NCBI GenBank assembly: GCA_011033025.1
Contig: WFMF01000480.1
Location: 62,001-126,000 of the forward strand
Length of the DNA stretch: 64,000 nt
DNA from: Beroe forskalii
Taxonomy: Eukaryota > Ctenophora > Nuda > Beroida > Beroidae
Direction: 5' to 3'
Below are positions 1 to 64,000 of this stretch, piece by piece (positions within the stretch are counted from its first letter, which is position 1; every line of letters begins with the position of its first letter). The notes under the pieces are model-generated. The model ran no database searches and was not told the DNA's origin. It saw only the letters and a program-made list of their open reading frames with translations. The position numbers and the translations under genes are program-made.

Positions 1-1444
1 ATTCCGCTGCGGAATTAGCGCACGTTACAGTCTTCAGGTTTAACACCGGGTTTTAAACCGGTTCGCAGCAGAGATACATGTCGACTTGATTCCGGTGTGA
101 CAGACGCTGGATATAAGCGAGTATACTGGGTGAGTGACGTCACAGTGGGGGTGGATGCAGTGACTTGGTGACGTGCTGCTCTGAGGCTAGTTTAAATGGG
201 TGAAGTTGCTATACGGAGCACGGAATGTGTCCTGGTAAACCCAGCGCGTGTCGGGAGAGTCATGACGTCATCACTTAGTAGCCAGGGAATCGTGGTGATG
301 AATTCCTTGGGGGTATGCAGGTGCTTTATTCGTGAATCGTTATCATTCGTGAATCGTTAATTAGTATCATTCGTAAATAATTATTATTCGTGAATCGCAC
401 GCAGACTTCCCACACTCCGAAAAACGGCAGCACGTTCCCGAAATGCCGAAGTATTTTTAACGCTTAGCCCATGAAGCCTCGGATGAATCAGGAACTTAAT
501 TAATTTCTCCTGATTCCCCGTGAGAATAAGTGATTTGCTGGAAAATCATTTATTCCTATGGTTGCCTCCAATATACAGATAGTAGAATCTCCAAGTTCAC
601 GTCTTGATCCATCATGATATAATTCTCAATCATTATCGGCACGCCGTATAAATAATCGAGAAAAGCGGATAGATAGTACTAGAAAGTTAAGTTCGTGACG
701 CGTTTAAACCCCGGTTCGTGACCCCAAGTTAAGTAGCAGATCTATCGGTCATGATCAGAGAGCTGCATGCTGTACTGGTTCTATAGTAGAGCGGAGCTTG
801 CCACGCACGCCAGGGAGGCTGCACTTTAACACCTGATAACGACGTCACGTACTGGCATTGCGCATATCGGAAAAGTGCCGTTAAACACAAACACTCAGAC
901 AGTCAGTCTTACGGAGGGCAGGCGTCTTTGAGGGGGAAAATGCAGAATCTTAACACAAAGTAGTATTACAGCTATGTTAATTATCTTTAGTTTAATTTCC
1001 CATTAACATCGTACTATATCTCATAGAATTGAAATGAACGAGAAGCATTTAATCGGATAACATGCAGCTTTGGAAATTGTTATAAATTTCAATAATAATG
1101 AGATGGTATAAGAATTTGAATTAAAACATCACACAATAGTCTCTTCAGCTTCGTAGCCAGCAACTTCCCGTGTGTTTGTGCGTTAGCAAACTATCAAGAG
1201 ATACAGGTGTTATTTCCGAGACACACGCGATTTATAACGAATTCGAGAATAGAAATAATAAAATAATAATAAAATATAGGCACAGAAGACATAGAATGGC
1301 ACGGAACATATTGAAAAACTTTTATAGCAGCTGTTGGAGCAGTGACGCGCACGGTGCGCACTATAATATCATTATTTTAGGAATTCTGAAAAGACGAAGA
1401 AAGCTATAGCGGCAGGAGCTATAAGTTGCTAGGCGAGCGAGTGC
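1..1444. other. AT-rich intergenic DNA
   Basis: I see no supportable gene here. The stretch carries two exact TGACGTCA octamers, at 135-142 and 263-270. A related GACGTCAC lies near 850. These are probably fragments of the dispersed foldback family seen intact at 1445. A short tandem repeat lies at 325-398. Otherwise it is unremarkable AT-rich sequence. Confidence 0.6.
325..398. repeat. Short tandem repeat of ATTCGTGAATCGTTA type
   Basis: The motif ATTCGTGAATCG occurs about four times with uneven spacers of 4-15 bases. It is a small degenerate minisatellite with no coding content. Confidence 0.7.
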
Positions 1445-1514
1445 AATAGGCGGCTAAGATGACGTCATTGTCAAGAGCTCAAGGTGGTGAGTTGATGACG
1501 TTAAACCACCTATT
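1445..1514. repeat. CRE foldback element, reference copy
   Basis: This 70-bp imperfect palindrome starts AATAGGCGG and ends CCACCTATT. The left arm holds the exact octamer TGACGTCA (1460-1467) and the right arm holds GATGACGTTAA. The centre reads AGAGCTCAAGGTGGTG. The same order of motifs recurs at many places in the window, so this is a repeat family and not a chance palindrome. TGACGTCA is the canonical CREB/ATF site. Any regulatory role is inference. The size and inverted ends would also fit a very short MITE. Confidence 0.75.
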
Positions 1515-2033
1515 CTTGTGACACTGCACCCTAAAAACCTCATCACCTATAAAATCAACTATTCTAGTGTTATTAAACAACATAGCCTAGTATTGCTTAA
1601 CGAACAAGGGCAGAAATAATTAACTGAAATAATATAAAATAAAATATTGAAGAAAACATAGTATATTTTCTTGAAAATATATAGACTCTATACTACAGCA
1701 GCTACTTGTTGTATTTATAAATATTTGAATTGGAGCAACCTTGTACGTTGACTTAGCTAATTGTTGAAAGAATAGGAAGAATAAACCGATGGTATTTTAC
1801 ATCGATATATATATAAATATTATGATAATATAAAATACGACATATGGCAACGTGGGCTCAACCTAATTTACAAGTCTACACCGACTGCGTTATGAGAAGC
1901 GCAGGAAAAGCGAACGGTTGAAAGTGGAATTGCTATGATGGTTTAGCATGGTCAATTGGTGACGTGATAGCCGGTTACCCGCTGACAAGTCTTGCTGGGC
2001 AATGGCGCTGAGTGTAGTGCTCACAAAACCAAA

Positions 2034-2064
<31 letters not shown>

Positions 2065-3929
2065 CCGCATATTGTGGCTATTAAACTTATCTAATTATAC
2101 TATAACATCTCATTGCATGGGTGTGTTTAGTCAGGTTTTAGTTTGGGATTGCATACGAGAAAGAGGGGGAGAAGACAGGCAAATTGCCATGATTAAGTCT
2201 GCCATTTTTGGGAGTTAGGCCAAATTATGCTGGAGTTCCGGATGAAAATTACGCGATTTACTGCTTCACTTGGTACACAATATAATGAGCAAACCTAACG
2301 CTTCTTACAGACTTTTTATTAGGAGATGCCCCTGTCTGCATGGAAATAATACAGATGCATTACAACAGTACACTCTAGACAAACAAACGACTGAGTGACA
2401 CTGATATCATGGGTTACAATAACCAGATAACCGTAACAATGGTCAGCGTAATAATCAGAAATTTCCTAGATCTAAACTAAACTATTTTTATATGCGTGGG
2501 TTATAACTAACCTCATACCGAAATAAAATAATATATAAATTCGATGGAGTAATATTAGATTCAATTCAATAGCATAAATAATCCAATATTATTTAAACAA
2601 TAAATCTATACAATTAATTAATAGAATATTCGCAGTAATAATCGGATTATCAATTAACGTAATCTGTAACAAATTAAAGAGCGGCGGTTATACGATGGTC
2701 ACATACACGAATCTGGGAGCTGGCAGAGATTAAAGTCTGTCCCAAGCAAATGAGCAGGCATGATTCATGGCTTTGTGTAGTATTAGTTTATTACAGCCAC
2801 GGCGATAAGTTCTGAAGAATTAATAATCCCCAAGCATGTTACTGTGTGCTACATCATGAGTAGGTACATGCAGATGAATCCCACACCAAGTAGGGTGGGT
2901 CGTACTGGGGCTCTTCAAGCAGATGGTAGTAGCACAGCAAGCCACTCTGAGGGCTTCCAGGGTGTTACAAGCAACACCAGCCTAGAAATGCCTGGTAGCA
3001 CCTGGTAGCGCATGGTGGTTCTGCGTCGAGACAATGCCTGCCTGGCTCCAAAATGTCAGTATGTTCTCCATAATATTATGAGAGATTTTAGGCGACTCAA
3101 AAACCAGCATATCAGGAGGATCTATAGATAAGATTGAAAGAATCTGTTTACATAAGAAGAACATAGGGCAACTCAGTTTTTCATGATAATGTAATAAGAA
3201 CAGACTTTTGTTGAGTGTATTTTAAGAAAAATCATCTTAAGGAAGCCTCAGCTGTTATTAATAAATCTCTTTATATTATACGTACCTTTCATCAAAAAGC
3301 ATATTAATATCTTTGCTTGTCAGCAAATCTAGTGCCTGCAGTTTCTCGAACTGAGAAATCGAAGCCATCTGACACGCAAAACAGGCTGCAGTTTTTATAA
3401 CGAGTCCATCGTATGATAATGAAGCTTGCTTTACATAAATATTAACAAGAAGTATGCAACACTGAGGATGAACTTTCAGCAGTGTTCTCTGGGCAGGGAT
3501 TTATTTCATTTCGAGGAAATTAATAAAATATACGAAAATACCAGCACAGAGGGAGGGAAGGAAGGGTAGTGAAAAAACGAACTTTTGAAGGTTTTCCAGG
3601 AAATTAATAAACTCGAAGCTTTGAAACGGATAAAAAATCCAAGTGCGAATCCGAAAGAACTGTCTGTGGAACTACTAGATTTAAGTTTTCAGCAAATCAA
3701 GTCAAGAGCTGTGCCCTGTGAACAATACTGAATATTTTTAAGCGATTCCCGATATGCCGTGCGAGTCTCAACTCAGTGCAGTTTATCATAAACTCACAAG
3801 TCAGTGAAATCCCTGCTTTTTAGCGTGACCCTGCAGAGTTTCACAAGTTGGGTGTGGCTCTGGAGTTTCACTTGATGAGGATGAAGAGCGATGAAAGGGA
3901 TGTCAGACAGAGTACAGGAGTTACAGAGC
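1515..3929. other. AT-rich intergenic DNA
   Basis: There is no supportable gene. It contains a CA microsatellite at 2031-2064 and a degenerate foldback fragment (GGTGACGTG) near 1961. The short open frames match nothing I recognise and have no repeated or conserved structure. Confidence 0.55.
2031..2064. repeat. (CA)n microsatellite
   Basis: An almost pure run of CA dinucleotides, interrupted by two T bases near its left end. Confidence 0.95.
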
Positions 3930-4003
3930 CAGGCAGTGGGAATGACGTCATTATCATAACTCAAAGTGAGAAGTTGATGACCTTGGTCAGCCTATCTTGC
4001 GCG
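3930..4003. repeat. CRE foldback element copy
   Basis: It contains AATGACGTCATTATCA, then an ACTCAAAGTGAGAAGTTGATGA centre and arm, and a CCTATCTTGCGCG right end. The order matches the copy at 1445. The left AATAGG terminus is decayed. Confidence 0.65.
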
Positions 4004-4366
4004 TTGAGTGCAGTAGATCATGAGTCCATCGTGCAGCACAGAACCTATTGTAACTACTCGCTGGAATACGATCTTACTTTGCAGTAGGACTATCATAACT
4101 TCATGAGATAGCAGTCACACCAGTCACAAATTGTAAGCAATTATGAAGTTTGATCTATAATTACTGATATTGCGCGATGTAGGTAGATGATTCAACGTAG
4201 TTCTCATACAAACAATTCATAGCGAATTTCTTGATCTCATCTTTAAAGTCAGGTTGATTTAGGAAATAGCATAGATTGAATAAAGTTTCTTTTGATTTTC
4301 ATTCAATTTCATGAAACAGGCCACAATGGAGAAAGTTGCAACTGCATTTTAACCTCGCGTGCGAAA

Positions 4367-4435
4367 AATAGGCGGTTCAACGTAATCAACTCACGACACT
4401 GGGTTGTGATAATGACATCATCTTAACTGCATATT
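4367..4435. repeat. CRE foldback element copy, reverse orientation
   Basis: It starts AATAGGCGGTTCAACG and ends TTAACTGCATATT. The right arm carries ATAATGACATCATC, one base away from the octamer. The 69-bp length and the arm pairing match the family. The left flank is GCGTGCGAA, similar to the GC-rich flanks of other copies. Confidence 0.75.
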
Positions 4436-4775
4436 GTGTTTCGTGTCAGTACATCATTTAATCTGTGCATGCATGCACAATGAATTTCATGCCTAATTTC
4501 TATCAAATCACACCTGCACTTACCACTCACTGTAATTATACTTATCGTAGTAACATATTCTAGTCACCAAACTGAACACAGCAAACAGAACATAGAGAAT
4601 ACTAATCCGACTCTCTTGTGGATGATAACTCATAATCAGATAATTGGAAACATGGTGTGAACCTTCGAACGCGGGCACACTTTTAGTATCAGAGTACTAG
4701 TATACTGATAAGTACGATTAGTTAAAAATCGGATTTCATGCTTGCAAAAACAAGAGAATATACTTTTGTCGAGCA

Positions 4776-4789
4776 GGGTCACGTGACCC
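4776..4789. promoter_or_regulatory. Perfect 14-bp E-box palindrome
   Basis: GGGTCACGTGACCC is a perfect palindrome centred on TCACGTGA, the site class bound by USF/MITF/TFE factors. GTCATGTGATC follows 3 bases later. With no gene nearby, function is only inferred. Confidence 0.4.
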
Positions 4790-5575
4790 GGAAGGTCATG
4801 TGATCCAAATCACCTGCTGGTGTACGGAGAATTATAACGTATGGACCAAGTCCTCTCAGTGGACGTGACATCATGTAACCTGGTCACGTGTGCTGCGGAC
4901 AGAACATTGCCTTCCATCCACTACACAGGATACAACTACCTACAGGAATACTGGATCTCTCGATCAAAACTCCTGGTCTCCTGGTATTATTCTTCAGTCC
5001 CAAGTATAGACGAGGGTTACTTTATCCCTGAGTAAGCTCCTGTAGAAGGGAGAGTACTAGATGAGAGGAGAGTATACCTTTGCAATTTTAGTTTTTAGTT
5101 CAATGGTTTGAAAACTGCACGAACCATATCGCAGTGGCAAGTAAAGACATCATAAGAATAATTTATGTTGAGTACGTTAAAATCTCATTAAGTAATCATG
5201 AAGCAAAAACAGCAATTTACTTTTTCAAAATTTCTTCAGGGGGATCGACAACTAATTGTCCCCCACCTGCCCACCGTGGTAAAATTTAAAGGAATTAAGG
5301 ACTGCAACTGTTCCCCCTGTTTGGGACCAAAGAGAATTGTAAGTTACATAAGTATAACATACGTAAAAGTAAAAAGTAAATTCACTGTGACGGTCGAGCC
5401 ACCAACAGCACTCTAAGATTACACACTCGCTAGTTCGATTCCCGGAAATACACAAAGAAGAACAGTCAAGCCACCACAATACCAGTACAACTACACAAAA
5501 AAACCGATAACGCCGCGGGGCGCGCACCTATGATTGAAGCGTGACCTCTCACAAGCGACCTACTCACCACTGTCG

Positions 5576-5592
5576 GTGTGTGTGTGTGTGTG
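5576..5592. repeat. (TG)n microsatellite
   Basis: A short pure run of about eight TG dinucleotides. Confidence 0.9.
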
Positions 5593-6355
5593 GGGAGACG
5601 CCGATACTTGTTTCTACACAGGAGGGGCTGCTTAGTAGTGGCAAGTCGGTGGTTGAAAACAATGTCATTATTATAGTTTAGAGCAACATCTTGATAGCGT
5701 GCTACAGGACTTTCGGTACTCCGGATTCCACAGAAAATAATGATTGTAAGGTCTACTATCACAATATCAACGTAAAATGAAAAGGAAGGTAGCGGAGCGC
5801 AATAATTCCAACACGCCATCTTTCATGCGTCATTGGTACAAAATATCAAACCCCGCATGCGAACAAAGCACTGCAGTGATTGATGTCACGGTCAGGGCAT
5901 ATCTCGGGGTTTCAGTGACGCACAGCTGCCTATTCTGTGATTTGGTAAGGAGGAGTAGAATTTGGTGAGGGATTTAGTGCGCAGTACATCGTCTCCCTCC
6001 CTCAAGTCGTAATGCAGGAGTAGTAGAGCTTCTCCTCTCGGCAGAAGAGAGACACAACATGAACTGTAGTACACTGAGGATAATAGGCAGGATCGGAGCT
6101 AGTGACGGTAGCATCATGTCTTGAAATGGGGGACTAAAAACATCGGACTGCCTATATATGGTACTTTCCTAAGAAATCCCTGAAGTCATGAGTTTACTCT
6201 AAGCCAGCAACAGGACTTGGGTAATATCCCACTAATACAATGTCGTGGGATGGAGCTCCTGAGCGAGCAGTAAATACACGCCCAGCGTGACCTTGGTAAC
6301 TATTGTTTGCAGTTTCTAAAGCTCTCAGCAATGTGCAATAATACCGTGCGCGTAG

Positions 6356-6426
6356 AAATAGGCGCTTCAACACCATCAACTTACTAAGAGTTGTTTTGGT
6401 AAGAACGAAATCTTAACCGCCTATTT
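6356..6426. repeat. CRE foldback element copy, ends intact
   Basis: It starts AAATAGGCGCTTCAACACCA and ends AATCTTAACCGCCTATTT, so the terminal repeats are the best preserved in the window. The internal CRE is decayed (AACGAAATC). Flanks are CGTGCGCGTAG and CTCG. The copy shows that the ends are conserved separately from the CRE core. Confidence 0.75.
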
Positions 6427-6635
6427 CTCGTTTGGGTGAAGCTGTAGACTCCATAAGAGTTTCCAACTACAGAGCACTAACTTTAGATAGGTATAATAAG
6501 TACTTCAGTTAAAGTTCATTCTTTTCCACTCTCTGTTTCAAGCTAAGTTCTCAAACTCTCATAATGATAAACAATAGCTACGATGCAGGTCGACCATTCA
6601 ACCAAGGACTATTTTACTGATGCACCCACAGGAGT

Positions 6636-6710
6636 AATAGGCAGTTGAGATGTCGTCATTATCATAGTGCCATAAAGTTAGTTGCCTAAGTTGAACTTGA
6701 ATCTCCTATT
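6636..6710. repeat. CRE foldback element copy
   Basis: It starts AATAGGCAGTTGAGATG and carries TCGTCATTATCA. It ends AATCTCCTATT, followed by TTTAGCGCGCG. It has the same orientation as the copy at 1445 and is about 75 bp long. Confidence 0.7.
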
Positions 6711-6850
6711 TTTAGCGCGCGGAAGTTTGTCATTTATACACCGTGGGTGGATTAGTTTTTGTGGTTGAAAGATGTTAATTGAAGAACCACCTAACAGGCA
6801 GCTTCCAGTGCTGAAGCAGTGTGTCCCAGGTTGTTCAGCGGTGGCGTGTC

Positions 6851-6918
6851 AATAGAGTTGAAGTGACGTCAGTACCATGCCCCAAAGTAGGAAGTTGAAG
6901 ACGTTAAACTGTTTCTCT
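6851..6918. repeat. CRE foldback element copy
   Basis: It starts AATAGAGTTGAAG and carries an exact TGACGTCA (6864-6871). It continues with GAAGTTGAAGACGTTAAACTG. The right terminus is decayed. Confidence 0.65.
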
Positions 6919-7111
6919 TTCATAGAGGCGGGGGCAGCAGTAGGGAGGCAGTAAAGTTACATTAGATAATACACTTACGATAAGGACTTTAAATAATGTT
7001 ACAGCGCTCAACAGTTACGTGACAACTGACAAGGGGAATTAGTGTCATTCAGATTCTACTTTCTACTGTACTATTGCAGAAGTAGTCGTCAGGCATCAGA
7101 TTACATGGGCT

Positions 7112-7174
7112 GAGCTTCACGTCATCAACTCACAACTCAAAAATGGAAATGAGGTGTCATTCACTCGCCTGTAT
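7112..7174. repeat. CRE foldback element copy, degenerate
   Basis: GCTTCACGTCATCAACTCAC matches the left arm in reverse orientation. AATGAGGTGTCATTC corresponds to the CRE arm. It ends near CGCCTGTAT. Confidence 0.5.
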
Positions 7175-7212
7175 GGTTCGCAGGGTACTGGAGACTGAAG
7201 CTAGTTCTGTAA

Positions 7213-7377
7213 CTTCAATACCAGTATTACAAGGCTGGGATCGTAACTGATTGTGCTACTGAAGTACTGTGGATGTTCGGATAATACACTACAGAACTAC
7301 CTGTACTATCCGAACATCCGCAGTACTTCAGTAGCACAATCAGTTACGATCCCAGCCTTGTAATACTGGTATTGAAG
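7213..7377. repeat. 71-bp-arm inverted repeat (hairpin)
   Basis: The left arm 7213-7283 is the reverse complement of the right arm 7307-7377 over 71 bases with one mismatch (T against C near the loop end). The spacer is 23 bases. The near-perfect arms mean the structure is young or maintained. A transcript would fold into a ~71-bp duplex, longer than a typical animal miRNA precursor and closer to a hairpin siRNA locus. It could equally be a recent foldback insertion. I see no obvious target-site duplication. Confidence 0.95.
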
Positions 7378-7929
7378 ACAGTGCTGCTTTAACTTTAAGA
7401 GAGGGAATTGGTAATTGAGGTGAGTATTGAGTAATTGAGAGGAGTAATTGAGGAGAGTAATTCAAGCATTGAGTGAAGTAAGGAGGGATAATATCACATA
7501 CCACCTACTGCCATTGACATAGAATACTATCTGACAATATTCTTGACAATTTCAGGAAACAATATATATTCTCGGGCGAGGCAGACGGTTAAAAGTTCCG
7601 TAGTATTTATGAGATTGAGTTGCGAGGGCAATGTCAGACGCCGAGCAGTAGCTAGCTCAGGGAAAGAGAGACAACTGATCACACTGCCACAGCAGACAGA
7701 ATATCGGTGGATTTACACTGCACTGTCCACACCCGGACCACAGGTGACCGGGGGTGACGTCACTGTCAGGGGATAAAGTGGCGCGTTGCTGACGCCAGGG
7801 AGTGTAGGACGAGCTCCGCGGATATCATTATAATATATAGATGCATTTCCGCGTGAGCCATTAAACCATTAGGAATATTATGAAATAAATAGGTGTCATT
7901 AATACATTCGTAGGAGCAGTGTACGAGTC
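7378..7929. other. Intergenic DNA with a CRE octamer
   Basis: Several short GAGTAATTGAG repeats lie at 7405-7475. An exact TGACGTCA lies at 7755-7762. I see no gene. Confidence 0.5.
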
Positions 7930-8350
7930 ATTATACCAACGAGAGAACGAGGAGTGGGAAAGAGGAGGGGAGTGGGAAAGAAGAGGGGAGTGGAGAGGGA
8001 AGTGGGAAAGAGGAGGGGAGAGGGAGTGGAGTGGAGAGGGGAGTGGAGAAGGACTGGAGAGAGGAGGGGAGTGGAGAGGGGAGTGGGAAAGAGGAGGGGA
8101 AGGGGAAAGAGGGGGGGGGGGAGTGGGAGGGAAGAGGGGAGTGGGAAGGAGGAGGTGGTGGGAATGAGAACGAGGAGTGGGTAATAGGAGGGGAGTGGAA
8201 AAAAGGGGGAGTGGGAGTGGGAAAGAGGAGTGGGAAAGAGGAGGGGAGTAGGAAAGAGGAAGTGAGTGGGAAAGAGGACGATATGGGGGGATTGGAGACG
8301 GTGAAAGGGAAGGAAGTTGGGGTGTAGTGGGAAATGAGAAAGGGAGTGGA
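7930..8350. repeat. Polypurine minisatellite (GGGGAGTGGGAAAGAGGA type)
   Basis: About 420 bases are almost pure purine on the plus strand, made of variants of GAGTGGGAAAGAGGAGGG. An 11-13 base G run lies near 8110. The minus strand therefore reads as Ser/Pro/Leu/His-rich open frames of up to 179 codons, which are by-products of a stop-free pyrimidine repeat. Long polypurine tracts of this kind can form triplex or quadruplex DNA. Confidence 0.9.
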
Positions 8351-9159
8351 GAGCGGGAAAAGACAACCATACACAGCGAGGAGAGGAGTGGGAGGTGCAA
8401 AGGTGAGGGAATGAGGAGAAACGTAAGAGCTTGGAAGAGGAGGAAAGGAGGGGCGGGTGAGGAAGCAGTTGTTGACGGGATGGAAAGGAGAGTAGGAGAC
8501 AGGGCTAGGAAGAATGGTAAAATATTATAAATAGTAAAAACTTATTAAGAGAGAAAAGGAAAGAAATGGTAGATTGAGATTGTGAAATGAAAGACCAAAG
8601 AAGGAGGGCAAGGATGGTGCGCGGCATACTTTATTTGGTATGATTAGATTCATCATTACCAAAAGTCTAAAAGGCGAGTAAAACAAAAGGTAGCATTTTG
8701 GTGGAGTGAGACTCGGGAGGCAACAACTACTATAATAGAGTAATGGCTGGTGTATACAGTGTATTGTGTAACTGTAATATGGTTTCGGCTGATTTGGAAA
8801 CGAAATACATCGCGTTTCGAAATTCGAATGGGGGGATAAGCTATTGTCGGTCAATTGACGTTATGAAGTTATACGGCTTGAAATTCGTCTCGAATACTCA
8901 GCGCTGTCATGTAGGCGACTCAAGCTAATTAAGTTATTTTGAACAAATTAACTGAATGTAACAATAAGGGTATTAAAAAGCGGTTGCCATCTTATTATTA
9001 GCATAATGATTTGGAAAATGAATATTTCAAGTCAATGCAGGATGAACTTTTGGAAAATAAATACAAACTAGTTCGAAGATTAAGCTGAATCTTGAAAATA
9101 ATAAAAAATTCGAGCAGAGAAGACAAGCGACAGACAATGGAGTCGGCTAATGGTTGAGA
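8351..9159. other. Intergenic DNA
   Basis: The purine bias fades to about 8530, followed by ordinary AT-rich sequence. No gene or repeat is recognised. Confidence 0.5.
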
Positions 9160-9510
9160 ATGACAGCACGTAACACTCAAACACTCAATGACAGCACGTA
9201 ACACTCAAACACTCGATAGACAGCACGTAACACTCAAATACTCAATGGCAGCACGTAACACTGAAACACGTAACACTGAAACACGTAACACTGAAACACG
9301 TAATGACAGCACGTAACACTGAAACACTCAATAGCAGCACGTAACACTGAAACACTCAATGGCAACACGTAACACTCAAACACTCAATGACAGCACGTAA
9401 CATTCAAACACTCAATGACAGCACGTAACACTCAAACACTCAATGACAGCACGTAACACTCAAACATTCAATGACAGCGTGTATCACTCAAACACTCAAT
9501 GGCAGCACGT
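9160..9510. repeat. 28-bp minisatellite
   Basis: The unit is CAGCACGTAACACTCAAAC followed by ACTCAATGA, repeated about 12 times with few changes. A nested shorter unit, CACGTAACACTGAAA (15 bp), repeats at 9255-9305. There are no unique spacers, so it is not a CRISPR array. Confidence 0.95.
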
Positions 9511-10175
9511 TAATAGTAACGAAATTTGGACAATGGACTGCTAATGCAGAACTCCATTCTTCCCGCGGCTTTAGTCATGATATTATATATAGCGACATAC
9601 GCAAAATCTTGATGACAAAACTCCAATTCCAAAAGAGTAAAGACTGACACGGTGTTGTTGTTACAAAATTGCTACAAAATCGTCAGGACGCACGCGCTAA
9701 ACTCCAGTCGACAGAAGCAGTAGAAGATCTCCATGAATTTTCCTAACTCAAATCTGAAATCCCTGTTGAAAGCATTAGGGGAAGTGCTCCGAATCAAACA
9801 CATACATAATGCGCGTTGGCGAGGATGACGCGTGTGGGTCGTAACACTAATAGCCGTTTCATTGCCGTCAATTGCCTGTTCTAAGCCGTGATATTGACGT
9901 AACTCCCAACCATTGCTACCTGGCTGGTGACTGCTGTGTGTGTTGCAAGTAATACGGCAGTACTGTCTCCAATATATTAGAATCGTATGGGAGGCGCTAT
10001 ATATTATGCCGGAGTCACGTTGTGACTGACTACCATGAAATTGCTGCTGAAATGTCCAATAAACTGTATTAATAAACCTAGGAATATTACACTAATTAAC
10101 ACGTTTTAGAAATCAAGCGCTTCAGTGAAAGTATCGAAATAGCTTGCTCATGTATGCGCCTAGTACTGCAACTCT
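9511..10175. other. Intergenic DNA
   Basis: AT-rich sequence without a recognised gene. GATGACGCG near 9823 is a possible remnant of the foldback family. Confidence 0.45.
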
Positions 10176-11095
10176 CAGCACAGTAACTTTCTGCACTGCA
10201 TTCTGCAATTCACTGCACAGCAACTCACTGCACCGCGACTCACTGCACTGCAATTCACTGCACTGCAACTCACTGCACTGCAACTCACTGCACTGCAACT
10301 CACTGCACTGCAGTTCTCGCTGCACTGCAGTTCTCACTGCACTGCAACTCACTGCACTTCAGTTTTCACTGCACTGTAGTTCTCACTGCACTGCAGTTCT
10401 CACTGCACTGCAGTTCTCACTGCACTGCAGTTCTCACTGCACTGCAACTCACTGCACTGCAACTCACTGCACTGCAACTCGCTGCATTGCAATTCTCAAT
10501 GCACTGTAGTTCTCACTGCACTACATTCTGCAAATCACTGCACTGCATTTCTCTCTGCACTGCAGTTCTCGCTGCACTGCAGTTCTCGCTGCACTTCACT
10601 TCTCACTGCACTGCAGTTCTCAATGCACTGCAACTCAGTGCACTGCAGTTCTCACTGCACTGCATTTCTCACTGCACTGCAACTCACGGCACTGCAACTC
10701 ACTGCAGTTCTCACTGCACTGCAGTTCTCACTGCACAGCATTTCTCACTGCACTGCAACTCACGGCACTGCAACTCACTGCAGTTCTCACTGCACTGCAG
10801 TTCTCACTGCAGTGCAACTCACTGCACTGCAGTTCTCACTGCACTGCAGTTCTCACTGCACAGCAGTTCTCACTGCACTGCAGTTCTCACTGCACTGCAT
10901 TTCTCACTGCACTGCAACTCACGGCACTGCAACTCACTGCACTGCAGTTCTCACTGCACTGCACTTCTTACTGCACTGCAGTTTTCACTGCACTGCAGTT
11001 CTCACTGCACTGCATTTCTCTCTGCACTGCAGTTTTCACTGCACTGCAGTTTTCACTGCACTGCAGTTTTCACTGAACTGCAGTTCTCACTGCAT
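10176..11095. repeat. 17/15-bp minisatellite with CTGCAG (PstI) sites
   Basis: The main unit is CACTGCACTGCAGTTCT (17 bp), mixed with a 15-bp variant ending CAACT. There are about 55 copies. Blocks of the two variants alternate, so a higher-order pattern is present. The plus frame is open for 204 codons with a 17-residue period (QFSLHCSSHCTAVLTAL). Because 17 is not a multiple of 3, one stop-free unit opens all phases, so this is not evidence of a protein. Confidence 0.97.
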
Positions 11096-11676
11096 GACTG
11101 AACATACATCGCTTTTTGTTGAGCTAAACCTGAGGCTGAACCTCTGACAGTGATATCGTAGAATGCACTAATAGAGCACTAAAGTTGGGATCATGTCAAT
11201 TTGATATTGACCATCAGCTCGCACAGATTGGTGAATGTTATGTCTAGAATTTATGGGATCCAGGGGTGCTAAGCTAATAAACCTGCCTGCGATACTGTAG
11301 CCGCTGCAGACGTAACACACAAGAACCCGACCTGCCTGTTGACACGGATGTAACAAGCGTTGCTAGCCTTCAACCCTTGAGACATTTAGACAAATAGTTT
11401 ACAAAAACTCTGAATATAACACGCAGATAACAGCATAATGAATTAAATAATTTCTGAAAACCTATATTTACTCAATTTCTTAAGAGAATTTAATGTTTTA
11501 GAAAAAGAGGGGTAAGTAGATGTTTTGTAGTTATAGAATATACTATATGTCAAGAGACAAATCTAACCACTAAAAAGCAGGTTTTCTCGCGGCGCGAAAA
11601 TTTTTAGCATTCCACTGAAATTACAACGAACTATGTGATGAAAAGGAGGAAGTATATTATACCCCGTGTGGAGGAA

Positions 11677-11743
11677 ATAGTGAGGGAGTCGTCACTAGCA
11701 ACCCATGTTAAGTTATGATAATGCCGTCATCTCAACAAGAGGT
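11677..11743. repeat. CRE foldback element copy, degenerate
   Basis: AATAGTGAGGGAGTCGTCAC starts the copy. GATAATGCCGTCATCTCAAC forms the CRE arm with one base changed. Confidence 0.5.
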
Positions 11744-12027
11744 ACTCAAGCGCCGGGCATATTCCATGCCGAGTGTTAAAGCTACATACGGCCATGTTAT
11801 AAAGTATCTCGAAAATATTTTTACCGAAAGACATCAGCTAAAACATTAATAGAAATTTATATTTATAAATAATATAGAGCTATGAAATATTAATTGGAAT
11901 AAGAGAAATTTACTAGGGGTTTTCGCCAGGATAAAGTTCGTTTGTGTGTGTGGGTTTGTCTGTGTGTGTGTGTGCCGGTATTCATATTTTGAAATTAGAT
12001 CCAAGAATCAAAATAATAAATTGTGAG

Positions 12028-12053
12028 CAATATCACGGTTTGCACTTTTTACT
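12028..12053. repeat. Dispersed fragment shared with 33891-33915
   Basis: AATATCACGGTTTGCACTTTTTAC is identical to the right arm of the hairpin element at 33779-33935. Only this fragment is present here. Confidence 0.7.
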
Positions 12054-12711
12054 CGTAACTTAACCTTTTAGAGAAATCCCGAGTTCCGAGATATCGGACC
12101 GAAAACTTTGGTAAGGTTAACTGAATACTTTGGCGTAAATGGGAAGGCAGCTTTCTATCCAAAAAATAAATTCATGAAATTGCATATGTCAGTTGTACTA
12201 GTTACTACAAATCAGAATATGCACAGTAATCCGTAGGAAATATTGAAATGCGCATAACACCAGGTACAGAAAAATAACCTGGCGTTTTCCATCACACTCT
12301 GAGAGTGCAAAGAAAAACCATGTACACCACTAAAACAGTCTATCAGCTGCCGCGAGTGTAGGTCGTGACACACGTAACTGAGACTATGACACTATAAGGG
12401 CCAAATCGCACGGAGACAAAAATCGTGAAAAAATGTGCTCAGGTCAGTTGTCACGTCCAAATTTCGTGAGATCGCACGGCGGAATATTTCACGCCGGTAT
12501 AAAAATGATCAAAACGTACGGCGACAGCTTTTCAATGCATTTCGCGGAAACAAAATTGCACCAAATCGCACGACGTAATTTGTCACCAAAATTGATATAT
12601 TTCGCGAAAACGCACGGCGTAACAAAATATCCGTGTAATTTGTCACGTTTTAGATCTCGGAATCACGGAATTATTATTTTTCGCCAAAACGCACGGCGGA
12701 TAAAATGGCAT

Positions 12712-12789
12712 GTTTGATAGCTCAATGGCAGAGCATCCGAAATGTCTTCAGCTTCAGGAGGTTGTGGGTTCAAATCCCGCTCAGGTCCA
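12712..12789 (+). repeat. tRNA-like sequence, probable SINE head or tRNA pseudogene
   Basis: A D arm is visible (GCTC, loop AATGGCA, GAGC), as is a T arm with the B-box core GGGTTCAAATCCC. The acceptor side can pair TTTGA with TCAGG using wobble pairs. The anticodon region is 29 bases instead of about 22 and does not form a clean 5-bp stem. That argues for a tRNA-derived repeat or a pseudogene, and I do not assign an isotype. It lies inside the PIF-like transposon, so it was carried or inserted there. Confidence 0.55.
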
Positions 12790-13891
12790 ATATTGAACAG
12801 CTCATCTGAGTTTATGACTGCAGCAGGGCGCAGGCCGTTGTATTACTGAAATAGGTGAAGCACCCTGAATAAACCCTTCAAATCAGTGTGCACCCCAAGC
12901 ACCCTGAACGCACCCAGTGTACAGTCAGCAGTCTGGTAGGAGTCAGTGACCAGTCAGCAGCCTGGCATGAGCATCAAAATGTATCTATCGATGACCAGTC
13001 AGCAGTATGGTACGAGACAGTGCCCAGTGAGCATTTTCAGTCAAGCTGTCAATTCAAAACTGCATACATCATGCCAGTGAACAGCCAAGCTCGAAACAAA
13101 TTTCTAATACCATCGCAAAATGGAAACACTAAGTCAGTGCTGGCTTGCAAAACAACGCAGGGTCATGGTAGTTCCCGTCCCATCTTAAAATTTCCGATCT
13201 TAAAATGTGACTTCGAATCATACATCATCATCATGACTATACACAGCAATACAATCATTCGATACGCAGAATTAAAAAGCAAAGTGTACTGCAACTGCAA
13301 AACAGTATAAATCGTGTAGCACACAGGGCTCGAAGGGGCTGGCAAAGCCTATGTAGAGGACGAAAATTTTTAATGAACCGAATCAAAGCATGGATCAATC
13401 TCAAAGGTCTTGCAATCGAAAGATTATTGGCTGAAAATGTGTTGAGATGAAACACTAGCAATTTTGGAAGTACAAACGATAATTGGAAAACAAACAAAGG
13501 AGAAAATGAATTAATCTTGGTAGCATGTCACTTTGTAAAACGCCTCAGTTACAACAGAACTTGGAAAGAGATACAAAATGATGAAAGGAAATGGCTAAAA
13601 ATGAGCGAATTTACATTTGGTGAAACTCTGTTTTTGCAGCACAGTAATAATGAGACAAATGAGAATGACGTAATTACTATGGTTGAATATGGTATGTCAA
13701 TGACTTAAAGTGCCTATTTAACATTTCTCACGGGACAGTAATTGCACAATGTACCAAACTGCAAACCGGTAATTAGGCTACATTTACCGTCCGCTCCTTC
13801 GTGTGTGAGAAAAAGTAATACACCATTGTTACTAATGATAATGACGTATTGCTCTCACTCACTCTCAGTTATTGCTATTTCCGAAGAATGT

Positions 13892-13905
13892 GTTACCATG
13901 GCAAC
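13892..13905. promoter_or_regulatory. RFX X-box-like palindrome
   Basis: GTTACCATGGCAAC fits the known RFX X-box consensus over all 14 positions. It lies in the interior of the PIF-like element, so it may be fortuitous. Confidence 0.3.
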
Positions 13906-14833
13906 TGATCAAAACAAATCAAATGCAAATTCCACACTTTATTTCAAGATATTGTATTTCATTCTCTCGTTTTTGGTTTGGTATCTTTTTAAATATCTTT
14001 CTTGAATATTATGATTTTAACTTTCTCGAAATGATTGCTTTTACAGAGTTTGGGCTGCTGCTATCACTGCTTTCACTGCAGTTCACTGTTTTCTCTGCTA
14101 TTTGATTCGACTTTTGTCTATTCTTGGCCACATATTTTTGCTGAATGTTTATACCTGGTTACAGTAAAGTTCCTACATCAATCAGTCGGAATTAAAACAA
14201 CCTTCAATGCTTCAATGGAATGCCATAATTGTAAAGGGTAGAAAATACAGGAGAAGAAACAAAATACAGAGTGGCAACACTACAGAAATGAGAAGGCACA
14301 GCAAGATATGAACGAAACACATTTAAAAAGATTGGTGCTATTTGTATTTCCCACTATTTACTGTTTCCCGCACTCTTGGAATGCAGCGCGCTGATTGGGC
14401 AATGACTGCGTGCGTTGTAACGCTACATCTCACCGCTACCGTGCGTTTTGGTTTTTTGTACCATCGTGAAACTTTCCACCACTATCACGTGACCATGCGC
14501 GTGATCATTTCGTAACTGCACGTGATCAGTGGTGACAAATCTCACCGATATTGAAAACGGACGGAGTTTTGATTTCACCACAAAGATTTTCACTGATTGT
14601 GGTGAAAACTGTCACCTCTCCTGAGGCCGGTGATACTTTTCACCACTTTTCTCACCACGTTTTCAGATCTCACGAAAAGTGGCCTTAAAAAAATGAAATC
14701 GCACGATAGGTAAAATTCGAATTTTGGTGAGATATGAAAGTTTCCACGATTTTTGTCCCCGTGCGATTTGGCCCTAATGGAGTGGTGCTGTTACCGGGAC
14801 TAACAGAACTCTAACTTGACACCGCTCACAGCC

Positions 14834-14945
14834 TCAGTCCCTTACAGAGACTCTGTGCAGTCCCTTACCAGGGACTCTTTCTGTACAGTCCCATCAGAGA
14901 CTCTGTGCAGTCCCGTCAGAGACTCTGTCTGTGCAGTCCCTCACA
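14834..14945. repeat. Short minisatellite, CAGTCCC-AGAGACTCTGTG type
   Basis: About five units alternate CAGTCCC with CAGAGACTCTGTG. AGAGACTCT is itself a near-palindrome. It lies directly beside the right end of the PIF-like transposon. Confidence 0.8.
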
Positions 14946-15149
14946 GTGCAGGCAGGCCTATTATCAAAGTGGTTCGGGATAATCAGAAGTATAGGAGGCG
15001 GGTGGCTTGTACGAGCTGGAACAGACATGTATTCTGATTCTTGTGATGATAGAAGCTTTCACGATGCCACATCAAGAGCTGCTGCAGCTATCAGAACATG
15101 CAGAGCGACTATTAGAGGTGTACGTTCTTCAGATAATCCATCGCTCGCT

Positions 15150-15256
15150 GGGTTATTATTACTCAGTGATCATCACTGCAGCTCCGGGTTATTACTACTC
15201 AGTGATCATCACTGCTCCTCCGGGTTGTTATTACTCAGTGATCATCACTGGAGCTC
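15150..15256. repeat. 36-bp tandem repeat, three copies
   Basis: Three copies of a 36-bp unit hold TTACTCAGTGATCATCACTG. The unit contains the near-palindrome CAGTGATCATCACTG. A length divisible by 3 keeps two plus frames open, but neither encodes anything I recognise. Confidence 0.9.
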
Positions 15257-15965
15257 AGCAGCTGGAAATGTATGTCAACATTCGAGAAAGATGCATTTCA
15301 AGATGCTTATTCAATATTCATCCTCGAAGTGTCATCAACATAATATTTTATTGTGGTATGAAGTTGTGAGGGGAATCAAATCGAATATATGAACATTAAA
15401 ACCGCGCATTCGTAAAAATGATATTCAATAGAGCTCACTTAGTGTTTTTATAATACCGTCAATAAAAGACACCTAAAATACCCCAGAGCACACGCGAAAT
15501 CGGTGTTTCAGATAAAATGGGAGACAAGACGTATTCTAAAAGTGTAAAACTTTGACATTTTTTGCCCAAAAAGTGAAGGGCTTATTGGAAGTGTACGTTT
15601 AAATTCTCAAATTTATCGCGTTGAATAAACTCCAAAGAGGGCTCCAATCATCACTCCTCGGTCTGCTGTGACACGCTTAAAACGACGTCTCCGACTATAA
15701 GACGCCACATGCAGTGGGAGAGAGTCCAGCAGCTGAGCTTTCACCTTGCATCTGGTGCGAAACAAGGATCTATGGAAGAGCTTTCTTCAAGGTTCGTGCT
15801 TTAAATCTTAGGATAATCGGGCTCTTAGGTTTATTGATACGACTTGTACTTGAAGTGAAGAGTTGTTTAGTAGTCTCACGATTAAAAGGGTAGTACTGTT
15901 TGTATAGAGCCGTGTAACTACTCGCATTATACTGCACCTTTCAGCAGGTTTATGCTTAGTGCTAT
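15257..15965. other. AT-rich intergenic DNA
   Basis: No gene, tandem repeat or transposon end is recognised. Confidence 0.5.
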
Positions 15966-16040
15966 GGGCACCAGTGTACCGTTCGTAATAAATTATTACG
16001 CACTGCAACGCCAAAATCCTGATTTATTGTGCACTGTAGT
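15966..16040. repeat. Dispersed repeat with CGTAATAAATTATTACG palindrome
   Basis: About 75 bases match 33563-33646 closely. Both copies contain the 17-bp palindrome CGTAATAAATTATTACG, then CACTG, then GATTTATT and GCACTGTAG. A family of short dispersed repeats with two copies here is the simplest reading. Confidence 0.8.
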
Positions 16041-16045
16041 TCAAA

Positions 16046-16231
16046 GTACTTTAGAGGCTCAAACTCACCGCATAAATATGATTTAGAGCACTCGGCTCAG
16101 CTTCGCTTTGCCTCGCACTCTAAATCATTTAAATGTCTCCAGCTGCGCTGTCGACATTTAAATCTTATTTAATTACCTCTTCGCGCAGGCAATTATATTT
16201 TCTGTACGTTCGTCTTACGCCTCTAAAGTAC
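16046..16231. mobile_element. Foldback/MITE with three internal hairpins
   Basis: The ends are GTACTTTAGAGGC and its exact reverse complement at 16219-16231. Three separate hairpins follow in a row inside: ATTTAGAG with CTCTAAAT, ATTTAAATGTC with GACATTTAAAT, and TAATTACCT with AGGCAATTA. All three have GC-rich loops (such as CTCAGCTTCGC) in otherwise AT-rich DNA. It directly abuts the dispersed repeat at 15966-16040. Confidence 0.75.
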
Positions 16232-16378
16232 ATATTATAATGTGATTGCGACTCTGAAAACATTCCAAAACACGGGTATTTAGAAATTGCTTCATGTCTG
16301 AATTCACAATAGATTTGAAAAGAAGGTTTTCCGATTGCTTTCACAGATAGTCTTTACCAACAGTCTATTGTGTAGTCT

Positions 16379-16460
16379 CACTGTATTTTAATCTACGAAC
16401 AAAAGTTCAGATTGAAGTGCTGTAGTCCGATCCGTCCATGTCTTAGGGTCACAAATGGCA
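16379..16460. repeat. Dispersed repeat shared with 53093-53170
   Basis: TGTATTTTAATCTAC, AGTGCTGTAGT and CGATCCGTCCAT occur in the same order and spacing at both sites. This is a low-copy dispersed repeat of unknown type. Confidence 0.75.
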
Positions 16461-16679
16461 ACATTATATTAACAAATGGCAACATTATATTCTTAACGCG
16501 TTTACATATTCATATCAACGCATTTTCATGCCGAATGAAATTCACAAAAAATTCCAGCGATCGACTCCTGTAAAAAGTCGTGAAATTGAATTTGCGCGAG
16601 ATTTTGGGTGCCCATTGTGCCACGCGTTATTTACACTAATACATCATAAGTTACTTCTATATCGAGTCACCTCCAGTAG

Positions 16680-16733
16680 GTAATGACGTTTTATCATTGT
16701 TTTACGTGGCGAATTAATGACGTCTTAGTGCCA
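16680..16733. repeat. CRE foldback element copy, degenerate
   Basis: GTAATGACGTTTTATCA and GAATTAATGACGTCTTAG form two CRE-like arms about 40 bases apart, as in the better copies. Confidence 0.45.
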
Positions 16734-16939
16734 ACTTTCTGCACAGCTCTGAGTGTGCGCGACAAATCAAGTAAAATGCAGGAATGCAGCTTCACGGATA
16801 TGTCACTTTGATGGTTTCGTATTAGCAACTCAAAATAGATTCCAGGAAACCCAACTTAGAAACATGGTCGTCATGGTAACGAGGTCCTGTCTGCTCACTC
16901 TGCATGCCACAGACAGCGGCCAGCAGAAACATGGTCGTG

Positions 16940-17572
16940 AGAACAGTGACAGTGAGACAAGTGACAGTGAGACCAGTGACAGTGAGACCAGTGACAGCGA
17001 GACCAGTGACAGTGAGACCAGTGACAGTGAGACCAGTGACAGTGGGACCAGTGACAGTGGGAACCGTGACAGTGAAAACAGTGACAGTGTGACCAGTGAC
17101 AGTGTGACCAGTGGCAGTGATATCAGTGACAGTGAGACCAGTGACACAGTGACAGTGAGACCAGTGACAGTGAGACCAGTGACAGTGAAACCAGTGACAG
17201 TGAGCCCAGTGACTGTGAAACCAGTGACATGAGACCAGTGGCAGTGAGACCAGTGACAGTGGGACCAGTGACAATGAGACCAGTTACAGTGAGACCAGTG
17301 ACAGTGAGACCAGTGCAGTGTGACCAGTGACAGTGAGACCAGTGACAATGAGACCAGTGACAGTAAGACCAGAGACAGTGAGATCAGTGACATGAGACCA
17401 GTGACAGTGAGACCAGTGGCAGTGAGACCAGTGAGAGTGAGACCGGTGACAGTGAGACCAGTGACAGTGAGACCAGTGACATGAGACCAGTGACATGAGA
17501 CTAGTGACATGAGACTAGTGACATGAGATCAGTGACATGAGATCAGTGAAATGAGACCAGTGACACTGCCAC
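16940..17572. repeat. 15-bp minisatellite ACAGTGAGACCAGTG
   Basis: About 42 units of ACAGTGAGACCAGTG form the array. The first ten or so are in register and read Ser-Asp-Ser-Glu-Thr on the plus strand, inside a 159-codon open frame. Later units contain deletions and a short ATGAGACCAGTGAC variant. The minus strand is open for 226 codons as Leu/Val/Ser-rich repeats. I judge it non-coding, since single-base indels break the register with no sign of constraint. Confidence 0.95.
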
Positions 17573-19794
17573 ACTGGGAAGTGGGAACACTTCACTGATC
17601 AAACTATTAGGGATCGCATTAAAAGAACAACCCAAGAGGTCAGCAAACAGTTACGTTAGCTAAGATTATGATAACCTTTCTCAATTCTATTTCCTTGACC
17701 AGACAATATAATCAGAATCTCGATTTACTGTACCTATAAATTTATTACAGATAATCAAAGATAAGTACTAAGTAATCAAAGGTCGGTGCTGTACCATTCT
17801 ACGGCAGCGGGAGAGTAGCGATTTGACTGAGCTGTTGAAACTGTACTGTTCGTGACATGGAAAACGTGCTAATTGCTGAATCAATCATTGTTTAAATCTT
17901 GTTAGAAACTTAGTAACAAAGCACACGTTGAGCGACGCATGTTTTTGCTACAATTGAATATTCAAAAACTATTCCCTTGTTGCGCTTCATTTCGAGAAAA
18001 TATAAATTTTTCCAGTGATAAAGAACTACTAAAATCATGGAGGGCACCAAAAACTCTTATTATTCCAGGGTTTAATAACAGCTCCAAGCAGTGCCACTTA
18101 TTAAAAGGACGCGCGTTTATGAGGGCGAATGAGCCATGGCAGCTAAAAGAGGGCATATTCTCGGTAGTGCAGAGTACAATGCCTTATGCCACTAATATGA
18201 TTATAAATGTGTTGCTGTGAGGTGTTTGTAAAAATGTGTCAACAGGCTCCCGAGTCGAGGAGATAAGAAGCCGTAGAAGGGAAGAGAGAAGAGAGGGTGA
18301 GTGGCGACCGCTGCTTCATTTACCATGCCTGCATGTCTGTTTGTCTGAGGGTTTATAGCCGCGTATAATAACATATTATGATGAAGCTGCAGCTCAGAGA
18401 GTGACATGTAAAAATAATACCTGCCGGAGAGAAGCAGCGTCTAAGTGTCTCGCTGTTATAGTGTTAGGACATAATGTGGTGGTTATGACTTATACCACCC
18501 AAGAGAAAGAACGACTATCGCATTGACCTGTAATATCTATTTAACATACAGATTTAGGAAGGCTGAGTCTCATGTCGATGTATTATGTTTCTGTATCTTG
18601 GACCGAGAGAGAAAGAAAGAGATAGTCAGAGCAATCATCACAACACCGGGATAGTTGGTGATAGCCTGCAGTATGAAAGAAACTGAAAAAGCACTTCGTT
18701 CGAAGAAACAGATCTTCTATATATAACAACAAGAAACGAACTTTAGTTTAATATTTTGGTGAATTAAAATTTAAATCACCACCGTCTACCAAGGGTTAAA
18801 AACTTTTAGGAATTCAAACAAATTCTATACACAAAAAATCATCTTATCGTTTTACAAATGCCTATTAAAGACCTAAACTTGTAAATCTTTGAAGTACTGC
18901 TGAGTGATGATGTTATGAGGTACGTGGTTCAGCTGGCTTGAGACAACAGAACGGAAATAGATAAGTTATTTTAGAAAGATATAATCAACTGAAACGCAAT
19001 GGTTCACAAACAGCAAAAGGAAATGGCGGCAAATGCAGGACTAATAATTTGCTAATATTCATAACTTGAGCATGGATGAGTTACAAGGTCCGCATGTAAG
19101 CAGGAAATAATATTTACGCAAATCAAAATGGATCATAATACAGAATAATGATCAAACCCCGAATCATTGATTCGCGTATTGTTTCTCTAAATAGCTGAAA
19201 TGAATGGCAATGGAAATTCAGACCTAAATATGAACTGAACATGTTTAGATAAAACTTCCTGATAAAAATGAGTTCGACTCATTGAATAATCAGTTAATAT
19301 AGAACTAATTATCTAAACGTTTATTTGAAATTCAATGATCTTAAGACTTTAAGACAAAAATAATTACAACGCTGGACTATAATCGTCTGTTTCAGTAATT
19401 AAATCGACCACTGATTACTGATTTAGATTATTTTCGTGATCTACAGAAATTTCTGAGTTATCTAAACAAGCAATAAGAAGCCAACAACATCAGCTGCGAC
19501 AGAGACTGGGAATATTTTGTCGCTCGGAGAAGTTCAAACTTGCTTTCCTACAACAAGGAGACCATAAACTTACGCTTCTCGGAATTTTAACATACCATGT
19601 TTCTGTGAAGCACCGTAGAGAAGCCACCAGCTTGTGGACGGAGAGTCTACACACACTCACACATTGTGTTCTCCGTGAGATTGCTGGGTAGAAATTCTGA
19701 CGAAATTAATCAAACCAGGGCCGGGGGTACGTATGACGAACAGGGGCTGGTAACCGTAGGTGATAAGAGTCACGGAGACTGGGCTTACCACACC
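17573..19794. other. AT-rich intergenic DNA
   Basis: I see no gene, tandem array or transposon terminus. Short frames around 17940-18400 are unrecognised. Confidence 0.5.
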
Positions 19795-20255
19795 TACCAG
19801 GGTCAAGGGGTGAACAGGAGTCAGAGAGGTTATCAGGGATCAGAGATGGGTTCATGGGATCAGAGGAGTTACAAGGGGTCATATAGGTTACAACGAATCA
19901 GAGGGCATACAAGGGATCAGAGGGGTTTCAAGGGTTCAGAGGGGTTACAAGGGGTAATATACATTACAACGAATCAGAGGGCATACAAGGATCAGAAGGT
20001 AGACCAGGGGTCAGAGAGGCTAGCAGGGCTCACAGGGGTGATTAGGGGATGAGAAGCTTGACCAGGGGTCAGGAATGTTACTGAGACCTAGGGTCACGTT
20101 CAAAGGGCTGGAATTCACCAGGCTTCAGGGATTATCAGACGTCAGAGGGACGACCAAGGGGTCAGAGGGTTTATCAGGGGTTAGCGGGTTTATCAAAGAT
20201 CAGAGGTTTTACCAAGCAACAGAGGGTTTATCAGGGGTAGGAGAGGTTAGAGGAG
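19795..20255. repeat. Degenerate ~21-bp minisatellite, GGGGTCAGAGAGGTTATCA type
   Basis: Roughly 20 diverged units of GGGGTCAGAGGGTTTATCA form the array. The same core, read in reverse, makes the array at 56585-56760, so the two are related. The open frame of 128 codons here has no known domain. Confidence 0.85.
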
Positions 20256-21228
20256 TGACTGTCACCTAACTCTCACACAATGCAATGTGCCAATGCGTCT
20301 TTTTTCGCACCAAAAAATCATCAAAGAATCTGCCAAGGATAAAGTTGGCACACTTCAAATTCAATACACTAAAGAATCTCCCTACGTCAAAGTTGTAGCG
20401 TTGCACTATCACGACAGTCGACACGATTACAATCATTATTGGTCTATGAGAAGCTCGATAAATTGCTGATATCTTACTATCTTAGAAATGTCAGGTTCCA
20501 GCATGAAGGATGAAGTGTGAATTGTCGAACCATTGCCGGAGCCTCCTATATTCTCAGAGAGTTTCCTATAAAATAATATTCAGATCGAAATGCTCATTTT
20601 ATGCGCACGCGCACAATCGGACTTCCTGCGGCTGTCGTACGGCTTGCTCTGTTACAACTCTGGACCACTAGACCAGTGCCTGATAAGTGTCATGCTTGGT
20701 ATTTCGGAATAACAGGAATATGGAACGGTAGCCCAAGGAATGATATCGATAAGTCGCTATAGGTTTATATAGCCAAGCAGAAGACATTGAAACTTAGACC
20801 AGACGGTTCTGTCAAGCACCAATTATCAGACAGCCTACAATCTAGACAGTAAGGCTACACGTATCCTAGCAAGAGTGAAGACAAATGCCTCTTTCATAGA
20901 ATGTTGCATCAACATGGGCCTTATAAGTTTTCAAAAACTGAATATTGAGCTGAACATTATTAAAACAGCGAACCCGATGAAACTAAACCTTGCGTAATTT
21001 TCAACCTGAAAGTTTTCATGCCACATTAAGTTTTAGAACTTCATCAGTGAGCCTATTGGCTTAAAAATTTGCAATAACAATTTCTCGCAATAATGCAGAC
21101 CAAAGCTGGCTAAAACGCGGTTCTCTAAAATCGGTCGTAATAAAAAAAAGCATGTAATTACCGACACCTCCAAAACTGCATTTGGCTGACTTATGATAAT
21201 AATGTAATGAATTTAGATTTTCGGACCG
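20256..21228. other. AT-rich intergenic DNA
   Basis: No feature that I can support. Confidence 0.5.
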
Positions 21229-21375
21229 CAATAACGCAGTTCTTTAACACCGCAGCACTGCAATAACGCAGTTCTTGAATACCGCGGCACTGCAATAATG
21301 CTGTTCCCGAATACCGCGGCACTGCAATAATGCGAATTATGCGAATACCGCGAGAACACCGACCGGCAATAACGC
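21229..21375. repeat. ~32-bp minisatellite with GCAATAACGC units
   Basis: About four units of GCACTGCAATAACGCAGTT plus CTTGAATACCGCG form the array. CCGCG marks most unit junctions. The units diverge towards the right end. Confidence 0.85.
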
Positions 21376-23478
21376 GGTTTTGTATTACTGAAGAAGCGGC
21401 GGCATGCACCGCGGCTTGTCGGAGTTGCATAGCGGAGCTATATCGGAGAGAAATAGTGGAGTTGAAAGCTGCTTGATACACAACTCTCTGCTGCCTCCCC
21501 AGGCGATAGGAGAACAATATGATTTTTAACAAAAAGTCTGTTAAGTGCAGCAGGTGCTCGGTCCGAGTGTCGCGGCAGTCGTTAGCAGGGAGTGTTGAAA
21601 GGGCGACCTAGCAAGCCAAGCCCGAAGCGGAGGGGAAGCAACCTAGCGCTGCTGTTGGCAAAGGGAACGCATGGGAGTCTAAAAATAACGCTAGGACTCC
21701 GCAGAACGCCGCGTTATATAATTCACTCACTGTATAATTAAGGACGACATCCGTGTCGCTGCAGCGGTCAGTTATTCGAAATATTCAGCTTGCTTGTGCT
21801 AGGGTTGGAGACTGGAAGTGGAATGGCAAGCACGGATACCAAATACACTCTATCTGAGTAGTCACGTAGTCATTTTAGAGAATGTGTGGACCGTAGTAAT
21901 GTTTGCTGCGTCAGAACACAGAACAACGATGAGTCGATATAACACTCGTATAGTTCGGAATAATGTCCGATACTCCAGAAATGAGTCCAAGTTAACATTG
22001 CCATACACTCGCGTTTGAACGTGTAAAATTGGAAAATAAACGGAAAAGTGCCTGGCATCTATCATACCCGTAATATTTGTAATAAAGCGCTGGGCATGCA
22101 GCTATATGTATGTAGCCGTGCACAGACAGTTTAAAAGAAGCGAAAACAGGGGTATTTGAGCCCGGGAGGAATAAAGTGTTAATTTATCAATATACTAGAG
22201 TTTTATAACAGAGAGCAGTTGGAGATAGCAAAAAGTAAAAGCCCGTTGTGATTATATTATACCCGCTGGCATATCTTAAACGCAGGAGCACAGCCAAAAC
22301 CTTTACAAATTGTGCGGCCTTGTCAATAATATTATGGAGTATTGAACCCAGGTTCAATGGAGCGCGAACAATTTAAAATATTAACATTATCAAGCGGAAA
22401 ATCAAGACAGGTTCGTGAGCGGTCCTAATTCAGCCCCATCCACACCCCATGAAACAGTATAGTGAAAGCAGAACGACTCCAGGAACATCTGGAAATTGCC
22501 AGGTCCTCAGAATTAACAATATTTATTTAAGACAAGTATTAACATTATCGATAAATGGCTTTAATGACAATAATTTCTTTCCAACGACCAATTCCAGACC
22601 GATAATTATATTATGTAGTAAATTGACAACGAAACAACAAATTGCAACTACCTTGGCAGAGAATGAAGGAAGTTTTAAATTTGGTACAAACAGCGACTAT
22701 TTAAATTACACATTAAAAGTGACGACCTAGTCCAATCACCACCTTCACGCCGTATATCCCTCACAGCTCAGTAGTTCACTCTAACCATGGCTTATTCCTC
22801 AAAAGTCGTGTTAAATACTTGACAGATTTGATTTCAGCCGGTCAAAATATTTGGTATTTAAACAGTAAACTTACTTGTCTAAACCGCGAAACTTTCAGCA
22901 CATGTGAAGTATTCACTGCGAACTCCGCATATCTCAAAATTTCTAACTTTCAGCAGCTCGATAATGTCAAATTTAGTGAATACCTACTGATCAAAAGTTC
23001 CAATCAGCAATTTCAATGCTACTTCGAGGCATAACTCACAGCTTCATAACGCACGTGCTCCCCTCGTGCTACATCACTAAACCTATAAATGTAGAGAAGT
23101 TAGAGCGTGACCAAATAATCCTGAAATAGTGCTGTTAAATAAGGGGTGGGGCATAAGACAAAGGCAACTATCATGGGCAAGAGTGATTCGTTGTGCATTG
23201 GCATTACATGCAAGATGTAAATTTACAAGTCTCATACAGAGCGAAATATGACCACGGAACAATGCTATAATGTCCATCCTTTCTAGGTGAATATTTAATT
23301 CGAGAACGCACAACATGGATTTTTCATAGATTGCAATCCATTGGACCGTGAACTCCAGTGCAATGTCATTAGATAGACAGCCGACAGACCAGCGTCTAAC
23401 CTAGAGTTCCACACCACTTTTCTAGCATCCATGCTTACACACCTACTCTTTTTCACATTTTCATCATCCGCAAGGGAA
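21376..23478. other. Intergenic DNA
   Basis: AT-rich sequence with short unrecognised frames on both strands. There is no convincing gene, RNA or transposon end. Confidence 0.5.
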
Positions 23479-23501
23479 AGAGAGAGAGAGAGAGAGAGAG
23501 A
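23479..23501. repeat. (AG)n microsatellite
   Basis: A pure run of about eleven AG dinucleotides. Confidence 0.95.
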
Positions 23502-23711
23502 ATATTGATAAGTAAGTACAATGAACGTTTAGCGACTAAGGACGATTTGATTTAACTGAAAACGCATTTTAAAGGACACCGCGTTGTAATTAATTGCCTA
23601 TGACATTTTAACTGCTTGGGGGATATCTCTGACTAATATGTTATTAAATGTATGTTTAATGTATAAAAAGTTTACTTTATGAGAGAAAGAGCAATACTAC
23701 ACGCGCCGGAT

Positions 23712-24560
23712 CCCATGGTGCCACTGTGCGCATTCTATGGTGCCACAGGGCGCATTCCATGGTGCCACAGTGCGCATCCCATGGTGCCACAGAGCGCATT
23801 CCATGGTGCCACAGTGCGCATCCCATGATGCCACAGGGCGCATTCCATGGTGCCATAGGGTACATTCCATGGTGCCATAGAGCACATTCCATGGTGGTGC
23901 AGTGCGCATCCCATGGTGCTACAGTGCGCATCCCATGGTGCCACAGTGCGCATTCCATTGTGCCAAAGGGCGCATTCTATGGTGCCACAGTGCGCATTCC
24001 ATGGTGACACCGGGCACATTCTATGGTGCCACAGGGCGCATCACATGGTGCCACAGTGCGCATCCAATGGTGCCACAGTGCGCATCCCATGGTGCCACAG
24101 TGCGCATCCCATGGTGCCAAACGGCGCATTCTATGGTGCCACAGTGCGCATCCCATGGTGCCACAGTGCGCATCCCATGGTGCCACAGTGCGCATTCCAT
24201 GGTGCCACAGGGCGCATTCTATGGTGCCACAGTGCGCATCCCATGGTGCCACAGGGTACATCCCAGGGTGCCTGGGTGCCACCGGGTACATCCCAAGGTG
24301 CCACCGGGTACATCCCATGGTGTCACAGGGTGCATTCCATGGTGCCACAGGGTGGACCTATGGTGCCACAGGGCGCATTCCATGGTGCCACAGGGTCAAG
24401 TGTGCGTTGTATGATGCCACAGGGCAAATAACATGGTGACACAGTGCGCATCCCATGGTATCACAGGGAGCATTTCAAGGTGCCATAAGGAACATTTTAT
24501 GGTGCCAGAAAACGCATTAAATGGACATATGGTGCCACAAGGCGCCTTCCAAGGTACCAT
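23712..24560. repeat. 22-bp minisatellite with CCATGG (NcoI) sites
   Basis: About 38 units of ATGGTGCCACAGTGCGCATCC form the array, almost every one spanning CCATGG. It reads open on both strands in several frames (up to 172 codons) with a 22-residue period, which follows from a 22-bp unit lacking stops. Units near 24240-24360 have a distinct GGGTACATCCC variant, showing local spread of variants. No protein is implied. Confidence 0.97.
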
Positions 24561-26379
24561 AGGGCAGTCGACCGTATCTTGCTTTGTGTGCACTGGGATG
24601 CTTCAGTAGTTTTTATGAGCCTAGTGCTTATTGTTTATGGTTCCATACGCTAATTCAACTGTCACACGACGAAGAAGTTTTCTGTATCACAATTTTCGGT
24701 AATTCGGTTATATAAATGGCATGAGTTGTTTAGAATCACCAACGTCATACAACAGGCAAAGGGCAAAATTTGGGTTCAATGACCAAAGAATCATCCATTT
24801 CTCTGCCGATTGTCTGCCACATTTAGCTTAACTGCACCTCTTTGGACACTGCGGCGCAGTCTCCGCTGCTTCATAATCATTAACTCGTCAATGGTTGGAA
24901 ATTTGGGAAGGATGTTAATAAGATATTAATCCCTGTTTCGGGCAGATGAGGGAAGCTGAAAAACACTAAAAAAGGAACTAAGTTGTTAACACTGAAAACT
25001 GATGTTATTGTAAACTGATATTTCTAAACTGAGATTTAAAAGAAAAATAATGATTGAGTAAACAAACTTATTATTCAGTTATTAAAGAAAAAAATAAAAT
25101 AATTCAGACGTCTTATCATTAATGGATTTATTTTAGCATTCCGTGACGATGATAATTAATGGACAGAATTTTTGTATAAATAATAATACCGACGAAAAGA
25201 TCAGTCAGCGAAAACTACGTGTTAAACCGACAGAGCACTGCACGGACTATAAAACTACAATGACCGAACATGACAATAAATTATTAGAATAATGAATTGT
25301 CAATTAACGTTATTAGGAAGAATAAGGGGAAGCGTACCATTAGTTTCTCAAGTTCTCAAGGCTTATTAACATAGCGAAGAGACGTTGTGTGAAAGTATTT
25401 CGCTGCCCACTGTAGAGCTACTTCCTACCCGAGAGTTATGCAGGGATTGTTAACACTGCCGGCCACGGGTTAAACACAGCTTCAACCAGGACGATATAAT
25501 ATTATCAGACGCAAAGCGGTGGTCGGCAGCTGCAGGCAGGCCACGTCACTAACGGAACATGTTAAACCCTGATAATGACGACACTCTCCGATGCTTGTTT
25601 TTTGTTCACGTCACGTAGTACAGAGCACGCAAAACCTATGTCCAGCCTCCTTACATCCTAGGTTTTCTCCCCAATCCAAGCTTCTTGAGGCCAATTATCT
25701 AAACACTCGACATATTTACATAGTTTAAAAGTTAATTTAAAGTTAATTTAATGCCATAATCCCTTTTAACAGTGACGAGTGAGAATGTTTGATTGCAATG
25801 CTGCGCACCTCGACTAATTGCTGCATGCAGTTGGTGGAAGTACACAGTCTTAAATAAAGTTTAGATAAGAATTTTTTCCGTGGAATACTGGAAACAGCAT
25901 ACTGCACTTCTTGTAGTAGTAGCCTCTACAGCTATTGCGACGTCGTCAATCAAGGGTACGCAAAAATTGCTTTAGATTTGCCATCTTTATGCTTCATTAT
26001 ATAACTAAATTCACGTAAATTTTTCGCGCTCGAGTTATAAAATCTCATAGCAAAGAAATCCCGGCAGCGAAGCGAGTGTAATGCGCTGGAAAGAGGAGCT
26101 CCGTTCGATGAAAAGTACCCCTGAAAAATGGGCGTTCCATTATCGTCAGTTGATCACCCTCCAATTTCGAAGGAGAATCGTGACGTCACCGCGCGCTGTA
26201 ATTGAAATACGCTAGACGGTAGACGGTTGCTCTATCATTAGGATACGACGATGGTGAACTCAAGGAGCCTTTACTACTCCGGCAGTAGCGTGGCGATCAT
26301 ATCTACAAATTATACCCTCTATCGGTCCTGTGTACATGGCTTTGACGAGGAAGCAGCTAAGTGAAGTTGTAATTCAGAA
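24561..26379. other. AT-rich intergenic DNA
   Basis: No gene is seen. Fragments of the CRE foldback family lie near 25548-25600 (CTGATAATGACGACAC) and at 26181-26188 (an exact TGACGTCA). The remainder is unremarkable. Confidence 0.5.
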
Positions 26380-26445
26380 GAAGGTGACGTCACTATCAAG
26401 GCTCAGGGTGGTGAATTGGTGGCGTCAATACTCGCATCTTCGTGT
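26380..26445. repeat. CRE foldback element copy
   Basis: AAGGTGACGTCACTATCAAG carries an exact octamer (26385-26392). The family centre GGCTCAGGGTGGTG follows, then AATTGGTGGCGTCAA and ATCTTCGTG. The orientation is the same as the copy at 1445. Confidence 0.7.
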
Positions 26446-26929
26446 TCGGGATGCACTGGATTTTACCGAGCAATGAAATTATAGAATATGCTCTCAAGTT
26501 TATATTCCTAGCATAATGAGCATTTCAGGGGGGTCGTTACTGTTACCAATTACCATTTAAAACTTGACGTAAAGCGAGGGATAGGATATTACAATTGTAA
26601 CTGCACTGCTCTTTTTATGATTATAAAGAAGGCCGGCCACAAATATTCCTTCAAAGGAACCTGTTTTGATTTAGGATATTCAAGTATTTCGAAGAGAAAT
26701 GAAACAGAAGAACGACCAAAAACAGCCTTACACTCGATGATATATCTGAATGGCGGAACCTCTCAAGGCTGAGCATAAGTTCAGTCCAACTGCAGGGGGA
26801 GTATAAACAATGAGCAATGGCGATTGCCTGGCAATATGTACCTACTACCTACTCCTAGTTACGGGAGTCTTGGATGCCACTAACTCCTACAGACAGGCTC
26901 TCAGGTGGACTCCGCCGGAGGAAAGCTCA

Positions 26930-26990
26930 GCGTTATCAACTCATCACTTTGTGCTCTGATAATGACGTCATAATAACGCCAAGTATCAAC
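26930..26990. repeat. CRE foldback element copy, reverse orientation
   Basis: CAACTCATCACTTTGTGCTC and GATAATGACGTCATAATAAC match the family in reverse. The exact octamer is at 26963-26970. Confidence 0.7.
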
Positions 26991-28254
26991 CATCGACTCA
27001 CTTGGCGCGCATCCTAGTGGTGTAAATAGCGTAAGTTATTATGAACATATACTACTTATCGTCCGTTACACCGTATTTCCTTACTTCGGTTCCCTCTGTC
27101 TCCATTGGATATACGTCTGGTTGTCTGGTGTGCGGTGTGTGTCGGTTATATCCAACGCATGACCCTGTGACCCGTTACACAGAACACTGCGTCGATATGG
27201 TGGGTTTACGACTGCGCCAGTGCCTAACCACGCCTGATGGCGAACATTTCACAAAGCAACGGAAAGGCGGACACCATGCGGCTAAGTAACTTTGGTACGA
27301 TATCGTGAGGAGCAGTTGACCAAATCAGAGTGGTAGAAGACACCGCAGGAAGCGGAGTCTGATCACGCGCAACACCCGCTCCTGACTCCAGCCCTTACAT
27401 AATCTCTACCACCCTTTCTCAATAAGTAATATAGTAAGACAAAAAGGAGCTTGGGAAGGGAAGGATCCTCAGCTACACTTTGAAAAGCCCATTTCTATTC
27501 CAAGCTCCGGAAGCCTCCCTAATGCTGTAAAACAAAGAGGGAAAGTAAGACAGTGTGAAAAGCTGCTCACCTCACGAGCTGACAAATAACAGTGCGGCGG
27601 GGTAGTGGCGCCCAATTTCAGGGCAACCGCTTCGCCGGCCGCAGAAAACAACCGCTCTCTACGGTATGATGGACCAGCTAATTTGCATACACAATAATGA
27701 TTGCCATGCTGCAGGAATAATATTCAAATGTTCTGAATTTGCTGAACAAGTTACTTTTCATAGCGCAAAGAGCAGGGCTATTTATATCTAGCATGAAATC
27801 AAACAGAGATCGAAGCTGTTCTGAAGAATCATGGAGATGATGAAAAGAGCAATCTCCTTCATTTAAGTAAGCCACTCTTGATCTAAGAACGCAAAGAGAT
27901 CGCTGAGATTACTGCACAGTCAGGCATTAATGAATCAATAATCGCATATATATTTTCTTATTCCATTTTCGTCGATAAAGTGCTGAGGAAGGAAAAGACC
28001 AGGTAGCTGCAGGTGTATTCCGCAATAACACCGCTTCCAGCCACAATGTGGGTGTCACTGAGCGGCATACAATTAAGAAATTAACCGACTTGGTTCTGAG
28101 TTTCGTGTCATCTTGTCACGAACTCGCTCTGTGCGGTAACAAGCCGACTTTGTTAAGAAATTACTGACAATCTGTAATTAACCTCTTAATAAGGGTTAAC
28201 AAAAACTACCATCTAATAACGACATTATATGCAGCGGCACTTATTATGCCGAAA
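26991..28254. other. Intergenic DNA
   Basis: Short open frames (for example 27041-27289, Cys-rich, 82 codons) have no domain I recognise and no flanking gene signals that I can confirm. I do not call a gene. Confidence 0.4.
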
Positions 28255-28835
28255 AGGCTTTAAAGCTTTAAAGGTTAGAGTTAGATAAAAGTTGGTGATA
28301 GTCTTGTCAGTTTGTAATGCAGGGGGTAAAGGTCTAAGAGTTAGAGCTTAGAGTAAGACAAAATGTGGTTGTGACGCTGAAATATCTTGTCAGTTTGCGA
28401 GGGGATAAAGGTAGGGTTAAAACTTGGAGAGAGATAAAACGTAATGGTTCCGCCGAAATCTCTTTTTAAGTTTGTAAATGGGAGATGGGGGGTTTAAGGT
28501 AGGATAAGAACTTGGAGGGAGATAAAACGTAATGGTGACGCTAAAATCTTTTGCTAAGTTTGTAAGGGGGATTAGAACTTAAAGTGAAATAAAACGTAAT
28601 GGTTACGCTGAACTCACTCTTTAAGTTTGTAAATGGGAGAGGGGGGGTTAAAGGTTGGATCAGAACTTGGAATGAGAGAAAACGAAATGGTGACGCTGAA
28701 CTCTCTTGTTAAGTTAGTAAGGGGGGGGGGGTAATAAAGGTAGGATTAAGACATGGAGTGTGTCAAAACATAAGGGTGACGCTGATATCTCTTGTTAAGT
28801 TGTATAGGGGGGTAAAGGTAGGGTTGAATAGTATA
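28255..28835. repeat. Degenerate ~80-bp satellite
   Basis: About seven diverged units share the order AACTTGGAG, GATAAAACGTAATGGT, GACGCTGAA, TCTCTTGTTAAGTTTGTAA and a G-rich run. G tracts reach 11 at 28721-28731, and another 11-base tract lies just outside at 28861-28871. The long unit and high divergence suggest an older array than the others. Confidence 0.85.
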
Positions 28836-31733
28836 AAATTCGTGTTGTGTTTGAAGGAGTGGGGGGGGGGGCTGTAGTTAGACAGAAAGCAGGGAAACCC
28901 CTTGTATGGGGACGCTTTGAAGAGGATCGTCAAGCCAACGTACACACTCTTCAGGGCACGTCAAGGGGGAGTATACCCTACTATGAGCAGCTTATCAATA
29001 CAATTATGTAGCAGTAATTACCCAGGTGTGTGTCGGTGTGTCTGCGCGTCTATTTGAGTGGGTATCTGTTAGTTGGATCTTATAGATCCTAAAATACAGG
29101 AGTAGTAATTGCGAAATTGATAATTTCTAAAAGATTATCCTGAGCCTGCCGGATTTGCAGTAGCTCCGTAAAGTTCGCAGGTAAATAAAAGCACGTTTTT
29201 ACTTTTTTCCTGCGAGAAACCTTTCCAAACATTTGATGTATCGCAAAGTGATCAGCAGTCAACACTCTGGGTAATATATGCTTGCTGCAGGTCTATGGTA
29301 AACGAAGCCTTGTAAAGCGAATAGCTCAAGAGTGTTTTGTGAGCATACAATACGAGAAGGGTTTATTAATATTACTAAGACTTATCTAGAGGAAGCAATC
29401 CTCAGCTGCAGCCGAACAACGAACAACATTTCGGTCTTGTCTGAAACAGACCTCTATTATACGATCGCGTCTTCCGATACAGATCATGTCCTGAAGAACA
29501 ACCCAAAAAGGAGTGTCAATTTACTCCACATTTTGCAGGTTATATATACCACAATCAGTGCTGCAAAGCCAGAGAGAGAGAGAGACACACGGCAAAGTCA
29601 CAGTGCAAGATGACACACTGCGCAATCTGAGCAGCTAGTGAATCATGACAGAACATACACGCATATATACTACTTGTACTATAACTATAGTGTAGCCTTC
29701 CCAGGGAGAGACATGTGTGTGATAGCATATGTTGTTATCCATTGCTTTCATAAGCTCGACATGCACCTATCATATCTCTGAATATGTGTGTAGTGTGTGT
29801 ATTGTTAACTCATCTCATTAAACGTATGAAGTGTCAAGTGGAAGATGTTGGAAATTCTTGCCGCGAAAAGATGATTGTGGCTTGGATTCTTCTTGAAAAC
29901 ATAAGAAAAATTTCCTAAGTACCAACAGAGCTGCTATGATAAGAATGAATAGGATCAGAGTTCTTATAAAATAAATGGAAGCTGGTGGGCACAAAAATTC
30001 TTGTGCGCTCTTATCGGAATGCCAAATTATAGCTGTAATTTATATCGTCTAATTCTGTGATACATGTGTCTCAAAGACCTTTTAACGTGCTCAGATAGAT
30101 AATGTCAGAGTCAAAAATAAATTGAAAGGTATCTAAAAATGTGATTCAACTTTTGTGTTTACAAATTGATGCATACAGCATAATATGCAATACAAATAAT
30201 TTGAGTTTACCAATATTGTGGAGGCATCTGGAAATCAGTGCAAGGACAAAAACACATTTAAAAACTGAGAAACTTTTTGTCTAAATTTTATTCGCTCCCC
30301 TTGAATCTCAAAATCAGAAATCAGCAATTCGAATTTGTTGGCAACTGGCAATTAACTTCTGGCAGCAATAGGTACTTTTTGCGTCAATTGACATTAATTG
30401 GTGGCAAAGCCCTTGTTCCAAGCGAACAAATCCAGGAACTACAGGACACGGCGAACTTACATTACTCCTGCAAAGTTAGAAATAACAGGTGTACCACTAG
30501 AAGCTGCCAAATCTGGCAGCCGCTCTACGCCATTACACCCGCAAAACAATGCACTACTGAAACTCATACCATTACTACTGACGTCTTGGGCTAACGCAGG
30601 GCTGCGTGGTAATGGCATGTGAACAGATCTTCAGTCAGAGATAAAGCTTTTGTGAAAACTCAAAGCCGACAACCATCGACAATCTGAAGAGCGGAACAGT
30701 TCATTCAAAGTGGCTGTAAGAGCATGGATTCAGGCCATGGCCAGGATTTTTCTGGGAAGGGTCCAGCACAGTGAGCAAGCTAAAGCAGGGGTTTAGGGCG
30801 GAGCCCAAATATACCAAGTTAATCATTCACACGCCCGTCCGACTACGGGCCTGCTTAGATGACAACCTATTTCATTATCCATTGTGTAACTACAGTTTTG
30901 AGAGACGAATTATCATTCCATAAACCATTACACCATTGATATGCTGTGTAGGCTGTGCCCATAGAATTTTACTATTGCGATGCAAAGTGCCAACAAACAA
31001 ATGGTCATCTTCAGCGTTCACAACATTGTTATTTTGAGAATGGGATGTTTAGAGACACCTCTGTACTTTTTATCGGTGTCTATAATAAATATACATTTGC
31101 GAGATTGGGTCCATTATATTGGTTTACACCCTAGCCATTTGCATTCGGGCTGCCGGTCAAAACTGGATACACCCCACGTGGTGCACCCTCGGGAAGTATC
31201 CCAAAATGGCACCGATAGGCACATTACTAAGTATTTTGTAGATAACAGCAGTAGGAATACTTTTACTTTTAGACACAGAGAAACATTGAAGTAAGAATCG
31301 AGATAAAAGCCCTATACCTCCTGCCCTTAACCCCCTCGTTTTATTTCTTTCGCCTGCCTAAACTGCTCAGTGTTCGCCTCCACCCCATGGCAAGAGATAA
31401 CAGTTACATTTCTCCATGTACCGTCAAAGCAGATGTAAACAACAACAGATCGTTATGATATCGAGATGGAGAGAGAGGGGGATCATTAGAAAAGGAGAGA
31501 ACACAGCGCAGTGTGAGTTTGAGACTCTCTCTCTCTCTACAACTCTGAATGGTAAGTTGACGAAGTGACGGTGAAGACCGCACAATAGGAAGACATACCT
31601 GCAGCACTCTCTCCCTCAGAGAAGTGAAAGTCATCTCATTATATATGACACTACTATGCTACCCCGATCTAGCGAAGGAGGGGAGGCTTGAGAGTGATAT
31701 ATCTTCTCTAGGGAGCGAGTTGCAGGTAGCAAG
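28836..31733. other. AT-rich intergenic DNA
   Basis: Holds short GA and CT runs near 29570 and 31528. Unrecognised frames lie at 29332, 30277 and 30980. None can be supported as a gene. Confidence 0.45.
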
Positions 31734-31786
31734 ACTACCGTCATCAGCGCCCCATTCTGCACTCTGATAATGACGTCACTCTCAGC
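31734..31786. repeat. CRE foldback element copy, reverse orientation
   Basis: ACCGTCATCAGCGCCCCATT is followed by CACTCTGATAATGACGTCAC, with the exact octamer at 31771-31778. Confidence 0.65.
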
Positions 31787-31991
31787 GGCTGGTTGCACGT
31801 GTGCAGGACCTGTAATACAGTACATGTACAGCACCGTAAAGACCGTAATGTCGGGGGCTGGAGCTTGTAGTGCGGGGCAGGTAATTGGGGTGAACTGCAA
31901 CACGCCATTATATCACGTTAAGTGGTGTAACTACAGGAATTACTGGATTATCAGTAGGAGATAAAACAGGAAACTGGGACCCTATAAGAGT

Positions 31992-32247
31992 AGTTCACTC
32001 ACTTATTAACTTATTAACCCACTCAGTACTGAGTTCACTCAGTACTCAGTTCACTCAGTACAAGTTCACTCAGTACAAGTTCACTCAGTACAAGTTCACT
32101 CAGTACTCAGTTCACTCAACACTCAGTTAAATCAATACTCACTTTTCAGCTCACTCAGTAATTAGTTCACTCAGTACACAATTCACTCAGTTATCAGTTC
32201 ATTCAGAACTCATTTGACTCAATTCACTCAGTACAAGTTAACTCAGT
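31992..32247. repeat. ~14-bp minisatellite TTCACTCAGTACAAG
   Basis: About 15 units of TTCACTCAGTAC plus 2-8 variable bases form the array. The most regular block is 32045-32100, and divergence increases rightwards. Confidence 0.9.
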
Positions 32248-32794
32248 AGGTTGGCACGTTGATAGAGTGTACCTATTACTACATGGGAGCAGTGTACTGT
32301 GCTGGTTTTATAAGACTACAATATTGGTAACACGGTTTTTTTGGTAGGAAGCAATAACTTTGCAACGGAGCTCATTAAAAGACTGAATTGAGTTCAGGGG
32401 CTTACCGTTCTCACGATGAACGAATGAATAGCAACCTAGCAACTTTATAACCAACGCATGATCGCTACCACGTAAACACAAGCTATATCTGTAATGCGAA
32501 TGTTTGCAGTGGTAGAAGGACACCGTGCTTCAGGCTCAGCGTGTGGGCTGTGTTCCAATTAACACAGGAGCGATCTAACAGCACTCTCAATGACGACATC
32601 GTCACAGCTTACAGTGGGCAGCAGATGACGCACGGGCACCTACTCGCGGGGAGCTCCTGGGAGGTACGAGGGCACAGGGTGGCTTGCTGTCCTCTGACAT
32701 GCACTAATAATAGAATAATGAATATTAAATCAACAAAATTAGGCACTATCGTGCACATATCTTGCGTATATTCGAGATATATCAGTTCATATAC
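32248..32794. other. Intergenic DNA
   Basis: No gene. A weak foldback fragment (GACGACATCGTCAC) lies near 32592. Confidence 0.45.
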
Positions 32795-33487
32795 CTCCTA
32801 GTGCACAAGGCAGGAACGAGCACTGATGTCTGAAACAGTGAGACACACGTACACGGAACAAGTGCACCTCCTTGTGCACAAGGCAGGAACATGCACAAGG
32901 CAGGAACATGCACTGATGTCTGAGACACACGGAACAAGTGCACCTCCTAGTGCACAAGGCAGGAACATGCACTGATGTCTGAGACACACGTACACGGAAC
33001 AGGTGCACAAGGCAGGAACATGCACTGATGTCTGAGACACACGGAACAAGTGCACCTCCTAGTGCACAAGGCAGGAACATGCACTGATGTCTGAGACACA
33101 CGGAACAAGTGCACCTCCTTGTGCACAAGGCAGGAACATGCACTGATGTCTGAGACACACGTACACGGAACAAGTGCACAAGGCAGGAACATGCACTGAT
33201 GTCTGAGACACACGGAACAAGTGCACCTCCTAGTGCACAAGGCAGGAACATGCACTGATGTCTGAGACACACGGAACAAGTGCACCTCCTAGTGCACAAG
33301 GCAGGAACATGCACTGATGTCTGAGACACATGGGACAAGTGCACCTCCTAGTGCACCAGGCAGGAACATGCACTGATGTCTGAGACACACGGAACAAGTG
33401 CACCTCCTAGTGCACCAGGCAGGAACATGCACTGATGTCTGAGACACACGGAACAAGTGCACCTCCTAGTGCGCAAGGCAGGAACAT
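32795..33487. repeat. 59-bp minisatellite with length variants
   Basis: The full unit (59 bp) runs GAGACACACGGAACAAG, TGCACCTCCTAGTGCACAAG, GCAGGAACATGCACTGATGTCT. Some units carry an extra GTACACG and some lack CACCTCCTAGTG. Full and short units alternate, giving a higher-order repeat of about 170 bp. The minus strand is open for 185 codons as a Cys-rich repeat, which I read as an artefact of a stop-free unit. There are no unique spacers. Confidence 0.95.
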
Positions 33488-33562
33488 GAACCTGATGTGT
33501 ACTCTAACATTATGCACCCTAGCCTCCAGGCATGTTTTTACAGTGTGTTCAAAAACCCTATA

Positions 33563-33646
33563 GGCACCAGGGTACCGTTCGTAATAAATTATTACGCACT
33601 GAAGTGCAAAAATCTGGATTTATTACGCACTGTAGGTCATAATAAT
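33563..33646. repeat. Dispersed repeat, second copy
   Basis: Matches 15966-16040, including the palindrome CGTAATAAATTATTACG. A further GTGCGTAATAATTTATT follows at about 33667, so the motif is repeated locally. Confidence 0.8.
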
Positions 33647-33778
33647 TTATTATAGTGCAGTGGAACAGTGCGTAATAATTTATTTCGCACGGCAGAACCA
33701 GTTTTAGCTTCATATGATCATTTAAAACATTTCCTTGTGTTTCAAAATATCCCTATTTTACGAGTAAGGTCGGTGCAT

Positions 33779-33935
33779 AATGAAGGGTTTAGTAACGATT
33801 AGAAGTGCAAACCTCTGCAACAAGAACAACGGCCTTCGGCCTCGGTTTTCAATGCGATATTACACACTCGGGACTTCGGCCACTTGTGTGTAATATCACG
33901 GTTTGCACTTTTTACTATTTACAAAACCCTTCATT
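33779..33935. mobile_element. 157-bp hairpin element (MITE-like)
   Basis: AATGAAGGGTTT at the left and AAACCCTTCATT at the right are inverted copies. A second matching pair lies inside (GTGCAAACC with GGTTTGCAC). The centre contains two small hairpins with GC-rich loops, GGCCTTCGGCC and ATATTACACAC paired with GTGTGTAATAT. A partial copy lies at 12028. Confidence 0.75.
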
Positions 33936-34621
33936 CTAGACGTAGAGCAGGCTTCATGATGCGGACATCGTACGATCTAGCTATGTATACATCTTAAAGC
34001 AATCCGTCCACTGCAGACTCATTATCAAGTATGTATCTGATATCGGATGTGACCCAGCCAACCAAGCGGCAACACGCCGAAAATTTGAATGAAAAAATCG
34101 TGGGCTTCCGTTTCATTTCAGCTCAAACAAGCAATATATCTTCTACCTGGCCGTTTGAGCGTAGCGCTTAGAATTTATCTAGCTCGATCATGAACAGTTC
34201 CATGAGCTGCAGCCACCAGAGATAGAAAGATAATATTAACTTATTTAAGTATTTGGATGGTAAATATTATTTTTACAGCAATCTCTGCGTACTTGAACTT
34301 TGACGCAGGCCTGCATCTGAATACTCCACGTTCCATGATATAGAAAAAAACAAACTAAATTGGATGCCACATCACGAACGTTAGGTGTTTCATGACATTG
34401 GTAAGGAGCGCATATCCATAGGTACATCCATATGCCACGCACAAGCTATCAGTGGGAACGGTGGCATTATCGGTAGCACAATGCATGATTCGAGCCTAGG
34501 AGCATTATCCTTAGGAAAACTTACTCAATAAGTCCAGCATATGAGGAATCATCATATGCTTTACCGGTATAATTGGTTAACAGGTAGGGGTAAAAAGCGC
34601 AAGCCCTAATCAACATCTTAA

Positions 34622-36228
34622 AGGGATCCTGAAGTTTTGGGCGAGTTTCAAAAAATATCCATTTTATTATCTAAATCAAATCTCAAAACATAAACAAAAA
34701 GGTTGTTGAAAATCTGGCATTTCTATCACCTTCCAGTGTGCTAATATAGAGGTGCGAAGTTTTGTTGTGGTCGAGGGAGCTACGTCATCACGAGGCATGG
34801 TCAGAGTAGACTGCACACAGTAGTGTGAAAATACTGTGTTAAATACCTATCTCTACTATAACAGTAGGGACGTGTCAGTACCATACTACCATGCTTTTCA
34901 TGCTTTTTGCATCATGATTGCTAAAATTACGAATGCTATCATATTTTTTGATAATTCAGGATATATTATGATCAGCAGGGCAAAAACAGACATCAGCTTG
35001 GCATAGGTAAGTTTAGCTATGTATGGCTCGATTTCCTCATCTTCCATCATCTTATCATCTTCCCCTTTGTTTCAGAAGACGCTTGTTCATTTATTATCTC
35101 GTTTGACATTTCAACGTGTCGCTTGATTCTGAGCTCTAACCAAAGGATTCAAGTTACAAATGACACAGAACTAGGACGTAGGAACTAGGTATTAATAAGT
35201 TGATGGAAAATTAAGAACCTAAAAACTGCCAATTTACCTACTTTGCTTGATATGACAACTGATCAGTGATCATCCATTGCTTTCGGATTTCGTCTTCAAC
35301 CTACCATTGCGAGAAATTTGACGGTTGATTAGATACCGTCGGCTTCCTAACGGACTGGCAGCTCTACTCTGCCTGATGAACCTGGATCCTGGGGAGTGAA
35401 CGGGACTTGTTCTCATCCGCTGGGTTTCGGCCCATCCCCCTCTAAGAAGAAGATACTGTCGTTCGTCATACCGAGAATCGTTGAAGCCTCGGAATTCCAC
35501 ATAAAATTTAACACCAAGTTCTAACTATCTAAATAGAATGCACTTCTCTTTCAAATAGACTGGAACTTGAGATTTAGCATTTAAATCCAATTATAATACC
35601 GAAATCTTCCGTATCGTACGATATAGAAGTATATAAGCATAAAGAATCTCTATTATACTTCCGCAGTATCTCTATTATAGAAACTGCAAAAGGTTATATT
35701 AAAAAAGAGTAGAGTAAAGCTAGAAGAAAGCTAGAAGAGGAGGGCATGAGTTATTGCAATAGCTTCGAATCAATCAAGAGTTTGACGACACAATATGATT
35801 GTAATGGGACTCGGTGGGTCTTGACTGCAGATATCCAAAATGCATTTCAAGTCCCTTTCAAGTTTTTGTATTTTGATTACAGCTGTCGGAATTATTTACT
35901 AAGTAGCAGTCCAACTCCTCGCGCTCTGTTATTTACCACTCTAACCACAAGATACCTTTTAGTAAGGGAACAGTGCACCACTTTAAAGCGTGATAATGAT
36001 GCCACCTTGAAACGCCTATTCTCCATGCACAACCTATCTACTGCGGTTTGAGCGATCCCATGCCTCTTGATGACGTAGTAGCCATTTTACACCTCGTTGC
36101 GAATATGCTGTACATGCGCTATATTTACCATTTTAATGATCGGGATGTTTTTGTATTGGTAAAACTAAAGGTTTGCCGGGCAAATCATGGAAAAACAAAA
36201 TTTTCGATTTTTAAACTTCAGTGCCCCT
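34622..36228. mobile_element. piggyBac-like non-autonomous transposon
   Basis: TTAA flanks both ends (34618-34621 and 36229-36232). The termini are inverted copies: AGGGATCCTGAAGTTT at the left and AGGGGCACTGAAGTTT at the right, read inward. Longer subterminal pairing includes GCTACGTCATCACGAGGCATGG near 34779 against its counterpart near 36057. Unit B reads TTGA at the same point with no insertion, so the empty site is preserved. A TTAA duplication is the known mark of piggyBac elements. Frames of 76 and 101 codons inside show no transposase motif that I recognise. A third terminus lies at 63928. Confidence 0.85.
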
Positions 36229-37439
36229 TTAAAATGGAACAATTGAAAATAAAGCAATCTACATGATCAAGGCTCCAACCAAATTCAAAGATATGGTACT
36301 CAAATCACAATTCCCAAGATTTTTGACGTCGTGTGACGTGGGTGTCCACTGTCCTATCGTCTTTAGTGAGATTCTACCATGAAGTTACATTATAGCGACC
36401 TACAAAGGAAGTCAGATCTACTGGAACAAGGAACTGAAAATTTAGTTGGAATATTACGGCACTGCAATCGTCTGCGATATCTGAAGTATATGGTCACGGG
36501 CCGTCAGGACGAAAATAACTTTCTTATGTTTGAAAAATCAGCGCATCATGATCAATACATATAGATGATGGCCACACCAACCATCCAACACTTTCTATAG
36601 CAAGCGAAGTGGTCCGGAACTAATTCTTTAATGGCTCGGCTTGTGATTTCACCCCGATGCTAGGATAATATCAAGTAACATGTGCGGCGCTGAAGAAATG
36701 CTCGCTTGTGCGTCATTATTTCGCTATTCCAAACCCTGATTAGAGCGTCATACTAAGCCGGCTATTCCTGGCAGAGGTCACACAGTGTGGCGTGCCATTG
36801 GCTGATTCCCTGCCAATAGGAAGGCGCCTGGAAATGCCAGGGTAATGCCAGTAGTTATCTTAATTAAACAGTTTGTGTATATATACTATATAGAGCTGGG
36901 GAGTCTGAAGAATAAAACATGGAGCGAAGAACAAACCGGTGGGTCCAGGCTTCAGCGAAGGGAAATAGATAAGAAATAGATACGGAGGTCGGAGAGTAAA
37001 CATAGAACAGGGTATTCCCCTCAGAATTTCCATAATTAGTTCAATTAATTAAAGACATCATTCCTGTTTTGCTAAGTGGCTAAGATGAAAAGTATTATAA
37101 CCAAATTGAAGTTACAAACTACAAAGTTTGGGGGGGATCCACCGGCCAATGGCCATCGGCCAATTGGCCGAAATTGGAAATTTTTTAGACGGTTGGCCAG
37201 TTGGCCGTTTTTCTATTTTTGATATTTACGGCTCTTTAGGCTTTTAGGGGGGTCTGATCAAAAAACTCCCGGAGAGAAAGTTGCTTGCAATAGTTCTAAG
37301 AACACATCTGAGTACATTTGAAGACACTAATATCGAAATCGCAAAAAAAATGATATTAAAGATAATTTAGCTCATTTTAGTGCAGTCTAGTACTTTTAGC
37401 AACTCATAAACCAGGATCATCCTACTGTTAACATCTCAA

Positions 37440-38870
37440 TAGGTTCACCAAGAGGTATTGAATATGTTCTAGTGGCCAGGAAAGTACTGGAGTGCTTGAA
37501 AGGAAAATCCTTGCATGAGGGCTCCTTAATTCTGATAGAAGGGCTTGCCAATTAAGACTGAGTCCTGTAAGGAATCACTCACCCTGACATTGGACTATTG
37601 GAGCTAAAGTTGGCTTCCCTGAATTCTGTCAACCTCAAGGCCCTGCAACCAGTAAAATCCACTCCTGCTCCCACTTCTGGGGCCTTTCCACCACTAACAT
37701 CTCCTTTCCACAACTAATATTACCTCCATCAACATCAGTGCGTCCTTCAGCTTCACCTCCTGCCTCCATTCTTCCACCGTCCTTATTTCCAGTAAATCAG
37801 TAAGCCAGTACAGCCCTCTTTGCCCCAATTTAGCCCTGAAAGTGCCCCTGCCCATCTAGTCTCCCCGCCTCAGTACCATGGATTCCTAAGCCCTGTCTCG
37901 CCTTAGTACCTTGGCCTCCTCAACTTCCTCATGATCAGCCACTGCTCCTCAACTTCGTTCTGAGTCTTCTACCCAGTCCCCTCCGCAGTCTTTTCATCCT
38001 GTCCTGCAGCCCCTTCCCAATGGATTCCGTGTCCATCCCAATCAAGCGTTGCAAAAACCACCAACTCCCCCTCCTGCTGCACACAGATCTATCCATCTAC
38101 CTGGGTGCAAACCTTGGTGCCTTGGAATATGGCTTAGCCTGCACATCCTGGATATGATGGTACATCTGGTCCCCAAGCTACAACAGATCCCTACCTTTAC
38201 CAGATAGTCCCTCTATCTCTCTATTATAGGCACCTCATCATTGGAGACCCTATAATTAATGAGGGTCTTACTGTCACTGTAAACATCTGCTAAGGGGGAA
38301 TTCACCCTGACGAGGTGCTTCCTCTGGTCAAAGCAACATAAAACTGGTAAAGAGACACTAGACCCCCCAACATTACATCCCCTGACCTTACATCCCCTGA
38401 AATTACACCCCCTACTTCAGTACTGCAAATCTGTAGAGGAAAGCGGGGTATCCAACATCACAGTTTGAGGATTGCTGCAAAATTTGCCCATCCCCATGAC
38501 ATTATATTCCTCAATGAATCAACACAGGTCAAATGCATTAATCCGCGGCTTATATAAGGTCTTTAAGTGGGAAAAACCTCTCCTGAACCAAGATGTTCAG
38601 TGTCACCAGAGGAAACGTATTCAAGCCATCTGCCCATGAAATAAGGAGGAACAAGAGGATCCAGATCCTCATCCGGAACTACTCCAGACCTACTGCTGAC
38701 AGCTTCCTGACTACGACTACATGTCTTATAGAGTTTTGAGTTTTATATGAGATTTTTGTTTAGATAAAATAATGTGTGATATACAATCACTATAACATTA
38801 TTGCAATATCCAAATCCTGTCTATCAGATTTTAGAAATTATGGGGGATCAAGTGTGAGGGGATCAAGTGT
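37440..38870 (+). pseudogene. Possible non-LTR retrotransposon remnant
   Basis: The frames around 37590-38250 are Pro/Ser-rich and contain HLIIGDPIINEG, similar to the start of the esterase-like domain found in ORF1 of some CR1/L2 LINEs. Near 38776 a plus frame reads HYNIIAISKSCLSD, which resembles the start of the LINE endonuclease. Stops and frameshifts are frequent. Both matches are short and made by eye. It could instead be unrelated sequence carried by the surrounding insertion. Confidence 0.3.
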
Positions 38871-38894
38871 CTGGAGATGTAATGTTGGAGGGTC
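38361..38894. repeat. Nested inverted repeat
   Basis: GACCCCCCAACATTACATCC at the left is matched in reverse by GGAGATGTAATGTTGGAGGG ending at 38894. It may mark a 534-bp nested element. No duplication is obvious. Confidence 0.55.
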
Positions 38895-38990
38895 AAATGA
38901 ATTGCATGCTGCACTACACAAGAGGCCTAGGCCTATCCTAGGAATCATTGCAAATTATAAGGCCTTAGTACTGCATAAACTATTACACAC

Positions 38991-39043
38991 ACATACATAC
39001 ATACATACATACATACATACATACATACATACATACATACATA
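38991..39043. repeat. (CATA)n microsatellite
   Basis: About thirteen uninterrupted CATA units. Confidence 0.97.
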
Positions 39044-39656
39044 CACAGACGCACGAACACTTCGAAATTATTAATATAGATAAGGGAAGAACCTAACAGT
39101 AGGGATGGTCTAAACTTGAACTTATCAAGGGTTAAAACTACATATCCTAAACCATTAATAGCTTTCAAAAGTCTTACTTTCTTTGATTTTGGCAACATAA
39201 AACACCATTATATAAACGTATGGAGCTTGGGCCTTCTTCAAGCACAAGGGCAAATTTCGACTGTTTCAACGACCCTGATTGAATGATTGACACATTTGAC
39301 CCCCCCCCCCACCAATCAAATTAGCAGGAAAATGTCAGTAATAGAAATTGTAACAACTTTTTCTCTCACAACTTTCAACTATAATGCTTCTGGCCAAAAC
39401 CAGGGATAAAAAAGGAAAAAAAAACGGCCAAACGGCCAACGGCCAATTGGCCGAAACAGCAAATTTTTTAGACGGTTGGCCATTGGCCGGTGGACCCCCC
39501 CCCAAGTTTCCTGGTATATCAATGTAATTTGTAATAGATAACTCAGAGCCGAGCTCGATCCAAGCTATTCTCAGGATACGTGACACGGCACTTCTCAAAG
39601 CGAAGAACTTCGCAAGCAATCAGCCTACCAACCACTTCTCTAGGTCGCGCGCGAGC

Positions 39657-39720
39657 AGTAGGCGCGGCTGAGTGACAGAATTGTCACGTTCTAGAATGGG
39701 AAGTTATACTGTTTAACCAC
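39657..39720. repeat. CRE foldback copy in unit A
   Basis: AGTAGGCGCGGCTGAGTGAC starts it, then TTGTCACG, AGAATGGGAAGTT and GTTTAACC. The CRE itself is decayed. The same copy is in unit B at 46140-46202, so it predates the duplication. Confidence 0.5.
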
Positions 39721-40993
39721 AAGCAACACTTCTGGAACATGGCCATTGGGCCTCTTGCCATCCATAGAAAACTACATAGAAATTTAACAATTTAATCTTA
39801 ATCATCCACTGTGCAGGTTTGAATAACGTAAAATGGAAATTTCTCCACAAAAATAAAATATTCCTGTTTGAGTGAACTAAAGTTTGTTGTTAAACCTTCT
39901 AAAAATGCTCTGAGCTGCTGCTGCGAAAGTAACAGGGAAGAATGAGCAGTGCAATATCTGGTGCTGTGAACTGTGAAGTGTGATGTGGGTTGGAACCCGG
40001 AAGTGCAAAGTACATAATAAACATCATGTGCATATAAGACTAGTAAACGCAGAGAGGTCAGCAGTGACTGTAAAACCAGGAACTGTCATGTACTTGGTAT
40101 ATGAAGTGGGGACTTGTTTCATTCAGTTCGTGGAAGTGGTATCAGAGTCTCTGTAAGTGTAAAGAGACTCGCCTGATGGATATGCAATGCCTACTTCTGA
40201 GGGGTCCACACTCCACACTGTTATTTCCAACTGAAAACTTAGCGATGGAAGCTCATGGTATTGATGAAATAGATCCAGGTTGCGTTCCGGGTTTACAACT
40301 AAGATATGAATAAACTTACATGCCCAAGAGGAGAATATCAGCCTTTGAAATTTATCAAAATTCCAAGAATTAATCGACTGCAGACTGTGCTATCAATATT
40401 CTAATATATTACCTAGGTCTGCCAAGTACCTAACTGAAAATAACTTTACAGATACGCATCTACATATCTTAATGCGGCTTAAGTGCCAAGGCTTCAAAGG
40501 CTGTACCAGATAATTTAACCGTCAGCAATAATTCAGTATTTAGACAGACAAAATATAAAATTCAAACCAAGAAAGCAACGAATATAGTAAATTTGACAGC
40601 GTATTAAACGCCTTGTCGTAGTAACCACAATAATAATAGAATAGGAGGTGATGGTTGGCTGCCTTCCGTCCATGGAGTGAGTTGGAGCATGGCACCACCT
40701 CCACCTGACATGACATGTAGAAAACATGCCAACATAGGCTACTCGGAGGTGTAGGCGCTCACAACGTCAAACATTCGCTACTTTAAACTATGATGACGAC
40801 GTCTGCCATCCGCCTACCTGTCGTACGCGACAACTGCTGTATAGACTGTAATTTTCAAACAAAGATTTCAAACAAAAAACATAATCACGAACAACAACAA
40901 CAACAATAAATAATATAATGGTAGATACAAAAACGTGATCTAGATATGTCCTATGTCACAAAATTTGGAACAGGCATTTATTCATGAAATTAT

Positions 40994-41102
40994 GTCACGT
41001 GATTTAGCCCAACCAATAAGGGCCTTCGGTTTAGTCACGTGACTGCTTTCGACCAATGAGAGCGGTTGGAGGTTTGACGTTTGAAAACAAAGCATTTGGC
41101 GC
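40994..41102. promoter_or_regulatory. Promoter-like motif cluster, unit A
   Basis: Two TCACGTGA E-boxes (40995-41002, 41035-41042), two CCAAT boxes (41013-41017, 41053-41057) and TTTGGCGC, an E2F-type site (41095-41102), lie within 109 bases. This combination is typical of TATA-less animal promoters. All five sites are unchanged in unit B although about eight neighbouring bases differ. No gene can be identified on either side. A possible minus-strand splice donor (GAGGTGAGT) lies at about 41182-41190 but is weak evidence. Confidence 0.4.
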
Positions 41103-42522
41103 TGACACCGGTCCTTGATTTGCAGCTGCTACTTAACATGAAAACATATTTACATCGTGTAACTATAGGACCAATGCAAGCACTCACCTCGAAGATAGGC
41201 AAGCACTGCGAGATGCTGTTTTATTAAACAGATGAATTGATATTCAATTGCACTTTCACAAGCTCATCCAACGCTTAGAAGTGAGTTCTGGTCAGGAATT
41301 TTAAAATAGTTAGATATATGTTCTGGAAGCAACACGAGTACACCGAATATATCACATTTAATCTATCATTTCGAAACTTCTAACACCAAGTTAGAATATT
41401 TAGTTTATCAGCTCTAACACAATAATTGCTAGTTTAATATCTTCTAACATAATTGTTAAAATATTCATAATCTCAAACACAATAAATGTTAGAAAATTTA
41501 TCAAAATATTCAGGAAAAACATATGCCTACAACTTAGAGGGTAATCCCGATTCACGATTCCTAAAGATAATACCCTCACAGCATCTAGATTTCTTGCTAT
41601 GTTCATGAACATTGAACTTCTTTACATGCGGGGGGACTGGAGCATTCTTCTATGCTGGTGCGCACTAGAAAGATTCTAATTTGAAAAGATGCAAAAAGGC
41701 CCCACCCCTGGGATCGCAACAAAGGCTAAGGCCAATTTACAGGAAGCAATCAAATCTTACGAGTATATTGGCCTAATATAATGCAGTACTAAAAAGCTAA
41801 ACAATTGACCGGGTACCCGAAATGGCAAAATGGGTAGATATCCGATTTACCACTCTTTTGTAGTGCAACCAACAGCTGCTCCCCATCACGACATTTTAAG
41901 ATGTGATTTATTGATCTCAACTTTAGACTTTTTTCTACAATACCAATTACTGAGTCTCCCGCGAGAAACAAACTGCTAACACATGTCTAGAGTAAAATAT
42001 CATGTAATCATGAAATAAACAACCCGCGCTAAAGATGAAAGATGGGCTTGTCACCAAGTAAATACTCATTACTCATCATGGCACCCCTAAAATCTCAAGT
42101 GTAAAGTGTTATACTGTTGTGAGTTCTTTATCAGGTCCAGCAGTCATCTCCTAATTGCTTTATAATTTCATATGTTGCATTTAAAATTACAGTTTTTAAT
42201 GGTAAAGAGGGGAGTCCAGTGCCAAAACAATCTTAATTTCTATTAGTATCATGCAGATTGCGATGCTAATGTTTGTCAACAATATCAGAATATTACCAAG
42301 CTTCACAGTGTACCAAGTGTAAAACACAACATAGGAAAAAATCATATTCAGTAGGATGAACTAGAATTATAACTTCGCTACGTGTAAAAGGATCGGCTTG
42401 TCAGTACTCTGTATGTGTACTGCACCCTTCAAACATCTTTTATCGGGTAACTTATTATTAGTCCCCTAATTGCTTTATATAATGGTAGCTACGTAGGCAT
42501 CACAACAGATACACGCAGCCAC

Positions 42523-42765
42523 TTGAATATGCGGTTGTATGCCAGTAAAACACCATTCTACAGCCTGATAATGCTACCATACTCAGCGATCAATAGTTCG
42601 TTCCAGCATGTGATGTACCCAGGGAAATATGAGAGAGAAAACTGCTTGAGAGATGTAAAGCAATTGCAACTTGAGCCAGTGATCCTGTCAGGGTCGCTAG
42701 TTCATGACAATAGCCTATCAAGGCGTGCTTATAAGGCGCGCTTACAACGCAAGCGGTTCAGGTAG
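42523..42765 (+). other. 80-codon open frame, unsupported
   Basis: The frame is shared with unit B (49031-49309). Most of the differences between the two copies change the residue (for example Tyr to Cys twice, Thr to Pro, Ile to Thr, Gly to Arg). By eye I count roughly nine replacement and four silent changes. That is what unconstrained sequence would show, so I do not call a gene. Confidence 0.6.
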
Positions 42766-42892
42766 CCCTCACTTTCAGACCTTAGAATGGTGAATTGGTA
42801 ACCTCAAATATGTTATTGTTCCGGGTTCCGCGCGCGCAGCGTGCTTTTATTTTGTGACACTGTCACAACTCACAAGTTGCGCTCAGGTGATA

Positions 42893-44580
42893 CTGACAGA
42901 GTGATGTGATACTGACAGAGTGATGTGATACTGACAGAGTGATGTGATACTGACAGAGTGATGTGTTACTGACAATGTGATATGACACTGACAGAGTGAT
43001 GTGATACTGACAGAGTGATGTGATACTGGCAGTGTGTTACGATACTGACAGAGTGATGTGATACTGACAGAGTGATGTGATACTGACAGAGTGATGTGAT
43101 ACTGACAGAGTGATGTGATACTGACAGAGTGATGTGATACTGACAGAGTGATGTGATACTGACAGAGTGATGTGATACTGGCAGAGTGATGTGTTACTGA
43201 CAATGTGATGTGACACTGACAGAGTGATGTGATACTGACAGAGTGATGTGATACTGGCAGAGTGATGTGATACTGACAGAGTGATGTGATACTGACAGAG
43301 TGATGTGATACTGACAGAGTGATGTGATACTGACAGAGTGATGTGATACTGACAGAGTGATGTGATACTGACAGAGTGATGTGATACTGACAGAGTGATG
43401 TGATACTGGCAGAGTGATACGGACAGTGTGATGTGATACTGGCAGAGTGATGTGATACTGGCAGAGTGATGTGATACTGACAGAGTGATGTGATACTGAC
43501 AGAGTGATGTGATACTGGCAGTGTGATGTGATACTGACAGAGTGATGACTGACAGAGTGATGTGGCACTGACAGAGTGATATGATACTGGCAGAGTGATG
43601 TGATACTGACAGAGTGATGTGATACTGGCAGAGTGATGTGATACTGACAGAGTGATGTGATACTGGCAGAGTGATGTGATACTGGCAGAGTGATGTGATA
43701 CTGACAGTGTGATGTGATAGAGTGATGGATACTGACAGAGTGATATGATACTGACAGAGTGATGTGATACTGACAGAGTGATGTGATACTGACAGTGTGA
43801 TGTGATAGAGTGATGGATACTGACAGAGTGATGTGGCACTGACAGAGTGATATGATACTGGCAGAGTGATGTGATACTGACAGAGTGATGTGATACTGAC
43901 AGAGTGATGTGATACTGGCAGAGTGATGTGATAGAGTGATGGATACTGACAGAGTGATGTGGCACTGACAGAGTGATATGATACTGGCAGAGTGATGTGA
44001 TACTGACAGAGTGATGTGATACTGGCAGAGTGATGTGATACTGACAGAGTGATGTGATACTGGCAGAGTGATGTGATACTGGCAGAGTGATGTGATACTG
44101 ACAGTGTGATGTGACAGAGTGATGGATACTGACAGAGTGATGTGATACTGACAGAGTGATGTATACTGACAGAGTGATGTGATACTGACAGTGTGATGTG
44201 ATAGAGTGATGGATACTGACAGAGTGATGTGGCACTGACAGAGTGATATGATACTGGCAGAGTGATGTGATACTGACAGAGTGATGTGATACTGACAGAG
44301 TGATGTGATACTGGCAGAGTGATGTGATACTGACAGAGTGATGTGATACTGACAGAGTGATGTGATACTGACAGAGTGATGTGATACTGACAGTGTGATG
44401 TGATACTGACAGAGTGATGTGATACTGGCAGAATGATGTGAAAGTGACAGAGTGATGTGATACTGGCAGTGTGTTACGATACTGACAGTGTGATGTGATA
44501 GAGTGGTGTGATACTGACAGTGTGATGTGATAGAGTGATGGATCCTGACAGAGTGATGTGATACTGACAGTGTGATTACC
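42893..44580. repeat. 19-bp satellite TGATACTGACAGAGTGATG, long array
   Basis: About 88 units with few variants: ACTGGCAG, ACTGACAGTG, and short units such as GATAGAGTGATGGATAC. The truncated variant recurs every 170-280 bases from 43718 to 44220, so multi-unit blocks were duplicated. The minus strand is open for 567 codons with a 19-residue period (HITLSVSHHSVSITSLCQY), three units per period. Because 19 leaves remainder 1 on division by 3, a stop-free unit opens every phase. There is no start context or non-repeat domain, so I treat it as a non-coding satellite. Confidence 0.97.
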
Positions 44581-45929
44581 GATCATCTGAGTTCCAGGTT
44601 GAGCCCCGAGATAGAAAGATAATATTAACTTATTTAAGTATTTGGATGGTAAACATTATTTTTACAGCGATCGCTGCGTACTTGAACTTTGACGCAGGCC
44701 TGCATCTGAATACTCCACGTTCCATGATATTGAAAAAAACAAACTAAATTGGATGCCACATCACGAACGTTAGGTGTTTCATGACATTGGTAAGGAACGT
44801 ATATATCCATACATCCATATGCCACGCACAAGCTATCAGTGGGAACGGTGGCATTATCATCACGGTAGCACAATGCATGATTCGAGCCTTGGTGCATCAT
44901 TCCTAGGAAAACTTCCTCAATAATTCTAGCATTATATGAGGAATCCTAATATGCTTTACAGGTATAATTGGTTATTAGAAGGTAGGGGTAAAAAGCACAA
45001 GCTCTAATCAAAATCTTGAAATGGACAATTCAAAATAAAGCAATCTACACAATCAAGGCTCCGACTAAATTCAGAGAAATGGTACTCAGATCACGATTCC
45101 CAAGATTTTTGACGTCGTGTGACGTGGGTGTCCACTGTCCTATCGTCTTTAGTGAGATTCTACCATGAAGTTACATTATAGCGACCCACAAAAGAACTCA
45201 GATCTACTGAAAAAAGGAACTGGAAATTTAGTTGGAATATTGCCGCACTAAAATCGACTGCAATATCTGAAGTATATGGTCACGGGCATTCAGGACGAAA
45301 ATAACTTTCTTATGCTTGAAAAATCAGCGCATCATGATCAATACATATAGATGATGGCCACATCTACCATCCAACACTTTCTATAACAAGCGAAGTGGTC
45401 CGGAACTAATTCTTTAATGGCTCGGCTTGTGATTTCACCCCGATGCTCGGATAATATCAAGTAACATGTGCGGCGCTTGAGAAGTGCTCGCTTGTGCGTC
45501 ATTGGTTCGCTATTCCCAACCCTGATAAGACCGTCATGCTGAGCCGGCTATTCCTGGCACAGGTCGCACAGTGTGGCGTGCCATTGGCTGATTCCCTGCC
45601 AATAGGAAGGCGCCTGGAAATGCCAGGGTAATGCCAGTAGTTATCTTAATTAAGCAGTTTGTGTATATTATATCGAGCTGGGGAGTCTGAAGAATAAAAC
45701 ATTGAGTGAAGAACAAACAGGTGGTTCCAGGCTTCAGCGAAGGGAAATAGATAAAAACTAGATACGGAGGTTGGAGAATACACATAGAACAGGGTATTCC
45801 ACTCAGAAATTCCACAATTAGTTGAATTAATTAAAGACATCACTCCTGTTTTGCTAAGTGGCTAAGATGAAAAGTATTATAACCCAATTGAAGTTACAAA
45901 GTTTCCAGGTATATCAATGTAATTTGTAA

Positions 45930-46018
45930 AAGGTTACTAAGCGCTGCGCCATAGGGCCCCTCACAGATTTAAGGGGAATTGTTCTGGTTTGGCTAAAATA
46001 TAACATTCTAACATTGTT
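45930..46018. other. 89-bp segment present only in unit B
   Basis: Unit A joins GTAA directly to TAGATAACTC at 39533. Unit B has about 89 additional bases there, including GCGCTGCGCCATAGGGCCCC. It is either an insertion in B or a deletion in A. I see no terminal repeat, so a deletion in A is at least as likely. Confidence 0.7.
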
Positions 46019-46139
46019 ATAGATAACTCAGAGCCGAGCTCGATCCAACTTATTCTCAGGATACGTGACACCGGACTTCTCAAAGCAAAGAACTTCGCAA
46101 GCAATCAGCCTATCAACCACTTCTCTAGGTCGCGCAGAG

Positions 46140-46202
46140 GAGTAGGCACGGCTGAGTGACAGTATTGTCACGTTCTAGAATGGGAAGTTATGCTGTTTAA
46201 CT
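46140..46202. repeat. CRE foldback copy in unit B
   Basis: The duplicate of the copy at 39657-39720. Confidence 0.5.
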
Positions 46203-47525
46203 ACAAGCAACACTTCTGGAACATGGGCATTGGGCTTCTTGCCATCCATAGAAAAACCACATAGAAATTTAACAACATTCAATTCTAATCATCCACTCTG
46301 AACTTCTGTAGGGTTGAATGACGTAAAATGAAAATTTCTCCACAAAATTACAAAAACAAAATATTCCGATTTGAATGAACTCAAGTTTGTGTAACCTTCT
46401 AAAATGCTCTGAGCTGCTGTTGCGAAAGTAAGAAGGAAAAATGAGCAGTGTAATATCTGGTGCTCTGAAGTGTGACGTGTGATGTGGGTTGCAAGCGCAA
46501 AGTACATCATAAACATGTGCGTAAGACGAGTAAACGCAGTGAGGTCAGCAGTCACTTTCTCACTTTAAAACCAGAAACTGTCATATCTTGGTATATGAAG
46601 TGGGGAAAGGACTTGTTTCATTCAGGTCGTGGAAGTGGTATCAGGCCTCAGGGGTATCAGGGGTATCAGGGTCTCTGTAACTCTGTAAGTGTAAGACTCG
46701 CCTGATGGATATGCAAATTTACCTACTCGAGGAGGCTTCTGAGAGTCCAACCTGCTATTTGCCTATTTCCAACTGAAAACTTAGCGATGTTATTGATAAA
46801 ATAGATTCGGGTTGTGTTCCGGGTTTACAACGAGGATATGAATAAACTTACGTGCCCAAGAGGAGAATATTAGCCTTTGAAATTTATCAAAATTCCAAGA
46901 ATTAATTGACTGCAGACTGTGCTATCAATATTCTAATATATTACCTAGGTCTGCCAAGTACCTAACTGAAAATAACTTTACAGATACGCATCTACATATC
47001 TTAATGCGGCTTAAGTGCCAAGGCTTCAAAGGCTGTACCAGATAATTTAACCGTCAGCAATAATTCTGTATTAAGACAGACAAAATATAAAATTCAAACC
47101 AAGAAAGCAACGAATATAGTAAATTTGACAGCGTATTAAACGCCTTGTCGTAGTAACCACAATAATAATAGAATAGGAGGTGATGGTTGGCTGCCTTCCG
47201 TCCAAGGAGTGAGTTGGAGCATGGCACCACCTCCACCTGACATGGCATGTAGAAAACATGCCAACATAGGCTACTCGGAGGAGTAGGCGCTCACAATGTC
47301 ACACATTCGCTACTTTAAACTATGATGACGACGTCTGCCATCCGCCTACCTGTCGTAAGCGACAACTGCTGTATAGACTGTAATTCCCAAACAATGATTT
47401 CAAACAAAAAACATAATCACGAAAAACAACAACAACAATAAATAATATAATGGTAGATACAAAAACGTGATCTAGATATGTCCTATGTCACAAAATTTGG
47501 AACAGGCATTTATTCATGAAATTAT

Positions 47526-47634
47526 GTCACGTGATTTCGCCCAACCAATAAGGGTACTCGGTTTAGTCACGTGACTGCGCTCGACCAATGAGAGGAGTTG
47601 GAGGTTTGACGTTTGAAAACAAAGCATTTGGCGC
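47526..47634. promoter_or_regulatory. Promoter-like motif cluster, unit B
   Basis: Counterpart of 40994-41102. E-boxes lie at 47527-47534 and 47567-47574, and TTTGGCGC at 47627-47634. The order and spacing of all five motifs are retained. Confidence 0.4.
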
Positions 47635-49393
47635 TGACACCGGTCCTTGATTTGCAGCTGCTACTTAACATGAAAACATATTTACATCGTGTAACTATAG
47701 GACCAATGCAAGCACTCACCTCGAAGATAGGCAAGCACTGCGAGATGCTGTTTTATTAAACAGATGAATTGATATTCAATTGCACTTTCACAAGCTCATC
47801 CAACGCTTAGAATGAGTTCTGGTCAGGAATTTTAAAATAGTTAGATATATGTTCTGGAAGCAACACGAGTACACCGAATATATCACATTAAATCTATCAT
47901 TTCGAGAGTTCTAACACAAAGTTTATCAGCTCTAACACAATAATTGCTAGTTTATCAGCTCTAACACAATAATTGCTAGTTTATAATCTCTAACATAATA
48001 ATTGTCAAAACAATTATTCGTAATGTCAAACACAATAAATGTTAGAATATTTATCAAAATATTAAGGACAAAAATATGCCTACAAGTTAGGAACGTAATC
48101 CCGATTTATGATTCCTGAAGATAATACCCCCACAGCCTCTAGATTCCTTGCTATGTTCATGAACATTGAACTTCTATACATGCGAGGAGACTGGAGCATT
48201 CTTCATATGCTGTTGCGCACTAGAAATTTTCTAATTTGAAAAGATGCAAAAAGGCCCCGCCCCTGGGATCACAACAAAGGCTGAGGCCAATTTACAGGAA
48301 TCAAATCTTACGAGTATATTGGCCTGAAAAATAAAGTACTAAAAAGCTAAACAATAAACTCGGTACCCGGAATGGGGAGGTTTTTGATTTACCGCTCTTT
48401 TGTAGTGTTAACCGACAGCTGCTCCCCATCACGACATTTTAAATCAAATGTGATTTATTGATCCCAACTTTAGACTTTTTGCCACAATGCCAATTACTGT
48501 GTCTCCGGCAAAAAACAAACTGCTAACACATGTCTAGAGCAAAATATCATGTAATCATGAAATAAACAACCCGCGCTACAGATGAAAGATGGGCTTGTCA
48601 CCAAGTAAATACTCATTACTCATCATGGCACCCCTAAAATCTCAAGTGTAAAGTGTTATGAGTTCTTTATCAGGTCCGGCAGTCATCTCCTATTTGCTTT
48701 ATAATTTCATATGATGCATTTAGAATTACAGTTTTTATGGTTGCGAGGAGAGTCCAGTGCCAAAACAATCTCAATTTCTAATGTTTGTAAACAATATCAG
48801 AATATCACCAAGCTTCACAGTGTACCAAGTGTAAAACACAACATAGGACAAAACACTATCCAGTAGGATGAACTAGAATTATAACTTCGCTACGTGTAAA
48901 AGGATCGGCTTGTCAGTACTCAGCATGTGTACTGCACCCTTCATCTTTTATCGGGTAACTTATTATTAGTCCCCTAATTGCTTTATATAATGGTAGCTAC
49001 GTAGGCATCACAACAGATACACGCAGCCACTTGAATATGCGGTTGTGTGCCAGTAAACCACCATTCTACAGCCTGATAATGCTACCATGCTCAGCGACCA
49101 ATAATTCGTTCCAGCATGTGATGTACCCAAGGAAATATGAGAGAGAAAACTGCTTGAGAGATATAAAGCAGTTGCAACTTGAGCCAGTGATCCTGTCAGG
49201 GTCGCTTGTTCATGACAATAGCCTATCAAGACGTGCTTACAAGGCGCGCTTACATAGCAAGCGGTTCAGGGAGCCCTCACTATCAGACCTTAAAATGGTG
49301 AATTGGTAACCTTAAATAGGTCATTGTTCCGGCTTCCCCGCGCGCAGCGTGCTTTTATCATGAGGCACTGTCACAATTCACAAGTTGCGCTCA

Positions 49394-49727
49394 TGCGATA
49401 CTGACAGAGTGATGTGAAACTGACAGAGTGATGTGATACTGACAGAGTGATGTGATACTGACAGAGTGATGTGATACTGTAAGAGTGATGTGATACTGAC
49501 AGAGTGATGTGATACTTTCAGAGTGATGTGATATTGGCAGTATGATGTGATACCGACAGAGTGATGTGATACCGACAGAGTGATGTGATACTGACAGAGT
49601 GATGTGATACTGACAGAGTGATGTGAAACTGACAGAGTGATGTGATACTGACAGAGTGATGTGATATTGACAGAGTGATGTGATACTGACAGAGTGATGT
49701 GATACTGACAGTGTCTTGCGATGAAAA
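49394..49727. repeat. 19-bp satellite, short array
   Basis: About 17 units of the same 19-bp repeat as in unit A. It includes unit types not prominent in A (ATACCGACAG, ATACTTTCAG), so the two arrays have diverged in content as well as length. Confidence 0.97.
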
Positions 49728-49823
49728 GCAACAGTGCTGATCACTGTCTCTCACACATAGTGTCTCTCTGCGCTGCCACGCAGATAAAAGCAACCCACGT
49801 TAAGAAGGCGCTGCCGACGCCAT

Positions 49824-49865
49824 CACTTCACCACTCTGAAGAGATAGAATGACGTCACCTCCACC
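49824..49865. repeat. CRE foldback half copy
   Basis: CTTCACCACTCTGAAGAG is followed by AGAATGACGTCACC, with the exact octamer at 49850-49857. Confidence 0.5.
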
Positions 49866-50039
49866 ACCCACCACTCCTCCCTCGGAGTGTACACAAATTA
49901 TCAGGCTAACAAGGGAGCGTGACGTAAATCAGAGGAGACACACCATTAATAATATAGTCGCATATCAGATATTCAGATATACGTGTTGATCGATATGACC
50001 ATACCAGAGAGACCCCGTCAGCAGATGACAGGCCAGCTC

Positions 50040-50093
50040 GGAGAATGACGTCATTAGAAGGTTTAGAATGGTGAATTGATGATGCAGGTCCGC
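50040..50093. repeat. CRE foldback element copy
   Basis: AGAATGACGTCATTAGAAGG, with the exact octamer at 50046-50053, is followed by AGAATGGTGAATTGATGATG. The terminal AATAGG motifs are missing. Confidence 0.55.
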
Positions 50094-53092
50094 ACATTGT
50101 TGGCAGCAACTGCATGAAAGTGCGTGTGTATATGATCAATGCTCGAGTGTTGAGTACACATATCTTGTAACCCGATGGTATTTGGCTGTACCGAGGAACC
50201 CTGTGATTGCCTGATTACTTAATGACACAGAAAAAAGAGCAGTAAATCTCTGCAGCGTTATGAGTTCATCTGGGAGTAACATTCTAATTAGATAATCGGT
50301 CGGTAATTGGTATTTATTGATAGTGGATGTGAGACCTGTCATAGCATCTAAATAGAACGGTAAACTTCCAAAGTTTGTGAACATTCTTCGAGAGGAGGGT
50401 TTTTCCACATATTATGAGAAGTCTGGAGAACTCCCATTCCCCAATTGCCTCACTGTTAATTAACGCAAAGCGCTAAGAGAGTGAAAGGCCAAAGAGGGCA
50501 ATATTGCAATAATTGGGGAAATATTTCCCGAGAATAAACTGCATTGACAAGGTTGAAAGGGGACGCACTGGATCATGGAGCTCTGCTTGGTAGGGAAAAA
50601 GAAAACGCAGCAATGATAATATAAAAGATGACGAAGAGAAATAAAGAAAATAGAAAGTAGGACGATCGTTTGAAAAACGTAGAAGCTGCAGATCAGTAAC
50701 TATTTAACTCATCTCATCAACAATGATACAAGAAAATGCTCTGTAGCGAACGAATGAACGGCGAAAAAACTTTGAAAAAACAGAAAATGGAACAAGTGTC
50801 GTTCCATTTTCACAGTCAGCAAAATTCTAGAAAAGAAAATAAAAGATTCTACTTTTGTAACTCTTTCTCCCGACAATTTCAACTTTTCAATATTTTTTAT
50901 AAATTTTATCGAATATATAAGGCGTCGTAATGTTACAAGGTTAGAATTATCGTATCTTCATATTACGGGCAGGCCACGCAGTCTTATGAAATCAAGCAGG
51001 TAAAGTCTGGTAACATCTTTAGTTGGTCGGTGTAAGATGCAGTACCACCTGGTCATGATACCAGGTGATGGGCATTCCTCCCTTCGGTGTGATTGGGGGG
51101 AGGAAGTGACGTAATAACCACGCTACACAAGCACCAACTGATGACGTAAAGCTCTGGTTTTCACGTGCATGCTTCCGAGGATAGAGCATCGCAATTATGA
51201 GAAATATAACATTGTTAGTTCACACGAATGATAGAATCTGTAATGGGGTGAGGGCATCAGCCCACTTTTCCACTTAACGTACGTAAGTGGCTCTGTAGTT
51301 TCCCTTAGAACAGAGGAATCTGCAGTTAAGAAGCGAGCTGGGAAGTTTGATCTTAAAATACGCAATTCCGAGCTTGTGGTTTGCATAAAACATTCCGTTT
51401 TTTTGCGACAAAAATATGATAATGATAAGATGTATAGCTGCCTCCAACAATAGATCGATAGTACTTCGGATAAGAAGCTGACTCAACATGAATCGTGATG
51501 GCTTGCTCGTATCCATCTTTTGTTCGCTAGAACTTTAATAATATGCTTATTACTATCCATTGTTCTGAATTATATTTTAACGCAACTCCGCGCATAAATA
51601 ACATATATATCAGACGACCTTTTTCTTGTAGTTATAAGAGCTGGAATTGTCTTTAAAACGCATCAGTATAAACATGATGTAGGGCGCACTGAGCATGGTG
51701 GATTGCTGCGTCACCAACTCACCTTGCTAAACACAACACTGACGTCTCCTGCAAGTGCCGCACTCCGCACGCGCCGGAGACATCCCAAAGGAGGGATGCG
51801 GGATTTAAAATCTATACGTGCTCCGTTTAACACTCAGATATAACTTCAAAACGGAGTTACGATTAACATTATCAGTTGCCAGGAAAATAAGTTATGCAGC
51901 TAATATCGGAGTGCGCGTGAAAGTGGGTCAGCGCAGCGGTTGGTGCAGGATGCTGCGTACCTAGCCGGTCTTGTGTAAGCATACCATCCGGGCATCCTGT
52001 GGTCGGCTATCATGTTAAATGCACGATAAGAATGCAGGGAGCGCAGCCGAGCCTAGCTTTAAACTCTAACGGAGTTGGATTAAATGACACGCTAGTAAAT
52101 TAAATGCCGAAAAATTAAAAATATATCCGAAATTAGGATCTTTCATTTTACAAAACATATCATAGTACTCTATTCTTTTATTCCTCAGATGAATTATTTA
52201 AAATTTAGCTTCATATTATCTATATCACCCTTCACCATCACCATATTATCTACTTTTATGCTATGAAACCATTCAACTGACCTTCTACCTAGTGCCTATC
52301 TCCCATTGATTTACAATTTACATGAGCGAAAACATGACAGTTTGAATATATTCATAGAACAAATTACACTTTGAAATTATTACAATACGGCACAAATAAT
52401 AAAGACATTTTGTAACATCCAATCAAATCATAAGTAGCAGCTTTGTGCATAGAGCAGACCCGAGACCGTAATAATTCCTGAATAATGCGAGCTAATTCAC
52501 CATTGTTGTATGTTTTCAAACAGATCACTATAAAATCTCCTGACCAAACCTACTACGAACCTACCACGTCACAATTATAATTCATATTAATGCAGGAATA
52601 TTGCATCTGTTTTGATAATGGCTTATTCATTCTCCACGAAGCCAGGCAGTCTGCATTGTACCATATTAAATTCAATAGAAAAATCACTACGTCTCGATTC
52701 TCCAACAAATGCAGCGAGCTTTTGTGTTAATTTTGAAATGTTTTACAGAATTCATGAAGGACGGGTGAAAGGTGAAATTCTGTAATTTATATCCATGATT
52801 CAGCCAAATATAGAAATTTCTGTATAACAGATGTAATCAAAAAAAATGCAGGGTCAAATAATTTATTTATTTCAAATAAATAAACATGTGTGATCTATGA
52901 GAACCCGACAGTGAAGACTAGACACAGAATCATCAAGAAATGATGATTTCGCAATCTAAATTATATTCCAAGGAACTCGGGTAAAATTCTCTGAATTCCT
53001 ACAAAATGCAACGTAGGACAAGTTCCCTGTATCCCGAGCAAGATCACCTACAATATTCTAGCATTGAGCAGCAAACATGTTGTACCTACATG

Positions 53093-53170
53093 AAATGTAT
53101 TTTAATCTACAAACTACAGTACAGAAGTGCTGTAGTTCGATCCGTCCATATCTCTTTGTTACAAAAGGCA
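53093..53170. repeat. Dispersed repeat shared with 16379-16460
   Basis: TGTATTTTAATCTACAAAC, AAGTGCTGTAGTTCG and ATCCGTCCATATCTC match the other copy in order. Confidence 0.75.
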
Positions 53171-53805
53171 AACAAATTATGATGTATTTATATAAATCCA
53201 ATACATCGCGAAGAAACAAAAGAAAACGATTCTAGAGGTCACTGAGATTTGAGAGATCACTGAAACAGTAAATAGAATATTAGATCAGTATTACGCAGTA
53301 ATTCGATTAACGTACAGGATGACAGTCCAAATACTCAAATAGTATATCTACATATTTCTTTTATGATATAGTAACACGTTATCGAGACCTGGAGACATGC
53401 GCATTACAATCTATTATTGACAGCAGTATGCTGCATAAATAAAATGGTCAAGGAAGATATTTTCATACCTCTATCAACTTTATATGAGTACCTAAATGCG
53501 AATTGTGAAGCTTGAAAGCAAAGCTGTCAAAACTTGCAGCAGCTGAGTTGGCAATTGGAATGCTAGGAATTAGGAATCTGGGACTAAACATGAAGATAAT
53601 TACTTAATTGTGGGAGAAATATGTATCGGGATACTGATAGGGAACATCATGGTGATTAGGGAGTGAAGAAGAGAAAAGCTCAGGAACTGTCTAATGTAAA
53701 GCGCATTTCGTTTGATCATATTCTCAACGTCGAAACTATTTAGGTGGCACCGCCCATAATCGTCTTTTTTGACTATTTTTGGGACAGGAGCCAACTTTGA
53801 GAGGC

Positions 53806-54189
53806 CATGACACCCTGGAGGCCTAAATCAAAATCCCTTTTAAAAATTTTTTTCCCAAAAAAAGTTTTAAGGGTTTTCTTAAAAATGGGGGGAAAAATTT
53901 TTTTTCGGCAAATCAATCGAAAGTTTGCCCCCTGAATTCACAATTTTAAAAAATTCATAACTTTTTAAAAATTTTTTCTGGGTAAAAACCCTAAAAAACT
54001 GGCGTTCAGCTCTATCAAAACAATGAAAAAACAAAAATCAATCAGCCCCCCCCCGGCCCCTTAATATATATTTAAAAATCTAAATGGTGTATTGAAAAAC
54101 CTATCCTTTATTAAAAAGCGATCTTAATTTAAATCAAATCATGTATAATGATCAAATCATGAATTATCACCAGGTCACCTCAATGACCA
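53806..54189. other. Low-complexity A/T-rich DNA
   Basis: Long A and T runs (for example near 53840-53900 and 53945-53975) with a C run near 54050. No coding signal. It borders the G-rich array. Confidence 0.7.
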
Positions 54190-55180
54190 AGACTTGAGCA
54201 TGGGGGAGCCCAAGTTGGGAGGGGAGAAAAAAGGGGGGGGCCCCACGTTGTCGGGGGCCCTGATAGCGGGGGGACCCCAGAAAATTGGGGGGGCCGGGGG
54301 TTTCGGGAGAGCCCAAGTTAGTACGGGGGGCCCCAAGTTGGTATGGGGGAGCCCTGGTTTGGGGGAGCCCCCAGATAGTACGGGAGAGCCCAAGTTAGTA
54401 CGGTGGAGCCCAAGTTGGTATGGGAGGAGCCCAAGTTAATGGGGGGCCCAGATAGTACGGGGGAGACCAGAAAGTATGGGGAACCCAGATAGTACGGGGG
54501 AGCCCAAGTTGGCATGGGGAGCCCAAGTTGAGTGAGGGAGCCCAAGTTAGTACGAGGGAGCCCAAGTTAGTACGGGGGAGCCCAGGTTAGTACGGGGAGC
54601 CAAGATGGTATGGGGGAGCCTAGATAGTACGGGAGCCCTGATAGTAATGGGGAGCCCAAGATGGTAAGGGGAGCCCAGATAGTACGGGGAACGTGAACCC
54701 TGATACTCTGATAGTACGGAGAGCCCAATTTGGTACGGGGAGCCCAAGTTAGTACGGGGGAGCCTTAAGTTGGTTCGGGGGAGCCCTGATAGTACGGGGG
54801 AGCCCACGATGCTATGGGGGAGCCTTGATAGTATGGGGGAGCCCACGATGCTATGGGGGAGCCCTGATAGTACGGGGGAGCCCAAGATTAAGGGGATCGG
54901 GTTAGCCCAAGGCATTGCAGAAGCCCAAGGTAGGGTGGAGCCATATGCGGTATAGCCCAGGATAAGGGTTGGTCTGGTAGGCTCGATCCCGCGTTTGGGG
55001 GTTAGCCCAAGGCATTCAGAAGCCCAAGGTAGGGAGCCATATGCGGTATAGCCCAGGATAAGGGCGAGTCTGGTATAGGCCATCCCTTTGTTTAGGGGGT
55101 GAGACCAAGGAAGTGGGTACGCCCAAGATTAATGGGAGCGGTGTATAGGGAGCCCGTGATTAGAGGTTAGCCTAAGTGTA
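54190..55180. repeat. G-rich ~20-bp minisatellite AGTACGGGGGAGCCCAAGTT
   Basis: About 45 units of GGGGGAGCCCAAGTTAGTAC with many variants. The third around 54780-54900 uses GATAGTAYGGGGGAGCCC. Regularly spaced G4-5 tracts on the plus strand and C3 tracts beside them could form G-quadruplexes or GGGxxCCC hairpins. Units from 54890 to 55090 include a longer duplicated block (CCATATGCGGTATAGCCCAG appears twice). Open frames on both strands are repeat artefacts. Confidence 0.93.
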
Positions 55181-56372
55181 GGGCGAGCCTGGGTCTCTAA
55201 CTCTGTAATGATGTTTACCAAGATTAAGGAAAGGTATTTTGGCTCCCCATTATGTCCAGTATAACTTGCTACCCCATTGGCATCAAACAGCTGTTGTCAT
55301 GATATTCCATCCTTCGATCATCTTTTCACTTCTGACTAGACGGTTTCTCCCGGTCATGTTTAAGTTTATGGCATCGTTCATTACATCGGCCAGATCTGAT
55401 AACAAAACAGTCTAATTGAGTGACAATTGAGCTAAGGAATATCTGATTAGATTGAAATTATAGCTATCAATGCTATCAAAACACGTTGGTATCAATTTGG
55501 AATGTTCACGACACAAAATAAGGAATGCTGGTACTCCTTCCTAGCCTATACATCATCACAAGGACCCCAAGAAAAATAATAATTTCAATCGCATTCATTC
55601 CCTTTTCGCACTGATCTTTCCAGTTTCGGATCAGAAGTCGAACACCATCAACCATATTGCGTGTATGATGCAAGTGTGTACATATAAGTCATTATACTAT
55701 TACTCTATTACCCTATTACAATACATTGAGGACTGAGGTGATTATGATGTGCTCGCCCATCGAGTATCATTCTGCAGCCGTGTCGTCTTTCAAAATTGAA
55801 TTACGATTCACCCTGCGTGCCAAAAGTTCGACTGGAAAATATGCATATGGAGCCCAGAGCGTCTCTGGGATTTTTTCAAGGTCGAATATTCGACTCGAAT
55901 ATTCTAGTCGAATATATCAATATGGAACAAGGGTGAAAAGTAACACAGAGACATGAGTCCATCGAATCACCGCAACCCCGCACTGTGCCTCACAGATAAC
56001 AATAAATGTTGTAAGCCACAAGAATGGAAAGAAAGAGACGGTCTGTCTCCCAAGCCATTGATGAAAATTAGTTTAACTATTTATAAATCAGCGGGAAAAC
56101 AAGTGAACTAGGTCGGTAGGTGATTTTAGATTTCCGGATATGGGTCCCCTCTGCACCCTCTATAAAGCATACGTCTCTTGTTATAATGTGGTTAGAGAGA
56201 AATTTTATGATAGGTCGAGAGGTCTTTGATTTAGTTTTTAACCCATATTCTCCCGAACCTCGAAAACGTTCATCTTTTGAGCTGATTTTTTGTCCGAAGA
56301 CTAGTATTACCCTAACTAAGGTTTGAGGAAAGTTTCGAGCCCCAACCAAATTATGCACGTGCGCGGCGGCCC
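55181..56372. other. Intergenic DNA
   Basis: No gene is supported. A small cluster of CGAATATTCGA-type palindromes lies at 55884-55915. TTAACCCATATTCTCCC at 56238-56254 has an exact inverted match at 58346-58362. Confidence 0.5.
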
Positions 56373-56478
56373 GTACTATATATAGGACGTTATTTGAAAA
56401 ATACCGTTAGCTGTACTATATAAAGGACATTATTTCAAATATGATGTACTATATATAGTACGGGTCTCATAAAACGTA
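56373..56478. repeat. Palindrome cluster, TACTATATATAGTA type (left)
   Basis: Three 12-16 bp palindromes or near-palindromes (GTACTATATATAGGAC, GTACTATATAAAGGAC, GTACTATATATAGTAC) are separated by 25-30 bases rich in TTATTTGAAA. The first 28 bases are the inverse of 57973-58000 with one mismatch. Confidence 0.8.
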
Positions 56479-56584
56479 GTAGGGAGTCAATAAGTGGACA
56501 ATCCGGCGAAAGTTACAGATGGTTTCAAACATATTGAAGGAAAAACTGGAGCAAAAACTTATTTTGATGATATGAAAGTGTACA

Positions 56585-56760
56585 ACTGACCCTGATCTGG
56601 CCCCTGGCAACCCCTACTGATCCCTTTTGAACCTCTCCTGACCCCTTGGTTAGAACCTCTCCTGGCCCTTTGGTGAAACCTTTCTGACCCCTTGGTGAAC
56701 CCCTCATGAGTTCTGACCCCTTGGTGAACCCTTTCTGACCCCCTGGTGAACCCTTCTTGA
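56585..56760. repeat. ~21-bp minisatellite, reverse-strand relative of 19795-20255
   Basis: About eight units of CTGACCCCTTGGTGAACCC. Read on the minus strand, the core GGGGTCAGAGAGGTT matches the 19.8 kb array. Confidence 0.85.
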
Positions 56761-57824
56761 TCTATGAAAGTACACCAGTGGCTTAATAAATGAACAAGAC
56801 ATGTTGAAAAGTGATTGGAAATGGTCATTGGAAGATTTGAAGTGTTTTTATTCCAAAAAAGAGTTGAAATAGTGATCAGAGGGTGCAGGTCAAGAGGGGT
56901 CAGTTGGGGGTCAGGAGAGGTTTACGAGGTGATCAGGAACTGGGTCAATGGCCATTTATATAATTTCATATGATCGAGTATTCTCACATTTGTCAGAATT
57001 AGTAAAAGTCAGTGCAATTTGGGAAATTATTCTCTAAATTAGTAAGCGTATGGCGTAGGCACAGTGTGCCTGACGCACTTTAAAAAGTAACAAAGTCTGT
57101 GTTCTCCATTTCTCATAGTCCTATCAGTCATAGACATTCAAAACTGGCACTGGTTAAGAATTGAAACGGAAAAGTTTAATGTGGCACTGATTACATGATG
57201 CACCACTTTATTGTACTGATCAAAATTAATTTAATATGGTTGATGTGCATTTTCAGATCAATATAAAATTAAGACGTTACATTTGAATACATCACGTATT
57301 TAAGGTAATCGATGGGTAAACAATTATAGGCCTAGATTATGACATGATAATTTTCCATCAGTTTGTCGATATCAGTTTGTACCTATACGTGCTAACATTC
57401 TAGTTCGGGTTTGCAGTTCAATGCGATGTGATGTCCAGTGGCCCCTGAGCTGGCAATTGGCAGTGTCCTCATCCATCGAAATGAAGCTTATAAAATGCAA
57501 ATATTACAAAAATATGATAGATGTAGACACCACATGGTAGAATGTAAACTGTTTTTCATTACGTTATTATACATCTATACATGTTGATTCCTGGACAAAA
57601 TAGACTCTGCTGGTGGAATGAGTTCGTTGTAAAGATGCATGGCCCAGGAGCAGAGTTCACCTTCCGCTTTCAAAGTCCACCAGTGGAATTGATTAACGGA
57701 GTAAAACTCTGCTACAGGCTTTATTCCGTTGTAGTTTTGACTCTGCAGCAAACTTTTTGGTACTATAAAAGTCCCAATCAAATCCACCAACCATATATAA
57801 AGCGTGTTTTAGCCCAGTCTGTAC
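56761..57824. other. AT-rich intergenic DNA
   Basis: No gene is recognised. Short frames on both strands at 57575-57922 overlap each other and extend into the palindrome cluster. Confidence 0.5.
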
Positions 57825-58000
57825 TCTGTGGAGGTCTATATAAGTCGAGATACGTGCTATATGTAGAGCATTATTCGAAAATTAATGTCCTACATATAGT
57901 ACGTCCTGTATGTAGGACATAAATTTTCATATGATGTCCTACTTATAGGACGTACCAGATATAGTACGTCTATTTTCAAATAACGTACTATATATAGTAC
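57825..58000. repeat. Palindrome cluster, GTCCTAYATATAGGAC type (right)
   Basis: Five successive palindromic or near-palindromic units (GTCCTACATATAGTACG, GTCCTGTATGTAGGAC, GTCCTACTTATAGGAC and GTACTATATATAGTAC among them) alternate with ATTTTCATATGAT-like spacers. The rightmost 28 bases are the inverse of the left cluster start. A related GTCCTATATATAGGAC lies at about 58326-58342. Confidence 0.8.
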
Positions 58001-58369
58001 ACTCAATTATGCATGAATTTTATGCAATTATGCATTTCTTATTTAGAAATTTTAACCGCCCATAATTATTTGCACATGCCTTGGCTATCAAAAACTGGTA
58101 AAAACAAGATTCATGCTGGTCCAAATTTTGGGAAATATCACGCTAGGTCATGTTAATTGGAATTCATGAAAATTGTACCACTTTCTATGCATATATCATG
58201 CATTCCAAAAATAACCATGCATTCAGGTTTGTTTCTACGACCCAATGCATCCTTCAGGCATGCAGTGTAAAAGAAATTGAGTAAAAATAACGTTTCTCTG
58301 CAAAACGAGGCTTCTATATAGTACCTGTCCTATATATAGGACAATGGGAGAATATGGGTTAAGGTATGA

Positions 58370-59811
58370 AGAGATTATGAAGTAAATATCATTAAAATCT
58401 AGGGTCATGTTGTATCTATTTAAAATATCCTTTTTTGTGAGGTATTTAAAGAGTTTTTTCATTAGGATATATCTTTTACAGCCTTTAGATTCCATATTTT
58501 TTGAAATAGTGATTTAAGGGCGATTAGAAAGTATTTCAAGTCATTACATACGCGTGAGTAACGGATCAATTGTGTTACGAAAACGTTATATATGTGGTGG
58601 AGCTGAATATTACTTTTAGTGGAAGGGTATTTAACGATTGGAAAACCAAAATTTTCCCTTTATCATAAAGGAAGGTTGTGAATTTATTATTAGGGTTAAT
58701 AAAACATATCAATTTCAAGCATTGAGGTTCGATTATTATCTAAGTTTTCTTTATTTATAATTAAACCTGAATAAATACCGTTTTTATAGAAATTGAAATG
58801 GCCAAAGTTATTTTTAGGGGTTAATATCATCAAGAAATCTATGTGTGTTGTTAAAACATTTGGCTATATGTAAATTTTTATTCCTATAATTTCTCAATGA
58901 AGATGAATTCATCCTTATAAAGAACTAAATTAGCTTGATATGGTGCTTGATTGTCACCCATTGGAATACCAATATTTTGAGTTAGGGGTAACATTTCCAC
59001 ATTTGAAGAACGTATTGTGTACTAACCATGTGTGTAAAATAGTACTATTGCTAAGGTCAAAAGTTATAATTATTGTTTGTAAGTTTGTTAGTGAAGAATG
59101 GGGTTTTGAAGATAATGATTTAAAAGAAACATATTTTCTGTTATGGTTATTGAATGCCTTACCCAAGCACCAATTAATATTAGAAAAATCAAGGAGTCGT
59201 GGTTAAGATTTGTGTATAAAGTGGAGAAGTCGTAGGACTCCAGTATCATGTGCTGAACTTTTAGCGTTAATATCTTCTATAGAGTTTATGATATCAATAA
59301 AGTTATTAGTAATCCACATGCGTTTGACTCCAGTAAAGTTAAAACAAAAGGTCACAGTAATATTTATGTTGTGATTGAACGGCTTTTAGAATCAATGTGC
59401 AGTGCAAGCCCTTTGAGCAGGTTTTAAGATGGTGTTTACTCCGAGACTATAAATCTAAATTTTACAGGAGTTTTATGGAGTTTAGGCATTGGATAAATGA
59501 AGGGTAATTTAGGGGTTATCATTATCTATCAGAAATTGAAATGGGAAAGTTTCTAGTATAAATTCAATTATTTCTGATTCTGTAAGGGAAGTATTCAAGT
59601 AAGTCTTATTTTTTGTTTTGGGGAGTAGTCCTAGTTCTTTTACTGTGATAAAAATACTATACCATTTGCAAGTAATGCCTATATTATTGGATGCTTTGTC
59701 TATAGGTGTAATAAGATAAGCATTATGTAATTTTTCGAGTGCCGTAGATAGAGTAGGGTTATTGAGATCGTAATCACATTTAGTAATAAGGACCATTATA
59801 GTTGCCGCCAA
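58370..59811 (-). pseudogene. Reverse transcriptase of a metazoan retroelement, broken
   Basis: Read on the minus strand, this stretch keeps the RT motifs in order, spread over several frames. The N-terminal part has LITPIDKASNNIG (near 59690) and VKELGLL. Next come MWITNNFIDIINSIE (near 59300) and LYTNLNHDSL (near 59200). The motif GIPMGDNQAPYQANL lies near 58930-58975 and FNNTHRFLDDIN, with the DD catalytic pair, near 58820-58855. Then follow ENLDNN, LYDKG, VFVTQLIRYSR (near 58560) and a Lys-rich tail ending near 58380. This order matches RT proteins that are abundant in mollusc and cnidarian genomes. I cannot settle whether the element is Penelope-like or another class. Frameshifts and stops occur between most motifs, so it cannot make an active enzyme. 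A poly-A tail, long terminal repeat or intact endonuclease is not seen. Confidence 0.85.
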
Positions 59812-60014
59812 TCACGTGATGTATCCACTGGTGATACACTCGGACGTACCAGGTACCTCTTGCGTAAAGAATGTAGCCATTGTTCAGCACTATTGTTTGA
59901 CCCAAAAAATAGATATTGGCCAAGGCAATGTGAAAAAGGCTTGCTAAATTTAACTATTGTTTCAGAAATGATGTTGGAAATTGAATCAATATCACGATAA
60001 AACACTGAAAGCAA
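59774..60014 (-). pseudogene. 5' fragment of the retroelement, copy 1
   Basis: The minus frame opens at 60014 and runs 72 codons, overlapping the start of the RT pseudogene in another frame. It contains DSISNIISETIVKFSKPFSH. The same sequence recurs at 61902-62137, so it belongs to the repeated element and is not a separate gene. Confidence 0.6.
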
Positions 60015-60070
60015 TTATGAAGCAACGAATTTTCCTCGTATAGTTACACATTATTTACACACTATATCAT

Positions 60071-60165
60071 GTCTCAGTGGCGTAGTGGTTAGCGCCTCCA
60101 ATTTAATTATCTATCACCTTGATCTGTCGCGCAGCAGGTCACGGGTTCAAGCCCGACTATAGTCA
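60071..60165 (+). repeat. tRNA-derived SINE-like head, copy 1
   Basis: The A-box is TGGCGTAGTGGTTAGCGC and the B-box is CGGGTTCAAGCCCG. The two boxes are separated by about 50 bases rather than the usual 30-odd, and no clean anticodon stem forms. It is therefore tRNA-like repeat sequence and not a functional tRNA. It sits antisense just upstream of the retroelement frame, and the arrangement is repeated in copy 2. Confidence 0.65.
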
Positions 60166-60473
60166 AATTTAAAATTTTCATTTTCTTACCGTTTCTTCAG
60201 TTTTCTGATAGCAAATAATGATCCTACAGCCGCATCAGTGCATCAGAAAGTTTTTAAATCATAGGTAGCACATAAGGCGGTATAACTCAGCATTTGCTTT
60301 CGCTGCCTTTGGTGCACAGGCCACGCCACAAAAAGCATTAAAGGGAAAGAAAAAAATAAACGTATTCAAAACAGTATAAAACAGGGCTCAGAAACGAAGA
60401 TCTCGATACACGATAGCTATCCAACTTATCGTACTTTTGACCATCAGAATTTCTAATAAGTACATAGATTTTC

Positions 60474-60812
60474 TACTTCAAAGCTCACTCGGCGCTGCTA
60501 CGCAGCACCTCGTTCGCAAATTTCAAAAACCACAATTCAAATCGACCAAGTACATGAAAAAATTTTACCGCATCAAAAAACTCCGATCCGTTCAAAAGTT
60601 ATTAATATTAGAGATGGAGCAACGTAATCAAAACACCATTAACAGAAATGAGCGCGCGCGCAATTCTCCGTGCACGTGTCACCATGGTTACCCGCACAAA
60701 TCGTAATGCGCGCGCGTTCCGAAGATGTTTCCGCCGTTACGCACAAACAGAAAAACAGAGAATGCGAAATTATATAAGAGACTAGAAGGCCCGTTGGGCC
60801 TTCTAGGTCACA
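60474..60812. repeat. 60-63 kb module, copy 1 (M1)
   Basis: Order: GCTCACTCGGCGCTGCTACG, CCGCATCAAAAAACTCCGAT, ATGAGCGCGCGCGCAATTCT, GTCACCATGGTTACC, GCGCGCGTTCCGAAGATG, and a terminal hairpin. The hairpin (60782-60806) has an 11-bp perfect stem CTAGAAGGCCC and a GTT loop. The Arg-rich frame from the ATG continues past a base inserted relative to M2 and M4. Upstream, 60180-60480 also matches the second block at 62300-62620. Confidence 0.85.
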
Positions 60813-61490
60813 GGAAAAGCCATATCATAAGCATTAAGCAATGCAGCAAAGTGTAATGATTTGTGGTCATGTTGCACAGGCCACTGACTCACGAAACATG
60901 AATCAAATCGAATTCAGAAATCATCAATATCCAATGGCAAATTGAATGAGTTGAGTATATTAATTCAGAAAGTAATTCAGTGATGAACAATCAATACAAT
61001 TTCACAATGTGATTCCATGGCCAAAAGTTGAATCCAATGCTCTACGTGCAAAATCTTCCATTCGACTAAAGTGCGCGTGATTAGGTATTGCTAATTCTTT
61101 GGAGTACATCGCCGCGATGGCCGAGTGGTCTAAGGTAACGAATTCAAGCGCAGTTATTGTGGGTTCGAATCAGTGCCGGGAAGACTTATTTACTGTAGTG
61201 ACAAATTTTACAATTTTGCCTCTGCTTCATGAAAAAGTCATTCTGAATTGTAATTACATCATAAAAGTCCGTCTGATGCTGCTTAAAGCCTTTCACAAAT
61301 ACATCAGTAGAAATTCTAATCTGGTTATCAAAAACTAAGACAAATACGACGCAAATAACGGACATCTTAACATTAGACTTAAACCAGCCACTTTTGCAAT
61401 AAAATTCAGTCGGCTAGCCACTAAAAATTCTAATGCCACTGGGTCAGCAAGCCTCTGAAAACACAATTTGTGAAAAATCACTTCAAAAGT
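60813..61490. other. Intergenic DNA between modules
   Basis: AT-rich. Holds only the degenerate tRNA-like sequence at 61111. Confidence 0.5.
61111..61178 (+). repeat. Degenerate tRNA-Leu/Ser-like sequence
   Basis: GCCGCGATGGCCGAGTGGTC resembles the 5' half of a class II tRNA (Leu/Ser). GTGGGTTCGAATCAGTG is a T arm with a broken 3' stem. The middle is too short for an anticodon arm plus a long variable arm, so this is a pseudogene or SINE head. Confidence 0.5.
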
Positions 61491-61821
61491 CTACTTCAAA
61501 GCTCACTCGGCGCTGCTACGCAGCACCTCGTTCGCAAAATTCAAATCGACCACAATTCAAATTTAATGAAAAAATTTTACCGCATCAAAAAACTCCGATC
61601 CGTTCAGCAGTTATTAATAGAGATCGCGCAACGTATAATCAAAACACCATTAACAGAAATGAGCGCGCGCGCAATTCTCCGTGCACGTGTCACCATGGTT
61701 ACCCGCACAAATCGTAATGCGCGCGCGTTCCGAAGATGTTTCCGCCGTTACGACAAACAAAAAAACAGAGAATGCGAAATTATATTAGAGACTAGAAGGC
61801 CCGTTGGGCCTACTAGGTCAC
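61491..61821. repeat. 60-63 kb module, copy 2 (M2)
   Basis: Same order as M1, without the upstream tRNA-like block. The terminal hairpin at 61792-61816 has one mismatch in the stem (CTAGAAGGCCC against GGGCCTACTAG). A 129-codon plus frame runs through it (Arg-rich, NARAFRRCFRRYDKQKN), longest here because the extra base of M1 is absent. Confidence 0.85.
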
Positions 61822-61901
61822 AAAAAAAGGCCACAGAAACGAAAACATTCTCACGTTGAGGAAAAATGATCAGTGGAATAGAGGTTTTGGCCTATAAACA
61901 T

Positions 61902-62137
61902 CCCATTTAGTAATAAGGACCATTATAGTTGCCGCCAATCACGTGATGTATCCACTGGTGATACACTCGGACGTACCTGTTTCGTAAAGAATGTAGCCAT
62001 TGTTCAGCACTATAATTGTTTGACCCAAAAAATAGATATTGGCCAAGGCAATGTGAAAAAGGTTTACAAAATTTAACTATTGTTTGAGAAATGATGTTGG
62101 AAATTGAATCAATATCACGATAAAACACTGAAAGCAA
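61902..62137 (-). pseudogene. 5' fragment of the retroelement, copy 2
   Basis: Nearly identical to 59774-60014, with several indels. It stops where the RT region would continue, so the copy is truncated. Together with the tRNA-like head and M3 it repeats the 59774-60812 arrangement over about 1 kb. Confidence 0.65.
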
Positions 62138-62195
62138 TTATGAAGCAACGAATATTCCTCTCGTATAGTTACACATTATTTACACGCTATATCAC

Positions 62196-62290
62196 GTCTC
62201 AGTGGCGTAGTGGTTAGCGCGTTCAATTTAATTATCTATCACCTTGATCTGTTGCGCAGCAGGTCACGGGTTCGAGCCCGACTATAGTCA
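62196..62290 (+). repeat. tRNA-derived SINE-like head, copy 2
   Basis: Matches 60071-60165. Here the T arm is CGGGTTCGAGCCCG, a perfect stem, so this copy is nearer to a functional B-box. Confidence 0.65.
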
Positions 62291-62619
62291 AATTTAAAAT
62301 TTTCATTTTCTTACCGTAACTTCAGTTTTCTGATAGCAAATAATGATCCTACAGCCTCATCAGTGCATCAGAAAGTTTTTAAACCATGTTCCAAAATTTT
62401 TTACTAACTCCAAAAACTTCTGGGAGCATATAAGGCGGTATAACTCAGCATTTGCGTTCGCTTCCTTTGGTGCACAGGCCACGCCACAAAAAGCATTAAA
62501 GGGAAAGAAAAAAAGAAACGCATTCAAAACAGGGCTCAGAAACGAAGATCTCGATACACGAAAGCTATCCAACTTATCGTACTTTTGACCATCAGAATTT
62601 CCAATAAGCACATAGATTT

Positions 62620-62916
62620 TCTACTGCAAAGCTCACTCGGCGCTGCTACGCAGCACCTCGTTCGCAAATTTCAAAAAATTTCTACCGCATCAAAAAACTC
62701 CGATTCGTTCAAAAGTTGTCCGAGATCGCGCAACGTAATCAAAACACCATTAACAGAAATGAGCGCGCGCGCAATTCTCCGTGCACGTGTCACCATGGTT
62801 ACCCGCACAAATCGTAAATGCGCGCGCGTTCCGAAGATGTTTCCGCCGTTACGTACAAACAGAAAAACAGAGGTTGCGAAATTATATAAGAGACTAGCAG
62901 GCCCGTTGGGCCTGCA
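62620..62916. repeat. 60-63 kb module, copy 3 (M3)
   Basis: Same module. The hairpin stem (62897-62915) is GCAGGCCC with GGGCCTGC, so the A-T pair of M1 is replaced by C-G on both sides. The Arg-rich frame is shifted by an additional base after GCACAAATCGTAA. Confidence 0.85.
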
Positions 62917-62923
62917 AATACAC

Positions 62924-63185
62924 AGCTCGCAAATTTCAACCAATTCAATTCAAATTTAATTAAAAATTTTTACCGCATCAAAAAACTCCGATCCGTTCAA
63001 AAGTTATTAATATTAGAGATAGCAACGTAATCAAAACACCATTAACAGAAATGAGCGCGCGCGCAATTCTCCGTGCACGTGTCACCATGGTTACCCGCAC
63101 AAATCGTAATGCGCGCGCGTTCCGAAGATGTTTCCGCCGTTACGACAAACAGAAAAACAGAGGTTGCGAAATTATATTAGAGATA
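62924..63185. repeat. 60-63 kb module, copy 4 (M4), truncated
   Basis: It starts at the CTCGCAAATTTCA part, directly after the M3 hairpin, so M3 and M4 are in tandem. It ends at ATTATATTAGAGATAATATT and lacks the hairpin. Confidence 0.8.
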
Positions 63186-63927
63186 ATATTCAAAATTAAA
63201 GTCACGAAATGCTTTGTCTCATCTAGTATCCAGAAAAATCCCGTTTCCATCCATAATAGTAAAACACTTCAATCCCTTATCCCGTCCAGAAATCAGTAAA
63301 ATCCCGTTTCACCCCAGAATTTGATGAAATTTCGAACCCTCAAAATCCCTAAAACTACCGTTATATTACGTAAACCCCCTGCAGACGACAGTACACAATG
63401 CGGCCGGTGCGGGGTGTTCCCAAGCAGATGAGATCGAGGAGTGTCCCTGGTAACACTGACATCACCACCACTCAACAGGTTCATACTTTCTTTTTCTGTC
63501 AAAAATTTCCGTGTGGTGCTCCCCATTTACCCCTGAAGCCATTTTTGACCCCAGCTCCCCCACTTGCCCACTTACGTTGTAAACCTTGTAAACCCTAACC
63601 TTTTTGCACTTTTCAGCAGCTAAACCACCAGCAGTCGACCGAGCCCGGTTCCCCGGTGGAGCTTAATACCGACATATTCGGATCTAACATGTGGGTACAG
63701 TGTTTTTGTGCGGATCAAGTTGACCTACTATAATTCTATATTTTAATTTAGTCAACTATTTAGTCTACTATTCGCCTGTTTTCACTTATGATTGTTTTTG
63801 AACTATTTTAAGTGTCAAATTTCTTAATCAAAATCGATTATTCATTTGCATCTTCATCAACGTTTAGAATCGTGATTTGGATTATTTTCTTGCATTAAAG
63901 CAGCCATTATCTTCATTGGCTATGTTA
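63186..63927. other. Intergenic DNA
   Basis: Repeated short phrases (ATCCCGTTTC, CCCGTCCAGAAATC) occur at 63237-63310. No gene is supported. Confidence 0.45.
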
Positions 63928-63931
63928 TTAA

Positions 63932-64000
63932 AGGGGCACTGAAGTTTAAAAATCGAAAATTTTGTTTTTCCATGATTTGCCCGGCAAACCTCTAGTTTTA
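63932..64000. mobile_element. piggyBac-like element, end only (runs off the window)
   Basis: TTAA at 63928-63931 is followed by AGGGGCACTGAAGTTTAAAA. The next ~60 bases match the right end of the element at 34622-36228 in inverse orientation with only one or two differences. The rest lies beyond 64000. Confidence 0.85.

Follow-up and report, generated by a model that had tools for sequence, protein, structure and literature searches.

Transposon-borne transcription-factor sites are already known. Small transposons that duplicate TA on insertion, the Tc1/mariner-type MITEs (Stowaway and similar), reach high copy numbers, and Stowaway-type elements have CTCC/CAGT-type terminal sequences; among PHIS transposons, TWA duplications also occur and ISL2EU generates 2-bp duplications. 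Two related MITE families of Caenorhabditis, CERP2 and CELE2, carry pairs of HIM-17 motifs and have seeded thousands of sites for a single DNA-binding protein; a THAP protein related to transposases binds the motif, and its use in promoters has been demonstrated (PMC9757741). Brassicaceae MITEs amplified E2F sites (Henaff 2014, as described in PMC12595863). For PHIS transposons (PIF/Harbinger, ISL2EU, Spy, Pangu, Nuwa), another study gives duplications of ANT, CWG or C|TNA|G (PMC4482050).

Here we analysed a 64-kb stretch of the Beroe forskalii genome (hereafter, the window) and describe a family of small elements, family A, that carries the CRE octamer TGACGTCA. It resembles CERP2 and CELE2 in having paired motifs that are more conserved than their surroundings and number in the thousands; it differs in that its module is a palindromic CRE followed by TTATCA, in its tandem arrays and in an apparently higher copy number. 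The Brassicaceae case, as described, shares the amplification of one transcription-factor motif by transposons of several superfamilies, but involves another motif in another kingdom; family A is one dominant small MITE family, and its motif is among the best conserved parts of the element. Terminal inverted repeats and preferred short targets are common to family A and PHIS transposons, but PHIS duplications of ANT, CWG, C|TNA|G or TWA do not fit the empty sites of family A, which show TA only. The TA duplication, small size and high copy number match Tc1/mariner-type MITEs, although the terminal sequence is unlike that of Stowaway-type elements. Our literature search found no paper joining TGACGTCA or CRE/CREB with MITEs; element sequences matched bacterial papers only, and looser wording returned nothing on point by title.

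Structure and target site of family A

With high confidence, family A can be classed as a MITE with TA insertion sites; it is old, abundant and about 101 bp long. It consists of a 97-bp CGCC...GGCG core with WA/TW ends, and its inverted ends span 23–25 bp, with the terminal repeats WACGCCGCGCGCGAGAAATAGGCGG. One arm carries the 14-mer TGACGTCATTATCA and the opposite arm the half-site TTGATGACG, in agreement with the original prediction of one CRE arm and one half-CRE arm. The predicted foldback is real, but the element is longer than the ~70 bp proposed: the AATAGGCGGTT ends, exact only twice in the window (4367–4377, + strand; 6415–6425, − strand), lie inside the true ends, and the GC-rich sequences seen beside the arms are present but belong to the terminal repeat rather than to a mere flank. 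The copies have common ends and are short, non-coding, dispersed and abundant, with terminal inverted repeats and in both orientations.

TA adjoins the ends on each side in 45–46 of 51 oriented copies, the preferred insertion target being AYTART. Empty paralogs of two insertions contain TA once, which establishes the expected target-site duplication as TA and identifies family A as a MITE. For the first insertion, which also carries 19 extra bases in the left flank and 6 in the right, 6 paralogs were aligned; for the second, 30 of 51 matches cross the junction, one of them identical over 25/25 bases without a gap, and homology extends only 11–19 bases to the left of the junction.

Other duplications were considered. 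Pairing of the flanks, with 27 concordant and 11 discordant cases among 44 pairs, hinted at a 1-bp duplication (W, second flank position). In a permutation test on 50 pairs, however, the excess was small (28 against 22.5), and 13 of 400 shuffles reached 28; we rejected this duplication because of this weak result and because the empty sites have no extra W. A 3-bp PHIS-type duplication (TWA, ANT, CWG or TNA) was rejected, as the empty sites keep TA only. Among 22 copies, no longer duplication (lengths 2 to 9) stood out, and the strongest of 144 single-position flank tests (z of 3.0, 1 of 400 shuffles), at the unmatched positions 2 and 5, was taken as chance. When empty sites were sought locally, repeated elements matched only themselves, apart from a single weak match of 29 bases (L032 versus L082, E = 6e-4). 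The 97-mer core had no match in plasmid records, nor the 18-mer end in viral contigs.

The 53 exact ends examined revealed no autonomous partner: for 49 of them the partner end lies within 130 bp; two exact ends without a partner, L173 and L186, look like broken copies on reading. The genome contains 5 DDE_3 and 22 DDE_1 transposase-domain matches, and family-A ends are absent from the partial flanks of one Tc1-type and two pogo-type genes. An APBB (Fe65)-like PTB domain lies near one family-A copy.

Old copies in the window

The window contains 12 octamers where 0.88 are expected, a count reached by none of 100 shuffles; the original prediction had given the same number against about one expected, at an assumed GC content of 38% (the measured value is 41%). 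The family is real: iterating a profile over the fetched loci and the window (E ≤ 1e-3) places it at 20 non-overlapping sites between 1435 and 49,861, where roughly 16 copies had first been counted. Searching the window with a single consensus (E ≤ 1e-4) gave 9 sites, and an octamer-blind profile, built from end-ascertained copies only, gave 14 rows at E ≤ 0.01, including two that overlap other rows, compared with none in reversed sequences. Clustering at threshold 26 assigns 7 of the 12 octamers to family A; the octamer-blind profile claims 4 of the 12 at E ≤ 0.01 and 7 at E ≤ 10.

These copies are old and decayed, and they lie on both strands, as predicted. The highest-scoring, at 4352–4444 (−; E = 9.5e-19), contains the exact AATAGGCGGTT at 4367 and is matched by the octamer-blind profile, but its octamer has decayed to TGACATCA (read on the + strand). 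The copy at 1435–1517 (+; profile E = 4e-16, also an octamer-blind match) retains the octamer at 1460–1467 and a right-arm half-site, TTGATGACGTT. Both profiles also detect the copies at 3931–4004 (+; octamer 3943–3950), 6857–6923 (+; octamer 6864–6871) and 26927–26977 (−; octamer 26963–26970), together with those at 6343–6433 (−), which has the exact end at 6415–6425 and has lost its octamer, and 6625–6722 (+), with the GC-rich outer end GCGCGCGG and an octamer decayed to TGTCGTCA. Profile and clustering agree on the copy at 31737–31806 (−; octamer 31771–31778) and on a diverged one at 26382–26435 (+; octamer 26385–26392).

Further diverged copies were found by the profile at 9848–9911 (−; E = 4e-5), 11661–11736 (−; E = 2e-6), 13661–13720 (+; E = 3e-6, a composition-biased match with a bias of 5.6), 25543–25604 (−; E = 5e-5), 35971–36030 (−; E = 3e-6) and 49796–49861 (−; octamer 49850–49857). 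An octamer at 7755–7762 (+) lies in a diverged relative that pairs with the genomic copy L101 at threshold 26, and the octamer count and clustering place another, at 50046–50053 (+), in a diverged family-A core.

Three pairs of copies lie within stretches shared by the duplications at 34–49 kb, so these insertions predate the duplications, as had been proposed for at least one copy. The copies at 36687–36771 (−) and 40746–40829 (−) recur at 45473–45560 (−) and 47278–47361 (−), respectively, each duplicate being recovered by both the profile and the duplication alignment; the diverged copy at 49255–49329 (+), found by the profile, has its shared counterpart near 42747. Beyond 49,861 there is no further profile match and beyond 50,053 no further octamer, which leaves the final 12 kb free of finds, again as predicted. 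None of ten open reading frames in the window had a Pfam match above the cut-off (one match was sub-threshold). A structured RNA gene or tRNA-derived SINE was rejected, as the copies match no Rfam family; the only match in the window at the gathering threshold is tRNA-like and lies outside them (12715–12783).

Abundance and conservation of the CRE module

In the 216-Mb genome, TGACGTCA occurs 30,002 times compared with 7,048 in a reversed control, about 27,000 more than chance predicts when the expectation for the window is scaled up. Among 8-mers present in at least 10 bins, it is the most enriched outside CG microsatellites (17-fold, above the terminal-repeat 8-mers). The exact 14-mer TGACGTCATTATCA occurs 7,719 times (control, 3), both inner ends are perfect in 116 copies (control, 0) and the 23-bp end has 676 matches with at most 2 mismatches (control, 0). 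No other single source contributes as many of the sampled octamers as family A: the largest cluster takes 55 of 112 (threshold 24) and 27 are singletons. In a sample of 100, the octamer-blind profile accounts for 26 octamers at E ≤ 0.01 and for 44 at E ≤ 10. Several minor groups occur at two or more places and are thus repeats too.

One cluster, with 10 of the 112 octamers, is a second transposon, family C, which has 8-bp duplications in 3 of 3 complete copies. It carries TGACGTCATTGTCATAG, a 17-bp stretch of the family-A core with one change, in the opposite orientation relative to the end; a C-like variant (ends not defined) has TGACGTCATTATCATAG. As the shared sequence runs beyond the octamer, family C may have acquired part of family A instead of converging on it. 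Several repeat families carry octamers at 11-, 22- and 35-bp spacings, the 11-bp CRE arrays being found outside family A, and a core unit of 35–36 bp (TGACGTCATTATCA...GAATTGA) is multiplied in tandem arrays.

The octamer is better kept than much of the element around it. In 55 young copies, with subfamily columns left out of the loop count, 14 of 440 octamer positions are changed compared with 44 of 605 in the loop (p = 0.004). CpG transitions affect 1 of 110 octamer sites compared with 63 of 476 at outer ends that played no part in picking the copies (p = 2.5e-5), and 4 of 110 in the inner terminal repeat at such unascertained ends; the comparison with the half-CRE alone is weak (1/110 versus 7/110, p = 0.065). 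In the young subfamily, the right-arm octamer has decayed to the half-site. A leave-out scan peaks at GACGTCATTATCA, with identities of 0.82–0.85 and 34–44% exact 8-mers, compared with 0.53–0.58 and 0–5% in the loop; the octamer window itself reaches 0.76, rising to 0.82–0.85 in those immediately to the right of its first base, and the inner terminal repeat AATAGGCG has 0.80 identity and 53% exact 8-mers (15 spanning matches). Conservation within family A is concentrated in three blocks: the inner terminal repeat, ACGTCATTATCA and, on the other arm, the inverted ACGTCATCAAC.

Thus, in the comparison with other internal positions that had been set beforehand, the octamer changes less than loop and spacer and does not decay like its neighbours, and it stands about level with the inner terminal repeat. 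Old diverged copies found with the octamer window masked also keep the octamer while the loop differs; copies picked by the octamer look alike, but there the octamer is itself the selection criterion. Some of the conservation stems from source copies held in common and not from selection acting after insertion. The protected unit is the 14-mer, a CRE joined to a GATA-like TTATCA, and not the octamer alone, and this block is very probably under constraint. The alternative offered originally, in which a MITE carries the octamer in its ends by accident, was right about the MITE; the octamer is subterminal rather than in the ends and is better kept than loop and spacer, which makes mere chance inclusion unlikely.

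Possible roles of the 14-mer

We infer that the 14-mer is a candidate protein-binding site kept by selection. The best overall explanation, to which we give slightly less than even chances, is a TA-inserting MITE with a selected 14-mer that would be bound by a host bZIP. For the binder itself, we slightly favour a CREB/ATF-type host bZIP over a transposase, at about even probability, counting for it the 30,002 octamers, their presence in several repeat families, the tandem CRE units and family C. Such a protein would bind the 14-mer, possibly together with a GATA factor at TTATCA. By opening or activating the element in the germ line it would favour amplification, and candidate CRE sites would thereby be placed at thousands of positions. 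Paired arms beside terminal repeats are also the usual layout of transposase sites, which counts against this explanation, as do the similar preservation of the inner terminal repeat, the decay of the right-arm octamer in the young subfamily and the possible capture of family-A sequence by family C. Indeed, the 14-mer and its half-site partner could be subterminal sites of the MITE's own transposase, their likeness to CRE being coincidental; this has perhaps one chance in three in our judgement, given the arrangement of inner terminal repeat, ACGTCATTATCA and inverted ACGTCATCAAC and the far lower conservation of the remaining interior. It sits poorly with octamers in other repeat families with other ends and spacings, with the 8-bp duplications and reversed octamer of family C, and with tandem CRE arrays that end recognition does not need, and neither the 53 exact ends nor the partial flanks of the three genes yielded a matching transposase.

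A module without function is improbable. High copy number would suffice for the large count, which the octamer would owe to a recently amplified source common to the young copies; yet in those same copies it decays less than the loop and far less than the outer-end CpGs, old diverged copies retain it while the loop differs, and its enrichment exceeds that of the terminal-repeat 8-mers. Less probable still is a general feature of the genome, in host promoters or satellites, to which the MITE would be incidental: about half of the sampled octamers, including the singletons, fall outside the largest cluster, the octamer-blind profile claims only a minority, and 11-bp CRE arrays occur outside family A, but family A is the top single source, one cluster is transposon C, and smaller groups recurring at two or more places are repeats. 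Somewhat unlikely, although worth considering, is that several unrelated small transposons converged on, or traded, a CRE(-GATA) module because a germ-line host bZIP licenses their spread. If so, the outcome would be a genome of about 30,000 perfect CREs, part of them multiplied into tandem arrays that are helically phased or have a 35-bp period, and cAMP-type gene control may have been rewired.

In old and young copies alike, few parts of this 100-bp mobile element are as well preserved as its CRE-centred module, the CpG of which is nearly free of transitions in the 55 young copies. With roughly 27,000 excess octamers, the genome provides a natural setting in which to ask whether selfish elements make use of host factors to spread and rewire regulation, and family A may have distributed potential gene switches to thousands of places.

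A TA-type MITE dispersed through the genome

The octamer TGACGTCA occurs 12 times in the window against an expectation of 0.88, a number attained in 0 of 100 shuffles, which bears out the excess claimed in the original prediction. Iterative profile searching of the window and the fetched loci places 20 non-overlapping copies of family A, the dispersed foldback element that carries the octamer, between 1435 and 49,861; a search of the window with a single consensus gives 9 matches at E ≤ 1e-4. A further profile, blind to the octamer, was made from 80 seed rows ascertained by their ends, a typed consensus among them; it found 47 rows at E ≤ 0.01 and 0 in reversed sequences, in a search set of the window and 73 small loci picked by their octamers. 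Three pairs of copies are located in stretches common to the duplications and are therefore older than them, as had been proposed for at least one copy.

The predicted common ends exist, but the true ends lie further out: the element runs from WACGCCGCGCGCGAGAAATAGGCGG to CCGCCTATTTCTCGCGCGCGGCGTW, between AYTA on the left and TART on the right (flank columns of 50 copies; 51 oriented full copies). The GC-rich flanks are likewise present, not as mere neighbours but as the outer terminal repeat. The L072 insertion lies in a repeat with empty paralogs, six of which could be aligned and carry TA once; relative to these, the filled site (C174 near 117,700) has 19 extra bases in the left flank and 6 in the right, perhaps the footprint of an earlier excision. 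At the L073 insertion, 30 of 51 matches cross the junction, one of them over 25/25 bases ungapped, and TA again occurs once; homology in these paralog matches extends just 11–19 bases left of the junction. Because the empty sites of both insertions carry TA once, the target duplication is TA, and family A is a TA-type MITE.

Across the surrounding genome (216 Mb, 1,134 contigs), AATAGGCGGTT has 2,073 exact matches, 2 of them in the window, the second at 6415, against 43 in the reversed control. Both inner ends, perfect and 36–64 bp apart, occur at 116 places (control 0), and the 23-bp outer end is matched 676 times when as many as 2 mismatches are allowed (control 0). The octamer is present 30,002 times, against 7,048 in the reversed control and about 3,000 expected when the window expectation is scaled up; the 14-mer TGACGTCATTATCA, in which the octamer is joined to a GATA-like TTATCA, has 7,719 exact matches (control 3). 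Taking together the fraction of octamers that belong to family A and the fraction of its copies in which the octamer is intact, we infer roughly 15,000–35,000 copies, an estimate rather than a count.

Other repeats are also present in the window. Minisatellites are abundant, with units mostly of 15–60 bp (7.9–8.3, 9.2–9.5, 10.2–11.1, 16.9–17.6, 23.7–24.5, 32.9–33.5, 42.9–44.6, 49.4–49.7 and 54.3–55.1 kb). A tRNA-like Rfam match at 12715–12783 (32.6 bits, cut-off 29), where ARAGORN finds none, is perhaps a tRNA-derived repeat. At 59.8–62.9 kb, a stretch of about 1 kb is duplicated at 87% identity, with repeated open frames KTPLTEMSARAILRARVTMVTRTNR; two tested frames had no match in Pfam.

Constraint on the octamer and its module

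Each 8-bp window of the element was masked in turn, copies were found without it and the masked bases were then scored, across 191,692 bases comprising the window and the flanks of fetched copies; given this search set, and seeds that include octamer-picked copies, the scan is not perfectly unbiased. Identity was 0.82–0.85 for GACGTCATTATCA (34–44% exact), 0.76 for the octamer window itself (17/44 exact), 0.80 for AATAGGCG (8/15 exact) and 0.70–0.73 for GTTGATGACG (up to 18% exact), against 0.53–0.58 in the loop (0–5% exact). In 55 young copies, picked by one outer end only and collinear (70 before that filter), the octamer has 14/440 changes and is intact in 45, against 31/330 changes in the spacer and 44/605 in the loop with four subfamily columns left out (p=0.004 versus the octamer); divergence of the entire loop is 18%. 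In the same 191,692 bases, the octamer is the top-enriched 8-mer outside CG microsatellites (43 bins of 500 bases versus 2.5 expected, among 8-mers present in at least 10 bins), and the next 20 are mostly pieces of family A. The octamer therefore decays unlike the loop and spacer, contrary to the equal decay for which the original prediction had allowed.

In the young copies, CpG transitions number 1/110 for the octamer, compared with 7/110 for the half-site on the opposite arm (p=0.065) and, at ends not used for picking the copy, 63/476 for the outer repeats (p=2.5e-5) and 4/110 for the inner terminal repeat, which is protected about as well as the octamer. The protected block is more than the octamer and takes in TTATCA, a GATA-type site on the opposite strand.

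Octamers in a second transposon and in tandem arrays

We clustered 112 octamers, comprising the 12 in the window and the 100 listed, all on contig C1, of the genome's 30,002. At a threshold of 24, attained by 0 of 6,216 shuffled pairs, 55 fell in one cluster and 10 in another, the remainder forming small groups and 27 singletons. The two largest, from their members at thresholds 21 and 26, are read as family A and a second transposon, family C. This transposon is bounded by GGTNNSTCTCCCATRTAAACGG ends and contains telomere-like (TTAGGG-like) inner repeats and two octamers close to its ends, the first 29–44 bases in. All three complete copies (L132, L095 and L158, on C1; 239–356 bp) have 8-bp duplications (CTTTTATT, AAACTTTG and GGATTTGT). 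Its TGACGTCATTGTCATAG is one base off the TGACGTCATTATCATAG of family A and faces outward, versus inward in family A; in L219, a variant resembling family C, the form is exactly that of family A.

Genome-wide, 3,752 octamer pairs lie within 40 bp of each other (control 539), and among the 50 places listed the spacings include 35 bp (19), 11 bp (10), 22 bp (7) and 36 bp (6). The family-A core has been multiplied in tandem arrays, as at C1:1189080-1189520 (L215), where seven units of about 36 bp derive from it. Separately, 11-bp tandem CRE arrays, TGACGTCATAATGACGTCA, with octamers about one helical turn apart, occur at C1:761623-761652 and at L159, and in the flank of L080 an octamer is enclosed by another inverted repeat, GCGTATTAGTAATCCGCCGGGC.

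Candidate binders of the module

The module is kept under constraint, recurs in near-identical form in a second transposon and belongs to a core that is multiplied in tandem. It would be bound by a protein, for which a host factor is our candidate; in view of the CRE palindrome, this may be a bZIP protein. The module could also be a transposase site, since its paired layout in family A is just as much what such a site would look like. A search at 53 exact ends for an autonomous partner of family A found none, and at 49 of them the partner end lies within 130 bp. The genome contains at least 5 DDE_3 and at least 22 DDE_1 transposase matches, of Tc1 and pogo type, respectively, and family-A ends were absent from the partial flanks read of one DDE_3 and two DDE_1 matches. 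The module is common to elements that differ in their ends, in orientation and in the length of their duplications, which speaks against a transposase site and argues for a host factor, although family C may have acquired the module by capture from family A.

The nearest known comparisons are CERP2/CELE2 with HIM-17 (PMC9757741) and E2F sites in Brassicaceae MITEs (PMC12595863), through which this kind of system is already known. The open-access literature searched contained no account of family A, which is distinct as a variant in its CRE–GATA module, its tandem units and the sharing of the module between transposons.
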